Source of the DNA: Cordylochernes scorpioides
Lineage: Eukaryota; Arthropoda; Arachnida; Pseudoscorpiones; Chernetidae
Direction: 5' to 3'
Length of the DNA stretch: 64,000 bases
Assembly: GCA_030710605.1 (NCBI GenBank)
Contig: CP092874.1
Location: forward strand, 44,480,665 to 44,544,664
Shown: positions 1-64,000 of the stretch, piece by piece
How positions within the stretch are numbered: position 1 is the stretch's first letter
Layout of the letters: every line of letters starts with the position of its first letter
The notes under the pieces: generated by a model
The model's database searches: none
What the model saw: only the letters and a program-made list of their open reading frames with translations
What the model was told of the DNA's origin: nothing
Translations under genes and position numbers: made by a program

Positions 1-180
1 CATGTCAATCATGCATATAACCATTTACAGATGTGTTTCTACTATACAACATTAAAATCTTGTTATAAGTTATATACAAAAATAAATATGGGGTTGTTGG
101 TTAAAATTACCATATATATACATAATAATAATAGGGGAAAAGCTATAAAACATACAATTATAAATTATCTATTTTTAACA
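1..180. other. AT-rich flank, nothing recognised
   Basis: Low-complexity AT-rich sequence before the sharp rise in GC content at about 181, where the LINE begins. No ORF, repeat end or RNA gene can be supported here. Confidence 0.5.
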
Positions 181-3100
181 AGCGCCTTCGTCAGGCCCTG
201 GACCTGCTCCGCCCGTAGACTTCATAGGCTTCACCGTCGCCTCCATCAACGCGCGCGGGCTCGCTACTCGGAGGAGGAGCCTAAACCTTTGCCATCTCCT
301 GCGGCAACATCACGTGGACATAGCATTCGTCCGAGAAAACGAACGCCCACCATCTCGATGGCGCCCAAGACCTCTGCCTCGGCTACAACGCCGTCGTCGC
401 ACCACCCGACGCCATCTTGGGTTCGGACCTCGCCTGCGTCTTCGCGCCGGGCGTCACCGTCTCGCGACACAGCGTCCTGTGGCCGGGTCACATTGCCTTG
501 GTTGACCTCGACGTCCATGGCCAGGAGATGGCATTCATAAATGTCCACCTATCACATGATTCTCGTGAGCGAGTCGAACAGCTCGGCGTCATCGAGGTGG
601 CTGCGGTCCAAGAGGAAGCCTGGGTCCTTGGGGATTTTAACGTCAGGGAGGACCGGAACCGCGACTCTCTCTCCGTGGGGGCCCTCAGAGCTCTTCATGA
701 ATCGGCTGCGCTATTTGACGCGGCCACCGAGTTTGACGCCGCTCACCTCCCCACCAGGGTCTCTGGCCACGGCGACCGAATCGAGAGCAGTCGCCTCGAC
801 AGGATCCTCGTTCCAGCGCGTTTCCTGGAGAGAACAACATCTTATGCGACCACGTTCTACAACCTCTCCGATCATCGCATGGTGCTGCTCCGTGTGGGCC
901 CCCCCAGACGCCCCCTCCCAACATCGCGTGGCCACTATGCTCCACTCTGGGCTGGTCCTGGAGCATTTAAATAACTATCTGGTGGAAATTGGGGAGGACT
1001 TATCCCAGCTTGATGCGTCTCAGCTGTGGGACCGCTGGTCGCTCATCAAGGCCGGCCTGCTCGCGGAGGCTCTATCACTCCACATTCCTCGCCACTACAC
1101 TTGTGATGACAGCTACATCGGCAGGGCTCAACGCCTTATCAGGGCGCAGCTTGAGACCTCGTCAATTAATGCCGACTACCCATCCCTCCCGGACCTCGCG
1201 CGCCTTGTGCGCCACTGCCGCCCAGCTGTCACCATCAGAAACGAGGACGGCGCGGTCTTCGATGGTCCTGAACTGCGGCGTAGGGCCTATGATATTTTAC
1301 AGCCTCGCTTTGCCCGCGCGGCTTGTGACCCGACTGCTGGCGCGGCTTTCATTGAGGGGACTACCATCCCCCTTGACTTCGATGAGAACGACCCCCTTCA
1401 CAGGGAAGATATCACCTTGGCCGAGATTGCCGCCGCCATCTCCTGTCTTCCTAGCGGAAAGGCCCCAGGCTGGGACGGTCTGCCCTTCGAGCTCCTAGTT
1501 GCTTTTGTGGACTTCTTCGCTGGAGCCTTGTGGCGTGTGTTCACGGCCTCCCACTTCCGCGGCGCCCTGCCACCATCCACGCGGCGTAGCTCCATTTGTC
1601 TGGTCCCGAAGACCCGAGGCGGTCGCGGCTTCAGCGGCTATAGGCCCATTTCGCTGCCCTTGGCCGACTACCGTGTCCTGGCGGGTATCCTCCTTCGTCG
1701 CCTCAGACACCATCTACCAGCGCTAGTGCCGGATTGCCAGACTTACGCCGTCCCCGGGAGGGCACCATCCTGGAATATCGCCTGGGTTACCGATGCTGTT
1801 GAGGAGGCGACGGCTGGAGGCCTGCCGCTGGCCGTCGTCTGCGTAGACCTTGAGTCCGCCTTCAACTCCCTGGACCGGGGCTTCCTGTGGATGCTTCTGG
1901 AATCCCTGCGCCTTCCACCGGCCTTTATGAAATGGATTCGGCTCCTGTACGCTGAGGCGGATTCGACGATCAGTGCCGGAGACTTCCACGCCACCGCCTT
2001 CCACCTACTAAACGGCCTTAGGCAAGGCTGCGCCGTCAGTGCCCCACTCTTCAGCATCGCGACAGGGCCGCTGCTTCGTCGCCTCGAGTCCTCCCTCGGC
2101 GTGGGCAATGTCATCGCTTACGCCGACGACATAACCCTCCTGATTCGCCGCGACGAGCAGTTTGAGCGGGTGGAGGGCGTTCTTCGGGACTTCCGTCGGG
2201 CTTTGGGCATAGCTGTGAACTTCGAGAAGAGTGCCGGCCTTTGGTGCGGTGCGTGGCGCGCTCGCGGTGACTCTCCCCTAGGTGTCTCCTGGTCGACATC
2301 TTCCATCAAAGTCCTGGGGACGGACATTTCCCCCTTCAGATCTGTTGCCCGCCAGAAACAGCATCTTCTGACCCTGCTGGACTCTGCCTGCAGGAAGTGG
2401 ACGCCTTTCACGCGCGGCCTCTCTCTTGTCGGCCGAGCCAAAGCCGCCAATACCCTGGTACTTTCAACCACCCAGCACCACCTTCATGGGTACCTGCCCG
2501 GAGAGGCTACCATCACCAAGCTACAGGCCCGCTTGCGAAGGTTTATCTGGGGCCCTGACCGCACGGCTTGGCTTCCCGCAGGCATCGTATCGAGGCCTGT
2601 TACCCTCGGGGGCCTCGGGCTTCTGGACATCGGCGCCCAACTCCATCTGGCCTGCCTCAAGGGCGTTCAGGCTGCGCTCCGTGGGGGAAAAAATGGCTTC
2701 TCCTGGCTGGTGTTGGGTGGTGTCTGGCTCCGTCCCCCTCCCGACGGTACTCCGCTCTGGCCCCGCCGCCTAAGGCTACTAAGGCTCTGGGAGGAGGCCT
2801 CCAAGATCCTTGGCCTCGACCACCGGGCTGTTCCCACATCCCAGCTATTGGAGCTCCCCATCATTGGTGGCTGCCGATTCCTTCGCCCTCCCAACCTCCT
2901 GGCCCCTGTGCGCTGGTCCGGGGTCCGTGTCGCGGACCTGAGGGATGCCCCCGACATCCGCCCTACTCTCTCCTCTCTCGCGGACGCCGCTGCCCTTGTT
3001 GCCTTCTGCCGGAGGACGTTAGAGCAGAACCTCCAGGAGAGGATCAGGGCTGCCAGCCTGGCTGAGGCTGTGGTCTTGCGCAGGACGAACACGCCCTTCT

Positions 3101-3695
3101 CGAGGCTCACCACCCGCTCGGCCCGTCGCGCCTTGGAGCGTCCGCGCCTCGTGGCACAGCCGATCACCAGGCTTCTCTCCAGATGGACATCTGTGGTTGA
3201 CGCGCCGGCCAGGCTCGACTGGACTTCACTGCGGCGCTGCGCCTTCTCTGGCCACGACGCCGACATTGCGCTTAGGTTGGCCCTCCATGCCCTGCCTCAC
3301 CCGAACCATCCGGCCTCGACCAGTTCATCATGCCAGGCCTGCGGTTCCGTAGATCGCTCCCTTGACCATCGCTACTGGAGCTGCAGTCGTATCAGGACCC
3401 TCATCATCGAAGCCTTCAGTGTCCTCGGGCGACCCCCCTGACTTGCGGGCCTGGATTTTTGGGTCTGGCCTCGAAGATGACGACCTGGCCATCCTGGCGT
3501 CGGCCAAATCCATCATCTACCGGTACTTCGTACAGGTTGGGCTGACCGGAAGAGCAGAGGACCCGCTTATCGCCTGGGAAAGAAGGCTCACTCGCCGGGG
3601 CACATCCCCCGCATGATCATATATATTTTAGTTTTATTCCCATTTTTAATGTAAATTATTGACAAGAAGTCAATAAAATTTGTTTCAATTGTCAT
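181..3695 (+). mobile_element. Non-LTR retrotransposon (LINE), L1/Tx1-like, GC-rich, inactive
   Basis: A nearly full-length LINE whose GC content is far above its surroundings. It starts with an AP-type endonuclease region, continues with a reverse transcriptase and a cysteine-rich C-terminal region, and ends with an AT-rich 3' UTR containing AATAAA at about 3672-3677. The 3' end abuts an older gypsy fragment that starts near 3700, so the LINE apparently landed in or next to that fragment. No clear target-site duplication was found; the 5' end is probably truncated. The assignment to the L1/Tx1 group rests on the RT and the segment after it (lysine-serine followed by a GxW-like stretch) and is tentative. 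Confidence 0.85.
239..3616 (+). pseudogene. LINE ORF2-like polyprotein (endonuclease-RT), frameshifted
   Basis: The coding region is readable only by changing frame several times. An endonuclease start (NARGL, then VDIAFVREN, the usual glutamate-containing motif) lies near 239-340. The rest of the AP-endonuclease is in another frame at 417-935 with GDFNV, SRLDRILV and SDHRMV. The RT is in a third frame from about 940 to 3440: SGKAPGWDGLPFELL, YRPISL, VDLESAFNSLDRG, GLRQGCAVSAPLF and the catalytic AYADD near 2116-2130. A CX2C...HX5C-like motif (CQACGS...HRYWSC) sits near 3335-3390. A last frame change near 3435 leads into a tail ending at 3616. The element would have nicked DNA and reverse transcribed its own RNA at the nick. 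At least three frameshifts make it inactive unless they are sequencing errors. Confidence 0.85.
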
Positions 3696-3701
3696 TGTCC
3701 T

Positions 3702-4727
3702 ACAACGGGCCACCTAGGATTTTCTAAAACTTATGAGAGGGTTAGAAACAAATACTTTTGGCCAGGACTTCTCAAGGATATACGAAAGTATGTAGCACAT
3801 TGCAAAGAATGCCAAAGAAGAAAACAGACAAACCACAAACCGCCTGGATTGATCAAACCCATTCCCCTTGCAACCTTCCTATTCCAAAGAATCGGAATAG
3901 ATCTTCTTGGGAGATTCCCGAAATCCTTTGAGAGTAATAAATGGATCATAGTCTGTACTGACTATCTTACTCGATTCGCCGTTACTAAAGTCTTACCCAC
4001 AGGGGAAGCAAAAAAAGCTGCCAAGTTCTCAATGGAAGATGTTGTTCTCAAGCACGGAGCCCCCAGAGAAATCATCATGGACCGAGAACGAGTATTCCAA
4101 TCCAAGTTGATTGCGGAACTCACCAATCAATGCTCGTCGATACATGGGTTCACGACAGCGTATCATCCCCAGACGAATGGACTGACGGAGAGGTTAAACA
4201 AAACCTTAGCCAACATGATGGCTATGTATGTAAGTGTTGAACAGAAGGACTGGGACGTAACCCTGCCCTACGTCACGTTCGCCTACAACACCGCAAAACA
4301 AGATACGACAGGTTTTACCCCTTTTAAACTGATCCATGGACACGAAGCCGAAACAACTGAAGACACTCTTTTCCCAAATCCGCATGAAGATCTCCAAGAG
4401 GAATACAGTCAGAAGATTGCCTCGCGAGTCGAAGAGATTAGGCAGCTGGCAAGATTATAAACCTTGAAAGCCCAAGAAAAGGACAAGGCCAGATATGATT
4501 CAAAGCACGAGGCAATGGGTTACAACGTCGGTGACCTGGTATGGATTTTCATCCCGATAAGAAAGGTGGGACTCACAGAAAAACTGATGAAAAGGTACTT
4601 CGGGCCATACAAGATTACTCGGAAACTCTCTGACGTGACCTTCGAAGTTGAACCTGTGGACCAACCAACCAGGAGACGCCAAACAAGAGACCTGGTCCAT
4701 GTGCTGAGAAGGGGGCAATGTCACTGA
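3702..4727 (+). pseudogene. Gypsy integrase C-terminal half (copy 1)
   Basis: The translation from about 3702 shows the HHCC zinc-binding region (HCKECQRRK) and then the core: IGIDLLGRFPKS, CTDYLTRFAV, GAPREIIMDRERVFQSK, AYHPQTNGLTERLNKTLA. The first and second catalytic aspartates and the glutamate of the DDE triad are visible. A TAA at 4458 interrupts the frame, and the GPY-like tail (YNVGDLVWIF, KRYFGPYKITRK) follows in frame at 4464-4727. In copy 2 the equivalent site holds the copia insertion. The N-terminal part of pol is missing. Confidence 0.85.
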
Positions 4728-4910
4728 ATAATTATTTTAAATATTCTGTTGTTTATCATCATAAATATTTGCATAGTCATCACCCCTTACCATGCTTGTA
4801 AATTACCACTTGAAAAATACTTTTGACACATCTTGCAATATATAAGTTTAACTAATTAATAAATTATTTTTAATTATGATTTTGGAATACTTGTCTTCTC
4901 TACCATGACA
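4719..4910 (+). repeat. Gypsy-A 3' LTR, divergent variant
   Basis: Starts TGTCACTGAATAATTATT and ends CTACCATGACA, preceded by a run of five G. Its two ends match the 179-bp LTRs at 5556 and 15488, but it is 192 bp long and its middle is different, so copy 1 belongs to an older or sister subfamily. Confidence 0.85.
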
Positions 4911-5555
4911 ATATTATCATTATACATATCGCGAATAATTAATATATATATTTACTATTAGTTACTTGTTTTTATGACCCCTAGAATATTATATTGAGAA
5001 GCTCTGTGTGGGAATAAGCGAAAATAATTTTCGCATTGCATTCAACTGCGAAGCTAATCGCTGCCTGATTTGAATCTCCGGGGATCTGACCGGTTCAGGT
5101 GTCCCCCCAAGAAACTAATATCTATCAGGGAAAAAACATTCACTCCGCCTAATATTTATAGTGAACCTGTCATATCCAGTCAGATGAACTCCCTTTTTAA
5201 AATATATTAATCCATGTGTGCTCAATTAAATAAAAGGAAGATCCTTCTGGGATTTTTCATCAGTTTTTATTACATGAACTCAAGCTTTCTGGTCTATAAG
5301 CCCTTCAAAGGTAGCAACACAAAAATTTAAAATATGATTCAGTTATTGTGTTACTCCTGTCGCGAAGGTCTGATAATATCCAAAATCTTGGGTTCATTAA
5401 ATAAAAACTGATAAAGAGATGGATCTTCAATTTATTCCACCCATTTTTGTCTTCAAAAGCGCCATCTGCAGACTGTAAATGGAAATATTTATTTTCTAAA
5501 CGTCTCGAATTCGTATTTTATTTGATTCTAAAAATTTTAATAAAATAAATAATAT
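4911..5555. other. Intervening AT-rich DNA, no gene seen
   Basis: 645 bases between the two gypsy-A copies. No ORF with recognisable homology, no RNA gene and no clear repeat end. The stretch at 5040-5110 is less AT-rich than the rest but was not recognised. Confidence 0.5.
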
Positions 5556-5734
5556 TGTCACTGAATAATTATTTTAAATATTCTGTGGTATATCATCATT
5601 AATATTTGCATAGTCACTCATTACGATTATTATATATTTTACTTGTAAATAAATTTTTAGATATAGTTTTGCATTTTCTAAATAAACTATTTTTTACTTA
5701 AACTTTTGTAGTGCTCGTTATCTCTACCGTGACA
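5556..5734 (+). repeat. Gypsy-A 5' LTR
   Basis: Begins TGTCACTGAATAA and ends TCTACCGTGACA. Identical by eye to the 3' LTR at 15488-15666. The primer-binding site follows at about 5737 (TGGTGGAGAAGC). Confidence 0.93.
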
Positions 5735-5738
5735 ACTG

Positions 5739-6981
5739 GTGGAGAAGCTGGAATATTCCCTCGACGCCCAAGCCATTAGAAGAAGCCGAAGACTACAAAG
5801 ACTAGAACCTGAGGAAAACATCGCTATGGTCAATCAAGAGACACAGACAAAAATGAGTGAGTACCACTTTCAACCTTTTAGAAACCCTTCTATTTTTACT
5901 GGAGAACGCAACCAGAATCCAGAAAAATGGTTGAAGGAGTTCCATCGCGTCGCCCGCTATAATTGCTGGGATGATTCAATGTGCCTCGCAAATGTTTATT
6001 TTTTCCTCCAAGGAACAGCGCACAGATGGTACGAAAATGTTGAAGAGAAAATTAATTCATGGGATATTTTTGTGAAAATGTTTTCTCAGAATTTCGGACA
6101 TCATGTCACCCAAAAAGATCAGCTCGCGGAGAACCTCAAAACTCGAGCTCAGGGGAAGGAGGAGACCAGTGACTCCTACATTCAAGATGTTCTCCATCTG
6201 TGCAGAGAAGTAGATCCGGCTATGATGGAAAATGAAATAATCGCACACTTGACGAAAGGAATATCGGAGGAGATATATCGGTCAATGATCATTTTAGACA
6301 TCGCAACTATCGACGAGTTCATCAAATGGTGCCGAAAAATCGAGGCTTCAAATAAAAAACGTGTAAATAAACGTGTAGTATTCGACAGACTACCGAATGT
6401 TGCTGCCATCGGTTCAGCAGACTCTGAATCAATGGAAGACTTGGTCCGACGCATCGTGCGTGAAGAGGTTCATCGCGCACTAAATCCGGAGTCAAAACTA
6501 CCCCTGAACCATCTTCTCTGAAAGAGATTATCCGAGAAGAGATTGAAAAAAACGTAGCTGCAATTTCGAAGCCTATTCAAAGGCCTCCACCACGACAGTC
6601 GTACCCCAACCAAACACGTACATTCAACCAGGTTCCACGACGTCAGTACCCTACCCAAACACCCATATATAACCAGACGCCACCACAACGAAGAACGGAT
6701 GAATGGAGGACGCATGACAACATCCCAATATGTTTTAATTGCGGCCGCCCAGGCCATGTTAAGCGATATTGTAGAGAACGCCGACAATGGACGCAGAGAC
6801 CCGAAGGACATGCACCAAGCACCCAAGAACCTCAAATGGGTGACCACCAAGCCATAAGAAGCCAAACCTACCGCAGAAAATCGCCGTATCCAAACAGAGG
6901 AAAATCCCCAAGACGCCAGTCCGTTTCCCCAGGCCGCCATACAAGCCAATCCCCACGCCGCTACAATCTAGAAAAAAACTA
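5739..6981 (+). pseudogene. Gypsy-A Gag, one frameshift
   Basis: Gag is the structural protein that packages element RNA into particles. The first frame runs to 6521. Its first ATG is at 5826 (MVNQETQTKMSEYHF), while the open frame itself extends upstream to the primer site. The capsid-like part contains the usual gypsy/Ty3 retrotransposon signatures (NPEKWLKEFHRVARYNCWDD, FFLQGTAHRWYEN). Near 6521 the frame changes by one base and continues to a stop at about 6980, with a CCHC zinc knuckle CFNCGRPGHVKRYC near 6730 followed by an arginine- and proline-rich tail. The frameshift could be real decay or a base-calling error. Confidence 0.85.
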
Positions 6982-7017
6982 AGCGTCGCGTCTTCTTTCG
7001 AGGGGGAAGCCGCGGGT

Positions 7018-10000
7018 GTGAAAAACCCTCCATCGTCGACAGCCGCTAAATTACAACAAAATTATGTCGAAATCATCATTGATGACATTGCGTTTTCTGC
7101 TCTAGTCGATTCAGGTTCCTCTTTTTCGGTTATCTCTGATGGATTAAGACGACAATTAAAAAATACCATGTTCAAGGATAGCGGAATGACTCTGAAAGTT
7201 GCTGATGGCAAGAATGTTACATCGATCGGCCGATGCACAATCAGCTTGAGTATCAATGGATTGGAACAGCCGCTTGAGTTTATCGTCCTCCCTAATAGTA
7301 ACCCAAGTATTATCCTCGGATGGGATTTCCTAGAGGCATCAAATGCCGTGATTGATTGTGGACGCGCCGAAATCAGATTGGAAGAGGCCAAAGATGTACT
7401 AAATTCACCAGCTTCCATGGGAAAGGTTGTGGCTAGCAGAAGCGTCGTAATCCCAGCCGAATCTGCCAAACTAATAAATGTTATGAGTGAAGAGCTTAAT
7501 GGGCAAAATCAGGTACTTTTTGAACCTTCGAAAAAGGTATCAATAAGAAAAGGGTTAACACTTCCCTGTGCATTATTCAGGCTTTCCCATAATAAAGGAA
7601 AACTTTGGATCGTAAATTCTGGCACCACAGCTCAAATAGTCCCTAAGGGAATGTGCCTGGGAAAAATTCAAAGGGTTGAAGAAAATAACTTGACGGCTAT
7701 TTCAGAATGTTCTGAATTTAATAAGGAGGTGAAAGATAGGAATCATGCCAGTCATGCTGATAAAGGTGACTTTCAATTTTTACAAAATCTAATTAGTGAT
7801 GATTTATCAGAGGAGCAGCAGTCTCAAATCTTATCAATTTTAAAGCGACATGATAAAATATTTGATAAAAATAATGAACCAGTAAAGCAAACTTCAGTAA
7901 CCAAGCATAAAATTGAAACTGGAAACCATCAGCCTATTAAGCATAGACCCTATCGAGTCTCCCCTACAGAACGCCAAGCAATCCAAACGGAAGTGGACAA
8001 AATGCTAGACGCCGGGATTATACGTCATTCAGAAAGTCCATGGTCATCGCCGGTTATTTTAGTGAAGAAGAAGGATGGTAACTGGCGTTTCTGTGTGGAT
8101 TACAGACGACTAAACAAGGTTACTAAAAAAGACGTTTACCCACTACCTCGAATCGATGATACACTTGACTCCCTGAAAGGAGCCAAATTTTATTCATCAA
8201 TGGACCTTCGTTCAGGATATTGGCAAATAGAAGTCGACGAAGCAGATAGAGAAAAAACTGCCTTTATTACCCCTGACGAACTCTATGAATTCCTGGTCAT
8301 GCCCTTTGGCCTATGTAATGCCCCTGCAACATTCGAGCGCATGATGGACAAGATATTGAAAGGCCTGAAATGGACGATGGCCCTCTGTTATTTAGACGAC
8401 ATCGTTGTGTATTCCAAATCGTTCAACGAACATTTACACCGGCTTGAAATCATACTACAATGTCTCGACAAAGCCGAGCTACGCCTCAACCCCAAAAAGT
8501 GCCTTTTCGGAACCAAACGAATAAGAGTGTTTGGACACCTCGTCGATAGTAAAGGTATTTATCCCGATCCAGAAAAGATTGAAGCTATCGCCAGGTTTCC
8601 GACCCCAAGATCTATAACAGATGTGAGAAGCTTCATTGGCTTATGCTCCTATTATCGTAGATTTATCGAAAATTTTGCTGAGAAAGCTGCTCCTCTACAC
8701 GAAGTCCTCAAAAAAGATAATAAATTCACGTGGAACTCTGACCAACAGGATGCTTTTGATTCCTTGAAAGAAGCATTGATGTCTGAACCTGTTCTTGCCT
8801 ATTTCGAAGAGCAACTGCCAACCGAGCTTCATACTGACGCCAGCGGTTATGGAATTGGAGCTGTCCTCGGCAGATCAACGATGGGAAGGAGCGGCCAGTT
8901 GGTTATGCTTCAAGAACTTTATCGAAGGCGGAGAAGAATTACTCAACAACGGAAAGAGAATGCTTGGCCGCAATATGGGCCATCAACAAATTTCGAACGT
9001 ACCTTTTTGGTCGTGAGTTTGTCATCGTCACTGACCACCACGCTCTTTGCTGGTTATCTAACCTGAAGGACCCGACAGGAAGACTAGCAAGATGGGCTTT
9101 AAAACTCCAAGAATACAATGTAATGGTCGTTTATAAAAGTGGACGCAAACACCAAGATGCCGACTGTCTTTCTCGAAATCCTCTCCAACTTGAATCGGAA
9201 GAAGCATACAATGATGAGGATGATGATATACCCTCAATAACTGCTCTGACGTGCTTTGAGGCTGAACAAAGAAAAGACCCTAAAATTAGTAAATTGATAG
9301 AAGAAACAGAAAGATTTGGCGCAGAATCGAAAGCATATGAAATGTTAAAAGGAACCTTATACAAAAAGAATTTCGACCCCCTGGGAAACCAACACCTTTT
9401 AGTTGTTCCCAGGCACTAACGCTTAGAACTACTGAAAAGTTTACACGACGCTCCCACAGCAGGTCATCTTGGATTTTCGAAGACATATGAGAAAGTTAAA
9501 AACAAATATTTCTGGCCAGGACTTCTCCGGGACATACGGAAGTATGTCGCTCATTGTAAAGAGTGCCAAAGAAAGAAACAATCAACTCAAAAGCCACCCG
9601 GACTACTTAAGGCCATACCTCCTGCAACCTCCCCTTTTCAGAGAGTTGGAATGGACCTCCTTGGAAGATTTCCCAAGTCTGATACTGGTAATAAATGGAT
9701 CATAGTCTGCACAGACTATCTTACTCGATTTGCCGTTACTAAAGCCTTACCCACAGGGGAAGCAAAAGAAGCAGCCAAGTTCTTAATGGAAGATGTTGTT
9801 CTCAAGCACGGAGCCCCCAGAGAAATCATCACGGACCGAGGACGAGTATTCCAATCCAAGTTGATTGCGGAACTCACCAATCAATGCTCGTCGATACATC
9901 GGTTCACAACAGCGTATCATCCCCAGACGAATGGACTTACGGAGAGATTAAACAAAACCTTAGCCAACATGATCGCTATGTATGTAAGTGTTGAACAGAA

Positions 10001-10212
10001 GGACTGGGACGTAATCCTGCCCTACGTTACGTTCGCCTACAACACGGCAAAACAAGATACGACAGGTTTTACCCCTTTTGAACTGATTCATGGACGCGAA
10101 GCCGAGACAACTGTAGACACTCTTTTCCCAAATCCGCATGAAGATCTCCAAGAGGATTACAGTCAGAGGATTGCCTCGCGAGTCGAAGAGACTAGGCAGC
10201 TAGCAAGATTAG
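7018..10212 (+). pseudogene. Gypsy-A Pol: protease, RT, RNase H, integrase (interrupted)
   Basis: The first open frame, 7018-9066, begins with an aspartic protease (LVDSGSSFSVIS near 7105). RT follows: SPWSSPVILVKKKDG, FCVDYRRLNKVT, SMDLRSGYWQIEVD, LVMPFGLCNAPATFERMMD and the catalytic CYLDDIVVYSKS near 8387-8416. RNase H starts at HTDASGYGIGAVLG near 8830. A frameshift near 8870 moves the rest of RNase H and the linker to another frame ending in a stop at 9417. Integrase is readable through 9420-10212 with HHCC, DDE residues and AYHPQTNGLTERLN. The frame is cut at 10212 by the copia insertion. The protein would have processed Gag-Pol, copied the RNA and integrated the DNA. Confidence 0.9.
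10208..10212 (+). repeat. Copia target-site duplication, left copy (ATTAG)
   Basis: ATTAG here and at 13212-13216 flank the copia element. Removing the element and one copy restores continuity with gypsy-A copy 1 at 4450. Confidence 0.92.
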
Positions 10213-10407
10213 TGTTGTATTCCAATTGATTACACACAGCGCTCAACGTTAATTATACTTTAATTAACTACAAGGTAAAGGGATTAGATATAGATTAAAA
10301 GTAAACATGGAGAAAAAGAGAAAAGAATAAGTCTCGTGGCCACGCGGCCTCGCCTGGGTTACATCCACAGGTAGTGACGTCAGAGCTCCAGGGTTGCCGA
10401 GCCAGCA
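10213..10407 (-). repeat. Copia 3' LTR
   Basis: Read on the + strand it begins TGTTGTATTCCAATTGATT and ends CCGAGCCAGCA. Identical to 13017-13211. Confidence 0.93.
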
Positions 10408-10430
10408 ATCTCCTCCCTCGAAGTGGCCTC

Positions 10431-12851
10431 CTATTCATGGATCACTTCGCCGCTTAAGAGTCTCGAACGATGAAGTTCGTGTAGGTTTCTCCCCTTATTT
10501 GCTTCAGTACTGAGGAGTTCAATTGAGTTCTGAGCATTTCTCTGGTTCCTTAGGATCATTGGATGAGATCGAGTAGGAGAAGGCTTTACAGTATCTTCAT
10601 TATGGCTGTCCTCTTCTGTAGGTGTCACGTCTTCTTGATCTAATAAAGACACTGGATACTCTACAATCTCCCGTTGAGTCCCATAGCTGTAGTGTTCAAC
10701 TGATGGAAGCTCCTCCCGGTTGCTGTCGTTCCTCGATACATCACTCTCTTTGAAGACACAGTCCCGAGATTCCACCACTTTCTTCATCTCAGGAATCCAC
10801 ACTCTGTAGCCACGTCCTCTGAGTGCATATCCAACAAGGTTACCTTTGACAGCTCTTCTTTCGAGTTTGGATTTACGGACTTGTCTTGGAATATGGACAA
10901 ATACTTGACAGCCAATAGCTCTTAGGTGTTTAAGACTAGGCTTGTTCCCTGTCCACAGTTCATATGGCGTACTTTCACCATTGTGATTGTTGAGAACTCT
11001 GTTTCTGACATAGGCTGCGGTGTAAGTCAGCTCAGCCCAGGAAGCCTTTGGCAGACCACTTCCAGATATAGTGCTCCTGACAAGATCTAGGAGTGTCCTA
11101 TTCATTCTTTCTGCCACACCATTCTGTTGAGGTGTATACGTCATAGTGTGTTCATGAACTATTCCAACGCTCGTGCAGAAAGTGTCCCATTCTTTGGAAC
11201 AAAATTCCAAGCCATTATCCGTACGTATTCGTTTTAGTTTCCGGCTGGTTTGTTTCTCAGATTCTTGAATCCACTCTTTGACTTTTCCCAGGGTTTCGCC
11301 TTTGTTTTTCAGGAAAAATACACTTGTATATCTCGTAGATTCATCAATGATGGTTAAGACGTACTTGGCTCCTCCCCAGCTCAATACGTCGAGTGGACCC
11401 ATCAAATCCGCATGCACCAAGTCCAACGGCATGATTTCTTTTTCCTCCTTGTGTGAGTGTTGAAGGAATGGCAGACGGTAAGACTTGCCGATCAAGCAGT
11501 CTTCGCACTTTTCTGGCTTTGCCGGGCTGCAATTAAGTCCTCTTACGCTTTGGTTCTTGGCCATCTTTGCTATCGTATATGCATTTACATGCATCAGCCT
11601 TTTGTGCCAAAGTTCCAGTGTAAGCTCTTCCTTGCATTCAGATACAAGAGAAACACGATCATTCTGATCTATCGGAGAGGATGGAGTAGCCTGGACGTAG
11701 TAAAGTCTACCCAACTTCTTTCCCTCTATCAAGAGTTTTCCTTTCATGTCCATAATGTGGCAACCACTCCTGTTGAAGACAACTTTTCTACCGTTTTCTA
11801 TCATTTGGCGTACAGACAGAACACTGTGACGCATATCTGGAACATACAAGGTGTTCTGGGCAATCATATTGCTGGCATCTCCCTTGTGTCCAACAATATT
11901 GGCACTGACAGTACCGATACCACATGCTTCTATAGAAGAGCCATTCGCAATAGTGATGGAACTCATATTGCTTGTGCACTCTTTCAGACATGTGAAGTAA
12001 TCTCTCTTGGGAGTCATATGGTGCGTCGCTCCAGAATCTATGATCCAGGTCTCGGCGGTAGCTCCAAACAAAGTGTTGCACATTGCCGACATATTTACGC
12101 CTTTGTTTTGGTCAAACCTCTTTGGTCTTTGTTCATTCTTTCCTTTCTTCCTGCATTCCCTTGCATAATGGCCTTTACCTCCACATTTGAAACAAACAAC
12201 CTTTGCTTTAAATTGTTTTTCTGTTTCAATGGGCTTCGAAGAGGCATTAACGACCATGGCACCCACATCTTTTGGTAGATTAGACGAACGCCTTTCTGCT
12301 TCTGCCAACAGCCGTCTTTTAACTGTGGCGGTCGTGAAGTCTGAATCAGGCAAGTTACATATGGTTGAGACAACGATGTCCCAATCCTCTGGTAATCCAC
12401 CCAAAAGAACCATAGCCAAATCGCCATCATCAATTTTGTCGCCAATTTGGGCCAGTTCGTTTACAATGTAGTTTATCTTCCCCATATACCCTTCCATATT
12501 GCTGTGCTGAGTCAACCTTTCGCCATATAACTGCCTTCTTAGTTGTACGGCTCGATATCTACTATCCTTTGGTGCGTATAATTTTTCCAGTTCCTCCCAG
12601 ACCTCTTTCGGAGTATTCAAATGTTGAACATGCAATTGTTGTTCATCATTAATCCCGAGGCAAATTTTTGCAAACGCCTTACCCTCCCGCGACAAAAAAA
12701 GTTTTGTTGCAACAAGGTCACTAGGGTCAGGCTTAGCCTCTCCTGGATTGATCAAACTCCACAAATCGTTTTCGATTAGAACGAGTTTCATCTGGAAGCT
12801 CCAGCTGGAGTAATTAGCACCATTTAATTTTGTAATCGTTGTGTTTGCCAT
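10431..12851 (-). CDS. Copia Gag-protease-integrase polyprotein, RT deleted
   Basis: An uninterrupted frame, preferred start at the ATG at 12851 (MANTTITKLNGANYSSW, the typical copia Gag start). The open frame runs 23 codons further upstream to 12920, which is probably leader. In order: a UBN2-like Gag domain, CCHC knuckle CFKCGGKGHYAREC near 12190, protease WIIDSGATHHM near 12040, the integrase zinc region (WHKRLMHVN, CEDCLIGK) and the integrase core (DLVHADLMGPL, RTDNGLEFCS, QQNGVAERMNRT near 11130). After a polar linker the protein stops 24 bases before the 3' LTR, where several hundred RT-RNase H residues would be expected. The retained domains suggest a product able to form particles and integrate but not to copy RNA. 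Confidence 0.9.
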   Translation of the reverse strand: MANTTITKLNGANYSSWSFQMKLVLIENDLWSLINPGEAKPDPSDLVATKLFLSREGKAFAKICLGINDEQQLHVQHLNTPKEVWEELEKLYAPKDSRYRAVQLRRQLYGERLTQHSNMEGYMGKINYIVNELAQIGDKIDDGDLAMVLLGGLPEDWDIVVSTICNLPDSDFTTATVKRRLLAEAERRSSNLPKDVGAMVVNASSKPIETEKQFKAKVVCFKCGGKGHYARECRKKGKNEQRPKRFDQNKGVNMSAMCNTLFGATAETWIIDSGATHHMTPKRDYFTCLKECTSNMSSITIANGSSIEACGIGTVSANIVGHKGDASNMIAQNTLYVPDMRHSVLSVRQMIENGRKVVFNRSGCHIMDMKGKLLIEGKKLGRLYYVQATPSSPIDQNDRVSLVSECKEELTLELWHKRLMHVNAYTIAKMAKNQSVRGLNCSPAKPEKCEDCLIGKSYRLPFLQHSHKEEKEIMPLDLVHADLMGPLDVLSWGGAKYVLTIIDESTRYTSVFFLKNKGETLGKVKEWIQESEKQTSRKLKRIRTDNGLEFCSKEWDTFCTSVGIVHEHTMTYTPQQNGVAERMNRTLLDLVRSTISGSGLPKASWAELTYTAAYVRNRVLNNHNGESTPYELWTGNKPSLKHLRAIGCQVFVHIPRQVRKSKLERRAVKGNLVGYALRGRGYRVWIPEMKKVVESRDCVFKESDVSRNDSNREELPSVEHYSYGTQREIVEYPVSLLDQEDVTPTEEDSHNEDTVKPSPTRSHPMILRNQRNAQNSIELLSTEANKGRNLHELHRSRLLSGEVIHE

Positions 12852-12917
12852 TTTACAAAATATTTGGTAAGTAGAAAAAAAAGGATGGTCCAAGTAATCA
12901 AAGGAAATTTGTTTACT

Positions 12918-13012
12918 CACGTTTTAGGCCTTGCGCTTCTTCAGTCTGACGTTTTAGGTCTTGCACTTCTTCAATTTCACGTTTTAAGCCTTGCGCGTCT
13001 TCAGTCTCATAA
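12918..13012 (-). repeat. Short tandem repeats in the copia leader
   Basis: Three diverged repeats of about 37 bp, each containing a version of ACGTTTTAGGCCTTGCGC followed by TTCTTCA. They lie between the 5' LTR and the gag start. Function unknown. Confidence 0.7.
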
Positions 13013-13016
13013 TCTT

Positions 13017-13211
13017 TGTTGTATTCCAATTGATTACACACAGCGCTCAACGTTAATTATACTTTAATTAACTACAAGGTAAAGGGATTAGATATAGATT
13101 AAAAGTAAACATGGAGAAAAAGAGAAAAGAATAAGTCTCGTGGCCACGCGGCCTCGCCTGGGTTACATCCACAGGTAGTGACGTCAGAGCTCCAGGGTTG
13201 CCGAGCCAGCA
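13017..13211 (-). repeat. Copia 5' LTR
   Basis: Same 195-bp sequence as 10213-10407, followed by the second ATTAG at 13212-13216. Confidence 0.93.
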
Positions 13212-13216
13212 ATTAG

Positions 13217-13419
13217 AAACCTTGAAAGCCCAAGAAAAGGACAAGGCCAGATATGACTCAAAGCACGAAGCAATGGATTACAACGTTGGTGACCTGGTAA
13301 GGATTTTCATCCCGATAAGAAAGGTGGGACTCTCAGAAAAACTGATTAAAAGGTACTTCGGGCCATACAGGGTTACTCGGAAACTCTCTGACGTGACCTT
13401 CGAAGTTGAACCTGTGGAC
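13217..13419 (+). pseudogene. Gypsy-A integrase tail, continued
   Basis: Continues the gypsy-A integrase after the copia insertion: KAQEKDKARYDSKHEA, YNVGDLVRIFIPIRKVG, KRYFGPYRVTRKLS. It matches copy 1 at 4464-4660 and is cut at 13419 by the next LTR element. Confidence 0.9.
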
Positions 13420-13543
13420 TGTGCTGAGAACATGTAAGAAAACATGTACCTATGTTTCCCCACGTGACGCAGCGGAGCGTGACCTCGGCTGCACGGGTGA
13501 GTCAGTTATTATTTTGTACTCTGTATGAATGGACATTAAAACA
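13420..13543 (+). repeat. Mag-like element 5' LTR
   Basis: Begins TGTGCTGAGAACATG and ends GACATTAAAACA, followed directly by the primer-binding site. Confidence 0.9.
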
Positions 13544-13625
13544 TGGTGGCAGCGATAACTGGATAAAATACGAACCCGTATATTGCAAAATATCGATTAT
13601 TGAGTACCTTGGAAGATAATTCAAC

Positions 13626-14600
13626 ATGGCTCAGATTCAACCTCCAGAAACTTTCGACTTCTCGACTCCCAACGAATGGCCCAAATGGAGGAAAAGATTT
13701 GAACGATACCTCGTGGTCAGTGGAATGAAGAAGAAAGAGGAGGCGGACAAGATCGATTTGTTCATGTACTTGATGGGCGACCGCGCGGATGATATATTCA
13801 GGACCTTCAAGTTCGAAAAGGAGGAAGAGGCAACGAAAATTGATTCCGTCCTCAAGGCGTTCGACAGCCACTTCTGTGTCAGAAAGAATATTATCTACGA
13901 ACGTGCGAAATTTAATACAAGAATCCAAAAGGATCGGGAGCCAGTGGACGAATTCATCACTTCATTGTACAAATTGGCTGATAGTTGCGAATTTGAGGGT
14001 CTTCATGAGCAGTTGATCCGTGACCGAATAGTGGTTGGAGTGAGGGACAAAGCTTTATCTGAAAGAATGCAGTTGAACAGCGAACTGACTTTGGAAAAGG
14101 CGGTGAAAATGGTTCGACAGCAGGAAGCCGTTCGACAGCAGCAAGTCGACCTGCAGCGTCCCTCAACAAGCCAAAAGGTCAATCAGGTGAAGTTCAACTC
14201 GAAGAAGCAATCACCGAAACAACAACAGCAGCCTTCGAGGAAGAAGGAGAAGTCAGCCAAAACAAGATCACGATGTCCAAAGTGCGGAGGTTTCACCCAC
14301 AGGGAAGGACAGGCTTGCCGTGCTGAAGGACAGAAATGTAACCTGTGTTCAAAAACAGGCCATTTTGCAAATTGCTGCCCAGATAAGCAGGCGAAGACTG
14401 CGGAAGTCAAAGCTGTTTCTGAACTTGATGAAGAAATTGGTTTTCTCCTGGAGGTCTCAGCTGTGGAGGATTCATCTAATCTCGATGATGATGAAGGCGA
14501 GTGCAGGAGGCGATGGACAGCAGAAATCCAAGTGAACGGGAAAAAGGTGAAGTTCAAGCTCGATTCCCGCAAAGCAATGGGATGGCAGAAGCAGGTGTGA
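13626..14600 (+). CDS. Mag-like Gag, fused to a deletion junction
   Basis: A 324-residue frame starting MAQIQPPETFDFSTPNEWPK, the characteristic start of Mag/SURL-type Gag. The capsid region runs to about residue 170. Two cysteine-rich knuckles follow near 14275-14395, the second of CCHC type (CNLCSKTGHFANCC). The start of the protease (KVKFKLDS) appears near 14545-14570. Directly after it the sequence jumps to integrase; in this frame the jump gives about ten unrelated residues and a stop at 14598. Gag is therefore intact and could act in trans. Confidence 0.88.
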   Translation: MAQIQPPETFDFSTPNEWPKWRKRFERYLVVSGMKKKEEADKIDLFMYLMGDRADDIFRTFKFEKEEEATKIDSVLKAFDSHFCVRKNIIYERAKFNTRIQKDREPVDEFITSLYKLADSCEFEGLHEQLIRDRIVVGVRDKALSERMQLNSELTLEKAVKMVRQQEAVRQQQVDLQRPSTSQKVNQVKFNSKKQSPKQQQQPSRKKEKSAKTRSRCPKCGGFTHREGQACRAEGQKCNLCSKTGHFANCCPDKQAKTAEVKAVSELDEEIGFLLEVSAVEDSSNLDDDEGECRRRWTAEIQVNGKKVKFKLDSRKAMGWQKQV

Positions 14601-15062
14601 AAATTGCTAAGTTGATCCTCAAGAAAAATCAAGACCCATCGCTTGGACTCCTGGAGTATCGATCGACCCCTTTGGAGAACGGTTACAGCCCTGCTGAGCT
14701 TCTCATGGGACGTAAACTCCGAACGACCTTGCCAATTGCACCAGAGAATCTTAATCCAAAGTTGGTGGACTCTCAGACCCTGAAAGGAAAGGAGGGGAGA
14801 AGGAGAAAGGATATGAAATCCAGATATGATCGACGCTGCGGACATGGAGGAGCTATCCGAAGGTGACACGGTTTGGATTACAGATATGCGAACCTGGGGG
14901 ATTGTAAAGCAGAAAGCATCGACACCAAGGTCATATATGGTTGATACTCCAGTTGGGACTTTACGTCGAAACAGGTTCCATCTACGGAAAGGAGTTACAG
15001 TGCAATATCCAGCCGACCCATCGACGCCGACCTTTTCGGGGGAGGAACTGGTTGAAAATTAA
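14566..15062 (+). pseudogene. Mag-like integrase C-terminal remnant
   Basis: The frame covering 14501-14866 enters at the end of the integrase core (PQSNGMAEAGVKIAKLILKK, corresponding to the NG-AE catalytic glutamate region) and continues through YRSTPLENGYSPAELLMGR. A frame change near 14830 leads to 14826-15062, a GDTVW-containing C-terminal domain ending in a stop at 15060. Everything between protease and this point is absent. Confidence 0.85.
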
Positions 15063-15223
15063 AAGACCCCAGTTGTGGATCATCCCTCTAACGACTCAGA
15101 AGACGGCCAGATAAGAACCCGGAGTGGACGAATTGTTAAACCTGTGGATCGCCTTCATTATTAATTATATTATGCATTTATGTTTGTAATGTATATATAT
15201 ATTTCAAGTCTTAAAAAGGGGGA

Positions 15224-15347
15224 TGTGCTGAGAACATGTAAGAAAACATGTACCTATGTTTCCCCACGTGACGCAGCGGAGCGTGACCTCGGCTGCACGG
15301 GTGAGTCAGTTGTTATTTTGTACTCTGTATGAATGGACATTAAAACA
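15224..15347 (+). repeat. Mag-like element 3' LTR
   Basis: 124 bp, one base different from 13420-13543. Followed by the TGGAC duplication. Confidence 0.9.
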
Positions 15348-15448
15348 TGGACCAACCAACCAGGAGACGCCAAACAAGAGACCTGGTCCATGTACTGAGA
15401 ATGAAACCCTACCATGACCCTGAGGACCAAGCTGATCTGTTCAAGTGA
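15348..15448 (+). pseudogene. Gypsy-A Pol, last codons
   Basis: Resumes the gypsy-A frame after the Mag-like insertion (QPTRRRQTRDLVHVL) and ends at TGA 15446-15448, followed by the purine tract and LTR. Copy 1 lacks about 80 bases here. Confidence 0.85.
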
Positions 15449-15487
15449 TAATTACAGCAGGACGCTGTTCATCTAGGAAGGGGGCAA

Positions 15488-15666
15488 TGTCACTGAATAA
15501 TTATTTTAAATATTCTGTGGTATATCATCATTAATATTTGCATAGTCACTCATTACGATTATTATATATTTTACTTGTAAATAAATTTTTAGATATAGTT
15601 TTGCATTTTCTAAATAAACTATTTTTTACTTAAACTTTTGTAGTGCTCGTTATCTCTACCGTGACA
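15488..15666 (+). repeat. Gypsy-A 3' LTR
   Basis: 179 bp, identical by eye to 5556-5734. Confidence 0.93.
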
Positions 15667-15714
15667 ATATAATTATATAAAAATAAATATTCTCTCTCTC
15701 AGTTCAGGATCATA

Positions 15715-16500
15715 ACTTTCCCTTCGACGTCGCAGACTCCTGAAAATATGGGAAGCAGTTTCTGTCTTCCTAGCACAGGACTACTGGATAGTGTCAACAA
15801 ACCAGATAAGGGACATCGCCATCATCGGAGGATGCAGGTTCTTCCTCTTCCGGCCACCTGACCTCCTAGCCACGGTAGATAGGAGCACGTGTTTGGGAAA
15901 TTCGATGGCCCTGTGTCACCCCTCACTCGTCCGACGCGATGCACTTTTGCAGATGCCACAGCATTAGCCAACTTTTGCAATAGGCTGTTAGCATAAAACC
16001 TCTACGGGACACCCACACCATTCGCTGTACACTTGAGCGAAGGAGCGACCACGTCTGGTACCCTGCCCATCGCTCAGATTCTGTACTGGTGGAAAGACTT
16101 TGACAACATTCCCATCACCATCGGCTGGCCGTCCCTTCGACGTTGCTCCTTCTCAGGGCACAATGTAGGCATTGCAGTACAGCTGACCCTGTACGCTCTT
16201 TCCCATCCTGAACATCCAGCCTCTGCTCGAGAGACCTGCATCGCCTGTGGTTCTAGTGACCTGACGTTGGCCCACCATTATTGATCAGACCCCTCATATG
16301 GGCGGCCATCAACATCATACATCGGTCACCCACCTGCAGGGCTGTCTCTTCGGCCAAGGACTGGAAGACAACGCACACGCCATCCTCGCGTCTGCCAAGT
16401 CATCCACACACAGGGTATTTCTGGCGCATTGAGGTAAGGACAGAGCGTGAAAACCCTCTTATTGTCTGAATGAAGACTCTTTGTCGTTGTGGAGCCTCCT
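15715..16500 (+). pseudogene. LINE fragment, C-terminal part, same family as 181-3695
   Basis: Aligns by eye to the region after the RT of the first LINE. Shared stretches include an RRLLKIWEA-like segment near 15727, IIGGCRF near 15810, and SLRRCSFSGHNVGIA followed by HPEHPAS and CIACGS near 16130-16280. Frames are broken in several places. It is less GC-rich than the first copy and more decayed. Confidence 0.75.
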
Positions 16501-18230
16501 GAACTTTAGCTAAATAGTTTCCTTTTTCATTTTTAATTTTATCCTTTCTTTTTAATTTTTTAACTCTCGCTCTCTTTTTCTATTTTCTTTTTCTTTGCTA
16601 CCATCACTTGTATGATGTTAACAAAATATTTTTAAAAATCTCAAATTTCTCACAAAATATTTTTAAATTAATTTATTTATATAAAAATAAATTATCTTTA
16701 TGTTTCTAGTTAGATTCATTTAGAATAAGCTAAGTCTCTTATCCTACTTGTCCAATAACTACCCAAAATTGACAAATATCATCACATTCAAAATTCCTTA
16801 GTTAACAGAGCTAATTTGAAAGAATTATAAGCTTATGCATAATTTTTGTATCACCAAAGAACAACATCAACAACAACAAAACATAAAAACGCGCTGCTGT
16901 GTGATAGCCATATCCAATATCTGAATAATTGTCCCCCTTTATCAAAAATACCTCATAATCTTATCTTTGTCTAACTGGTCTTTCTTGAAACCCTGCCATC
17001 TGCACTAAGTGTATAAAATCTTCTTTTCCTACCAGGTTCTGTCTTTATACCATATTTAAATGTTTAAATTATCCTATTTATTTAAATTGCATTCTATATA
17101 AAGAAGTATATTAGAGTAATTCTCACACCTTCTAAACTTTTCCAAGATAGGTTGTTTATCTGTCACTAAATATTGTTCATTTTAACATAAAATATTTGCT
17201 TGAACTCAACCTGTTTCAAAAATACAGATTTCCTTTTTTAAATATACTAGTTCTGTTAGAAAAGTATCCAACACTTTTTTCGGAGGGAAACTTGATGGAT
17301 TTCAATGAAGAGGGCAGGCAAGAGGCGACCTTTGAACTTTCATATCATGCGTGACTATTTTCCCTCGCCTGTCAATAGTGTCAGTTGTTATCAAACAACA
17401 TTTAAGTGAGGTAGTGTTTAGTGCTCTCGTCGAATTTTCATTGCGAGGAAAATGACGAAAACGACTGGAGCAGCACTACAGAATCAAATTTTTACAAAAA
17501 CTGGATGACAGCCAGATGGAAACCATTCAGTTAGTGATACTATGAGCGTAACCGTGGAAGCATTCTACGTCACCAAGACCAAAGAAAAAAGGTATAAAAA
17601 CTCTTTCAGAATATTTTTTGGCGTTCTCGTGCACACATGACCTTAAATACCCATTCTTTGAATTATCAGAAAGCTTTAAAGTCCATATTTTTTGGCAATT
17701 GAGTATAGCCTGCACCACGCTGACAGGATCAACAGCCTAAAACATGTATATGGTTGGCTGACTATTCAAGAAAGGATATTTGACTATTTATTTGGAAAAC
17801 TAAAAAATCAACGATCAGGTTATATTTATTTAGACAAGTGGCTCAAGCCATCAGCAACTTCATTTTTACATTTAGAAAATGCTTCTTCTTAAAAACTGAC
17901 TCTTATGCTTGAATTATATAAACTATATATATATATTTTTTTCTGGTTGTTTTCTTAATTACATGGTAATATATCTGTTATAAATACTATACTATAAGAA
18001 TATAAACTATACTGAGAAAATATTTTAAATAATGCCTTATATTAAAAAAATACAAAATATTCATACCCTTATTCATATTAAAATGAATAATTTTACTAAC
18101 ATTGAAAAATTATAAAAACTTTAAAGCGTACTTTTTTAAAAATTAATTCGGAAATTTGACCAAGGTGTTATGAAATCTTTATTTATTTATTGCCATCTAT
18201 TTTTCTATACATGTAAATTAGCTCTTTAAA
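16501..18230. other. AT-rich DNA upstream of CHP1 with unclassified repeat fragments
   Basis: No gene is supported. A less AT-rich stretch at 17255-17620 starts CTGTTAGAAAAGTATCCAA and includes an ATG (17451) followed by a short frame; it looks like the 5' part of an unidentified DNA transposon. At 17820-17880 a short piece resembles the repeat at 63505-63545. The rest is low complexity. Confidence 0.4.
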
Positions 18231-18320
18231 TATCTGGCCTTGTTTTTATTTGTATATTTGATATATTTTAAAGAGAGTTAGCTAAATATACACATTCATC
18301 TCTAACATATTTTATTAATC
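18231..18320 (+). promoter_or_regulatory. Probable 5' UTR and proximal upstream region of CHP1
   Basis: AT-rich sequence just before the CHP1 ATG. No TATA box or initiator can be assigned with confidence, and the transcription start cannot be placed from sequence alone. Confidence 0.3.
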
Positions 18321-18387
18321 ATGGGAAACAAATCATCGCTAATGCTTCAGGAAGAAGAGATTGCAGAAATACAAAAAGAAACAGGAT
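18321..18387 (+). CDS. CHP1: CHP1 coding exon 1 (calcineurin B homologous protein 1)
   Basis: Encodes MGNKSSLMLQEEEIAEIQKE followed by TG, the conserved N-terminus of CHP1 (elm in Drosophila). MGNKSS is a good N-myristoylation signal, which in the family targets this EF-hand protein to membranes. CHP1 is a cofactor of Na+/H+ exchangers and of other membrane partners. The exon is 67 nt from the ATG, 22 codons plus one base, and ends in a strong donor (T then GTAAGT at 18388). The phase fits exon 2 exactly and the exon length matches the known family gene structure at this point. Intron 1, 18388-57022, is about 38.6 kb and consists largely of transposable elements. Confidence 0.93.
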
Positions 18388-18882
18388 GTAAGTAGGCCTT
18401 TAATTTCTTTACCATTCTTAAGGATCTTTTTCTGAAAATATTTTACCGTGTTTAAAAAATTACAAATCATGTAAATATTAAACCGTTATGTACAACCACT
18501 TTTATTTATATAAAGAGATATATTTAATTTTTTTTTAAATATTTAATATATGGTGCACCAAACAAAAAGGATATTTAGATTACAATTGTTTTGATATATA
18601 ACATCAAAAGATTTTTATTTATATTTCGATTCAGATGCACATATATATATATATTTTTTTATCATATCTAATATTTTTCATTAAACAAAGCTTCCCTTTT
18701 AAAACATAAAAATTAATTAAAAACTCTCCCCAGTAGCCAAGATTAAGCATGCTTCATAAGTGACTCCTATTATAAACCAAAAAAACTTGTTTAACATTCC
18801 CAAGATTTCCTCCTTTCACAACAACATTGTGTGTGGAGATAAGAAATAATGAAATACGAAAACAAAAATTTTAATTGAACTG

Positions 18883-18991
18883 ATGAGCCAGGCTCTCCCA
18901 TTAATTTTTCCATTGCAATAAGGGCAGTAGAAATTGTTTTATTTTTAAAAGAATCATACGCGTCTATAATAGTTTCGAATTTTCATAACAG
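18883..18991. repeat. Interspersed repeat D, copy 1
   Basis: Begins near GATGAGCCAGGCTCTCCC and includes GGGCAGTAGAAATTGTTTT. About 95% identical by eye to 19254-19363. Related pieces lie inverted at 19719-19850 and at 49996-50085. Confidence 0.8.
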
Positions 18992-19253
18992 ATGGTGCGC
19001 TAATGCATCATTATATAATTGTTTTAATAAAAGACACAAATTGATGCTTGCGGAAGAACCATTGCTTGAAGCATATTATATATTTATAATTGTATGTATT
19101 TCTACTGTCCTCAAGACTTATGACCATAGTTCATCTAAAATACCCATTCCAAGAGTCAAGCATCAGTATCACTATAAAAGGAAGATCGAAAAATGCAATA
19201 TACCAGCAGTATAGTAGATTAAACTGGTGAAACCCGCTGGGAGGGTTCACCAC

Positions 19254-19363
19254 TGATGAGCCAGACCATCCCATTAATTTTTCCATTGCAGTAAGGGCAG
19301 TAGAAATTGTTTTATTTTTAAAAGAATCATACGCGTCTATAATAGTTTCGAATTTTCATAACT
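19254..19363. repeat. Interspersed repeat D, copy 2
   Basis: Direct repeat of 18883-18991. It is preceded by a sequence (AACCCGCTGGGAGGGTTCAC) that recurs in inverted form near 19800-19825. Confidence 0.8.
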
Positions 19364-19470
19364 CCCTTTAAATAATAGGTCTTATCAAATATAAGAGTTG
19401 AATGAATTGAAAATTTAAAAGCTTTTTGACACCCAATGTAAAAAAAAATGAGGGTTTGTAATATAAGAGA

Positions 19471-19619
19471 TATAGTAGAACTTCCCTAATTACAGAGCCA
19501 AAGTGTCCTTACCTGAGAGCTACTAAATAGTAAAAATGGTAATTTTGAAAATGGAAACTGTCCTTTGTAGAGAGGTGTCCTCTAGCGCGAGTGTCCTCTC
19601 ATGGAGGTCCTACTTTATA
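19471..19619. repeat. GTCC-type MITE, copy 1 (partial)
   Basis: Begins TAGTAGAACTTCCC and contains GAGCCAAAGTGTCC and CTGTCCTTTGTAGAGAGG. Same family as 31363, 33692, 47466, 48465 and 49312; somewhat shortened. Confidence 0.75.
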
Positions 19620-19718
19620 TATTTAAAAGTACTTTTATAATTAAAAAAGATGCATATGTCTGCAAAAACGAAGCAATTATTGAATGGCCTTTAAGGAATT
19701 GAACTATTTTTGATGAAT

Positions 19719-19860
19719 ATGATTTATTTATTTATTTAATTTATAACAATTTCTACTGCCCCTTTACTGCAATGATAAATGGAGTGTCTGGCTCGTCAGT
19801 GGTGAAACCTCCCAGCGGTTTTTCCAGTTTAATCTACCATACCACTGCAATATTTCTGTT
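19719..19860. repeat. Repeat D, inverted copy
   Basis: Reverse complement of parts of 19254-19363 (TTTCTACTGCCCCTTTACTG) together with its upstream flank, so 19200-19860 forms a loose foldback. Confidence 0.65.
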
Positions 19861-20069
19861 GCTCTTTTATACTGATACTGAACCTGACCTCTTGGAAAAT
19901 GTATTTTAAATGAAATATGGACATAAGCTTTGAGGAAAATAGAAATGCAGTCTTACCTCTTTAATGTGACACTCCAAGGAATCAAAGCTTTCTGTTTAAG
20001 TAAGTGTTGAAATATAAAGGAAGTTAGTGGATTTCATCGCAACATTCTGGGGGTCTGTGGAAGGGTGAT

Positions 20070-20356
20070 ATAAACTGTTGGTTTTGACCACTATGACCCG
20101 GGATCGAATTCCGCATTGGGCACACACACACACTTTTTTCTAATTTAAAAAATGCTCTAATGGCCCCCAATTCTTGCAAAAGTCTAACCCTACCAGCGAG
20201 TGCAAGTAACCAAATAGGGCTCTGTGGGGCTCATTTGTAAGTGCAAAAGTTGAACTGCTTTTCACATGTGTAGACATGTGGTGCACATAGAGTAAAAGCA
20301 GTCGCCAACTTCTACCCACCATGATTATCATGTCCTGTACCATGTGTACTAGGGAT
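20070..20356. repeat. Interspersed repeat R, copy 1
   Basis: A dispersed repeat of about 280 bp with landmarks GACCCGGGATCGAATTCCGC, AAAAAATGCTCTAATGGCCC, TTTTCACATGTGTAGACATG and CATGATTATCATG. Copies or fragments lie at 39238-39735, 48705-48795, 61863-61975 and 63665-63905. It may be SINE-like (the first landmark resembles a reversed B box), but no complete promoter was found. Confidence 0.7.
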
Positions 20357-20459
20357 AATTTAAAAAAAATCACAACATTCATTTATAGTAGACATTTTTA
20401 TATATGATAAACACCAAATATATAATTAAAATAATTTATAAACTACTGTTATAATAATA

Positions 20460-20625
20460 CAGTAAAACCCTGTGTCAAAACAAACCTAGGATATAGCCAA
20501 CCTTCCCTTATAACAAATCTGAAATAATTCATTCTATAATACAGGGAACTATGGCTATAACAAACCATGGCTATAGTGAACCATTGTTCAGTCCCATTGG
20601 GGTTGGCTATAGAGGGGTTTTAATT
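20460..20625. repeat. Short degenerate Tigger-like element
   Basis: Begins CAGTAAAACCCTGTG and ends near GGGGTTTTAATTAAT, with internal CCTTCCCTTATAACAAATC and GGCTATAGTGAACC. It retains only the two ends of the larger Tigger-like family. Confidence 0.75.
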
Positions 20626-21110
20626 AATAATGTGACTTGATACCATTGCGACTTTTTTTTCTCAGAATGTTTCATGATTAACTTTTAGTGATGGATAGGC
20701 TGGAGGTTGGGACATGAAAGGATGGTTGAATTATCGCAAGTGTCAAATTATAGGGTCGTGAATTAATGAGGTTATGCCATACATATAATGGTGGTGGTGT
20801 CTTGTCCATGGAGCAGATCGGTCCATGCACCCTGATCACAATATTGGCCAACTGAGGTGCCTTGTCTGTATGGATGTCCTCTTCTGGATTGGTGTCTGCC
20901 ATATAGAGGGCTACAAGGATGGCCAGGTATATATGGTCCGGAGTAAGTTGGGTGTTGTGACAGTTATTGCAGTTCCTGTAGGATCTAGTCATGTATGGGT
21001 TTATCTTTATTCCTTTAAAATGTTCTACTGTACATACAATGAATGGCCTATATAGATAAATTAATTGTACCTTCTTATCTAATGTGTAATTTTGATGGCT
21101 AATATTTATA
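20626..21110. other. Unclassified intron DNA
   Basis: 485 bases with open frames on both strands but no recognisable domain. No RNA gene or element end seen. Confidence 0.4.
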
Positions 21111-21329
21111 CAGTAAAACCCCTCTATAGTGAACCCCAATGGGACAGAGCTTTTGGTTCACTATAGCCATGGTTTGGCCCTTTTTTTTTTTTTTTTTACT
21201 TTTCTAAATTTTTAGACCGTATAATTAAAGGACAGCCATCAACACAAGAAGAGGCTGCCTCTTAATAGTGGTCACTTTGTTTTAATTCCCTTAATTGACC
21301 AATTTCCTTACATTAATACTGAATAATAA

Positions 21330-21537
21330 AAGAAAATAAGACCTAATCCAAATAATTTATTAGTGTGTAACGTTTTGGCAACAATATTATCACCATCATC
21401 AGACAAAAGAATAAATTTCATTTTATTCTTTTGTCTGATGATGGTGACAATGTTGTTGCCGAAACGTCACACACTAATAAATTTGGATTAGGTCTTATTT
21501 TCTTTTATTATTATCTATAATCCAAATTGTGCTTTAT
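21330..21537 (+). mobile_element. Hammerhead-type foldback element, copy 1, 19-bp TSD
   Basis: Inverted arms (AGAAAATAAGACCTAATCC ... GGATTAGGTCTTATTTTCT) plus a one-sided tail ending in AATTGTGCTTTAT. A 19-bp direct repeat, CATTAATACTGAATAATAA, flanks it at 21311-21329 and 21538-21556. It is nested in a Tigger-like element. The duplication length is unlike that of any TA-, TTAA- or 8-bp-type DNA transposon. Confidence 0.85.
21431..21475 (+). ncRNA. Hammerhead-ribozyme-like motif (foldback copy 1)
   Basis: CTGATGA at 21435-21441, then a stem of about 8 bp (GGTGACAA with TTGTTGCC), then GAAAC and GTC at 21461-21468. Stem I would be TGT with ACA. Stem III is only ACGT, so cleavage would probably need two copies pairing. 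One unpaired base follows CTGATGA, a departure from the textbook core. Activity is inferred, not shown. Confidence 0.45.
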
Positions 21538-22439
21538 CATTAATACTGAATAATAATATAAATCTTTAGATGATAGGTTCTTCTTATCATTAACATACAT
21601 GTACCTCTATGTCTAATTTAAAAATCAAGACAAATCCTAGACAAAGTTTTATTAAATATATATTCAAAGATATAAAATGATTTTAAAACACCTTTATCAC
21701 ATTATATAATACAATGTTTGCTTGGAAAAATGGCTCTAACACCTTTTTGCTTCAAAGAACCCTTCAGGCATTGTACCGTCAACACGTACAATCGCTGCAA
21801 AAGTTGAGGTTGATTCCTCTTTGCAACAATTTTTAATAGCCTTCTATTTTATCTCTTATAATAGAAAATTTATTTTTTCTTATTTTAACATGTCCTGAAA
21901 TTTTGCCTGTGTTGTTTCACTTTGAAAAGTTCTGAAAATATCCTTTTTTTTTTTTTAAGGAATAACGTTTTTGTTTTTAGAATGCCTTTGTTTTCTTTAT
22001 TTTGGAAGCCATTTGCATTTTTTCTATTTCAAATTTAATGGATGAAAAGATATTCTATTTAATAAAAAGTATAATGTGTAAAAATTTATACAACATACAG
22101 CAAAAATAAAATGTAAATCAAAACAACAATGCCGCTAAATTTATTTTTTTGAAATCACGATCTGTGAGCTGAAACATGCTCAAAATTTTGTTGTTTTAAT
22201 TATTTTTTCAATTACAATTTTAAGTTCGTTATAAGCATAGTATTTTAAATAGATTTTATTATTTAGGGACTGTTAATAGGTTCGTTATAGAGGTAGTTCG
22301 TTATTTTAAAAATTGCAAAGTTCGTTATAACGATGGTATTTTCAATGGAATGGAATTGGGAATCGCCGTGGGTTCGTTATAAGGGAAGGTTTGTTATATC
22401 CAGGGTTCGTATTAGCAGAGGGTTTTACTGAATTATATA

Positions 22440-23751
22440 CTCGGTAGGATCAAAAAGTTCCTGAACTTTTAAAAAATAAAATATAAAACAACTTTTGAAA
22501 AATGTAAAATCAATTTTACTGTAAAGAACAAAGCCTAAACTATAATTTTAATTTAGCAATGCCAGTAAATGCGCATGTGTAGTTTTCATTTTAGGCATAT
22601 TTTTGTTGTAAGTATTTAGCTCGTGTCAGTTTCTGCAATGTCATCATATGAGCAAAGGGCAAATATTAAATTTTGTATAAAAAAAAAAAGTCTTTCACAG
22701 AGACATTAGCATTAATGAATGAAGCTTATGAAGATGAAAAATTGTCACAAACGCAAGTTTATTTCTGGTATAAACGTTTTAAAGATGGCCTTAAGAGCAT
22801 CGCAGAAGATTCAAGGTCAGGTCGGCCATTGACGTCAACAACGGATCGCAATATTAGACAGGTACGTGATTTAATTGTTGCTGATAGAAAAATTACTATT
22901 GATAATATATCAGAAATACTTGGAATTCCGTATGGTAGTTGCCAAAAAATTATTGGTGAACATTTAAACATGAAAAAACTTTGGGTTATTTTGTCCCACG
23001 AAATTTAACACATCAACAAAGAGAAACCAGATTATCAATTTGCAAAGATTTAATTGAATCTGCATATAATGATTATTATTTTTTAAAAACAATAATAAAT
23101 GGTGATGAAACATGGTGCTTTCTTTTTGATTCACAAACCAAAAAACAATCACTCGAATGGCACACACCAAGTTCTCCTAGGAATAAGAAAGTTTGTCTTG
23201 ACAAATCCAAAGGAAAAGTAATGCTTGTAGTGTTTTAGATTATCAAGGACTTGTCTATTATGAATTTATTAAAGAGGGAGTTACTATTAATAAACAGGCA
23301 TACAAAGAAATACTTGTGCGCCTTCGTGATGCGATAAGAAGAAAAAGAAACCAACTCTGTAAATCAAAACAGTGGAAATTGCTACATGATACATGGCTCA
23401 TAGCCATTATTGTTCAAGACTATTTAGCCAAACACTCTGTATCTTTCTTGCTGCATCCTCCTTACTCTCCTGATATCGCCCCATGTGCTTTCTTCTTCTT
23501 TCCAAAACTTAAAATGACGTTAAAAGGGAGGCGCTATTCATCGTCATCAGAAGTAATTGAAAATGCAACGGTGGAGCTAAACAAACTTAGAAAATTTGAC
23601 TTTAAACTATCATTTCAACAGCTTTTTTCACGCTGGAAAAAATGTGTAGGTAACCAAGGCTCCTATTCTGAAAATTTTGATGTTTAAATTACTATCTATG
23701 AATAAATAATTAATTTTTAAAAATGTTCGGGAACTTTTTGATCCTACCTTG
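22440..23751 (+). mobile_element. Mariner element, inactive
   Basis: 1312 bp, bounded by TA (22438-22439 and 23752-23753). The terminal inverted repeats contain GGTAGGATCAAAAAGTTCC at the left and its reverse complement near 23728-23748. The size is typical of mariner. It lies 9 bp downstream of the Tigger-like element. Confidence 0.9.
22638..23687 (+). pseudogene. Mariner transposase, broken
   Basis: From ATG 22638 (MSSYEQRANIKFC). The helix-turn-helix region is readable to about 23000 (QVYFWYKRFKDG, DSRSGRPLTS, VADRKITIDNIS). The catalytic region has NGDETWC near 23100 and YSPDIAPCAFFFFPKLK near 23465. The frame changes near 22985 and again near 23235, where the second catalytic aspartate should lie. 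The expected third aspartate (usually YSPDLAPCD) is replaced by alanine. The protein would have cut and pasted the element at TA sites. Confidence 0.88.
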
Positions 23752-23753
23752 TA

Positions 23754-24522
23754 TATATCCAAATAATATAATGAAACAGATTTATAAAGAAGTTAGATGA
23801 AAATATCATTAGAGCTGTGGTGTGACCTTTTATATGAAATGATCAATTGGTAATTAAATACCTCACCATCTGTTATAATGAAATTTGTTATGATTTTCAT
23901 GGAATGTTTTTTTTTTTTTAATGAAACTATTTCTTGTTGTCCTTTTTTTTTTTTTAATAATTAAGTCCAATTACAAGGTTATAAGACCAAATCCATATTA
24001 ATAAAAAGTGTAACGTTTTGGTAACAGTATTGTTGAATTTTATATTCAGTATTCAGAAGTTTGTTTTATGTATAAACGAAACATTAGTGCCTTAATGTTT
24101 TCCTTTCTATATATAGATGGCATGTTATTGCCCTATATCATCATTTTCTCCACATTAAATCACAAAAAATTCAAATTTCCTAATGATCATGCCCCGCCAC
24201 TTATGAAATCCTAATCTCACCTAAATGTTCCCTCTATTGTTCCGGTGACCCCATTTCCATTCCACCTAATTTTATCTCCTACAAGTAGATTTTTTTTCTT
24301 TTTACCCTAAAATTCCAAGTTGTCAGAAATACAAAAGAATTTCCATATATTCTCTGAGATAGTTTAAAAATAATCACTCTGCAAGCACTTAGTTTAAAAG
24401 GAACTAACTACCTTGAGTTCTTTTGTTTTACTAAATTACTCCTATAGTTTATAAATGACTCATTTCTGTGCCCCCAAGGGATGTAAAGAACTCTTTTTTT
24501 TTTTTTTTTAATATCAAAATTA
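23754..24522. other. Intron DNA without recognised features
   Basis: AT-rich. Near 23980-24040 there is a faint half copy of the foldback family (AAGACCAAATCCATATTAAT ... AACGTTTTGGTAACAG). Nothing else could be assigned. Confidence 0.4.
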
Positions 24523-25268
24523 CAGTAAAACCCCGCTAATACGAACCCTGGATATAGCGAACCTTCCCTTATAACGAACCCATGGCGATTCCCGATTCCA
24601 TTTCATTGAAAATACCATCGTTATAACGAACTTTGTGATTTTTAAGATAACGAACTACCCTTATAACGAACCTATTTTCGGTCCCAAAATGATAAAATCT
24701 ATTAAAAATACTATGCTTATAACGAACTTAAAATTGTGAATTAAAAAAAAAAATTAAAACAACAAAATTTTGAGCATGTTTCAGCTCACAGATCGCGATT
24801 TCAAAACAAAAAATTAGCGGAATTGTTTGTTTTCATTTCCATTCTAATTTTGCTGTATCTTGTATAAATTTTTACACATTATACTTTTATTTAATAGAAT
24901 ATCTTTGCATTCGACAATTTTGAAGAAGAAAAAAAAATACAAATGGCTTCCAAAATAAAGAAAAGAAACAAAGAATGACGTTCTAAAAAAAACAGTGGCA
25001 GCATGCCCTTTTAGAAGCGTTCTATATCAAGTTTAACCTAGGCTAAAAAATAATTCTAAATAATTTTAAAGCCAGAAATGGTTTGAATAACAGGTTAAAA
25101 ACAAAATTTAATATACACTTCAGAAGAATATGTGGAAACTGAAATTGGAAGAAAAAAAAAAAATAGTTCCCCCAACCCGTGTCTCATGGACCACAAACAA
25201 ATCGACTTATAAATTCTCAAAAACTACCACTACAGTTCTATTTTTAGAATGGAATTTTTGTTAGGTAT

Positions 25269-25499
25269 ATGACTCATTCAGGGTTCGCGGATATTCCCCC
25301 TGGCCGGCCGTTTCCCTACCGATTTAGTGTTTGCAAATTGGCGTTTTTTATTCGCAATTTTGCTGATCGCGCTATCGTATCAACCTGTTTCGCGTCCGAT
25401 TTTTCTGAATGGGATACTTTTGATTCAACCTCAATTGATTCAGAATACACAGAGCTTTATTCCTTTGATGGAAATACCGATATTTTAAGACAATTCTGA
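25269..25499 (+). pseudogene. Open frame shared by three Tigger-like copies, unknown function
   Basis: A 76-codon frame starting MTHSGFADIPPGRPF and ending GNTDILRQF. A close homologue lies on the minus strand at 40437-40793 and a decayed one at 42787-43018. It is near the inner part of the element and rich in Asp, Glu and Ser at its end. It could be the tail of a lost transposase or chance coding in a conserved segment; I do not recognise a domain. Confidence 0.4.
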
Positions 25500-25683
25500 T
25501 TTTCTAATTTTACTTTTCACTTTCAAACAACAAGGCATTAGAGGCATTTTTTCAAATAAATTTAGTATTATATTATTTGAGAAAGATGTTCTAAAATACT
25601 CATACCTTTCAAATTTATAATTAATAATGTTTTGCCTAGGGGATTTGGCATAATTTTTAAATAATACATAGGTTTATATATAT

Positions 25684-26112
25684 TGATGAGGCTGAAGTGG
25701 GGATATAAAACTCAATTTATTGGTAGGTTGCAGTACATTGTCCTGGTGGGCTATGGTCACCAGGGCCCGTTCCAGGGCTGGGCTTGTGGTCCGGTTCTGG
25801 AGGGTTGTTGAAGTCCGATTCTCTGCGGTATAGCCGTTGGGAGGGTTAGATCTGGTACAAGACATCTTTCGTTCGCCGGGCAAGGATAAAAAGAAAAATA
25901 AATAAATAAAATAAAATGCACGAAGGTCCAACGATAACTGGCACGTTGTGTTTGTAAGCATTCCGCGAAAACGGTGGTCCGTGGTCAAATACAACTTGTG
26001 CCTGTTATCTATGTGGTGCCGTTTCTCTGATAAATAAATAAAATAAACAAAATTTAAGATAATTTTGCAACGTCACGTGTATTTCCGGTCGGTTGCTTGT
26101 TGACACACAACA
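25684..26112 (-). repeat. Gypsy-B 3' LTR
   Basis: On the minus strand it starts TGTTGTGTGTCAACAAG and ends CAGCCTCATCA. It differs from the 5' LTR near 25763 (G for T) and 25873 (C for T). Confidence 0.95.
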
Positions 26113-26154
26113 CCACCCCCCCTCTTATCTTAGACTCGGTCCCTCGAGTCGCCG

Positions 26155-29100
26155 TTATCTTTCTAGAAATTCCTTAAGTCTCGACACGTGCGCTAACGTG
26201 CTCTGGCGCCTACTATTTTCGTTGCGTCCGTCCTGTGGTCGTAACCTATATGTCGTTTCCTTGATTCTATCCGTTATTACGTACGGTCCTACGTATTTCG
26301 GCAGAAATTTCTCCGTTTTCCCTGGTTTCCTGCGAGACGACTCCAGTAGTACCAGGTCGCCCACTTCAAACTTCCGGAAGCGGTCACGGTTCGCAAGGTC
26401 ATACTGACACTTCGTCATCATTGTCCGGTCTCGGTAGTTTTCGTCGGCAATTTTCTTTAATCTCTCGTTTTCTAAGATGCGGTTGGTCACATATTCGTCG
26501 TAAGTTTTTACTGGCTCGTCGACGGTTGGTAGTCCTACGTCTAGGGACGTCCTCGGTTCTACGCCAAATATCAACTTATGCGGTGTCACCTGTGTCGACG
26601 ACTGAATGGACGAGTTATACGCAAAAGTCGCCGTTTTTACGAATCTCGGCCATTCGGCGTGATCGTCCTCGAGATAAACTCTGATGCCGTTTTTTATGAT
26701 GCCGTTGAGTTTTTCGCATAAGCCGTTCGTTTGCGGGTGTGCCGCGGAAGCCATAATATGTTTAATCCCGTACAACCGTGTAAAGTCTCTAAAAGTACTC
26801 GAATCGAAAGATTTGCCTTGATCGGATATTATGCATTTCGGAGTACCAAAAACGTAGAGCAGATTGTCTGAGAGTGCGTTGCACGTGGTTTCCGCCTTTG
26901 TATCTTTTACCGGGATTGCGAGTGCGTATTTACTAAAATGGTCTACGATCGTTAGAATGTGTTCGTAGCCTTCTACCGATTTTTTGAAAGGACCTTGGTG
27001 GTCTATTCCCACTCGTTCCCAGATGTCTGTTGCTGGTGGTAATGGTTCTAGCGGGGCTGCGGGTTTGAACCTCTGTGGTTTGAAGGCCTGGCACACTTTG
27101 CACGACCGAACGTATTTCCGCACGTCTTCTTCCAGACCTTTCCAGTAGAACCGTTGCTTAATACGGTGGACCGTCTTCGCTACCCCCATGTGTCCTGCCT
27201 CGGGTATATCGTGCGCTGTTTTCATTATTTCGGATACGCTTTGCTTTGGTGCTACGACCAACCATTGGTTACCTTGTGTTGCATGGTTCTTTTTATAAAG
27301 GATCCCGTTTATTTTTTTATATTCGTCCCGTGTTTTAGCGTCTGGTAGTTTCCCGGTAATATCGCGGCAAAACGTGTCTTCCTTTTGTCCGTTTTCGTCG
27401 ATCCGTACTGTGCATGCCGTTAAATCGTTGAAGTTGTCTTCGACGTTCGTATCGTTTTTGTGGAACGGGTTGCGTGAGAGTGCGTCCGGTGCAACGTTCT
27501 TCCTCCCTGCCTGGTGGACTATTTCAAAGTCGTGCTCCATGAGTTTTAACCCCCATCTAGTAAGTCTTGAGCACGGGTCACGTACGTTAGCTAGCCACGT
27601 TAACGCGCTATGGTCGGTTACGACTTTGAATTCTCTCCCGAAGATGTACGGCCATAACTTTTGTAGAGCCCAGACTATTGCTAAACACTCTAGTTCTGAG
27701 ATACCATATTTACTCTCGTGTTTCGATGTCGTTCTCGACAAGTAGTGGATCGGGTGCAAAAACCCGTCATTGTCCGGTTGCATTAGCACCGCGCCTAATC
27801 CCACGATTGATGCGTCCGTATGTATTTCTATTCTAGCGTCTGGGTTGAAGTGTGCTAGAATTGGCTCCTCAGTCAATTTTTTTTTTAAGGTTTCGAAAGC
27901 TTCTATTTCGGCCGGACCTATCACGAATTTCTTATCTTTTTCTGTTAAACACGTCAGCGGTTTGCTTATCTTCGAAAAGTTTTTTATGAAACGGCGATAA
28001 TAGCCGCAAAGTCCCAGAAACGAACGAACTTGCTTGACATTTTTCGGAATCGGAAATTCCTTAACCGCCTCGATCTTATCAGTAGCCGGTTCTACGCCGT
28101 TTTCCGATACCACGTGTCCCAAAATTGGTAACTTTTGGTAGGCGAATCTACATTTTGATGGTTTTAGGGATAAGCCTGCCCCGCGGAAACATTCTAGAAC
28201 ATTTGTTAACCGCACGTTGTGTTCACGTATGTCTCTTCCGTACACGATGACGTCATCTAGATAAACCATACACTCGGACCATTTCAATTCAGCTAACAGT
28301 GTATCCATGATTCTTTCGAAATGACCCGGTGCCCCGGTTAAACCAAAGGGTAACACTTGAAACTCGTACAACCCGTTACCTGTCGTGAACGCTGTAATTG
28401 GCTTGCTTGTTTCGTCCAGTGGACACTGCCAATAACCGCTAACAAAATCCGTGTGAGAGAAATACTTCATTCCCGCTAAACGGTCCAGGCAGTCGGTGAT
28501 ATCCGGTAATGGATATGAAAATTTTTCGGTTACGTTGTTAACTTTTCTATAGTCCACACAAAACCTATAGGATCCGTCTGATTTTTTAACCAAAACGACC
28601 GGGCTCGCCCATGGAGATGTTGATTTCCTAATAACTCCTTTTTCACACATTTCTTTAACCTGTTCCTCTATAATATCACGTTCCTTAGGACTGCGGCGAT
28701 AGGCTTTTTGTCGAATTGGTTCCGTGTTCGCTTTAAGTTTAATGTGGTACGGTTCGATATCTGCCGCCTTATTCCACTCTTCTGAGAAAAGTTCCCGATA
28801 CCTGTACAATACGTCCAGTACGTCGATTTTTTCGCTGTCCGATAGCTCCGGGTTTATATCGAACTTCTGTGGTTCGTATTTGCACGTGGCCGTCGTACTG
28901 TATCCCACCTGTTCACTTAGGAAAGAAACATTCGCTATTTCCCCGCCGGATCGTAACAAGCACGAGTTTGCTACCAACCGCACCGGCTCGTTCCTAGTAT
29001 TTATGACATCAATGAATATCTCGGATACCGTTTCGGAAACGTGTACTGATGGTATTAGTAGCCCCGTTCTTCTTACGCAGTCGGGGTGGGGTTCTAAAAT

Positions 29101-30909
29101 GCCCGCCATTACTGTTGGCCCTTTTAACTTAACCCTCGTTTTACAACGTGGTGCAATTTCAAGGTCGTCTAGTATGCAGTACTTTTGTTTGGGGTTTTTC
29201 CGATCGTTCGTAATTGTGCCTAACCTCTCGAGTTCCCGTTCTTCGTTTAGTTCTACCACGTGGTCGTCCGTGCCTATTTTTGGTCTATACAATTCTACCG
29301 ATTCGTCTCTAAACATAATTTTGCAATGATAGTTTGTTAGAATATCGACGCCGAAAATAATCTTTTCCCCGTTTCCTGGAATTATGGTGAACCTGCCACA
29401 TATGTCGAAACCATCAATGTTGACCTCCAAGTATGTGCACGTGTTCGAGACTACTGACCCACTTATTCCCCGTATAAGTAATTTTGAAGGCATTCTAGCA
29501 CATCCTAGTGCGTTGGCTATTCCTTCGTCTATGCAGCTAACATTTGCCCCTGAATCGAAAATCAGTTTGCCTACATGTGTCTCATTGATATGCGTGGTTA
29601 AACAGAAATTTGTCATACCTGTCCAACGGAATTTTTCCATTGCTGTACCCCCTATTTCTAAAGTGGATTTTTCTATTGGTACCTTATTTAATGTCTGTTT
29701 CTCGTTAACCCCCGGTTGTCCTTTTACCCTGAAGATTATGCGATTGGTGTTACCAGTAACTTCGGAAAATACACGTGGTACGCTCTCTACACTGTTTGAA
29801 ACTTCCACCACAGGATTAGAGGCAAAATTGTACTTACCACGTGGCCTCCTTTTCGGGCAATCCCAGTGTTTGTGCCCCGTCTGGTAACAAGTGAAGCATC
29901 TTGGCGTCCCGTCCGGTAGCATAAATCTTCTTGCTTTTTCCATGGGCGTTTCGGTCCTTGGATTTCGTCCTTGTTTTTGTTCCCACTCTTCCGCCGTCCT
30001 CGTAGTTGTTTCCCAACTCGTCGTTGTACCTGCCTCCGTCCGTTCCTTGTTCCATTTATCTGCTTCGTCGAGGAATTTCGCCGCCTGTAGGAAGTCGGCC
30101 TCTTCTGGGTTCCGCGTGGTGCTCCACGAGGCTGCCAGTAGTAGGCAGTCTTTTGGAGCCAATGCCCACAATGCCTCCTTGCTTGAATCAAACGGCGAAA
30201 ACTCGCCTGCCGTCGCGTGGGCCGTAATCAGTTTCATCAAATATCTCCCCGTATCTTCCGTGGACTGGGGCCGTCTCGTTTTCTTTAATTCGTTACCCCT
30301 ACTACGTGCCCGGCCGTCGTTCCTTGGGTAGCAAAGTTTTAGTGCTTCCAAGACGTCTTCAAGTGCGGCTGAAGGGTCAAACCTGCACTTGATAAATTCG
30401 CGGCCGTCAAGTGGAAGCCGCCGTACTAGGGCCTTCGTCCAGTCTCCCTTCGGTACCTTGCTCGCCGTCAGCCACGTCTTGAATTCCTCCACGTGGTCCT
30501 CGATGTCTTCCTCCTCCGGGTTGAAACACGGCGTCTCTCCGTAGCCGATATTTATGTTCGCTGCTTGAGGTGCTGGGCCGACACTGCTCTCCACCATGTG
30601 ATGAGGCTGAAGTGGGGATATAAAACTCAATTTATTGGTAGGTTGCAGTACATTGTCCTGGTGGGCTATGGTCACCATGGCCCGTTCCAGGGCTGGGCTT
30701 GTGGTCCGGTTCTGGAGGGTTGTTGAAGTCCGATTCTCTGCGGTATAGCCGTTGGGAGGGTTAGATCTGGTACAAGACATCTTTCGTTTGCCGGGCAAGG
30801 ATAAAAAGAAAAATAAATAAATAAAATAAAATGCACGAAGGTCCAACGATAACTGGCACGTTGTGTTTGTAAGCATTCCGCGAAAACGGTGGTCCGTGGT
30901 CAAATACAA
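26155..30909 (-). CDS. Gypsy-B Gag-Pol polyprotein (1584 codons, intact)
   Basis: A single frame. Its first ATG (30909) is inside the 5' LTR; the first ATG past the LTR, at 30597 (MVESSVGPAPQA), overlaps the primer site and is a more usual gag start. Domains by residue from 30909: Gag about 105-330, CCHC knuckle CFTCYQTGHKHWDC about 348, protease LIFDSGANVSCID about 450, RT with CVDYRKVNNVT, FVSGYWQCPLD, LPFGLTGAPGHFERIMD and catalytic VYLDDVIVYGRD about 880, RNase H IHTDASIVGLGAVL about 1035, integrase HHCC (HMGVAKTVHRIKQRFYW, CKVCQ) about 1255, the DDE core (GIDHQGPF, IISDQGKSFDSS, AAHPQTNGLCEKLN), and a GPY-like tail (KYVGPYVITDRI) at the end. All catalytic residues I looked for are present. 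It copies and integrates the element. Confidence 0.95.
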   Translation of the reverse strand: MYLTTDHRFRGMLTNTTCQLSLDLRAFYFIYLFFFLSLPGKRKMSCTRSNPPNGYTAENRTSTTLQNRTTSPALERAMVTIAHQDNVLQPTNKLSFISPLQPHHMVESSVGPAPQAANINIGYGETPCFNPEEEDIEDHVEEFKTWLTASKVPKGDWTKALVRRLPLDGREFIKCRFDPSAALEDVLEALKLCYPRNDGRARSRGNELKKTRRPQSTEDTGRYLMKLITAHATAGEFSPFDSSKEALWALAPKDCLLLAASWSTTRNPEEADFLQAAKFLDEADKWNKERTEAGTTTSWETTTRTAEEWEQKQGRNPRTETPMEKARRFMLPDGTPRCFTCYQTGHKHWDCPKRRPRGKYNFASNPVVEVSNSVESVPRVFSEVTGNTNRIIFRVKGQPGVNEKQTLNKVPIEKSTLEIGGTAMEKFRWTGMTNFCLTTHINETHVGKLIFDSGANVSCIDEGIANALGCARMPSKLLIRGISGSVVSNTCTYLEVNIDGFDICGRFTIIPGNGEKIIFGVDILTNYHCKIMFRDESVELYRPKIGTDDHVVELNEERELERLGTITNDRKNPKQKYCILDDLEIAPRCKTRVKLKGPTVMAGILEPHPDCVRRTGLLIPSVHVSETVSEIFIDVINTRNEPVRLVANSCLLRSGGEIANVSFLSEQVGYSTTATCKYEPQKFDINPELSDSEKIDVLDVLYRYRELFSEEWNKAADIEPYHIKLKANTEPIRQKAYRRSPKERDIIEEQVKEMCEKGVIRKSTSPWASPVVLVKKSDGSYRFCVDYRKVNNVTEKFSYPLPDITDCLDRLAGMKYFSHTDFVSGYWQCPLDETSKPITAFTTGNGLYEFQVLPFGLTGAPGHFERIMDTLLAELKWSECMVYLDDVIVYGRDIREHNVRLTNVLECFRGAGLSLKPSKCRFAYQKLPILGHVVSENGVEPATDKIEAVKEFPIPKNVKQVRSFLGLCGYYRRFIKNFSKISKPLTCLTEKDKKFVIGPAEIEAFETLKKKLTEEPILAHFNPDARIEIHTDASIVGLGAVLMQPDNDGFLHPIHYLSRTTSKHESKYGISELECLAIVWALQKLWPYIFGREFKVVTDHSALTWLANVRDPCSRLTRWGLKLMEHDFEIVHQAGRKNVAPDALSRNPFHKNDTNVEDNFNDLTACTVRIDENGQKEDTFCRDITGKLPDAKTRDEYKKINGILYKKNHATQGNQWLVVAPKQSVSEIMKTAHDIPEAGHMGVAKTVHRIKQRFYWKGLEEDVRKYVRSCKVCQAFKPQRFKPAAPLEPLPPATDIWERVGIDHQGPFKKSVEGYEHILTIVDHFSKYALAIPVKDTKAETTCNALSDNLLYVFGTPKCIISDQGKSFDSSTFRDFTRLYGIKHIMASAAHPQTNGLCEKLNGIIKNGIRVYLEDDHAEWPRFVKTATFAYNSSIQSSTQVTPHKLIFGVEPRTSLDVGLPTVDEPVKTYDEYVTNRILENERLKKIADENYRDRTMMTKCQYDLANRDRFRKFEVGDLVLLESSRRKPGKTEKFLPKYVGPYVITDRIKETTYRLRPQDGRNENSRRQSTLAHVSRLKEFLER

Positions 30910-31027
30910 CTTGTGCCTGTTATCTATGTGGTGCCGTTTCTCTGATAAATAAATAAAATAAACAAAATTTAAGATAATTTTGCAACGTCACGTGTATTTC
31001 CGGTCGGTTGCTTGTTGACACACAACA
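30599..31027 (-). repeat. Gypsy-B 5' LTR
   Basis: 429 bp, two differences from the other LTR. It contains an open frame (MYLTTDHRFRGML) continuous with Gag-Pol. Confidence 0.95.
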
Positions 31028-31362
31028 ATATATAACATGTGGGCTAATGATAAGAAGAACCTATTATCAAATGACTTCTTTTCATATTCAGCATTACTGT
31101 AAAGAAATAGGTTAATTTAGGGAATTAAAACAAAGTGACCATTATTAAGTAGCTGCCTTTTCCTGTTTGTATGGCTGTTTTTTAATTATACGGTCTAAAA
31201 ATTTAGAAAAGTTAAAAAAAATGGCCAAACCGTGGCTATAGTGAACCAAAAGCTCTGTCCCATTGGGGTTCACTATAGAGGGGTTTTACTGTATTTGAAT
31301 TTGAACCGAATTATTATAGCCCTATCTACTGGTGAAAAATTCAATTAAAGTTTTTATATATA

Positions 31363-31538
31363 CAGTAGAACCTCCCTGTAGAGGACATCTATTTGTAGAG
31401 CCAAAGTGTCCTTTAAGGAAAGGTGTCCTCTTACCAGAGAGTTGCTAAATTGTAAAAATGGTTATTTTGCAAATGAAAACTGTCCTTTGTAGAGAGGTGT
31501 CTGCTAGCAGGGTGTCCGCTAAAGGGAGGTTCTGCTGT
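31363..31538. repeat. GTCC-type MITE, copy 2
   Basis: Begins CAGTAGAACCTCCCTG and ends GGGAGGTTCTGCTG between TA dinucleotides. Imperfect inverted ends and repeated GTCCTTT/GTCCTCT motifs inside. CAGTA ends with a TA target suggest a pogo/Tigger relative. Confidence 0.85.
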
Positions 31539-31673
31539 AATTGAAAAAAAAAACTACTTCTAGAAACTTTACTATGATGAGAGAAAATATGAAATGCTGT
31601 TATAACTTCTTTAATTCAACCACCTTTACTACAATTCAATCTACTATACTCCAGTTATAATTCAACACAGACT

Positions 31674-33130
31674 GATAAAGCACAATTTGGATTATAGATA
31701 CAAGAATATAAGACATAATCCACCACTTTCCCCACTGCTATTTATATTATTTATCACGGACTTAATCGAAATTTATAACTCAGACCTGCCGAGTGTAAAT
31801 TTGCCAGAATTTGGAGATATCCATTTATTGCTGTACGCCGACGACATAGCAATTATAGGTGAGTCCAGGATGAACCTCCAAAAGAAGATCAAAATACTGA
31901 AAGAATATCTCGATGAGAACTTAATGACACTAAATGAGAACTTAATGACCAACAATAACAACTACTCACCCGGCAAATTACTTTAAAGGAAAAGCACTTA
32001 CAGTAATTAACGCCACCCACCCAATATTACTAAAATCAAAAGCAAAGTCAATAAATTTATCAATCAAACTCTTTGATACAATAGTGAGAGCTGTCCTGAT
32101 GTATGCCGCTCCATTGTGGGCAACAGAGCATAAAGACTTACTGGACAATATACAAGACATATTTATCCGTAGGTTCCTGAATCTGCCCAGATACACTCCA
32201 GGTTACCTAATCAGATTAGAAACCGGTCGTATCTCATTGAGTGTAACAGCCTTAAAATTAACCCTGAAGTATTGGCTGCGGGTGTTGAATATGAGCAGTG
32301 ACAGATTGCCACGTATATGTTTTAATAGAACACGGGAACTGTCTAATGCTTCGGGCACACCCATCGGTTTCATTAAAAAGCTCACCAATCTGCTTAACAA
32401 TAATGGATCCCCTGCACTTGTTTCCTGTGATGACCCTGAAACGCTGAGGAGCGCGATTACAGGGCTCTTAAAAACAGCGGCAGACCAATCTATACAAAAC
32501 GACCTTACAAGAATGGATAAATCTAAGCTATACTCTCACTACAAAGACATTCACATATCTTTCATGACAGAGGGATACCTTTTAAGAGATTTTCCTTTCC
32601 CGGTTGTAAGACTACTCGCACAAGTTAGAATACTTTCAAGTTTTTTTAGAGAAAACCACACCAAGATGCTCTGCGGTGAGGACCCGACTTGTACCTTCTG
32701 TAATTCAAAACTAAAAAATGAAATCACTCACTATATTTTTGATTGCCCTGCTCTGAAAGAAGAAAGAAGAACCCTTATGCTCAAAACTGGGCAACTCTGT
32801 GCTTCACTTCCATCAATAATTGACAATATGACCCAGAATAAGTATATTGCTACGGCGTTTTATGGTTTCCACAAGTCCATATCTCAGAAGAAGGCCAAGT
32901 GATACTCACTCCTCACTTTTTTTACTGCTACTCTTTTTGTGTTGATTTCTTGCTTCCCTCTTTCTTTTTTTTTTTTTCTTTTCTTGTTTTTTTTTTTTTC
33001 TTTTTCTTCTTACTCTGTATATATCGTTATTTCCTTTGTCTCACTGCTTTGTTCTTATGCATACCTCTGGTGAATCCTGTATAGGGTCAGTGACCCTAAA
33101 TAAAGGCTTTTTTGTTGTTGTTGTTGTTGT
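31674..33130 (+). mobile_element. LINE 3' half, second type
   Basis: Holds the end of a reverse transcriptase and its C-terminal region, a long pyrimidine-rich 3' UTR (32930-33010), AATAAA at 33099-33104, and a (GTT)n tail from about 33111. A GTT-type simple tail is typical of several LINE clades. A piece of foldback-family tail (AAGCACAATTTGGATTATAG) abuts its left end. Confidence 0.8.
31687..32902 (+). pseudogene. LINE RT C-terminal region, internally deleted
   Basis: The first frame (31687-31986) has LSPLLFILFITDLIEIY and the catalytic LLLYADDIAIIGES near 31820-31860. The frame is lost near 31970, and the next segment, 32084-32902, contains LMYAAPLWATEH, IQDIFIRRFLNLP and a cysteine motif CTFCNSKL...HYIFDCPAL near 32690-32750, then a stop at 32900. 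The RT thumb and part of the linker seem shortened. The clade was not assigned. Confidence 0.85.
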
Positions 33131-33321
33131 ATAAGACATAATCCAAATAAATTAATAGTGTATGATGTTTCGGTAACAGCATTGTTACCATCTTCAGACA
33201 AAATAATAATTGAATTTTTGAATTAAAAATGAATTATTTTTTGTCTGATATATGATGGTAACAACACTGTTATCGAAACGTCACACACTATTAATTTATT
33301 TGAATTAAGCCTTATTTTCTT
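33128..33321. repeat. Hammerhead-type foldback, copy 2
   Basis: Arms ATAAGACATAATCCAAATAA and TTATTTGAATTAAGCCTTAT. Right-arm core altered (CTGATATATGATGG ... ATCGAAACGTC). Inserted directly after, or sharing, the LINE simple tail; no clear TSD. Confidence 0.8.
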
Positions 33322-33691
33322 CAAATCAGACTTTAATTCAAAGACAGAGACTTTACTTATAGGCTGTAAAAATTCCATTTTGAAAGCTCTAGAGTAAAGT
33401 GGCTGTAGGTGAATGGAGGAGAGGAACGAAGGAGGATAGAGACAATTGGTGTCGGAAGGAGGAAGACATTGTGACCTTCTAGACATGATGACCTACAAGA
33501 GCCTGTGACCTTTTAATGGACCTGGGAATATCTGTCGGACCTACAATTGGTGGACTCTTGTGTCTCCATCTCCCCACCATACTTTTTACTTTGATTCAGA
33601 GTGATGGCCTGAACATGGCAGGTACTCTATCTCAATATTGTTGTTCTCATTACAGTTGTATACGGTATTGTCACTGCAGAGAAGACAAGTA
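33322..33691. other. Unclassified moderately GC-rich stretch
   Basis: 370 bases that include GGAACGAAGGAGGATAGAG and TGTCGGAAGGAGGAAGAC, which resemble the end of an old LINE reading frame. Not assignable with confidence. Confidence 0.35.
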
Positions 33692-33865
33692 CAGTAAAAA
33701 CTACCTGTAAAGGACACCTAATTACAGAGCCAAAGTGTCCTTTAGAAAAAGGTGTCCTCTTACAGGAGAGTTGCAAAGTAGTAAAAATGGTAATTTTGCA
33801 AATGTAAACTGTCCTTTGTAGAGAGGAGCCCTCTAGCATTAGTGTCCTCTCATTAGGTTCTACTG
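33692..33865. repeat. GTCC-type MITE, copy 3
   Basis: Begins CAGTAAAAACTACCTG and ends TTAGGTTCTACTG. Same internal motifs as copy 2. Confidence 0.85.
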
Positions 33866-34206
33866 TATATTCCAAAAGATTAAGTTAAAAATAATTTATT
33901 AACAAAATCTATGAATGCAAAATATGATAATAATTTTACAAATGATAAATCTACAAGCATTCTATGGGTAGTGACATAGCCAAATTTTTTAGTTGATAAC
34001 AACTAGCAACAGAGTATTTACAATGATTATTCTTAGTGACTATAACCCCCCCCCCTTTTTTTTTTTTTAAATTGTGTTGTACCAAAATTATTTTTTTTAT
34101 TTTTACTTATAGATGTGGAATGTCTTGCTCAAAAGTTTGTACAATCTTCCTCATATATAAAGAAAGATCTTCTCCCTGACTTGCCTTTCTTCCTCTATAG
34201 GAATAT
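33866..34206. other. Intron DNA without recognised features
   Basis: AT-rich, with a poly-C/poly-T run at 34048-34070. It ends in the left TAGGAATAT duplication of the Penelope-like element (34198-34206). Confidence 0.4.
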
Positions 34207-34211
34207 CATTT

Positions 34212-34622
34212 CTCCAGATTAAAGATACTTCGGCCAGTAAATCTCTTTATTACCTCAACGTTTCGACAAAAATCTTTTGTCCTTGTCAGAAGCAAACAAA
34301 AATTAAAACATATGGCAAAGCGTTAAAAATTATTCTAAGGCTGCAAGGACGTTCTCATGCGGTATTTCAAATTTTGTACAACATCTAAAGCACGAGTCAA
34401 AAAACAAATATAAACAAATATATATAAATTATAATTTATATAAATTATAATAAATATAAAGAGAAATTATAAAACAAAAATAAATATAAAAATACTAATA
34501 ATATTTACAAAGATTTCACAATACTATAAATAACTCTATTTCTATTATGTACAATTTATACCTACCATTTTTAACAATTTTTTAAATTTAAAAACGAATT
34601 GTACTGTTGCAGAATATCTTCA
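34212..34622 (+). repeat. PLE terminal arm, left
   Basis: Reverse complement of 38062-38485 with scattered differences. Landmarks: TTATTACCTCAACGTTTCGA and GGCTGCAAGGACGTTCTCAT. Inverted placement of the terminal repeats is known for Penelope elements. Confidence 0.85.
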
Positions 34623-34625
34623 AAT

Positions 34626-34815
34626 AATCTAATCCAAATAATTTAATAGTGTGTGACGTTTCAGCAACAGCATTGTTATCATCATCAGACAAAAAAATAA
34701 AAAAATCTATTTCTAAAAACATTTTTTATTTTTTATTCATTTTCTGATGATGGTGACAATGCTGTTGCCGAAACGTCACACACTATTAAGTTATTTGGAT
34801 TAGTCTTATTTTCTT
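34626..34815. repeat. Hammerhead-type foldback, copy 3
   Basis: Arms TAATCCAAATAATTTAATAG and TAAGTTATTTGGATTAG. The right arm keeps an intact core: CTGATGA at 34744-34750, then a GGTGACA/TGTTGCC stem, then GAAACGTC at 34770-34777. Confidence 0.85.
34741..34783 (+). ncRNA. Hammerhead-ribozyme-like motif (foldback copy 3)
   Basis: CTGATGA, a 7-bp stem with one unpaired T before it, GAAAC and GTC. A compensating G-T/A-T pair differs from later copies, which supports the stem. The predicted cut is after the C at 34777. Here stem I is poorly formed because TTT precedes the core. Confidence 0.4.
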
Positions 34816-35269
34816 GCATTAATATTTATTAACACAAAGCAATAACGCGCCATCTATTAAAATATTTTTCAATTTGTCTCTTGATTTTATAAAAAGTTAT
34901 GGTAGAATTATTTTGTATATACTTTTCAAAGTAAAATCTACATCGCTTAATAAAATATTTTCGGTCTTAATCCTCTTTTCTTTCTTAATTTTTTAATTAG
35001 CCTTCTTTTTTATAATTTTAATTAACAGAATTATAATTGATGTTCAATAACTTATATAGAAGCTTTTGCATAGTTTCGTCCTGTAAGCTTATAACTTGAT
35101 TTCCCTTTGACATTGCTTGATACGAACCTCTTTACATTTTGAAATTAGTAGAAATCAGACGATAACCATAGGTCATAGCCATTCAAAAGTTGGTTTAGGT
35201 CATCAATCCATTGCGAACAAATGGAAATATTCACACCGGCGCTCTCTCCGCAGATTTTTAAAATAATAT

Positions 35270-35780
35270 CCCGTGTTGTTTTTTTTTTTAATTTGAGAGC
35301 GACCCCTCACTTGCTGTAAATCCTTTAATTCCAAGAGACTGCGCTGAAGACTTGGCTTTTTCCTTCAACATGAAACCGCCAACGGGAACGTTTTGTCCTC
35401 TACACTGACAAATCCATTTAACCAAGCGGGAATTTTGATATCTTACTTTGTTTAGTTTGTTCGCGGGCTGCTCTGGCTTGAGAAAGTCGCCGGGAACATT
35501 TTCCCTCATATCTTAATTTTCAGATAGCATCTTACATATTAAAAGAATCAAATAAAGAAGAGTTTCATCACAAAATTCGTGATTTATTATTTTAAATACA
35601 GCTATTCACAAAGGTTTGTTTGTGGCAAGATACTATTTCTTTAACTTCAAATTACCGAGGAGACCAATTAATATTGATTTTATTCAACTTATCGAGTATT
35701 TTTCAAGGGGTCGGAAAAAAATTCAAATTATCGAGATATTCAAATTTACGAGTTTCAAATTATCAAAATATCTATTATTT
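35270..35780 (-). mobile_element. Tigger/pogo transposase fragment inside the PLE
   Basis: On the minus strand 35288-35509 encodes a CENP-B/Tc5-type helix-turn-helix: LVKWICQCRGQNVPVGG, then LKEKAKSSAQSLGIKGF. To its right (35655-35770) are AT-rich repeats containing TTATCGAG, like the ends of yet another Tigger-type family. No full element can be outlined. Confidence 0.65.
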
Positions 35781-36249
35781 TGTACATATGTTATATTCAA
35801 ATGACATATATGTAGGGATAATTTTATTGTTAATTTTCATTTTGATGTATTGTATAATTTTGATCATTAATAAATTATCTTTTAGGTATCAAAACTGCCT
35901 TTTTGTTCAAACACAGTAACGTTTGAATGGGTATAGCTAGGTGGAGCAGAGTATCAAACATAAAGTTATCTTATCAAGTATAGATCAAGTTGGGATTGGA
36001 TGTTTGCTAGAATTGTTTTAACAAATGTTCGTTAGACAAACCTTTGCTCGGGTAAAAACCAGGCGAAGCCAGGTACATTCACTATTCTCTAATATATGGA
36101 ATATTTATATTATTGTAATCATCTTTATTCCTATTTTAATTTGGTCTATCTATTTCATATCTTCTAATCCACTTGTTTGTGAAACCAATAGGATAATCAG
36201 ATTGTTCTAGTTCTGCTCTAATTTTCATTATCTCTTTTTTTATAAATAT

Positions 36250-36460
36250 TGATAAGGCACAATTTGGATTATAGATTATAAACACAAGGTAATAAGACTA
36301 AATCCAAATAAATAAATAGTGTGTGACGTTTCGGTAACAGCGTTGTTACCATCTTCAGACAAAAGTACTGAATGAGACTTTTGTCTGAAGATGGTAACAA
36401 CGCTGTTACCGAAACGTCACACACTATTTATTTATTTGGATTTAGTCTTATTACCTTGTG
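36250..36460. mobile_element. Hammerhead-type foldback, copy 4, 14-bp TSD
   Basis: Starts TGATAAGGCACAATTTGG and ends CTTATTACCTTGTG. TTTTTTATAAATAT flanks it at 36236-36249 and 36461-36474. The two arms are almost perfect inverted copies around AAAAGTACTGAATGAGAC. The left side carries an extra 32-base tail outside the inverted arm. Inserted in the PLE RT. Confidence 0.9.
36381..36425 (+). ncRNA. Hammerhead-ribozyme-like motif (foldback copy 4)
   Basis: TGT, CTGAAGA at 36385-36391, stem GGTAACA/TGTTACC with loop ACGC, then GAAAC and GTC at 36411-36418, then ACA. The left arm carries the same motif on the minus strand. The third-from-last base of the first core box is A instead of T, a position known to tolerate change. 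Confidence 0.45.
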
Positions 36461-36910
36461 TTTTTTATAAATATCTTGGTCTATGCATACCTGTTTGGTT
36501 CTTTGTACAAGATATTTTATCACCTGTCTTTTATGTATTATAGGATTATTGGAATTAAAATTTAGATGTATACCACAGTCTGTTGGCTTTCTGAAAACGC
36601 TGGTTAAAATAGAACCATCTACTTTGCGAGTTAGTCCTACCTCTAAGAATGATAAAAATCTTTCTCTTTCTATCTCAACCATGAATTCTATTCCTCTTTC
36701 TAAATTATTCAACATGACCATGATTTCATTAAGATTTTTTTTGCGGATCACTGCGAAAATATCATCTATATATCGTCCTCAGACTTTTATTCCCTCAATC
36801 AAGATTGCCTTTTTATCTTCTGATGCCATTACAATGTCAGCAATGTTCATGCTTGTAGGGCAACCCATAGCAGTGCCCGTCCTTTTGCCTGTAAAATTTA
36901 CCCCCATATC

Positions 36911-37404
36911 GATAAGGCACAATTTTGATTATAGATTATAAACACAAGGTAATAAGACCAAATCCAAATAAATAAATAGTGTGTGACGTTTCGGTAACAG
37001 CGTTGTTACCATCTTCAGACAAAAGTATTGAATGAGAAATTAACTTTTAAACTCGACTAATAAAATGAGAATTTGAGATGAATGAGAAATTTTACCACAG
37101 CATGTTTTAAAATAGTTACTGTTATCAAGTGTGTAAACAAGATAACAGATAAGAAGAAGATATTTATCTGAGAAACACAGAATATTATTCTTAGAATTAA
37201 AAGTGGAAAAAACCCAAACCCAAAAAAAAAAAAAAAATTGGGTTTTTTCCACTTTTAATTCTAAGAATAATATTATGTGTTTCTCAGATAAATATCTTCT
37301 CCTTATCTGTTATCTTGTTTACACACTTGATAACAGTAACTATTTAAAAACATGCTGTGGTAAAATTTCTCATTCATCTCAAATTCTCATCTTATTACCT
37401 TGTG
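36911..37404. mobile_element. Hammerhead-type foldback, copy 5 (long form), 14-bp TSD
   Basis: TTTACCCCCATATC flanks it at 36897-36910 and 37405-37418. It has the same tail and left arm as copy 4, but the middle is a second palindrome of about 330 bp (37060-37390) centred on a poly-A/poly-C junction near 37222. The right arm lacks its own ribozyme motif. Inserted in the PLE RT, so it is younger than the PLE. Confidence 0.9.
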
Positions 37405-37804
37405 TTTACCCCCATATCTAAAGTAAATATTATCTAAACAGAGTCTAAATCCTTCTATCATTTTGTTGATTTCTAATCCCTTGTTTACACAATCTTGTCT
37501 TTTCATCTCAAAATATTCCCTTAGCTCTCTTAGAGCTAGAGTTCTATTGATATTGGTGAAAAGTGATTTGACATCAAAGGATACCATTATTTCATGGTCA
37601 TCTGTAAATTGCTTTTCTCAAATAAACACAATACTTTACAATTTGATTTCATTTAACTAAATTTGCTTGCCAACCCTTTGTGCATATATCAATTGTGTTG
37701 ATATATATATTTTTTATCTTCTCTTCTAACTAACTTGCATACTAATTCTGTACATATTTAAAATATCTTTCTTTCTCTTCTCTAAAAATTTTGTTTATTT
37801 TTAA

Positions 37805-37899
37805 CACTTAAAGCCCGGCGGACGTATATTTACGTCCGCCCTAACAATGCCAGCATTGTTATAATATACGTAAATATACGTCCCGCCGGGCTTTAAGTG
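37805..37899. mobile_element. piggyBac-type MITE (95 bp)
   Basis: TTAA on both sides (37801-37804 and 37900-37903) and long inverted ends starting CACTTAAAGCCCGGCGGACG. It folds nearly completely on itself and is markedly GC-rich. Confidence 0.85.
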
Positions 37900-38061
37900 T
37901 TAAAGTGCAAGTGTCCCTAGGGGGACATAGCACTCTAAGTCGAAATAAAGAAATATAACATTTGATGAATTTGTTTCTAATATTAATTTTATTCTTTTCA
38001 TTTAAATTCCTAATCCCATTTTCAATGTTAGAAATTAATCTATAAAGAACTATAAATATTA

Positions 38062-38485
38062 TTCAAAGATATTCCGCAACAGTACAATTCGTTTTTAAAT
38101 TTAAAAAGTAGTTAAAATGGTAGATATAAATTGTGCATAATAGAAATAGATTTATTTATACTATTGTGAAATCTTTGTAAATATTATTAGTATTTTTATA
38201 TTTATTTTTGTTTTATAATTTCTCTCTATATTTATTATAATTTATTTGAAAGATCATAGTCTTTTGTGAGTTAAATATTTGTTTTTTGACTCGTGCTTTA
38301 GATGATGTACAAAATTTGAAATACCGCATGAGAACGCCCTTGCAGCCTTAGAATAATTTTTAATGCTTTGCCAGATGTTTTAATTTTTGTTTGTTCCTGA
38401 CAAGGACAAAAGATTTTTGTTGAAACATCGAGGTAATAAAAAGATTTGCTGGCCAAAGTATCTTTAATTTGGAGAACTATGAATG
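38062..38485 (-). repeat. PLE terminal arm, right
   Basis: Inverted partner of 34212-34622. It carries the hammerhead-like core near 38397-38430. Confidence 0.85.
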
Positions 38486-38516
38486 CCGGCCAGGCAGCCT
38501 CTATCTTTAGGAATAT

Positions 38517-38901
38517 TGTTGTTGACTTAATAGATGTGGAATGCTAAAATATCACTTTTTTTAATACCTAATAGGTATTTTTACAATTTATTTGAAGCTA
38601 ACAATGTTTGAAGCTTCTATATCTATTATTTTATGGATGGAGAACCATCCATACTTTTATCTATAAATAACTAATCAGAATATATTGTATTTAAAGTATA
38701 ATTTGACCATTATTTTGAGAAATAATTAGCCACTACCTATCAAGATTTTTTGTGGTTTAAACTTAATCACGTGAGCTTGTGAGTTTCTCTCACTATACAA
38801 GACAAAAGTAAGAAATGATCTTACTTATGTCATGTATAGCAAGAGTAAATCATCTTTTCATGTGTGATTGAGTAGAGGGTCGGTCAAAGGATGGTCTAAA
38901 C
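38517..38901. other. Intron DNA without recognised features
   Basis: AT-rich. Ends with GTCTAAAC (38894-38901), the target duplication of the next element. At 38760-38870 there are short segments with inverted similarity to each other (GTTTCTCTCACTATACAAGA and CTTATGTCATGTATAGC). Confidence 0.4.
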
Positions 38902-39229
38902 CAGTGATTCTCAACCAATGTGCCGCGGTAATTTTGTGTGCCGCGAAATTCTAAAAATGTGCCGCCGAATTTTAGTCATGATTATGTTCACGTTTGTATT
39001 GGTTTTTCTTTTTTTCTTTTTCATTTTTTTACTTTTTAAAATAATGAAATTAGCAAATTGAATGTTAGAGATGTATATTACTTATATTTTGCATAGAAAT
39101 ATTGATACATAATTTGAATTTTCTTGCATTCAAGTTAGCAAAAGTGTGCCGCGAAATTCTAAAATTGTGCCGCCAAATTTTCAAATCTTTAAAATAATGC
39201 CGCAACAAAAAAAAGGTTGAGAATCACTG
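38902..39229. mobile_element. hAT-type MITE, 8-bp TSD
   Basis: 328 bp with ends CAGTGATTCTCAACC and GGTTGAGAATCACTG. The 8-bp GTCTAAAC flanks it at 38894-38901 and 39230-39237. Internal repeats of TGTGCCGCG/TGTGCCGCC lie near both ends. No coding capacity. Confidence 0.95.
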
Positions 39230-39237
39230 GTCTAAAC

Positions 39238-39735
39238 CATTGGTTTTCAACTGCTACGACCCGGGATTGAACCTCACATTGGGCACTTTTTTTGTAATTC
39301 AAAAAATGCTCCAATGGCCCCTGATTCTCGCAAAAGCCCACCCCACCATCAAGGGCAAATAACCAAACAGGGCTCTGGCACATTTTTAAGTGCAAAAGTC
39401 AAACTGCTTTTCACATGTGTAGACATGTGGTGCACTTACAGTAAAAGCACTCTTTAACTACCCATCATTGATAAGGCACAATTTGGATTATAGATTATAA
39501 ACACAAGGTAATAAGACCAAATCCAAATAAAAAATAGTGTGTGACGTTTCGGTAACAGCGTTGTTACCATCTTCAGACAAAAGATGTTGTCTGAAGAATT
39601 GTCTGAAGATGGTAACAACGCTGTTACCGAAACGTCACACACTATTTTTTTTATTTGGATTTGGTCTTATTACCTTGTGTTTAACTACCCATCATGATTA
39701 TCATGGCCTGTACCACGTGTGTACTAGGGATAATA
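39238..39735. repeat. Interspersed repeat R, copy 2, split by a foldback
   Basis: 39238-39468 and 39696-39735 match 20070-20356. The foldback at 39469-39679 interrupts it. Confidence 0.75.
39469..39679. mobile_element. Hammerhead-type foldback, copy 6, 16-bp TSD
   Basis: Starts TGATAAGGCACAATTTGG and ends ATTACCTTGTG. The 16-bp TTTAACTACCCATCAT flanks it at 39453-39468 and 39680-39695. Both arms keep the ribozyme-like core (right arm CTGAAGA at 39603, GAAACGTC at 39629-39636). Because the host repeat R is known from other copies, the duplication is well supported. Confidence 0.92.
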
Positions 39736-40119
39736 GTTTTTTTAAAAAGAGATTGAGAGAGAGAGTTTGATTTCTGGTTATAAAACAGTCCTTCCCAGTA
39801 TTCTTGGAATATGTCTATGAGGATAGAAGATATCCTCTCTATCAGCAAATTGTGATTTCACAGCCAGCTGGAACAATTTGTCCAACTAGCTGGCAGTGAC
39901 ATGGAGAATAATGAAACTGTCACTTCCTGTGACACTGTTGACAAGCTCCTCCTTCCTATCTTGGGATTTACTCCAAAATATATAACACCTGTTGGCTGTG
40001 TGGTTGTTATTCTACCTACAATGTTCTATGTTACAGCCTCTACAAGGTAATAATACCTAATCCACCATGCACCTATATTTTAAAAAACGTTGTTTTTCAC
40101 ACACAAAGAATGTAATATA
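39736..40119. other. Intron DNA without recognised features
   Basis: 384 bases, no coding or repeat signal recognised apart from AAGGTAATAATACCTAATCC near 40045, a remnant of the foldback family. Confidence 0.4.
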
Positions 40120-40436
40120 CAGTAAAACCCCTCTATAGTGAACCCCAATGGGGCAGAGCTTTTGGTTCACTATAGCCGCGGTTTGGCCATTTTTTCATCT
40201 TTTCTTAATTTTTAGACTGTATAATTAAAAATCGGCCATACAAACAGGAAAAGGCAGCCACTTAATAATGGTCACTTTGTTTTAATTGCCTAAATTGACC
40301 TATTTCTTTTCTGTAATGCTGAATATCAAAAGAAGTCATTTGTTAATAGGTTCTTCTTATCATTAGCATACATGTTTATTTATAAACCTATGTATTATTT
40401 AAAAATTATAAGCCAAATCCCCTAGGCAAAACATTA

Positions 40437-40793
40437 TTAATTATATATTTGAAAGGTATAAGAGTATATTAGAACATTTTTCTCAAATAATATAAAACTA
40501 TATTTATTTGAAAAAATGCCTCTAATACCTGTTGTTTGAAAGTGAAAAGTGAAATTTGAAAATAAGAATTGTCTTAAAATATTGTTATTTCTATAAAAGG
40601 AATAAAGCTCTGTGTATTCTGAATCAATTGAGGATGAATCAAAAGTATCCAATTCAGAAAAATCGGACGCAAAACATGTTGATACGATAGCGCGATCGGT
40701 AAAATTGCGAATAAAAAATGCCAATTTGCAATCACAAAATCGGTGGTAAAACGACCGGCCAGGGGGAATATCCGCGAACCCTGAATGAGTCAT
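40437..40793 (-). pseudogene. Open frame homologous to 25269-25499
   Basis: Starts MTHSGFADIPPGRSF and shares RAIVSTCFASDFSE and SSIDSEYTELYSF with 25269-25499. The reading frame survived in two separate Tigger-like copies. Function unknown. Confidence 0.4.
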
Positions 40794-41650
40794 ATACCTA
40801 ACAAAAATTCCATTCTAAAAATAGAACTGTAGTGGTAGTTTTGAGAATTTATAAGTCGATTTGTTTGTGGCCCATGAGACGAGGGGAACTTGGGGGAACT
40901 GTTCTTCTTCTTCTTACACTTTCCACATATTCTTCTGAAGTGTATATTACATTTTGTTTTTAACCTGTTATTCAAACCATTTCTGGCCTTAAAATTATTT
41001 GGAATTATTTTTTAGCCTAGGTTAAATTTGATATAGAACGCTTCTAAAAGGGCATGCTGCCACTGTTTTTTTAGAACGCCACTTTTTGTTTCTTTTCTTT
41101 ATTTTGAAAGCCATTTGTATTTTCTTCTATTTCAAAATTGTCGAATGCAAAGATATTCTATTAAATAAAAGTATAATGTGTAAAAATTTATACATCATAC
41201 AGCAAAAATAGAATGGAAATGAAAACAAACAATGCCGCCAATTTTTTGTTTTGAAATCACGATCCTGAGCTGAAACATGCTCAAAATTTTGTTGTTTTAA
41301 AAATTTTTTAAATCCCAATTTTAAGTTCGTTATAAGCATAGTATTTTTAATAGATTTTATCATTTTGGGACCGAAAATAGGTTCGTTATAGGGGTAGTTC
41401 GTTATTTTTAAAATAACGAACTACCCCTATAACGAACCTATTTTCGGTCCCAAAATGATAAAATCTATTAAAAATACTATGCTTATAACGAACTTAAAAT
41501 TGTGATTTAAAAATTTTTTAAAACAACAAAATTTTGATCATGTTTCAACTCAGGATCGTGATTTCAAAACAATAAATTAGCGGCATTGTTTGTTTTCATT
41601 TCCATTCTATTTTTGCTGTATGTTGTATAAATTTTTACACATTATACTTT

Positions 41651-42379
41651 TTGATTTAAGACGAAAAATCCTTTCAATAATTATAATAACGAATAGATTC
41701 AAAAAGGATAAGTTTCTTTATTTGAAAAATCATTCGAGCTTTCGGGCGCAAGCTGCCCTTCTACAGGAATATTAGATACAATTTCAAGTAATCATGTATT
41801 TACAGTTATATATATTTTATTTAAATGGTTCCTCGCTTTAGTCTTGTATAGCGTGAGTGGATCACATGCCCGCGTGATTTAGTTTAAATCAAAGAAAAGC
41901 CTTGATAAAGATTATCCGATTTCTCTTCATCACACCACTTAACAATATTGCATATAATAATATCAACCAATTGACACTTATACACACACATAGCAATAAA
42001 TTTCTTAAATACTAAAATATAAAACTTCATAAATAATCCTAAATATGCAAAAAACAGCTTATATATATATCTATATGTATAGATAGATATATGGCATATA
42101 CTGGATATAAATTATTGATCAGCTGGTATTTCTAGGGGCAATACGCCTCTCTTTATCAAGGCTTTTCTTTGATTTAAACTAAATCACGCGGGCATGTGAT
42201 CCACTCACGCTATACAAGACTAAAGCGAGGAACCATTTAAATAAAATATATATAACTGTAAATACATGATTACTTGAAATTGTATCTAATATTCCTGTAG
42301 AAGGGCAGCTTGCGCCCGAAAGCTCGAATGATTTTTCAAATAAAGAAACTTATCCTTTTTGAATCTATTTGTTATTATA
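41651..42379. mobile_element. Long-armed foldback, second family, 12-bp TSD
   Basis: Arms of about 220 bp with landmarks AAAGGATAAGTTTCTTTATT, GCTTTCGGGCGCAAGCTGCC and TTAAATGGTTCCTCGCTTTA. The spacer (41945-42155) is AT-rich. ACATTATACTTT flanks it at 41639-41650 and 42380-42391. Each arm carries CTGTAGAAGGGC ... GCCCGAAAGCTC, an arrangement like the hammerhead-type cores elsewhere in this window but with a weaker core. Confidence 0.85.
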
Positions 42380-43463
42380 ACATTATACTTTTATTTAATA
42401 GAATATCTTTGCATTCGACAATTTTGAAATAGAAGAAAATACAAATGGCTTCCAAATTAAAGAAAAGAAACAAAGAGTGGCGTTCTAAAAAAACAGTGGC
42501 AGCATGCCCTTTTAGAAGCGTTCTATATCATGTTTAACCTAGGCTAAAACATAATTCCAAATAATTTTAAAGCCAGAAATGGTTTGAATAACAGGTTAAA
42601 AACAAAATGTAATATACACTTCAGAAGAATATGTGGAAACTGGAATTGGAAGAAGAAGAAGAAGAAAAAAAAAAAACAGTTCCCCCAAGTTCCCCGTGTC
42701 TCATGAGCCATAAATAAATCGACTTATAAATTCTCAAAAACTACCACTACAGTTCTATTTTTTTGAATGGAATTCTTGTTAGGTATATGACTCATTCAGG
42801 GTTCGCGGATATTCACCCTGGTCGACCGTTTTACCACCAATTTTGTGTTTGCAAATTGGCGTTTTTTTATTCGCAATTTTACCGATTGCGCTATCGTATC
42901 AACATGTTTCGCGTCCGATTTTTCTTAATTGGATACTTTTAATTCATCTTCAATTGATTCAGAATACACGGAGCTTCATTCCTTTGATGGAAATAACGAT
43001 ATTTTAAGACAATTCTGATTTTCAAATTTCACTTTTCACTTTCAAACAACAAGGTATTAGAGGCATTTTTTCAAATAAATATAGCATTATATTATTTGAG
43101 ATAAATGTTCTAAAATACTCTTATACCCTTCAAATATATAATTCATAATGTTTTGCCTAGTGGATTTGGCTTAATTTTTAAATAATACATAGGTTTATAT
43201 ATAAACATGTATGCTAATGATAAGAAGAACCTATTAACAAATGACTTCTTTTGATATTCAGCATTACTGTAAAGAAATAGGTCAATTTAGGGAATTAAAA
43301 CAAAGTGACCATTATTAAGTAGCTGCCTTTTCCTGTTTGTATGGCTGTTTTTTTAATTATACGGTCTAAAAATTTTGAAAAGTTTAAAAAAAATGGCCAA
43401 AACGTGGCTATAGTGAACCAAAAGCTCTGTCCCATTGGGTTTCACTATAGAGGGGTTTTACTG

Positions 43464-43609
43464 TATGTAAATAATAATTTGTATATAAAAATAGTTTTTA
43501 TCACTATAATTTATTAACGTGATACTCCAGTTGAAGGACTGACAAGTCCGAAAGCTTGAAAATAAAAAGTTGCACAAGAAACTTAACCCTGGAAGCTTTA
43601 TTTATTTTA
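43464..43609. other. Repeat remnant with a hairpin-GAAAG motif
   Basis: Near 43520-43570: GTTGAAGGACTGACAAGTCC followed by GAAAGCTTG, then AATAAAAAG. The layout (stem then GAAA) resembles the terminal motif of the other retro-foldbacks, here as a solitary piece. Confidence 0.4.
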
Positions 43610-43815
43610 TAAAGTTACTAGTGTGTGACGTTTCGGTAACAGCGTTGTTTACCATCATCAGACCAAAGAGTAAAATGATGAAAGAATAAAATTTTTTTTT
43701 TTGTCTGATGATGGTAAAAAAAAATGCTGTTACCGAAATATCATATACTATTTATTTATTTGAATTAGGTCTTATTACCTTGTAGCTATAATCTAGAATC
43801 CAAATTGTACTTTCA
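43610..43815. repeat. Hammerhead-type foldback, copy 7
   Basis: Left arm AGTGTGTGACGTTTCGGTAA; right arm degraded by a poly-A run in the stem (43716-43724). Tail near 43785-43810. No TSD identified. Confidence 0.75.
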
Positions 43816-44008
43816 TGTTACAGCCTCCTTTATAATACCAACTTATAACTTTATAGCACCAACTCTAAGATCCCTAGTTTTAAGTCTCCATGGGATATAA
43901 CTGTGATTTAACACCTTGAGCTTTGAAATCATTTTTTGTAATGAAACTAATTATACAGTTATAAACCTTTTTGTATAACTCCCCTAAGGTATAAATATTT
44001 CTCCTGGT

Positions 44009-44236
44009 GATAATATAGATTATAAACACAAGATAATAAGACCAAATCCAAATTATCTAAAAGAAAATAAGACTTAATCCAAATAAATTAATAGTGTGAC
44101 GTTTGGGTAACAGCATTGTTAATATCTTCAGACAAAAGAATAAATTACTAATAATATAACACACTATTAATTTTTTTTTTAAATTACATCTTATTTTCTT
44201 GTAGCTATAATCTATAATCCAAATTGTGCTTTACTA
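44009..44236. repeat. Hammerhead-type foldback, copy 8 (composite)
   Basis: Begins with the tail and arm start of one subfamily (AACACAAGATAATAAGACC) and continues as another (AAGAAAATAAGACTTAATCC). The right arm is strongly decayed. Looks like one copy inserted in, or recombined with, another. Confidence 0.7.
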
Positions 44237-44780
44237 AATGCAACTCACTATTTATCAATTTAGATTTGTGTTGTGTTTTGTGTGAACCATTATACCTCAT
44301 ATTTCTAAAGATGAATGTTGAATTATAGTAATTTAAATTAAATTAGGTAAAAAAAAAAAAAAAATTTGAATGGGATTTGAAAAAAAAAATGATTTAGTTA
44401 TAATATAGTGTATATTTTAAACCCATTTCATGCACACTTGATACTGGCCATGATATATAGAGCTTTGTTGAAACATGGTTATTCTCACTTACTGGGCAGG
44501 GTTGGAATTGTGCAATGCTCATTTTGAGATTATGATGAGATACAATCTGGATTATAGATTAGAAACACAAGACAATAAGACCAAATCTCTGCCAACTAAC
44601 AGACTCAGGTCATTGACAAAGTCACAGCACCAGCTTAGTTTTAGCATCTATTTTGACAGGAGAGGTGATCTTTATTTGGATTTGTGAGATTTGATTCTGT
44701 ATTGTGGTTGTCAAAAATAATGGTGTATACCATCACTGTATCAAAGTACATTAAATTGCTTCAATATATGGCCCCTTAAT
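44237..44780. other. Intron DNA without recognised features
   Basis: AT-rich, with one solitary foldback tail near 44530-44585 (AATCTGGATTATAG ... AATAAGACCAAATC). No gene evidence. Confidence 0.4.
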
Positions 44781-44819
44781 TTCTTGTCCACAAGTTTAAC
44801 CCTGAAGATAATCAAATGG

Positions 44820-45000
44820 CTCTCTCCCCGCAACATGGAAGTAAATTTCATACGTCATCCAATCATATATAGACCATTACTCTTCATTTATTCAACCTTT
44901 TCATACGTCATCCAAAAAGTTAGAAATAGTATATATTTCTCTTTGAAATTAATATTGATTTTCACAAAAAAAGAAACTTATGCGGGGAGGCTTTAAGTAT
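44820..45000. repeat. Relative of the arms of the tRNA-bearing foldback
   Basis: Contains TTAGAAATAGTATATATTTC, TTTCATACGTCATCC twice, and AAAGAAACTTATGCGGGGAG, resembling 47270-47381. No tRNA-like core is present here. Confidence 0.55.
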
Positions 45001-45250
45001 TACTTTATTCCTACCTGTGTAGATAGATATGTAGTGTAGTTGCCAACCATCTGTATACTTGGGATATATGGAGTATACAAGGTGTAGGGTGTATATTACC
45101 TCTTTAATTTAACCAACACTTGGTAGAATTCAACCATTTTTTCAAATCACGGCCAAATTTCCAACCTTAAACAAACAAAAAAAAAACTATCTTGGGTCAC
45201 GAGAAATCTAATTTAAAACAAAGTTAGATTTTTTTATTAGCTCAAGTGAT

Positions 45251-45338
45251 ACAAGGTAATAAGTCCAAATCTAAATAAATAAATTGTGTGACATTTTGGT
45301 AATAGCATTGTTATTTAGTGCCATTACCTTGAGTTTCA
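45251..45338. repeat. Hammerhead-type foldback, copy 9 (partial)
   Basis: Left arm ACAAGGTAATAAGTCCAAAT with a decayed hammerhead region; the right arm is reduced to GCCATTACCTTGAG. Confidence 0.65.
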
Positions 45339-45342
45339 AATA

Positions 45343-46506
45343 CAGTAAAACCCCGCTAAGACGAACCATGGCTATAACGAACCTTCCCTTATAACGAACC
45401 CATCGAAAATCCGCATTCCATTCCATTAAAATTACCATCGCTATAACGAACTTTTCACTTTTCAAACTAGCGAACTATCGCTATAACGAACCCAATTTTG
45501 GTCCCAAAATATTAAATTCTATCAAAAATACCATGCTTATAACGAACTTTTAATTTTAATTATAAAATTCCAAAATTATAATTTTCAAATCTAATTAAAA
45601 TTTTGTGTGAGCTCTAGCTCACAGATCGCAAATCAAAACAAAGAATTTAGCAACATTGGATGTTTTTATTCACATTCTATTTTTATACTGCGCACTTTTA
45701 TAAATTTTTCATGCCTTATTGAAAACTAAATTTCTTAACTCTATATTAGGAAAATTCCTTAAAACATGATTAAATTATTAAAACCAGTTTTAAAATATAA
45801 TGGAAGTGCCAAAGAAAAAGTCGCTCGTACCAAGATATCACTTGAAAAGAAATTAACCATCATAAAAGCTATTGAGAGTGGTACATCGCAAGCGGAACTT
45901 CGGAAGAGAATGAAAATGAGCAAAAGTTGCATTTCTACGATATGGCAAAAAAGAAGACTATAAAAAAAAAATGCTACAAAGAGGAATCAATCCCAACTAT
46001 TGCCGCTATCGTCAGTGTCATTATGAGGAATATGTTAAAGCAGAAAAAAATAACAGACTTCTTCAAGTAAGCCTTTGTATCCTATATTGTAATATAATAA
46101 TATTTATTTAAAATATATTTTTATACCTTTTAAAATATTATTAATAAAGTTTTTATTTAATTTTTATAAATAAGGTATTCTTTTCTTGGATTTTTTTTGA
46201 CATATGGGGGGGGGCAGGTTGCATTTATACTAATTAAATTATCAGAGGAACTGATCAAAAAGGCAATATTTTCACATGATTTTGTTTTTATTTTAGTATA
46301 CAGCTTTAATATATAGAAATAGGTTAATTTAGGGGAAAAAAAGCAGCCAATATTAAGAGGTAGCCTCTTTTTTTTTTTTTTGCGCATGCCCTTTAATTAT
46401 ATCCTAAAAAAAAATTTAAATACCCAAACCGTGGCTATAGTGAACCGTGGCTATAGTGAACCAAAAGTCCCGTCCCAATGGGGTTCACTATAGAGGGGTT
46501 TTACTG
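45343..46506 (+). mobile_element. Pogo/Tigger deletion derivative with transposase ends
   Basis: Starts CAGTAAAACCCCGCTAAGAC and ends GGGGTTTTACTG. It has the same two kinds of ends as the other Tigger-like copies here, but keeps recognisable coding ends, and so shows that the whole non-autonomous family derives from a pogo/Tigger transposon. Confidence 0.9.
45766..46070 (+). pseudogene. Pogo/Tigger transposase, middle deleted
   Basis: 45766-45963 encodes a CENP-B N-terminal helix-turn-helix (KISLEKKLTIIKAIESG, then LRKRMKMSKSCISTIW), the DNA-binding end of the transposase. After a stop at 45961 and a short gap, 46033-46070 ends LKQKKITDFFK, the typical tail of Tigger transposases. The whole catalytic DDE core is missing. 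It could bind element ends but not catalyse movement. Confidence 0.85.
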
Positions 46507-46849
46507 TATATAATCTAAATTGTACTTAATCATTATCTTAATTCAATTTTAAAATAGTTCTCCTGTAGAAATTCCTTCCTTAAGGTCTAGCAATATTGAA
46601 TATAATCTTAAAAGAAACTCATCCCTGGGGATGGTTTAACCCTCTGTGCCATCAACAATGACTATCCTTTGGAGTGAAGTTGTTGAATGGAAGCAATGTA
46701 AATCCCCAGAGTCGCATTCCTTCAATTAGGAAGTGAGATATAATGAACCCTTATTAACTTAATTAACACAATTAGGGTAACCACATGCTTGTTATTTACA
46801 TTAGAGAACTGTTTTTTTTTTTTTACATAACTTTTCTACACAAGTACAA
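46507..46849. other. Intron DNA without recognised features
   Basis: 343 bases, no gene or repeat ends recognised. Confidence 0.4.
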
Positions 46850-46981
46850 GTTAATAAGACCAAATCTAAATAAATTTTGTGTGACGTTTTGGTAACAGTG
46901 TTTAAAAAATATATATTTTTTAGTCCTTTGTCTGATGATAGTAATAACACTGTTACAAAAACGTCGCACACTATTAATTTA

Positions 46982-47381
46982 ATATTATATATAATATAAT
47001 GCGGCTAGTGATTGTAAAACGACATTTGAAAACTATCTCGCATGTGCTTCTTTTCAACGAAAATTCAAAATTTATTTCAAGGAGAAATAACGATTATTTC
47101 TAACCTTTGGGATGAGGTATGAAAGGGTGAATTGTGAAGAGTAATGATAAATAAATATAAAATAGTAATGGACAATATGTCCAGAGTAGCCTAGTGGACA
47201 TGGCATCTGCCCAGTAAGCGGAACACTATGGGTTCGATTCCCATCCCTGGACACTTTTATTTTTCCGTTTATCATTACTCTTCACAATCACCCTTTCATA
47301 CCTCATCCCAAAGGTTAGAAATAATCATTATTTCTCCTTGAAATAAATTTCGAATTTTCGTTGAAAAGAAACACATGCGAG
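46982..47381. mobile_element. Foldback with internal tRNA-like sequence, 14-bp TSD
   Basis: ACACTATTAATTTA flanks it at 46968-46981 and 47382-47395. Inverted arms of about 115 bp (CTCGCATGTGCTTCTTTTCA at about 47037, inverse at about 47362-47381) enclose a tRNA-like sequence. About 55 bases of extra sequence lie left of the left arm. Confidence 0.75.
47180..47251 (+). tRNA. tRNA-like sequence, anticodon AGU (Thr-like), probably element-borne
   Basis: Folds as a complete cloverleaf: acceptor TCCAGAG with CCCTGGA (one A-C mismatch), D stem GCC/GGC, anticodon stem TCTGC/GCGGA with loop CCAGTAA, variable ACACT, T arm ATGGG-TTCGATT-CCCAT. The A box TAGCCTAGTGGA and B box GGTTCGATTCC fit RNA polymerase III promoters, and a CTTTTATTTTT terminator follows. 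C replaces the universal U before the anticodon, which argues for a pseudo-tRNA or SINE head. Lying inside foldback arms, it is probably part of a mobile element rather than a housekeeping gene. Confidence 0.6.
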
Positions 47382-47465
47382 ACACTATTAATTTATTTGG
47401 ATTTGGTCTTATTTACCTTTAAGTTCTAATCTATAATTTAAATTGTGTCTTATCATTTGATAATA

Positions 47466-47639
47466 CAGTAGAGCCTCCTGTAAAGGACACCTAATTGCAG
47501 AGCCAAACTGTCCTTTAGGGAGAGGTGTCCTCTTACCGGAGAGTTGCTAAATAGTAAAAATGGTAATTTTGCAAATGAAAATTGTCCTTTATAGAGAGGT
47601 GTCCACTAGTGGGGTGTCCGCTAAAGGAAAGTTCTGCTG
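47466..47639. repeat. GTCC-type MITE, copy 4
   Basis: Begins CAGTAGAGCCTCCTG and ends AAGTTCTGCTG, bounded by TA. Confidence 0.85.
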
Positions 47640-47884
47640 TACTTGAAATAAAATAATTGACAATAATATAAAATAATTTGAGTTAATTGGTTGTTGATCC
47701 ATTCATTATAGGAAAGAAAGGGCACCTGTAAAGTTCTTCAGTATGGTGAAATAAAAAGGACAACAAATGTTTCGAGGGATTGTTCTCTCTCTATCTAGGT
47801 TTATTGATTTTAATGGGAAAACTCTTACATATAGATCCACTATTCCCTTATATAATAAGCCAAAATTTGGATTATAGATTATAC

Positions 47885-48447
47885 ACACAAGGTAAGAAGA
47901 AACTCATCTCGAGAAACCTTGTAGCATTATTTAATTAATCAATACAGTACACAACACTTACATATCAAAGTAAGCAGAGAAGCCATCCTGTATACCAGGG
48001 TTTCAGATAATGACCATCAGTAGTGACATCCTAGGGAAGTCATTTAACCATTTTAATTTGACAAGATGTTTTAGCTGGTGTGTTGGATAAACATTTTATA
48101 TAAGGGAATATAAACACAAGGTAATAAGACCAAATCCAAATAAATAAATAGTGTGTGGTATTTCGGTAACAGTGTTACTAAAACGTCACACACTATTTAT
48201 TTATTTGGATTTGGTCTTATTACCTTGTGTTTATATTCCCTTATATAAAATGTTTATCCAACACACCAGCTAAAACATCTTGTTGTCAAATTAAAATGGT
48301 TAAATGACTTCCCTTGGATGTCACTACTGATGGTCATTATCTGAAACCCTGGTATACAGGATGGCTTCTCTGCTTACTTTGATATGTAAGTGTTGTGTAC
48401 TGTATTGATTAATTAAATAATGCTACAAGGTTTCTTGAGGTGAGTTT
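47885..48447. repeat. 560-bp near-perfect palindrome around a foldback (copy 11)
   Basis: Arms of about 270 bp: AGAAACCTTGTAGC at about 47918 matches, inverted, AAGGTTTCTTG near 48426. The centre (48118-48232) is a shortened hammerhead-type foldback. The palindrome also includes about 200 bp on each side that is not part of the foldback family, so flanking DNA was duplicated in inverted order. The arms differ at only a few bases. Confidence 0.88.
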
Positions 48448-48464
48448 ATTTTTTTTATTAGAGT

Positions 48465-48640
48465 AGAACCTCTATGAGAGGACACTCACACTAGAGGACA
48501 CCTCTCTATAAAGGACAGATTTCAGTTGCAAAATTACCATTTTTACTATTTATCAACTCTCCGGTAAGAGGGCACCTCTCCTTAAAGGACACTTTGGTTC
48601 TGTAATTAGGTGTTGTCCTTTACAGGGAGGTTCTATTGTA
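48465..48640. repeat. GTCC-type MITE, copy 5 (reverse orientation)
   Basis: Begins AGTAGAACCTCTATG and ends CAGGGAGGTTCTATTG. Internal order reversed relative to copies 2-4. Confidence 0.82.
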
Positions 48641-49311
48641 TTACATTATCAAGCTTTCAATCATTTCCGCCCTTTCACAGTAGTACAAAACAAACAATAA
48701 TGTCCAACCCCACCAGCGAGTGCAAGTAACCAAACGGGGCTCTGGCACATTTTTAAGTGCAAAAGTTGAACTGCTTTTCACATGTGTAGATATATGATGA
48801 ACTTCCAGAAAGGTCCAGAAACCTGTAGCATTATTTAATTAATATTCAGGAGATTCACACATCTATTGTATTGTTACTGTATAGATATAAGCTTGTAGGG
48901 TAAGAACTCTGTGTATTCCAGGTAGTCTTGTAAGTCTCAAAGATGATGTAAGACAAACCACCTTGACACGGCTATTTATTGAAACTCTAGCCCTAATCTA
49001 CCATTACCATGGCTTCTGTTGTCTGACAGTTCTCTGGTGACATCACACTGATAGTGTGGTATGACTCTGTCTTTCTCATCTAGTTGCAGGGCCAAAATGG
49101 CCTTTGAAACAGTTGGCCTCTTACAAAAGAGCAGCTAATTAGTAAAAAATGGTAATTTTGATGATGTAAACTGTCTTATGTAGAGAGGTGGCTTCTCATG
49201 GAGTTTATTCGACTTTTTTTTTTACTCTGAGATGTACAACCCATAAAGAGAGGCGATCGAGAATTATTTTATTTTAGATTTTTAAACAAGGGTGGAATAA
49301 TTTTTAAAATA
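48641..49311. other. Intron DNA with repeat scraps
   Basis: 48705-48795 is a fragment of repeat R (CCCCACCAGCGAGTGCAAGT). 49085-49210 is a very decayed GTCC-type MITE. The rest is unassigned. Confidence 0.5.
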
Positions 49312-49486
49312 CAGTAGAACCTCCCTGTAAAGGACACCTATTTGCAGAGCCAAAGTGTCCTTTAGAAAGAGGTATCCTCTTAATGGAGAGTTGCTATTTA
49401 GTAAAAATGGTAATTTTGCAAATGAAAACTGTTCTATGTAAAGAGGTGTCCTCTAGCGAGAGTGTCCCTTCAAGGAGGTTCTACTG
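49312..49486. repeat. GTCC-type MITE, copy 6
   Basis: Begins CAGTAGAACCTCCCTG and ends AAGGAGGTTCTACTG. The best preserved terminal inverted repeats of the family. Confidence 0.87.
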
Positions 49487-49702
49487 TATTATGACATATC
49501 CATAGAAATGCTCCATGATGTTTTGTCAGCCTATTTCTTCAGATATTTTAGTAATATGGGAGTGTGCCAAAAGGAAATTTATTTCATTTTTTAAAAATGC
49601 CTCTCATCAAAATAGACGCAAAAACTCTTTATTTTTGTTGTTGTTTGTCTGATAACTGTCTATACTAAAATGTATAAAACATGTTATAATACTATACCGA
49701 GA

Positions 49703-49910
49703 TGATATGGCATAATTTGGATTATAGATTATAAAAACAAGGTAATAAGACTAAATCCAAATAAATAAATTATGTGTGACATTTCGGTACCAGTGTTGTT
49801 ACCATCTTCAGACAAAAGTACTAAAACATTTTGTCTGAAGATGATAAAGCTGTTACTGAAACGTCACATACTATTTATTCATTTAGATTTGGTCTTATTA
49901 CCTTGTTACT
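49703..49910. repeat. Hammerhead-type foldback, copy 12
   Basis: Starts with the tail (GATGGCATAATTTGG), both arms present, cores mutated (right arm CTGAAGATGATAAAGC ... GAAACGTC). Confidence 0.82.
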
Positions 49911-50124
49911 ATACTGAGATATAATATTATGCATTAGTGCACCCATCTGTTATGAGAAAGTTAACTATTTTTGGCAAATATTTGGCACTTTTTGAAATAA
50001 AATAATTTTCTACTGCCCTTATTGTAATGATGATTTACCATTGCAGTAAAGGCAGTAGAAAATAATTTTATTTCAAGAAGAATAATACATGTCAAAAATA
50101 GTTCAAATTTCTCATACTGAGATA
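49911..50124. other. Short palindrome related to repeat D
   Basis: 49996-50085: TTTCTACTGCCCTTATTG and its inverse CAGTAAAGGCAGTAGAAA around GATGATTTACC. Otherwise unassigned. Confidence 0.5.
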
Positions 50125-50714
50125 CAGTATAACCTCGTTAATTCGACACACGCCAATTTGACACTCGGTGATAATTCAACCATATTCTGATGTCCCGACC
50201 TCCGGCCTATCAAATAACAAACCGTAATTTGACACTATCGATAATACAACACTTCCGATAGTTCGACGATTTTAAAATTTGAATTTTGACAGTTGAATGT
50301 TTCTTACAACTTTATCGCTAAAAAGGTATTACGCCGGTGGCAAGTGGCGACGATCGGCGTTCACGATAGGATCGCGCCTACGCACTTTTGTTTCTTGTTA
50401 GTTTAAGTTTCACTTTGCAGTGCCGTTGCGCAATGTCTCGAGTGTTATTGTTTTTTTTTTTTTTTTTTACGCTGGAATTTAGACTTCGTGCTCTAATTAA
50501 CCCTTAGTTACTGGCACCTAATTTAGTTGCACAATTACTGGCGTTCGGCCTCTCACATAATTTCCAAAGAATAAATATATATATATATATTTTAAATAGA
50601 GCTCTAAACAAAATTAAATGAAAATGTACAAGAAACTCTTTCTATCTAAATATCTAAAATATTCTATATATATATTCTTAAAATTCTAACTAAAAATTTT
50701 ATTCAGGATTAGGT

Positions 50715-52205
50715 GCACAATTCAAGCATATTTCAATAGAATGATCTTTGCAGATTGGTTCTTTGCTTTTTTTGCATTGCATTTGAGTTTGACAATCTTT
50801 TTTACATAGGTAGCATCTTTTGCATTTTTTGGGACAAGGACCGCTGCTTGTGGATTCCTAGAGAACACACATTATTGATATTTCGTATAAAAATCAAATA
50901 AATATTTGCCTACTTCAAGTGATGAAGTTCCAGCATGCTTCTGAATTAATATGCAGATCTCTTGACAAAATTTTGGTTTGATTTCGCATATTCAAGGCAT
51001 CTCTCATTAGTTGTAGAGCAAGCTGCTTTATAGAATCTTTTTGAGCCATTCCACCGTCTTGCTTGACAGCCTTATAAATTACTGCTGAATTTATTACAAC
51101 CACATCCACAAAGTTAAAAAATAAACACTAAGGCCATCTTTTGGGTCTTCTTCCAACAGAATACACGGCACATTTCTGATCAACTACATCCACCCCACCT
51201 TTGGTCATATAAAATATGATTGTCTCGGGCTTTTGTTGTTCAGCAGTTTCTTGACCAATTGTTGTGGTCGAATGCATTGTGGAGAGTAATGTATCAGGTT
51301 TTCCAATTTTAGGGACATAGGATACCAAAGTTTTGTTTTTTGAAAAACCAAAAGTGGAACTGAACTGTGGTTGCCTTTTGTTTGGCAGAAATTCTGGGGG
51401 GATTTCTCTTTTATTGGATCTGATTGTACCACCAAGGTCAATTTGTGTTCTTCTAGGAGAGAATCAGCCAATGAGACACTGGTATACCAATTATCAGTTG
51501 TGATGTTGCGACAGATACCAGATATTGGCTGCACCAAACGCTTGACAATTTCATCAGGCGAGTTGCTCTTTTGGTAGGGACCTTCAGGCTGTTTCCCAGC
51601 ATATACATCCCATATTTGATGTGAAATATGTGCGAGAATCAGCAAGTAAAACTATTTTAATTCCATTTCTTTTTGGCTTGCTTGGAATATATTGATAAAA
51701 TCCACATTTTCCTCTGAATCCCACCAATTGCTCATCAATGGTGCAATATTGGGCAGGTGAATACATTATTCAAAAATTGTAAACCAGGTCTTGAAAAACT
51801 TCTCTAATAGCAGCAAGTTTATCAAGTGACTTTCTAGTTTCCCTACTTGATATATCATCAAATCTGATGCATTTCAAAAGAAATAGAAAGCGTTCTGCAC
51901 TCAATACAGCTCTACATATTTCTATACAAGTCCCATCGTCAGCCTATATTTCCTTATATGATTGTCGTTAAGCACATTTTACCCCTGTAAGATATAGAAG
52001 CCCAATAAAAGCTCTCATTTCAATAAAATTGGTATCTTTAGCACAGCATTCTCTAGTGTATCTGTCTTTGATTTTAGAAATGAAAAGATTAGTATAGATA
52101 ACTATATTATCTATCATTTTTTTAGTAATAAATAATTCAAAAGCTTCCATGGGAGTACTCACATTTTTGGCAGGTCCTTTGGGTACAGGAAGATGAGTAA
52201 TTATG
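50715..52205 (-). pseudogene. piggyBac transposase, catalytic and C-terminal part, frameshifted
   Basis: Reading from 52205 leftward: GPAKNVSTPMEAFELF, then MRAFIGLLYLTG. The first catalytic block is TIDEQLVGFRGKCGF with YIPSKPKRNGIKI (51600-51760). The second is ITTDNWYTSVSLADSLLEEH (about 51500). The third is TKGGVDVVDQKCAVYS with RRPKRWP (51130-51200). The C-terminal cysteine-rich domain is near 50725-50860 (CKRCYLCKKDC, CKDHSIEICLNC). All three catalytic aspartate motifs are present, but at least four frame breaks or stops occur. It moves DNA by cut and paste at TTAA. Confidence 0.92.
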
Positions 52206-52245
52206 TTTATGGATCTTGTCTAATTCTTGAGGGTGGTGCTTTTGA

Positions 52246-53740
52246 CGTGACAACGTCTTAAATTAGGTTGCGGCTGGGAGTCACTTATGAAAAAGTGTAA
52301 CGCCCGGTAACGTTACGATGAGTCACCAAACGAGAGTGCTGCGCGCGCAGCGCTAGAGAATTAGGTGCATTGAATCGGCGCATGCTTGTCTCTGTCTTTG
52401 TCTTTCTCGAACGTTCTTGGCGTTGGAAAAACAAGAAAGCGTCATAATACAAGTTCACACGTGTGGTTAAAGTATCGTCAGCTGTGTCTGTAGTGAAAAT
52501 GTGGAGTGCTTAGATTCGTCATTTACAACAACTACAACAATAAAGGTAAATAATTGTACACTGATATTTCATTATCGTAAACTATGATTGATTGATTAAT
52601 TGTTAGATTGACACAAAAGTTGAGAAACTGAGTTTATAGGTTATGTCATACTATTGATAAATGTTGATAGTGTTAAGTAAATTATTAGTTTAAAATTAAT
52701 TAATTAATTAATTATTATTTTACAAATTTTAAATAGTTTCAAATTTATTTAGCAAAAATTTGAACCTTCGATCTGAATAAATGTTTTGATTTTCGAATTG
52801 ATTCTTTAAAATTACAAATATTAAGAAAAAGTGGCAGATATAAGAAAACTTTATTTAAACTGTGTTGAGCAAGAATTTTAACATCTAATTTAAGTAAATG
52901 TTTTAATTTTCAACTTCATCATTTACAATTACAAATTTTATTTAATTTCAAATTTATTTAGCAAAAATTTGAACCTTCGATCTGAATAAGTGTTTTGATT
53001 TTCAAATACCAACGCGGCTGGTGGAGTGGCGATCTATCGTAAATTATCATCGACATCTACGGCGGAAGTGTTCCAAGTTGCGATTACAGACGTAACTCGT
53101 GTCATTAAAACCAAGGGTGACATGTGCATGACTGAAGTTACTTGCTTCGCCGCTAATACTAGCTTCAAGTTTATACTCGGTGCTGTATATATTCATCCAG
53201 GAGCTAGTATGCAGGATATTGGAATGTTACTATGGCAAGGACTCGGTCCGTACATTCACAACAGCCAGTACGTGCCACCGTTCGTGCAAGTTGATTCTAG
53301 TATACCGATTCTTCTGTGTGGTGATTTCAACAAAAACGTAAAGCCTGACAACTCATTTCTTAATTTCATGAAAAATACGTATAATCTTGATTGCGTATCA
53401 AACGTTTCTAAGTCAACTACGTTAAAAGGAACAACTATCGACTTGACTTTCGCAAGACACATTACAGCAGAAACACTTCCTTTCATTTCATATTTCTCCT
53501 ATCATCGTCCTATCCTCAACAAAATCACTCAAATAGGAATTAGTTAAGTTTAAGTTTACATGTACAATGTTTTAGTAAACAAAATATATTTCTATAGTTA
53601 AAATTTGTGCAATTCTTATTTTCATTCAATTCCTTGTTCCTATTGTGCAATTTAATTATATTCATATCAATAAATATTCTACCGTTGTCACGTAAAATCT
53701 TCGCCCGTAAAACCGACTTTACAGGCAACCATTGTTTTTT
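52246..53740 (+). mobile_element. Probable Helentron-type insertion in the piggyBac
   Basis: It splits the piggyBac transposase. The left part starts near GACGTGACAACGTC (52247) followed by a GC-rich segment to about 52450. Tandem repeats of about 100-200 bp occur at 52735-53005 (GCAAAAATTTGAACCTTCGA twice). The right end is near GTCACGTAAAATCTTCGCCC (53689-53710). Its one coding piece is an endonuclease domain. Exact ends were not established. Confidence 0.5.
53011..53547 (+). pseudogene. Endonuclease/exonuclease/phosphatase domain, Helentron-type
   Basis: An open 173-codon frame from ATG 53026, with homology starting just upstream (NAAGGVAIYRKL). Motifs: ILGAVYIHPGAS, ILLCGDFNKNVKPDN, TTLKGTTIDLTFARH and the final ISYFSYHRPILNKI. 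The GDFN and SYHRP motifs are those of the AP-like endonuclease fused to Rep-helicase proteins in Helentrons, often annotated with Pif1 helicase in arthropods. The Rep and helicase parts are absent, so this is a fragment. Confidence 0.7.
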
Positions 53741-53759
53741 TTTTTGTTCCATTTTGTCA

Positions 53760-53925
53760 CTCCATTTTTACCAAAAAATAATCATTTTTCTCATTTATAT
53801 TTAGTGGTCCTTCATTATTCGGCTCTTCTTCTGAATCCGTTTCATGATCACTTCTTTCTATATAATCTTCATCATCATCAGATTTTCCTCCTACTTCTTC
53901 TTCCTCATCTAACCAGCTGGAAACC
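53760..53925 (-). pseudogene. piggyBac transposase N-terminal acidic segment
   Basis: On the minus strand from ATG 53923: MVSSWLDEEEEVGGKSDDDE and then SDHETDSEEEP, the acidic leader typical of piggyBac transposases. It is separated from the catalytic part by the Helentron-type insertion. Confidence 0.75.
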
Positions 53926-54354
53926 ATTTTAAAATTTCTGAACTAGTTTGTAGAATTAGGAAAGAAATTCTATTATATTATACAAAATTACAATCACAAA
54001 ACACAATTTAGAATGCAGATAATTAAAGCAAGAGTAATAAAAAAACGAATGCTCAACTTATTTGGTGCGCTTGAACATCTATAAAACCAGAAGTGAAACG
54101 GCCAATAATAGGGGCACTAAAATTCCCAGTGACATAATTACTGGTGCTCGGCTTTAAAGTCCGTTTGATATGATAACTCGGGATGTACAAAATATGTTTC
54201 TCTTAAAATGCAAAGTTCTTCAAATAAATGCATTTTATTAAGCTACCTAAAAGTTTGATGAAAAATGATGCATTTTGAAATTTTTGCAAACATTTTTAAT
54301 TTTCACACAGCCTTTCAAGCCGAACGCCAGTAATTAAGGGTTAACAATAATATA

Positions 54355-55638
54355 CAGTAAAACCCCGCTAATACGAACCCTGGATATAACGAACTTTCCC
54401 TTATAACGAACCCACGCCAATTCCCAATTCCATTCCATTGAAAATACCATCGTTATAACGAACTTTGCGATTTTTAGAATAACGAACTACCCCTATAACG
54501 AACCTATTTCGGGTCCCAAAATTATTAAATCTATTAAAAATACTATGCTTATAACGAACTTAGAATTGTAATTAAAAAAAAAAAAATTGAGCATGTTTTC
54601 AGCTCGCGGATCGCGATTTCAAAACAATAAATTTAGCGGCATTATTTGTTTTGATTTTTGCACTTTATTTTCGCTGTATGTTGTATAAATTTTTACACAA
54701 TATACTTTTTATTAAATAGAATATCTTTGCATCCATTAAATTTGAAATATAAAAAATGCAAATGGCTTCCATAATGAAGAAAACAAAGGCATTTTAAAAA
54801 CAAAAGCGTTATTTCTTAAAAAAAAAAAAAGGCCATTTTCAGAACTTTTCAAAGTGAAACAACATAGGCAAAATGTTAAGAACATATTAAAATAAGAGAA
54901 TATAACTTTTCTATTATAAAAGATAAAATATAAAGTTATTAAAAATTGTTACAAAGAGGAATCAACCTCAACTTTTGCCGCGATCGCGATCGTACGTTTT
55001 AGGGATAAAAAAAAAAAAAAGTCCAAATAAACGGTCCCGTGATGAAACAAAAATTATTTTTATGCCATTAACTATGGCGATTTTAAAGTCAGCTGTATTT
55101 TGCATGACAGGTTTAAAAAAAACGAAATCTAGACCTAGAAGAATATGTGGAAACATGAAATGAAAGAAAAACACTAACTTTATTTGAATGGTGCAATGCT
55201 TGGAAGAATGCTTTGAAACAACAAGGTATTAGAGCCATTTTTTCAAGTAAAAATTGTATTATATAATGTGATAATGATGTTTTAAAATCATTTCATATCT
55301 TTGAATATGTATTTAATAAAACTTTGCCTAGGATTTGTCTTGATTTTGAAATTAGACATAGAGATGCATGTATGCTAATGATAAGAAGAACCTATCATCT
55401 AATGATTTCTATTATTATTCAGTATTAATATAAGTAAATTGGTCAATTAAGGGAATTAAAATAAAGTGACCACTATTAAGAGGCAGCCTCTTCTTGTGTG
55501 TATGGCTATCCTTCAATTATACGGTCTAAAATTTTTGAAAAGTAAAAAAAAATAGCCAAACCGTGGCTATAGTGAACCGTGGCTATAGTGAACCAAAAGC
55601 TCTGTCCCATTGGGGTTCACTATAGAGGGGTTTTACTG
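54355..55638. mobile_element. Tigger/pogo-like non-autonomous element, copy 4
   Basis: Starts CAGTAAAACCCCGCTAATAC and ends GGGGTTTTACTG. Eight or so TATAACGAAC-type motifs lie within 250 bp of the left end; GGCTATAGTGAACC is doubled near the right end. The interior matches 45343-46506 in part (GGAATCAACCTCAACTTTTG) but without the helix-turn-helix. Confidence 0.88.
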
Positions 55639-56320
55639 TATATATTTTAAAATTTCAGCATTGAAATATTTTATTCATTTTAAAATTTACAAATAATTTC
55701 CTTTCAAATAAATAAATCTTTATATAATGTAGCCACAATGATTATGATAACATTTTATATCAATATTCAATTTCCGTGTTATTATAAAATATTTAAACAC
55801 AAAATCAAAAACACCTGCAGCAGCAGTGGATGCCTTTAATACATTTAAATTTATTTATTAAAAGATATTTGAGAGGAAGAAAGGCATGCATGTTTTTTTT
55901 TTTTAAATGACCATCTGGAATACATCATGTGCAAAAACATATCTATAAAGGAATTTTTAAAAGATCTTCCTGATTATTTTAAAATAATATATATTTTTTT
56001 ATATATATATTTACCATATTTATTTTCTTTCAACTGCTATATTCTTCAATTAGAATAAAATATTATTTAATATATTATATTTATTATTTTAATAAGGTCT
56101 GTAGAGTTAATATTTGATTATATTACTGAAAAGAAACACATTGCCATTAAATTTATTTGTTACAATTATTTATGTTTCTAAAATATAAAAAAAAAAAAAA
56201 TTAAAAAAAGTACACACACAATGGTTTCAATTAATATCATTAATTTATATTACAAAGCTATTTTTAAAAAATGTATATTTTAGGGAGTTAGATTATTAGC
56301 TAATCACCTAACTTCAATTC
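55639..56320. other. AT-rich DNA without recognised features
   Basis: Very AT-rich with many homopolymers. Presumably the interior of the element ending at 56386. Confidence 0.4.
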
Positions 56321-56655
56321 AACACTTCCTTTAATTCAACCGAAAGCTCTGATCCCTTGGGGTGTTGAATTAAAGAGGTTCGACTGTATAAGTATTTTTT
56401 AATTGGGTCTGAAGAAGGTAGCAACACACAAGCTGAAATATTACTTGTAGAGCTATCATCATCCTGTAGTAGGAACACAGTTCTTCAGATCCTGAATTCT
56501 TTAAACTGGAATCTTCAAGTGATGACTTAGCATCAACATTGATATTCTCTCACTTCTTTTCACTGATTTTCTTACACAAAAATAATATAAATGTTGGTAC
56601 TAAGCGAACACCATTTCACTCTGTTCTCTTACCTCTTCATAAATTCAGACCATTC

Positions 56656-56805
56656 TATAAGAAAATAAGACCTAATCCAAATAAATTAATAGTGTGTGAC
56701 ATTTTGGGAACAGTATTGTTACCATCATCAGACAAAAGATGTCACACACAATTTATTTGGATAAGTCTTATTTTCTTGTAATCCAAATTGTGCTTTATCA
56801 TTCAG
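56656..56805. repeat. Hammerhead-type foldback, copy 13 (short)
   Basis: Left arm AGAAAATAAGACCTAATCC; the right arm is truncated and lacks the core, followed by the tail AATCCAAATTGTGCTTTATC. The left arm still has the inverse of the core. Confidence 0.8.
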
Positions 56806-57022
56806 ATCATTTTATCAGATCACCAATCCACATCCCCTCTTCATTCTTCAATCCTTCCAGTATGGTCAACATGTTAATGTACTTAGGCCCAGATTTTGGT
56901 ATAGAACTCTCCCTAAAAATTAATTTTATTATTAAAAATTATGTTTTTCTCTCTGTAGATAATTTATGTGTAGCCCACCCACTTATGAATACTGCGAAAT
57001 AAAGCAAGGGATGTTGTTCCAG

Positions 57023-57095
57023 TTTCTCCCAGCCAGATTGAAAGGCTTTACAGCCGCTTCACCAACCTGGACAAGGGAGACAATGGTGCCCTTAG
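57023..57095 (+). CDS. CHP1: CHP1 coding exon 2
   Basis: 73 nt. The acceptor is GTTCCAG at 57022 and the donor is AG then GTGGGT at 57096. Joined to exon 1, the split codon gives F, followed by SPSQIERLYSRFTNLDKGDN and GAL; this is the start of the first EF-hand. In CHP1 this EF-hand is degenerate; here the loop (DKGDNGALSRED across the exon junction) also lacks the usual acidic residue at position 3. It matches the family without gaps. Confidence 0.93.
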
Positions 57096-57143
57096 GTGGG
57101 TGTTACCTGTACCTATATACTGCTACGTGTACAGTACTGCTAT

Positions 57144-57407
57144 ATGTACAGTATTCCGAAAAATCATTTGCTGGTTGGAATTTGATTCAGAAAAAATATA
57201 GGCACACATCAACCAATAATTTATTTAACTCCCGACATTTCAGTGGCCTGCTGTCACTCCTCAGAGGAATGATTATGATAATATGATGATAATTGAATCC
57301 TAGGGTTCGAAATGAATATTCCCCTGAGGAGAGTGATAGCAGGTCACTGAAACGTCGGGAGTTAAATAAATTATTGGTTGATGTGGCTATATTTTTTCTG
57401 TTCTGTA
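57144..57407. mobile_element. Foldback of another family with a hammerhead-like core
   Basis: Inverted arms of about 85 bp (57185-57270 and 57313-57400; CAACCAATAATTTATTTAAC). The right arm has CTGAGGA, stem AGTGA/TCACT, GAAACGTC near 57316-57351. TACAGTACTGCTA flanks it (57130-57142 and 57408-57420), a likely 13-bp duplication. It sits 49 bp past CHP1 exon 2. Confidence 0.75.
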
Positions 57408-57535
57408 TACAGTACTGCTACCTGTACCTACTGCTACAGTACTGCTGCCTTTCTTTTGTAGGAATACACTTGAGGCTTCTGTTTAATGTGTTAAGCTTAG
57501 GACTACATCTGGGTTTTCTTGCTCCAATAACTAAT

Positions 57536-57922
57536 CACAAGACCAAATCCAAATAAGTAATTTACTTCAATCAACAAACAATATAGAAAAAAAGACCAAA
57601 TATTAATGATATTGACAAATACACTCATGGACAAAACTTAAGGAAGTTGTACCTTTTAACATGTATATCAGGATTCAGATAATAACTCAGAAAGATATTA
57701 CAGTGACCTTTATTGAAGGCACACGAGATAACTAAGTATGAACAAAATTGCCTGTCTCCTTAAAAAAAAATAAAAAATAGACGACCAGAGACAAAAGACT
57801 TTCTACTTCCTTAAGTTTTGTCCATGAGTGTATGCTTTTAATTTTTTAGTTTTTTTCTCTCTCTCCCTCTTTCTGAAATGTAACTTACTTATTTGGATTT
57901 GGTCTTGTCACACCTTGTGATT
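57536..57922. repeat. Foldback arms around a Tc1-type MITE
   Basis: CACAAGACCAAATCCAAATA at 57537 and its inverse near 57893-57912 are outer arms of the foldback family without cores. Between them lies the MITE at 57622-57830. Confidence 0.65.
57622..57830. mobile_element. Tc1/mariner-type MITE
   Basis: 209 bp, TA on both sides (57620-57621, 57831-57832), inverted ends CACTCATGGACAAAACTTAA and its reverse complement. No coding capacity. Confidence 0.9.
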
Positions 57923-57989
57923 TTTATAATCCACATTATAATCATTTTCATATCAAGATATAACTTTCATTTAGAATTATTTTATCATG

Positions 57990-58066
57990 GAATACTGTGA
58001 TGATGGTAACAATACTGTTACCGAAACGTCACACACTATTTATTTGGATTTGGTCTTATTACCTTT
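57990..58066 (+). repeat. Solitary foldback half with hammerhead-like core
   Basis: A single right arm: TGATGATGGTAACAATACTG, GTTACC, GAAACGTC, then ATTTGGATTTGGTCTTATTA. The left arm is absent, and the base before TGATGA is G rather than C. Confidence 0.75.
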
Positions 58067-58069
58067 TGG

Positions 58070-58430
58070 TAGAGTGCCATCTAGTGGAACAGAAATCAAC
58101 TAAATGTTGATTTAACATGTTCCCTGATATTTGGCCAATCCATTTTAATAATAAATAAAGCTATACACGAACATGTTTCGAACTGTTGGCCCTCGTCAGC
58201 ATGGTGCAGGCTGTACCTCTACGACTAAAAATATTTTGGTCCCAGAGGCTTCTTGAGAAATCAAAAAATGAGTATTTAAGGCCAACTTCGTGATTACACT
58301 AAAAAACTAAACGCGTTCGTGGTTTGCTTTTCATGATTTTTCAAAAAAATGGGTTGGGAAATATCAGGGAACAGACAAAATCAATGTTTAGTGGATTTCT
58401 GTTCCACTAAATGGCCTTCTGCCAATTAAA
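58070..58430. mobile_element. Foldback of a further family with a hammerhead-like core
   Basis: Inverted arms at 58072-58140 and 58350-58424 (ATCTAGTGGAACAGAAATC and inverse). Inside, on the minus strand, CTGACGAGGGCC ... TTCGAAACATG near 58167-58200. The interior (58200-58320) is more GC-rich. Confidence 0.65.
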
Positions 58431-58708
58431 AAGTTTATATGAGCGTGTTCAAGATATTCTTCTTTTGATAAATATATATTTAATTAAAAAGGCATATATT
58501 GAATAAATGATATTTTGATCCAATATATGCCTTTTTAATTAAAGATTTATCTATGGATTGCTCTATTTTCAAAATAAATTAGTGTCTTCTTCTTCTTCTT
58601 TCTTATCTATATATCAGTGTATTTTGATATATCCACACCCTGGTATATGTATCATCCCATCCTATCAAATTTTGTAATCTAGTTGTCTACACAACATATT
58701 GGGTGCAG

Positions 58709-58908
58709 CCGTGAGGATTTTCTCCGCATCCCTGAGCTTGCCATTAACCCCCTTGGTGACCGGATTGTGAACGCCTTCTTCTCGGAGTGCGACTCTGCAG
58801 ATGGCTCCAGCATCAACTTCCGGCAGTTCATGAGGGTTCTGGCTCACTTCCGGCCCGTCAAGAAGGACAAGGCTAACAACCTCAACAGTCGCCGGGAGAA
58901 ACTGAGAT
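58709..58908 (+). CDS. CHP1: CHP1 coding exon 3
   Basis: 200 nt. The acceptor is GGGTGCAG at 58708 and the donor is GAT then GTGAGT at 58909. It encodes SREDFLRIPELAINPLGDRI, VNAFFSECDSADGSSINFRQ, FMRVLAHFRPVKKDKANNLN and SRREKLR, with one base carried to the next exon. IPELAINPLGDRI and FMRVLAHFRP are strongly conserved in CHP1 and cover the end of EF-hand 1 and EF-hand 2. The next exon should begin with the continuation of a Phe codon and a FAF-type motif; it was not found before 64000. Confidence 0.95.
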
Positions 58909-59104
58909 GTGAGTTTGATGACTCTCTTCCTTCCTTCTAGTGTTTCAACATAAAACTGGGGCCACACAATGTGAAATGTCAAGCTAAAATTTGGAACAGT
59001 ATAGTTCTCTTTAAATCAAATTTTCTTCTTATCTGCTATCTTGTTTGCACACTTGATAACAGTAATAAATATTTAAGAACCTGCTGTGATAGTTTTTCTT
59101 ATTC
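58909..59104. other. CHP1 intron 3 start, piece of the long foldback interior
   Basis: 59010-59100 matches part of the inner palindrome of foldback copy 5 (CTTATCTGCTATCTTGTTTG). No coding signal past the exon 3 donor. Confidence 0.6.
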
Positions 59105-59195
59105 AGTCTTTTGTCATGATGATGGTAACAATGCTGTTACCAAACCATCACACACTATTTATTTATTTGGATTTGGTCTTATTACCTTTTGTTAA
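59105..59195 (+). repeat. Foldback right half, copy 15
   Basis: GATGATGGTAACAATGCTG, GTTACC, then an altered core (AAACCATC), TTATTTGGATTTGGTC. Solitary, continuing from the palindrome fragment to its left. Confidence 0.75.
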
Positions 59196-59445
59196 GTATG
59201 GAAAATAAAATTAAAACACTTATGGCCTCTTAATATATAAAAATAAATCAGATAAGTATACATATAACTATAAGACACCTTGATGCAGAAAGTGTCTTTT
59301 AGGAAAAAGTGTCCAATGAGTTGCTAATTAGTGAGAAAGGTAACTTTGACAATGGAATCTGTTCTCTAAACATCCTCTAGCGTAAGTATCTCCTTTCTCT
59401 ACTCAAGGTAATAAGACCAAATCTAGATGATAAGGTACAATTTGG

Positions 59446-60376
59446 ATTATCTTCTTATATATAAAAGTCAATTTCTGTTTTCTGTTTCACGATAAACTTA
59501 AAAACTACTACCCCAATTGGTACCAAATTTTGCACGTTACTTTTTATAAACCTGAGGAAAATTTTCAGCTACATTTTTATTAGTATTTTTGGCTATTTAC
59601 TTTTTTTCTTTTTTTCACGCAGAGTAAATACAAGGCAAAGTAACAACACCAGGCCAATTAAGCGACCAATGAGCGTTCTGCATTTTTTTCAAGTTGCTTG
59701 CTTACTTTTTTTAAAATATCTTTTATACGAGTGTTATTTTTTTTTTACAAAAGTATCGAGTATTGAGAGAGAAATTTATATTACTAAGTTACAGTAAGTG
59801 CACACAATGCAATTTTAAAAAACTTTACAAAATTAGCGTTACTCTATGTAAATAATGGCTTTCGTATTTTTTATTAATCTTTGTTCTGGCTTTATCTCTT
59901 TAAAAAAATCGTTTAAAATGCAGTCGCAGTCATTAGCAAACACATGTTTGCCTAATTTCCATGTGCTCTTTTATTTTTTACAGAAAAATATTTACATGCC
60001 AGTATTTTGGATTAATTTTTTTTTATAAATTATTTTTTATTATTCTTACTGAGAAGGTGGGCATCGCAGTCACTCACTCAACTCGGGCAATTTCAAGGGT
60101 TAATGCACTGCGCCGGGTACCTCGGGGGTTGGGTGGAAAAGCTGCCATCTATTTAAACTATATTGATTTTGAAACAACTAAATGGATTGCAAAAAAAAAT
60201 TAAATCAAATACCTAAAAACTGATATAATACAATTTTTGCCATCACGCACACTTTTTGCCTGTGGTTTATGTGTTACTTCTGCATTGCTATTCTATGGCA
60301 CTTCTACTATTTATTATTGATGTACTTTCAGTATGAAGGAAATTGCACTCTGGCGAAGCCGGGTCATTTGTCTAGT
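59446..60376 (+). mobile_element. Helentron-like non-autonomous element (HINE)
   Basis: The 5' part reads CTTATATATAAAAGTCAATT and then CGATAAACTTAAAAACTAC and TTGGTACCAAATTTTGCAC; the 3' end reads GGCGAAGCCGGGTC and then TTGTCTAGT. Both are recurrent landmarks of Helentron-associated elements in arthropods as I recall them. No terminal inverted repeats and no protein. A GC-richer part at 60055-60150 is unexplained. Confidence 0.6.
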
Positions 60377-60765
60377 AGATTATAAACACAAGGTAATACG
60401 ACCAAATCTAGATAAGGTACAATTTGGATTATAGATTATAAACACAGGGTAATAAGACCAAATCCAAATAAATAAATAGTGTGTGACGTTTCGGTAACAG
60501 CGTTTTTACAGTCTTCAGACAAAAGTACTGAATGAGAAAATTTACCACAGCAAGTTTTAAATAGTAATTATTATCAAGTGTGTAAACAAGATATCAGATA
60601 AGAAGATTTTTTTCTGAGAAACACAGAATATTATTCTTAGAATTAAAAGTGGAAAACCCACTTTTAAAAAAATAATAATATAGTGTTTGGTAACAGTGTT
60701 GTTACTGAAACGTCACATATATTTGGATTTGGCCTTATTACCTTGTGTTTATAATATGTAATCCA
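60377..60765. repeat. Hammerhead-type foldback, copy 16 (long form, composite)
   Basis: Two tails in tandem (60380-60450), a left arm with near-intact core, an interior matching the palindrome of copy 5, and a short right arm (GTTACTGAAACGTCAC). Outer tail near 60745-60775. Confidence 0.75.
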
Positions 60766-60789
60766 AATTGTGGTTTATTATAACCCTCT

Positions 60790-61260
60790 CTCTACTGTAT
60801 AACTTCCTTATTTCAGTCTCCAAGTAAGCTCCGCCTTTGTCGGTCCCAAGCCCGGATGAAAAAGGAGGAGGAGAAGCAGTAACAAGCTCGTTAAAAAGCC
60901 TGGGTCAGCTGGCCCGGCTGATAGTACCCTGTAAGGGCTCCTACCATGGATACAGGATGAGAAGCATTTGTACTCCATGTTAGGAGCAGCTGCACATGGA
61001 GTCTGTTACTCATGTCAGAGGCGGCCATTTCTTTTGGAGCTAAGTTGGCCTGCCACTGAGTAGTGCTCCCAGTCTTAATGACAAAGGCAGACACATTCTA
61101 CTTCACCCAGTCATGATGGTTGTCAAACAGACACCATCAAGGGTCACAACTTGATACCCTAATATGATTGAGTGGAGATAAGAAAGAAGTCTCCAAGTTA
61201 TAGACCAGGTGGTTGGTGTTCTGTGTTCTCTCCAGAAACCTGGGTTATAAATTTCTCTTA
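60790..61260 (+). other. GC-richer block, possible exon or old processed sequence
   Basis: A pyrimidine tract ends TTATTTCAG at 60820, followed by a 66-base open stretch with many Lys/Arg/Glu codons (QARMKKEEEKQ) and a stop at about 60883. The following 250 bases are GC-richer than the surroundings. Spliced from CHP1 exon 3, this acceptor would give a stop after three codons, so it is not CHP1 exon 4. Identity unknown. Confidence 0.3.
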
Positions 61261-61539
61261 ATAGATAAGGTAGATGAATATAGTCTATAAAGTCATTTTA
61301 ATAAAATTGTTGTTTTTCAATGGCTTAAAAACAAAAGTTTGATTGGTTACTCCTACTGGTTATTACCTTAATTGAGGAAAATTTTATAAACTTTAGCCTG
61401 TATCTAAAAATGGTATTACTATAATATTTTAATAAAATAAAATTATTTAAAAAGTTTTATTCTTGTATACATATATAATATGATATGTTTACTTGTTCTT
61501 TCCAAATTTGTGTCTTTTAATACCCTATATATAACTACA
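61261..61539. other. AT-rich intron DNA
   Basis: Nothing recognised. Confidence 0.4.
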
Positions 61540-61733
61540 AGGTATTAAGACCAAATCCATATCAATTAATAGTGTGTGATGTTTCGGTAACAGCATTGTT
61601 ACCATTCAGTCCTTTTGTCTGATGATGGTAACAATACTGTTACTGAAATGTCACACACTATTTATTTATTTGGATTTGGTCTTATTACCTTGTAGTGTTT
61701 TAATCTTCAATCCAAATTCTGCCTCATCAAATG
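61540..61733. repeat. Hammerhead-type foldback, copy 17
   Basis: Arms ACAAGGTATTAAGACCAAAT and TTGGTCTTATTACCTTGTAG. Right arm CTGATGATGGTAACAATACTG, GTTACTGAAATGTC; left arm inverse of GAAACATC. Tail AATCCAAATTCTGCCTCATC. Confidence 0.85.
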
Positions 61734-62542
61734 GTTCCAATTAAAAATTGACTTCCCAAGATAAGTTTCCCAGTTATTATTATTTTTTTTTTTTTTTTGT
61801 CGTTTTACAAAAGTAGTGACTCAGAGATTTTATACTGCATTAACTTAAAAATTTAATACTTGAAAGCTGTTTTTCACATGTGTAGACATGTGGTGTACTT
61901 ACAGTAAAAAGCAGTCTCCAAATTCTACCCACCATGAATACAATGGCCTGTACCACGTATACCTGGGATAATAATAAAAAGAAATTGAATGAAGATTTTA
62001 AATAAGCTTAGCATTTTTTGATAGTCTTGTTGTCCTTCCCACCTGACTGTTTGTTCTACCTCAACACCTCTCTGTCTGTTTACCTTCAAACATTACACCC
62101 AATTCTCTCGAGTAAAGTTGAAGTAAGAAATATTTGTCATAACTAGGGCTCTTCATTCCAGAAACCAACGCTTCAATTCCAGCAAAATTCCTAATTCTAC
62201 CCATATCTTAGTTAACCCCCCCCCCCCAGTGCCTGAACCTCCCACAAGAAGGAAATCTGCTGTTGCTGTACCATTCAATTTCACCATCATCACCTTGACA
62301 TCCTGTAATCAAGTGTGAAACTTATTACCTTCTCTCTATAATTTTATTCTGTCATTACAATATCCTCCCCATTAGTGACTGACCTTAAAGAAGTGTTTAC
62401 CTGTTCTCATCTTTAGATGGTTATTTGTTGGTTGGATTAGTTGTTTTTGATTTTATAAAGTTAAATAAAAAAATGGTTCATTCATATAAGATTATGATCT
62501 AGGTGAAGCTAAGATCTCTCTCACAAAAGAATCCTGTACAAT
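61734..62542. other. Intron DNA with a fragment of repeat R
   Basis: 61863-61975 is a fragment of repeat R (TTTTTCACATGTGTAGACATG in two parts). A poly-C run lies at 62217-62226. At 62101-62152 is a 52-bp segment repeated at 63350-63402. Confidence 0.5.
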
Positions 62543-62720
62543 CACAAGGTAATAAGACTAAATCCAAATAAATAGTATGTGACGTTTCGGTAACAGTATT
62601 GTTACCATCTTCAGACAAAAGTGCTGAATCTGTTAACACAAAAGTCCACACTATTTATTTATTTGGATTTGGTCTTATTACCTTATGTTTATAATCTATA
62701 ATCCAAATCGTGCCTTATCG
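62543..62720. mobile_element. Hammerhead-type foldback, copy 18, reversed, 12-bp TSD
   Basis: Starts CACAAGGTAATAAGACT and ends with the tail ATCGTGCCTTATCG, so it lies opposite to copies 4-6. ATCCTGTACAAT flanks it at 62531-62542 and 62721-62732. The left arm keeps the inverse core; the right arm has lost it. Confidence 0.9.
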
Positions 62721-62732
62721 ATCCTGTACAAT

Positions 62733-63297
62733 GTTCTCTATGTGTCAAAATACAGTGCACACACAGGGATTGATTATATACAATGCTTTGGATTTCTCAC
62801 TTAAATGCAGTTATAATATTTCTTTTAAATATTCTGTTCCATACACTTGTGTGATGAAAATTCACACTTGATTATTGCACTTGTTGCCATTCTTTTATCA
62901 TTCTCCTTTATAGTGTTAAATGATCAACTTATCTGGAAGAATAATTTGCTTAAAATCACTAGCTGCAGTCAAAGTACTGTGTATTGGGCAAAGTTTGTAC
63001 TGTGCTGGGAAAGGTAAGGGAATATTGACTGGATAAAATTGGATATTAAAATCACAGAGAGAGTGAGATTAACCCAATGAAATCCAATTGGATAAAATTT
63101 ATGCGAGTTTTGGTTGCAGTATTGTCTAAATACCCTTACTGGGAGACTGTCCCTGAATTGCCCGCTAAGTTAGACAAAGTTGATTAGGTTGTTGAAACCT
63201 CTAGGAAAGTTCACCACTGATAAACCAGGCCCTCCCATATTATAATTAAAATTCTGTAAGAAATTTGTTTAAAAAAAAAACCACAAGAACACTGCAT
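62733..63297. other. Intron DNA without recognised features
   Basis: No ORF or RNA gene. 63190-63245 resembles the flank of repeat D (TTCACCACTGATAAACCAGG). Confidence 0.4.
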
Positions 63298-63590
63298 TTA
63301 TTATGAAAAAGGCATCTCCTTATCGTGCAACTGAAAGTTGCTGATGGCCAGTTCTCTCGAGTAAAGTTGAAGTAAGAAATATTTGTCATAACTAGGGCTC
63401 TACTCCAACTATTCTCGTAGATTTTTAATTATTCCAGATTTGTGATTAATCAAGAAAAGCTAATAACTTACGCTTGTCAGGCTGTTGGCCCTCATCAGCA
63501 AATTTATTCCGATAAATGGTGCAAGCCATCAGCAAATTTCAGTTGCACGATAAGGAGATGTTTTTTTCATAATTTATGCACCTTATCCCT
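63298..63590. repeat. Foldback of another family
   Basis: Inverted arms GGCATCTCCTTATCGTGCAA (63310) and its inverse near 63545-63563. The interior carries GCTGTTGGCCCTCATCAGC, similar to the motif at 58176 in the foldback at 58070-58430. Confidence 0.65.
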
Positions 63591-63664
63591 ATGTCACATT
63601 TGTACTATTTTTTCACTACACTTATTTGTTTTTTTATTTAAAAAAATAATCAATGGAGGAGTGA

Positions 63665-63905
63665 TTTTAACAGCCATAACCTAAGATTGAATCCAGCATT
63701 AAACTCTTTTTTATTTTTTTTTTCTGAAATGAAATTGCTTTAATGCCTCTGATTCTTGTAAAATTCCAACCCTACAAATGAGTGTGAGTAGCCAAACAGG
63801 GCCCTGGAACATTTGTAGGTGTAAAAAGTCAAACTTCTTTCTACACGTGTAGACATATGGGCCACTTAGAGCAGTCACTAAATACACACCATGATCCTTA
63901 TCCAC
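63665..63905. repeat. Interspersed repeat R, copy 5
   Basis: Diverged copy: GCCTCTGATTCTTGTAAA, ACAAATGAGTGTGAGTAGCC, TACACGTGTAGACATATGG. Confidence 0.65.
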
Positions 63906-64000
63906 TCGCCTACCGATTCTATTCCACCTTGACTTGAATTCAAGAGGAGGAAGCACCATTCTTCTAATTATTTCCTTAGATTTATATAGCAAAAAATATT

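Follow-up and report, generated by a model that had tools for sequence, protein, structure and literature searches.

Ribozyme-bearing foldbacks in a pseudoscorpion genome as probable minimal, two-ended insertions of a Penelope-like element

Introduction

According to PMC11167929, Penelope-like elements (PLEs) form a third class of eukaryotic retroelements, and little is known about how they insert. In the Poseidon PAc element of the green anole, the enzyme cleaves and extends both target strands, a hammerhead ribozyme lies at the start of the ORF, targets are AT-rich, and the tail is the stretch between two adjacent, alternative reverse-transcription start sites inside the RNA (PMC11167929). 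For Adineta vaga Penelope, passages of PMC3846280 describe an inverted pseudo-LTR adjoining the 5′ one, an optional 31-bp tail on one inverted pseudo-LTR, head-to-head palindromic junctions, pseudo-LTRs that surround unrelated DNA and duplications of 8-10 bp, in few copies that mostly carry an ORF or cargo. Minimal type I PLE hammerheads, according to passages of PMC7761336, consist of the core and stem II with almost no helix III and a palindromic ACGU, and are mostly dispersed in non-coding DNA. Animal non-LTR retrozymes, as portrayed in parts of PMC7229834, are small tandem repeats with type I hammerheads and a circular RNA.

Here we describe foldback elements from a 64,000-nucleotide stretch (the window) of the 2.62 Gb genome of Cordylochernes scorpioides (assembly GCA_030710605.1, contig CP092874.1, positions 44,480,665 to 44,544,664). 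Like PAc, they have AT-rich targets and a hammerhead at the ORF start of their parent, and their tail matches the anole tail as described in PMC11167929. In PAc, start-site choice did not differ between strands in vitro, and the sites were without homology to the target (PMC11167929); in the foldbacks, the two ends nearly always appear to use different sites, and the tail-less end has microhomology. The head-to-head arrangement and one-sided tail are as in A. vaga, with duplications of mostly 12-13 bp instead of 8-10 bp, 1,689 places in the genome instead of a few copies, and unequal ends that are a near-rule where the passages of PMC3846280 call the tail optional. The ribozyme is of the minimal PLE kind, and the short hammerhead repeats also recall retrozymes.

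Results

Foldbacks in the window

The arms share one plan (tail, CTGANGA, stem, GAAAC, GTC), which a preliminary description had read from the letters and which is real: 14 matches to the regular expression CTGANGA..GAAACGTC lie in the window, although those at 39591 and 39603 overlap each other and that at 57324 may be due to chance. A profile search returned 41 matches to arms or arm pieces, which, grouped manually, give about 15 inverted pairs plus about 9 arms that are single or partial; the earlier figure of "about 17 copies or halves" was a slight undercount. The features are listed below, with a dot where no strand is given.

21328..21538,. : foldback E21, B subtype; left arm without tail, right with; 19-bp repeat 21311-21329/21538-21556
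33131..33321,. : foldback E33, B subtype; flanking repeat not found
34629..34824,. : foldback E34, B subtype; truncated left arm; flanking repeat not found
36085..37617, - : Penelope-like reverse transcriptase gene remnant, 5′-truncated, carrying E36a and E36b; of a family other than the foldbacks' parent
36236..36249, + : target duplication of E36a, copy 1 (copy 2, 36461-36474; 14 bp); paralogous empty sites
36251..36463,. : foldback E36a, inside the remnant; left arm with tail, right without; arms identical over 87 nt
36911..37408,. : insertion E36b; left arm (36911-37216) a full-length pseudo-LTR with tail, right arm (37239-37408) an internally deleted pseudo-LTR without; 14-bp duplication 36897-36910/37405-37418
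39470..39682,. : foldback E39; left arm with tail, right without; 16-bp duplication 39453-39468/39680-39695
43612..43814,. : foldback E43; left arm truncated, right with tail; repeat not found
44014..44233,. : foldback E44a, B subtype; an extra A-subtype arm fragment (44014-44053) joined to the left arm
46846..47455,. : foldback E46; right arm interrupted by another inserted repeat (about 46975-47381)
47855..48238,. : E47b and E48, a single insertion; duplication 47841-47855/48234-48248
49704..49907,. : foldback E49; left arm with tail, right without; duplication 49690-49703/49907-49920 (14 bp, 1 mismatch)
56659..56799,. : foldback E56, B subtype; left arm without tail, right with; duplication 56643-56658/56800-56815 (16 bp, 2 mismatches)
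60366..60779,. : insertion E60; near full-length pseudo-LTR on the left, internally deleted right arm, tails at both ends; an additional arm fragment on the left; repeat not found
61530..61728,. : foldback E61; left arm without tail, right with; repeat not found
62543..62719,. : foldback E62; left arm without tail, right with; 12-bp duplication 62531-62542/62721-62732
23973..24034, - : single arm E24
31674..31722, - : single end E31, 5′-truncated, with tail; beside or inside a LINE-type RT frame
44534..44587, - : single end E44b, 5′-truncated, with tail
45251..45341,. : single arm E45, with a possible very short opposite arm
57998..58068, + : single tail-less arm E57b
59020..59193, + : single long pseudo-LTR arm E59a (from reference position 56), without tail

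The extra fragment on E44a could reflect either a template switch or insertion beside an older copy.

The five direct flanking repeats first noticed in the window (19, 14, 14, 16 and 12 bp, at E21, E36a, E36b, E39 and E62) were all recovered by script at the claimed lengths. They had been placed outside the consensus ends; several overlap the arm's own end (by about 9 nt at 21311, and by TTT at 36461, 37405 and 39680), so these lengths are upper bounds. A flanking-repeat score of at least 11 was reached by 7 of the 15 inverted pairs tested. The top score among 210 mismatched left/right flank pairs was 9, and in a set of 1,500 random placements of identical geometry, 5 scored at least 11 (maximum 13). 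The repeats at E49 and E56 are the weakest of the set, since both score 11. An eighth repeat, exact and 15 bp long, appears once 47855 and 48238 are taken as the two ends of one insertion, which gives 8 insertions with a target duplication in the window (distant-end control, 0/333). We had considered the two E48 arms as one tail-less foldback and dropped this pairing, as the exact repeat pairs 48238 with 47855. By the same score, no repeat was detected in the other seven of the 15 pairs (E33, E34, E43, E44a, E46, E60 and E61).

Among the 12 window pairs with both ends complete, 10 have one end with the tail and one without (P 0.019), rising to 11 if E47b-E48 is a single insertion. The left arm of E44a was counted as tail-less by hand, the script's opposite label being due to the neighbouring arm fragment. 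Within E47b-E48 two separate cDNAs are visible. The left one has the tail (reference positions 305-260); the right one has none, and is folded back at 48172 with about 210 nt of the right flank copied in inverse.

Empty sites

The Penelope-like remnant that carries E36a and E36b has paralogs in the genome, of which we fetched 20 loci, chosen for long frames or paired RT matches. E36a is missing from 34 paralogous copies (all 20 loci), and the flanks adjoin with an overlap of 14 nt in 26 copies and of 12 nt in the other 8. E36b is missing from 33 copies (all 20 loci), with an overlap of exactly 14 nt in 19; in the remainder the overlap is 12 or 19 nt and the alignment end is shifted. The 14-bp repeats of both insertions are present once in the empty sites.

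Ends and centres across the genome

The exact foldback centre pattern occurs at 1,689 places in the genome. We examined 40 of these copies, all from one contig and none with room for an ORF between the arms. A target duplication of 10-21 bp was found in 28 of the 40 (mode 13, commonest lengths 12-13 bp; control 5/1,560), in keeping with the variable 10-20 bp anticipated; the other 12 have no duplication by the score used. The outer ends fall at two positions 32 bp apart and the inner ends vary. In 31 of the 33 fully typed copies, one end carries the 32-bp tail and the other lacks it (P 6.5e-8 against random ends); the remaining 7 copies have an end that falls between the cut-offs used for typing. 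Exceptions to this rule are E60 and L086, with two tails, and L059, with none. Target-RNA microhomology of at least 3 nt was found at the tail-less end in 4 of 6 cases (P 9.4e-5), a count that leaves out the B-subtype E21 and E56.

The centre junctions are distinct in 39 of the 40 copies, or in 39 of 43 if three more listed places are included, each of which shares its centre with a neighbour 10-80 kb away. Some are perfect palindromes (L083 among them), and most have extra, missing or overlapping bases. TCAGT is an Inr-like motif. The idea that the inner ends mark a transcription start at such a motif was not borne out, as the ends scatter over about 15 nt.

The parent element and a sister PLE family

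The parent was found via its full pseudo-LTR. Locus L105 (C17:4329130-4329600) has a ribozyme identical to that of the foldback arm and a near-identical tail (94% over reference positions 180-306). An ATG 17 nt past the tail opens a frame of exactly 860 codons at C17:4329382-4331961, which ends in the C-terminal piece of the family. The foldback arm consists of what precedes this frame in the same genome, a pseudo-LTR with the ribozyme together with the tail. Full pseudo-LTRs also lie directly behind the end of the ORF (7 of 14), so that, as in PLEs, a pseudo-LTR with a minimal hammerhead stands on both sides of the ORF. An A follows the tail in L105, and this explains why several copies have an extra A next to theirs. 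Neighbouring copies of the parent C-terminus within 6.5 kb are 21 head-to-head, 1 tail-to-tail and 2 tandem (n=24). Neither Pfam nor P0062 nor the sister PLE gave a significant match to the 69-aa C-terminal piece, and calling the frame a putative PLE therefore rests on its architecture.

The remnant at 36085-37617 was rejected as the parent, as its family has a different hammerhead and tail. The two RT pieces in the window matched nothing from Pfam and were matched by protein homologs. A sister PLE family in the same genome, with an enzyme of 808 aa, has both PLE domains at one locus (L031; RVT_1 9.9e-9, GIY-YIG 6.2e-6). At its complete loci, the outermost inverted pairs consist of one end with and one without a tail in 11 of 11, with a duplication in 10 of 11; this count omits L045, at which opposite arms are present but the right arm continues into an ORF. 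Both the foldbacks and this family thus have the tail of about 30-40 bp on one of two inverted ends that is expected of PLEs, and the foldbacks have the variable short target duplication and 5′ truncation.

The ribozyme

Rfam at the gathering score returned no hammerhead in the window, tRNA alone being matched. The hammerhead core is conserved across the arms, with 4/297 changes against 101/1,248 downstream. Stem III is AC/GT alone and loopless, and the arms continue straight across the cleavage site. The ribozymes come from the parent and, by prediction, would lie hidden within the near-perfect hairpin of a foldback transcript. Retrozyme-like hammerheads of other sequence are present elsewhere in the genome. 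A scan of viral contigs for the ribozyme returned nothing.

Discussion

We consider it very probable that the foldbacks are minimal, ORF-less PLE insertions, in which both target ends were primed, with unequal starts, and the two cDNAs were end-joined. The parent PLE would carry a pseudo-LTR with a minimal hammerhead ahead of and behind its ORF, and its RNA would offer reverse transcription two internal starting points at a distance of 32 nt. Cuts by the enzyme in the two target strands would be staggered by about 12-13 nt (the duplication is observed; the cut is deduced from it), and each freed 3′ end would prime a cDNA on the PLE RNA, the far start site giving the end with the tail and the near site the end without. 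Both cDNAs would often stop just beyond the ribozyme, about 85-125 nt in. End joining may then unite their 3′ ends, sometimes with some untemplated or microhomologous sequence, into a head-to-head inverted repeat with unequal ends within a target duplication. Two-ended priming would be the general route, with a dimer drawing unequally on the two start sites. The variable duplications, ends 32 bp apart, empty sites and an arm that is the pseudo-LTR before a long frame of Penelope layout support the RNA-mediated insertion by Penelope-type machinery that the preliminary description had proposed, and two-ended insertion draws further support from PMC11167929 and PMC3846280. Against it, the PAc start sites show no strand difference in vitro (PMC11167929), the two arms of E62 and of E49 differ at subtype positions in a way that one RNA template does not explain, 12 of the 40 genome copies and 7 of the 15 window pairs have no duplication, E60, L086 and L059 break the one-tail rule, 7 of the 40 copies have an end between the typing cut-offs, and the arm nearest to a given arm is its partner in 6 of 28 cases only, though partners are on average closer than shuffled pairs (0/20,000).

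An unlikely alternative is that one strand is target-primed and the cDNA folds on itself to copy the second arm, a form of the self-priming on an antisense template that passages of PMC3846280 propose. At 48172 an arm did fold, with a 1-nt centre, and copied the flanking target, and some centres are perfect palindromes. However, such folding predicts a copied arm end followed by flank, as at 48172, whereas typed foldbacks are one-tailed; most of the 40 centres are not perfect palindromes, and the opposite end of the 48172 insertion is formed by a cDNA of its own, with a tail.

It is very improbable that foldbacks are transcribed and re-inserted as units, the short non-autonomous family of the preliminary description. 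The number of places with the exact centre, and the lack of ORF room in the 40 fetched, would suit such a family. If they propagated as their own unit, as SINEs do, centres would recur and tail-bearing arms would group across copies; instead, the foldbacks are not a self-copying family, because the junctions are nearly all unique, and tail-bearing arms of different copies resemble one another no more than they resemble arms without a tail (mean difference 0.004, P 0.65; 34 quartets, 9 window elements). Each copy looks like a fresh, 5′-truncated, two-ended product.

DNA transposon MITEs or Foldback elements, suggested by the inverted repeats and small size, have a negligible probability, as had been argued before: the ends are unequal where MITEs have symmetric terminal inverted repeats, the duplications vary where theirs are of fixed length, single ends are 5′-truncated with fixed 3′ ends, and a long element carries the same sequence as its pseudo-LTR. 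Equally negligible are retrozymes, which parts of PMC7229834 portray as circular RNAs, self-cleaved and then copied into DNA by borrowed enzymes, for despite the conserved hammerhead the units are head-to-head and not tandem, with the loopless stem III noted above in place of a type I helix III.

Inverted pseudo-LTRs and one-sided tails have been published; new here are the one-tail rule at scale and the ORF-less stubs. The foldbacks, as two-ended products, are natural readouts of single insertion events, numerous enough for statistics, and they reveal how far apart the strands are cut (about 12-13 nt), which two start sites are used and how the ends share them, where the cDNAs stop, and the joining scars. 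Their stereotyped unequal ends expose the insertion mode of the poorly understood Penelope class. A wider proposal, on which we are evenly divided, is that Penelope integration is asymmetric and two-ended by rule: a dimer would prime both staggered strands, one from the far and one from the near RNA site, possibly on two RNAs; foldbacks would be the shortest outcomes of this reaction, preserved in the genome, and the minimal hammerheads dispersed in their thousands through animal genomes would largely be the same. Two-ended stubs could be the reason for the dispersed minimal hammerheads of this genome, and they suggest a simple reason for those scattered in animal genomes without a surrounding element.

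Target duplications and empty sites

The preliminary description had reported five long direct repeats flanking ribozyme-bearing foldbacks in the window, and these proved to be exact and correctly placed. When all inverted pairs in the window were scored alike, 7/15 reached a duplication score of at least 11, compared with a maximum of 9 among 210 mismatched flank pairs and with 5/1,500 random places at or above 11. When left ends were compared with right ends up to 3 kb away, the 54 combinations yielded an eighth duplication, 15 bp and exact, at 47855/48238; distant controls scored at least 10 in 0/333 cases.

Two insertions, E36a and E36b, both lie inside a Penelope reverse transcriptase (RT) remnant (36085..37617, minus strand). 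In 20 fetched loci of Penelope-like elements (PLEs), we found paralogs without the insertion in which the flanks adjoin, 34 for E36a and 33 for E36b. The flanks overlap by exactly 14 nt in 26/34 and 19/33 of these copies, respectively, and by 12 or 19 nt, with a shifted alignment end, in the remainder. The repeat is therefore present once in the empty site. Removal of E36b restores the RT frame in an in-frame reading of the empty site, and the E36a empty site carries a one-base frame shift at a T-run.

The genome (2.62 Gb, 24 contigs, with the window at C12:44480665-44544664) contains 1,689 matches to an exact foldback-centre pattern (identical to its reverse complement) and none to the reversed control. 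The sample that we fetched comprises 40 of 50 listed places, each of them on contig C1. Because the pattern itself dictates 15 nt in each arm, the sample is barely informative on inner ends. Duplications scoring at least 10 flank 28/40 of these foldbacks (control 5/1,560). They measure 10-21 bp, with 13 bp in 11/28; these lengths are maxima wherever arm end and target are similar. One outer end with a tail and one without characterize 31 of the 40; one foldback has two tails, one has none and seven have one end between the cut-offs. Among fully typed foldbacks, 31/33 thus have one end of each type (P = 6.5e-8).

Arm anatomy and ribozyme

Each arm, a pseudo-LTR piece of a putative PLE, reads in RNA sense as an upstream part, a hammerhead, about 42 nt and an optional 32-nt tail. 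The hammerhead consists of CTGANGA, a 7-bp stem II with a bulged T, GAAAC and GTC. Outer arm ends fall mainly at two positions, with or without the tail. Inner ends are scattered over positions 1 to 260 of the 306-nt reference, about 25/41 lying by manual reading at 180-217, just upstream of the ribozyme or in its 5' half. The arms of insertions E36b and E60 are full-length or nearly so; the short foldbacks are therefore 5'-truncated versions of the same thing.

In 33 window arms, core positions differ from the consensus in 4/297 non-CpG cells, compared with 101/1,248 downstream (Fisher 4e-6) and 14/301 in the ten columns adjoining the core (P = 0.029 against the core). The core is intact in 17/22 arms that span the ribozyme. 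Given these few changes and intact cores, the ribozyme seems to have been maintained in the source lineage. Transcribed in full, a foldback is predicted to give a hairpin (about -149 kcal/mol) within which the ribozyme would be hidden.

Other hammerheads are very common genome-wide (CTGACGAGGGCCATTAGCCCGAAACCATGGTC; CTGATGAGGGCCAACAGCCCGAAACGCGTC as a 338-bp-period tandem; for example C1:5965536-5966917). A broad hammerhead pattern gave 36,626 matches versus 3,483 for the reversed control; among the roughly 100 matches listed, hammerheads of other sequence look like animal retrozymes.

The interval 1-30909 contains several large open frames from LTR and LINE retrotransposons; most of them lie in the initial, GC-richer part of the window, and a profile search found no foldback arms before 21.3 kb. 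These and other repeats are as follows.

Other elements in the window
541-3441: RT frame
7018-9066: Gypsy-type large open frame
10431-12920: Copia-type large open frame
26155-30909: Gypsy-type large open frame
37810-37906: palindromic repeat unrelated to the foldbacks, starting AAGCCCGGCGGACGTA and ending with the inverse of its start
46975-47381: another inverted repeat (CTCGCATGTG.../...CACATGCGAG) inside the right arm of a foldback
51208-51651, minus strand: remnant like a DDE_Tnp_1_7 (PF13843) transposase, slightly under the curated Pfam cut-off

Insertion mechanism

Insertion ends have two fixed starting points on the RNA, and each end uses one of them. By analogy with priming by the cut target at internal RNA start sites (PMC11167929), this is what target priming would give. 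Such ends occur on both sides in opposite senses, which suggests that both target strands are primed. An asymmetric dimer may assign the far start site to one end and the near site to the other. Target microhomology of at least 3 nt is present at the tail-less end in 4/6 cases of arm subtype A (P = 9.4e-5). Priming from both sides is plainest at 47855-48238: the left side is a 46-nt tail-bearing cDNA; on the right, a tail-less cDNA folded back within ribozyme stem II, after which it copied its own sequence and the right flank (about 210 nt, by eye). The 600-bp near-palindrome at 47873-48474, built from element arms plus an inverted copy of target DNA from the flank, is a preserved snap-back event. 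An arm fragment of 30-40 nt (reference ~246-287) is found on the 3' side of an arm or tail at 44014-44061, 59401-59450 and 60366-60415, as though the reverse transcriptase had started, halted and jumped.

In insertion E44a, a B-subtype arm is fused to a fragment of subtype A, and the two arms of E49 and of E62 differ at subtype positions; this hints that a single insertion can draw on two RNAs. Copying of a foldback as a unit would be expected to give arm-specific grouping; comparison between copies shows that a tail-bearing arm is no nearer to other tail-bearing arms than it is to tail-less ones (9 window elements, 34 quartets). Partner arms are separated by a distance of 0.143 versus 0.188 when shuffled (14 window pairs; 0/20,000 shuffles), and 39/40 sampled foldbacks have distinct centre sequences. 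Taken together, these sequence comparisons indicate that foldbacks are made afresh, copy by copy. In only 6/28 cases is no other arm closer than the partner, which would make the window arms weak evidence by themselves; many copies are old or derive from close relatives.

Parent and sister elements

Where 5' boundaries were read, 7/14 full pseudo-LTRs of the foldback family lie directly behind the same ORF end. This ORF end has 4,697 first-look candidates, with frames of up to 860 codons among 150 scored. At a locus on contig C17, a pseudo-LTR with an identical ribozyme and near-identical tail is followed, 17 nt past the tail, by an ATG that opens a frame of exactly 860 codons ending in the same C-terminal piece; a preceding copy ends just upstream, forming a tandem. 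Neighbouring ORF ends within 6.5 kb are head-to-head in 21/24 pairs among 150 listed places. The C-terminal piece of the 860-codon frame gave no significant match, and the putative assignment of this parent to Penelope rests on architecture and the pseudo-LTR. Beside insertion E56, 56460-56546 (minus strand) is a coding remnant matching the parent's N-terminus over 29 aa (69% identity, E = 9e-8).

Inverted pseudo-LTRs, a one-sided tail and short duplications are already on record for Penelope elements in passages of PMC3846280 and PMC8969392, as are minimal hammerheads in pseudo-LTRs in parts of PMC7761336. A literature search, mostly of titles and abstracts, found no account of bulk ORF-less hammerhead foldbacks or of the one-tail rule, which is no proof of absence.

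The RT remnant that hosts E36a and E36b belongs to a sister PLE family with a hammerhead and tail of its own. This family has 18,883 first-look candidates; among 150 scored, many have open frames of 808-814 aa, and one (L031) contains both RVT_1 and GIY-YIG. The 20 fetched loci were chosen because they had long frames or pairs of RT matches. Both outermost inverted ends are present in 11/20; in the other nine, the fetched sequence offers no outer pair that could be used. All 11 obey the one-tail rule, and 10/11 carry a duplication, exactly 12 bp in six and otherwise 14 bp, plus 17, 18 and 20 bp with one mismatch each (control: score of at least 10 in 4/358, maximum 13); at the outer inverted ends of L042, none was found. 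The longer elements therefore obey the foldback plan, and the foldbacks are the same plan with next to nothing inside.
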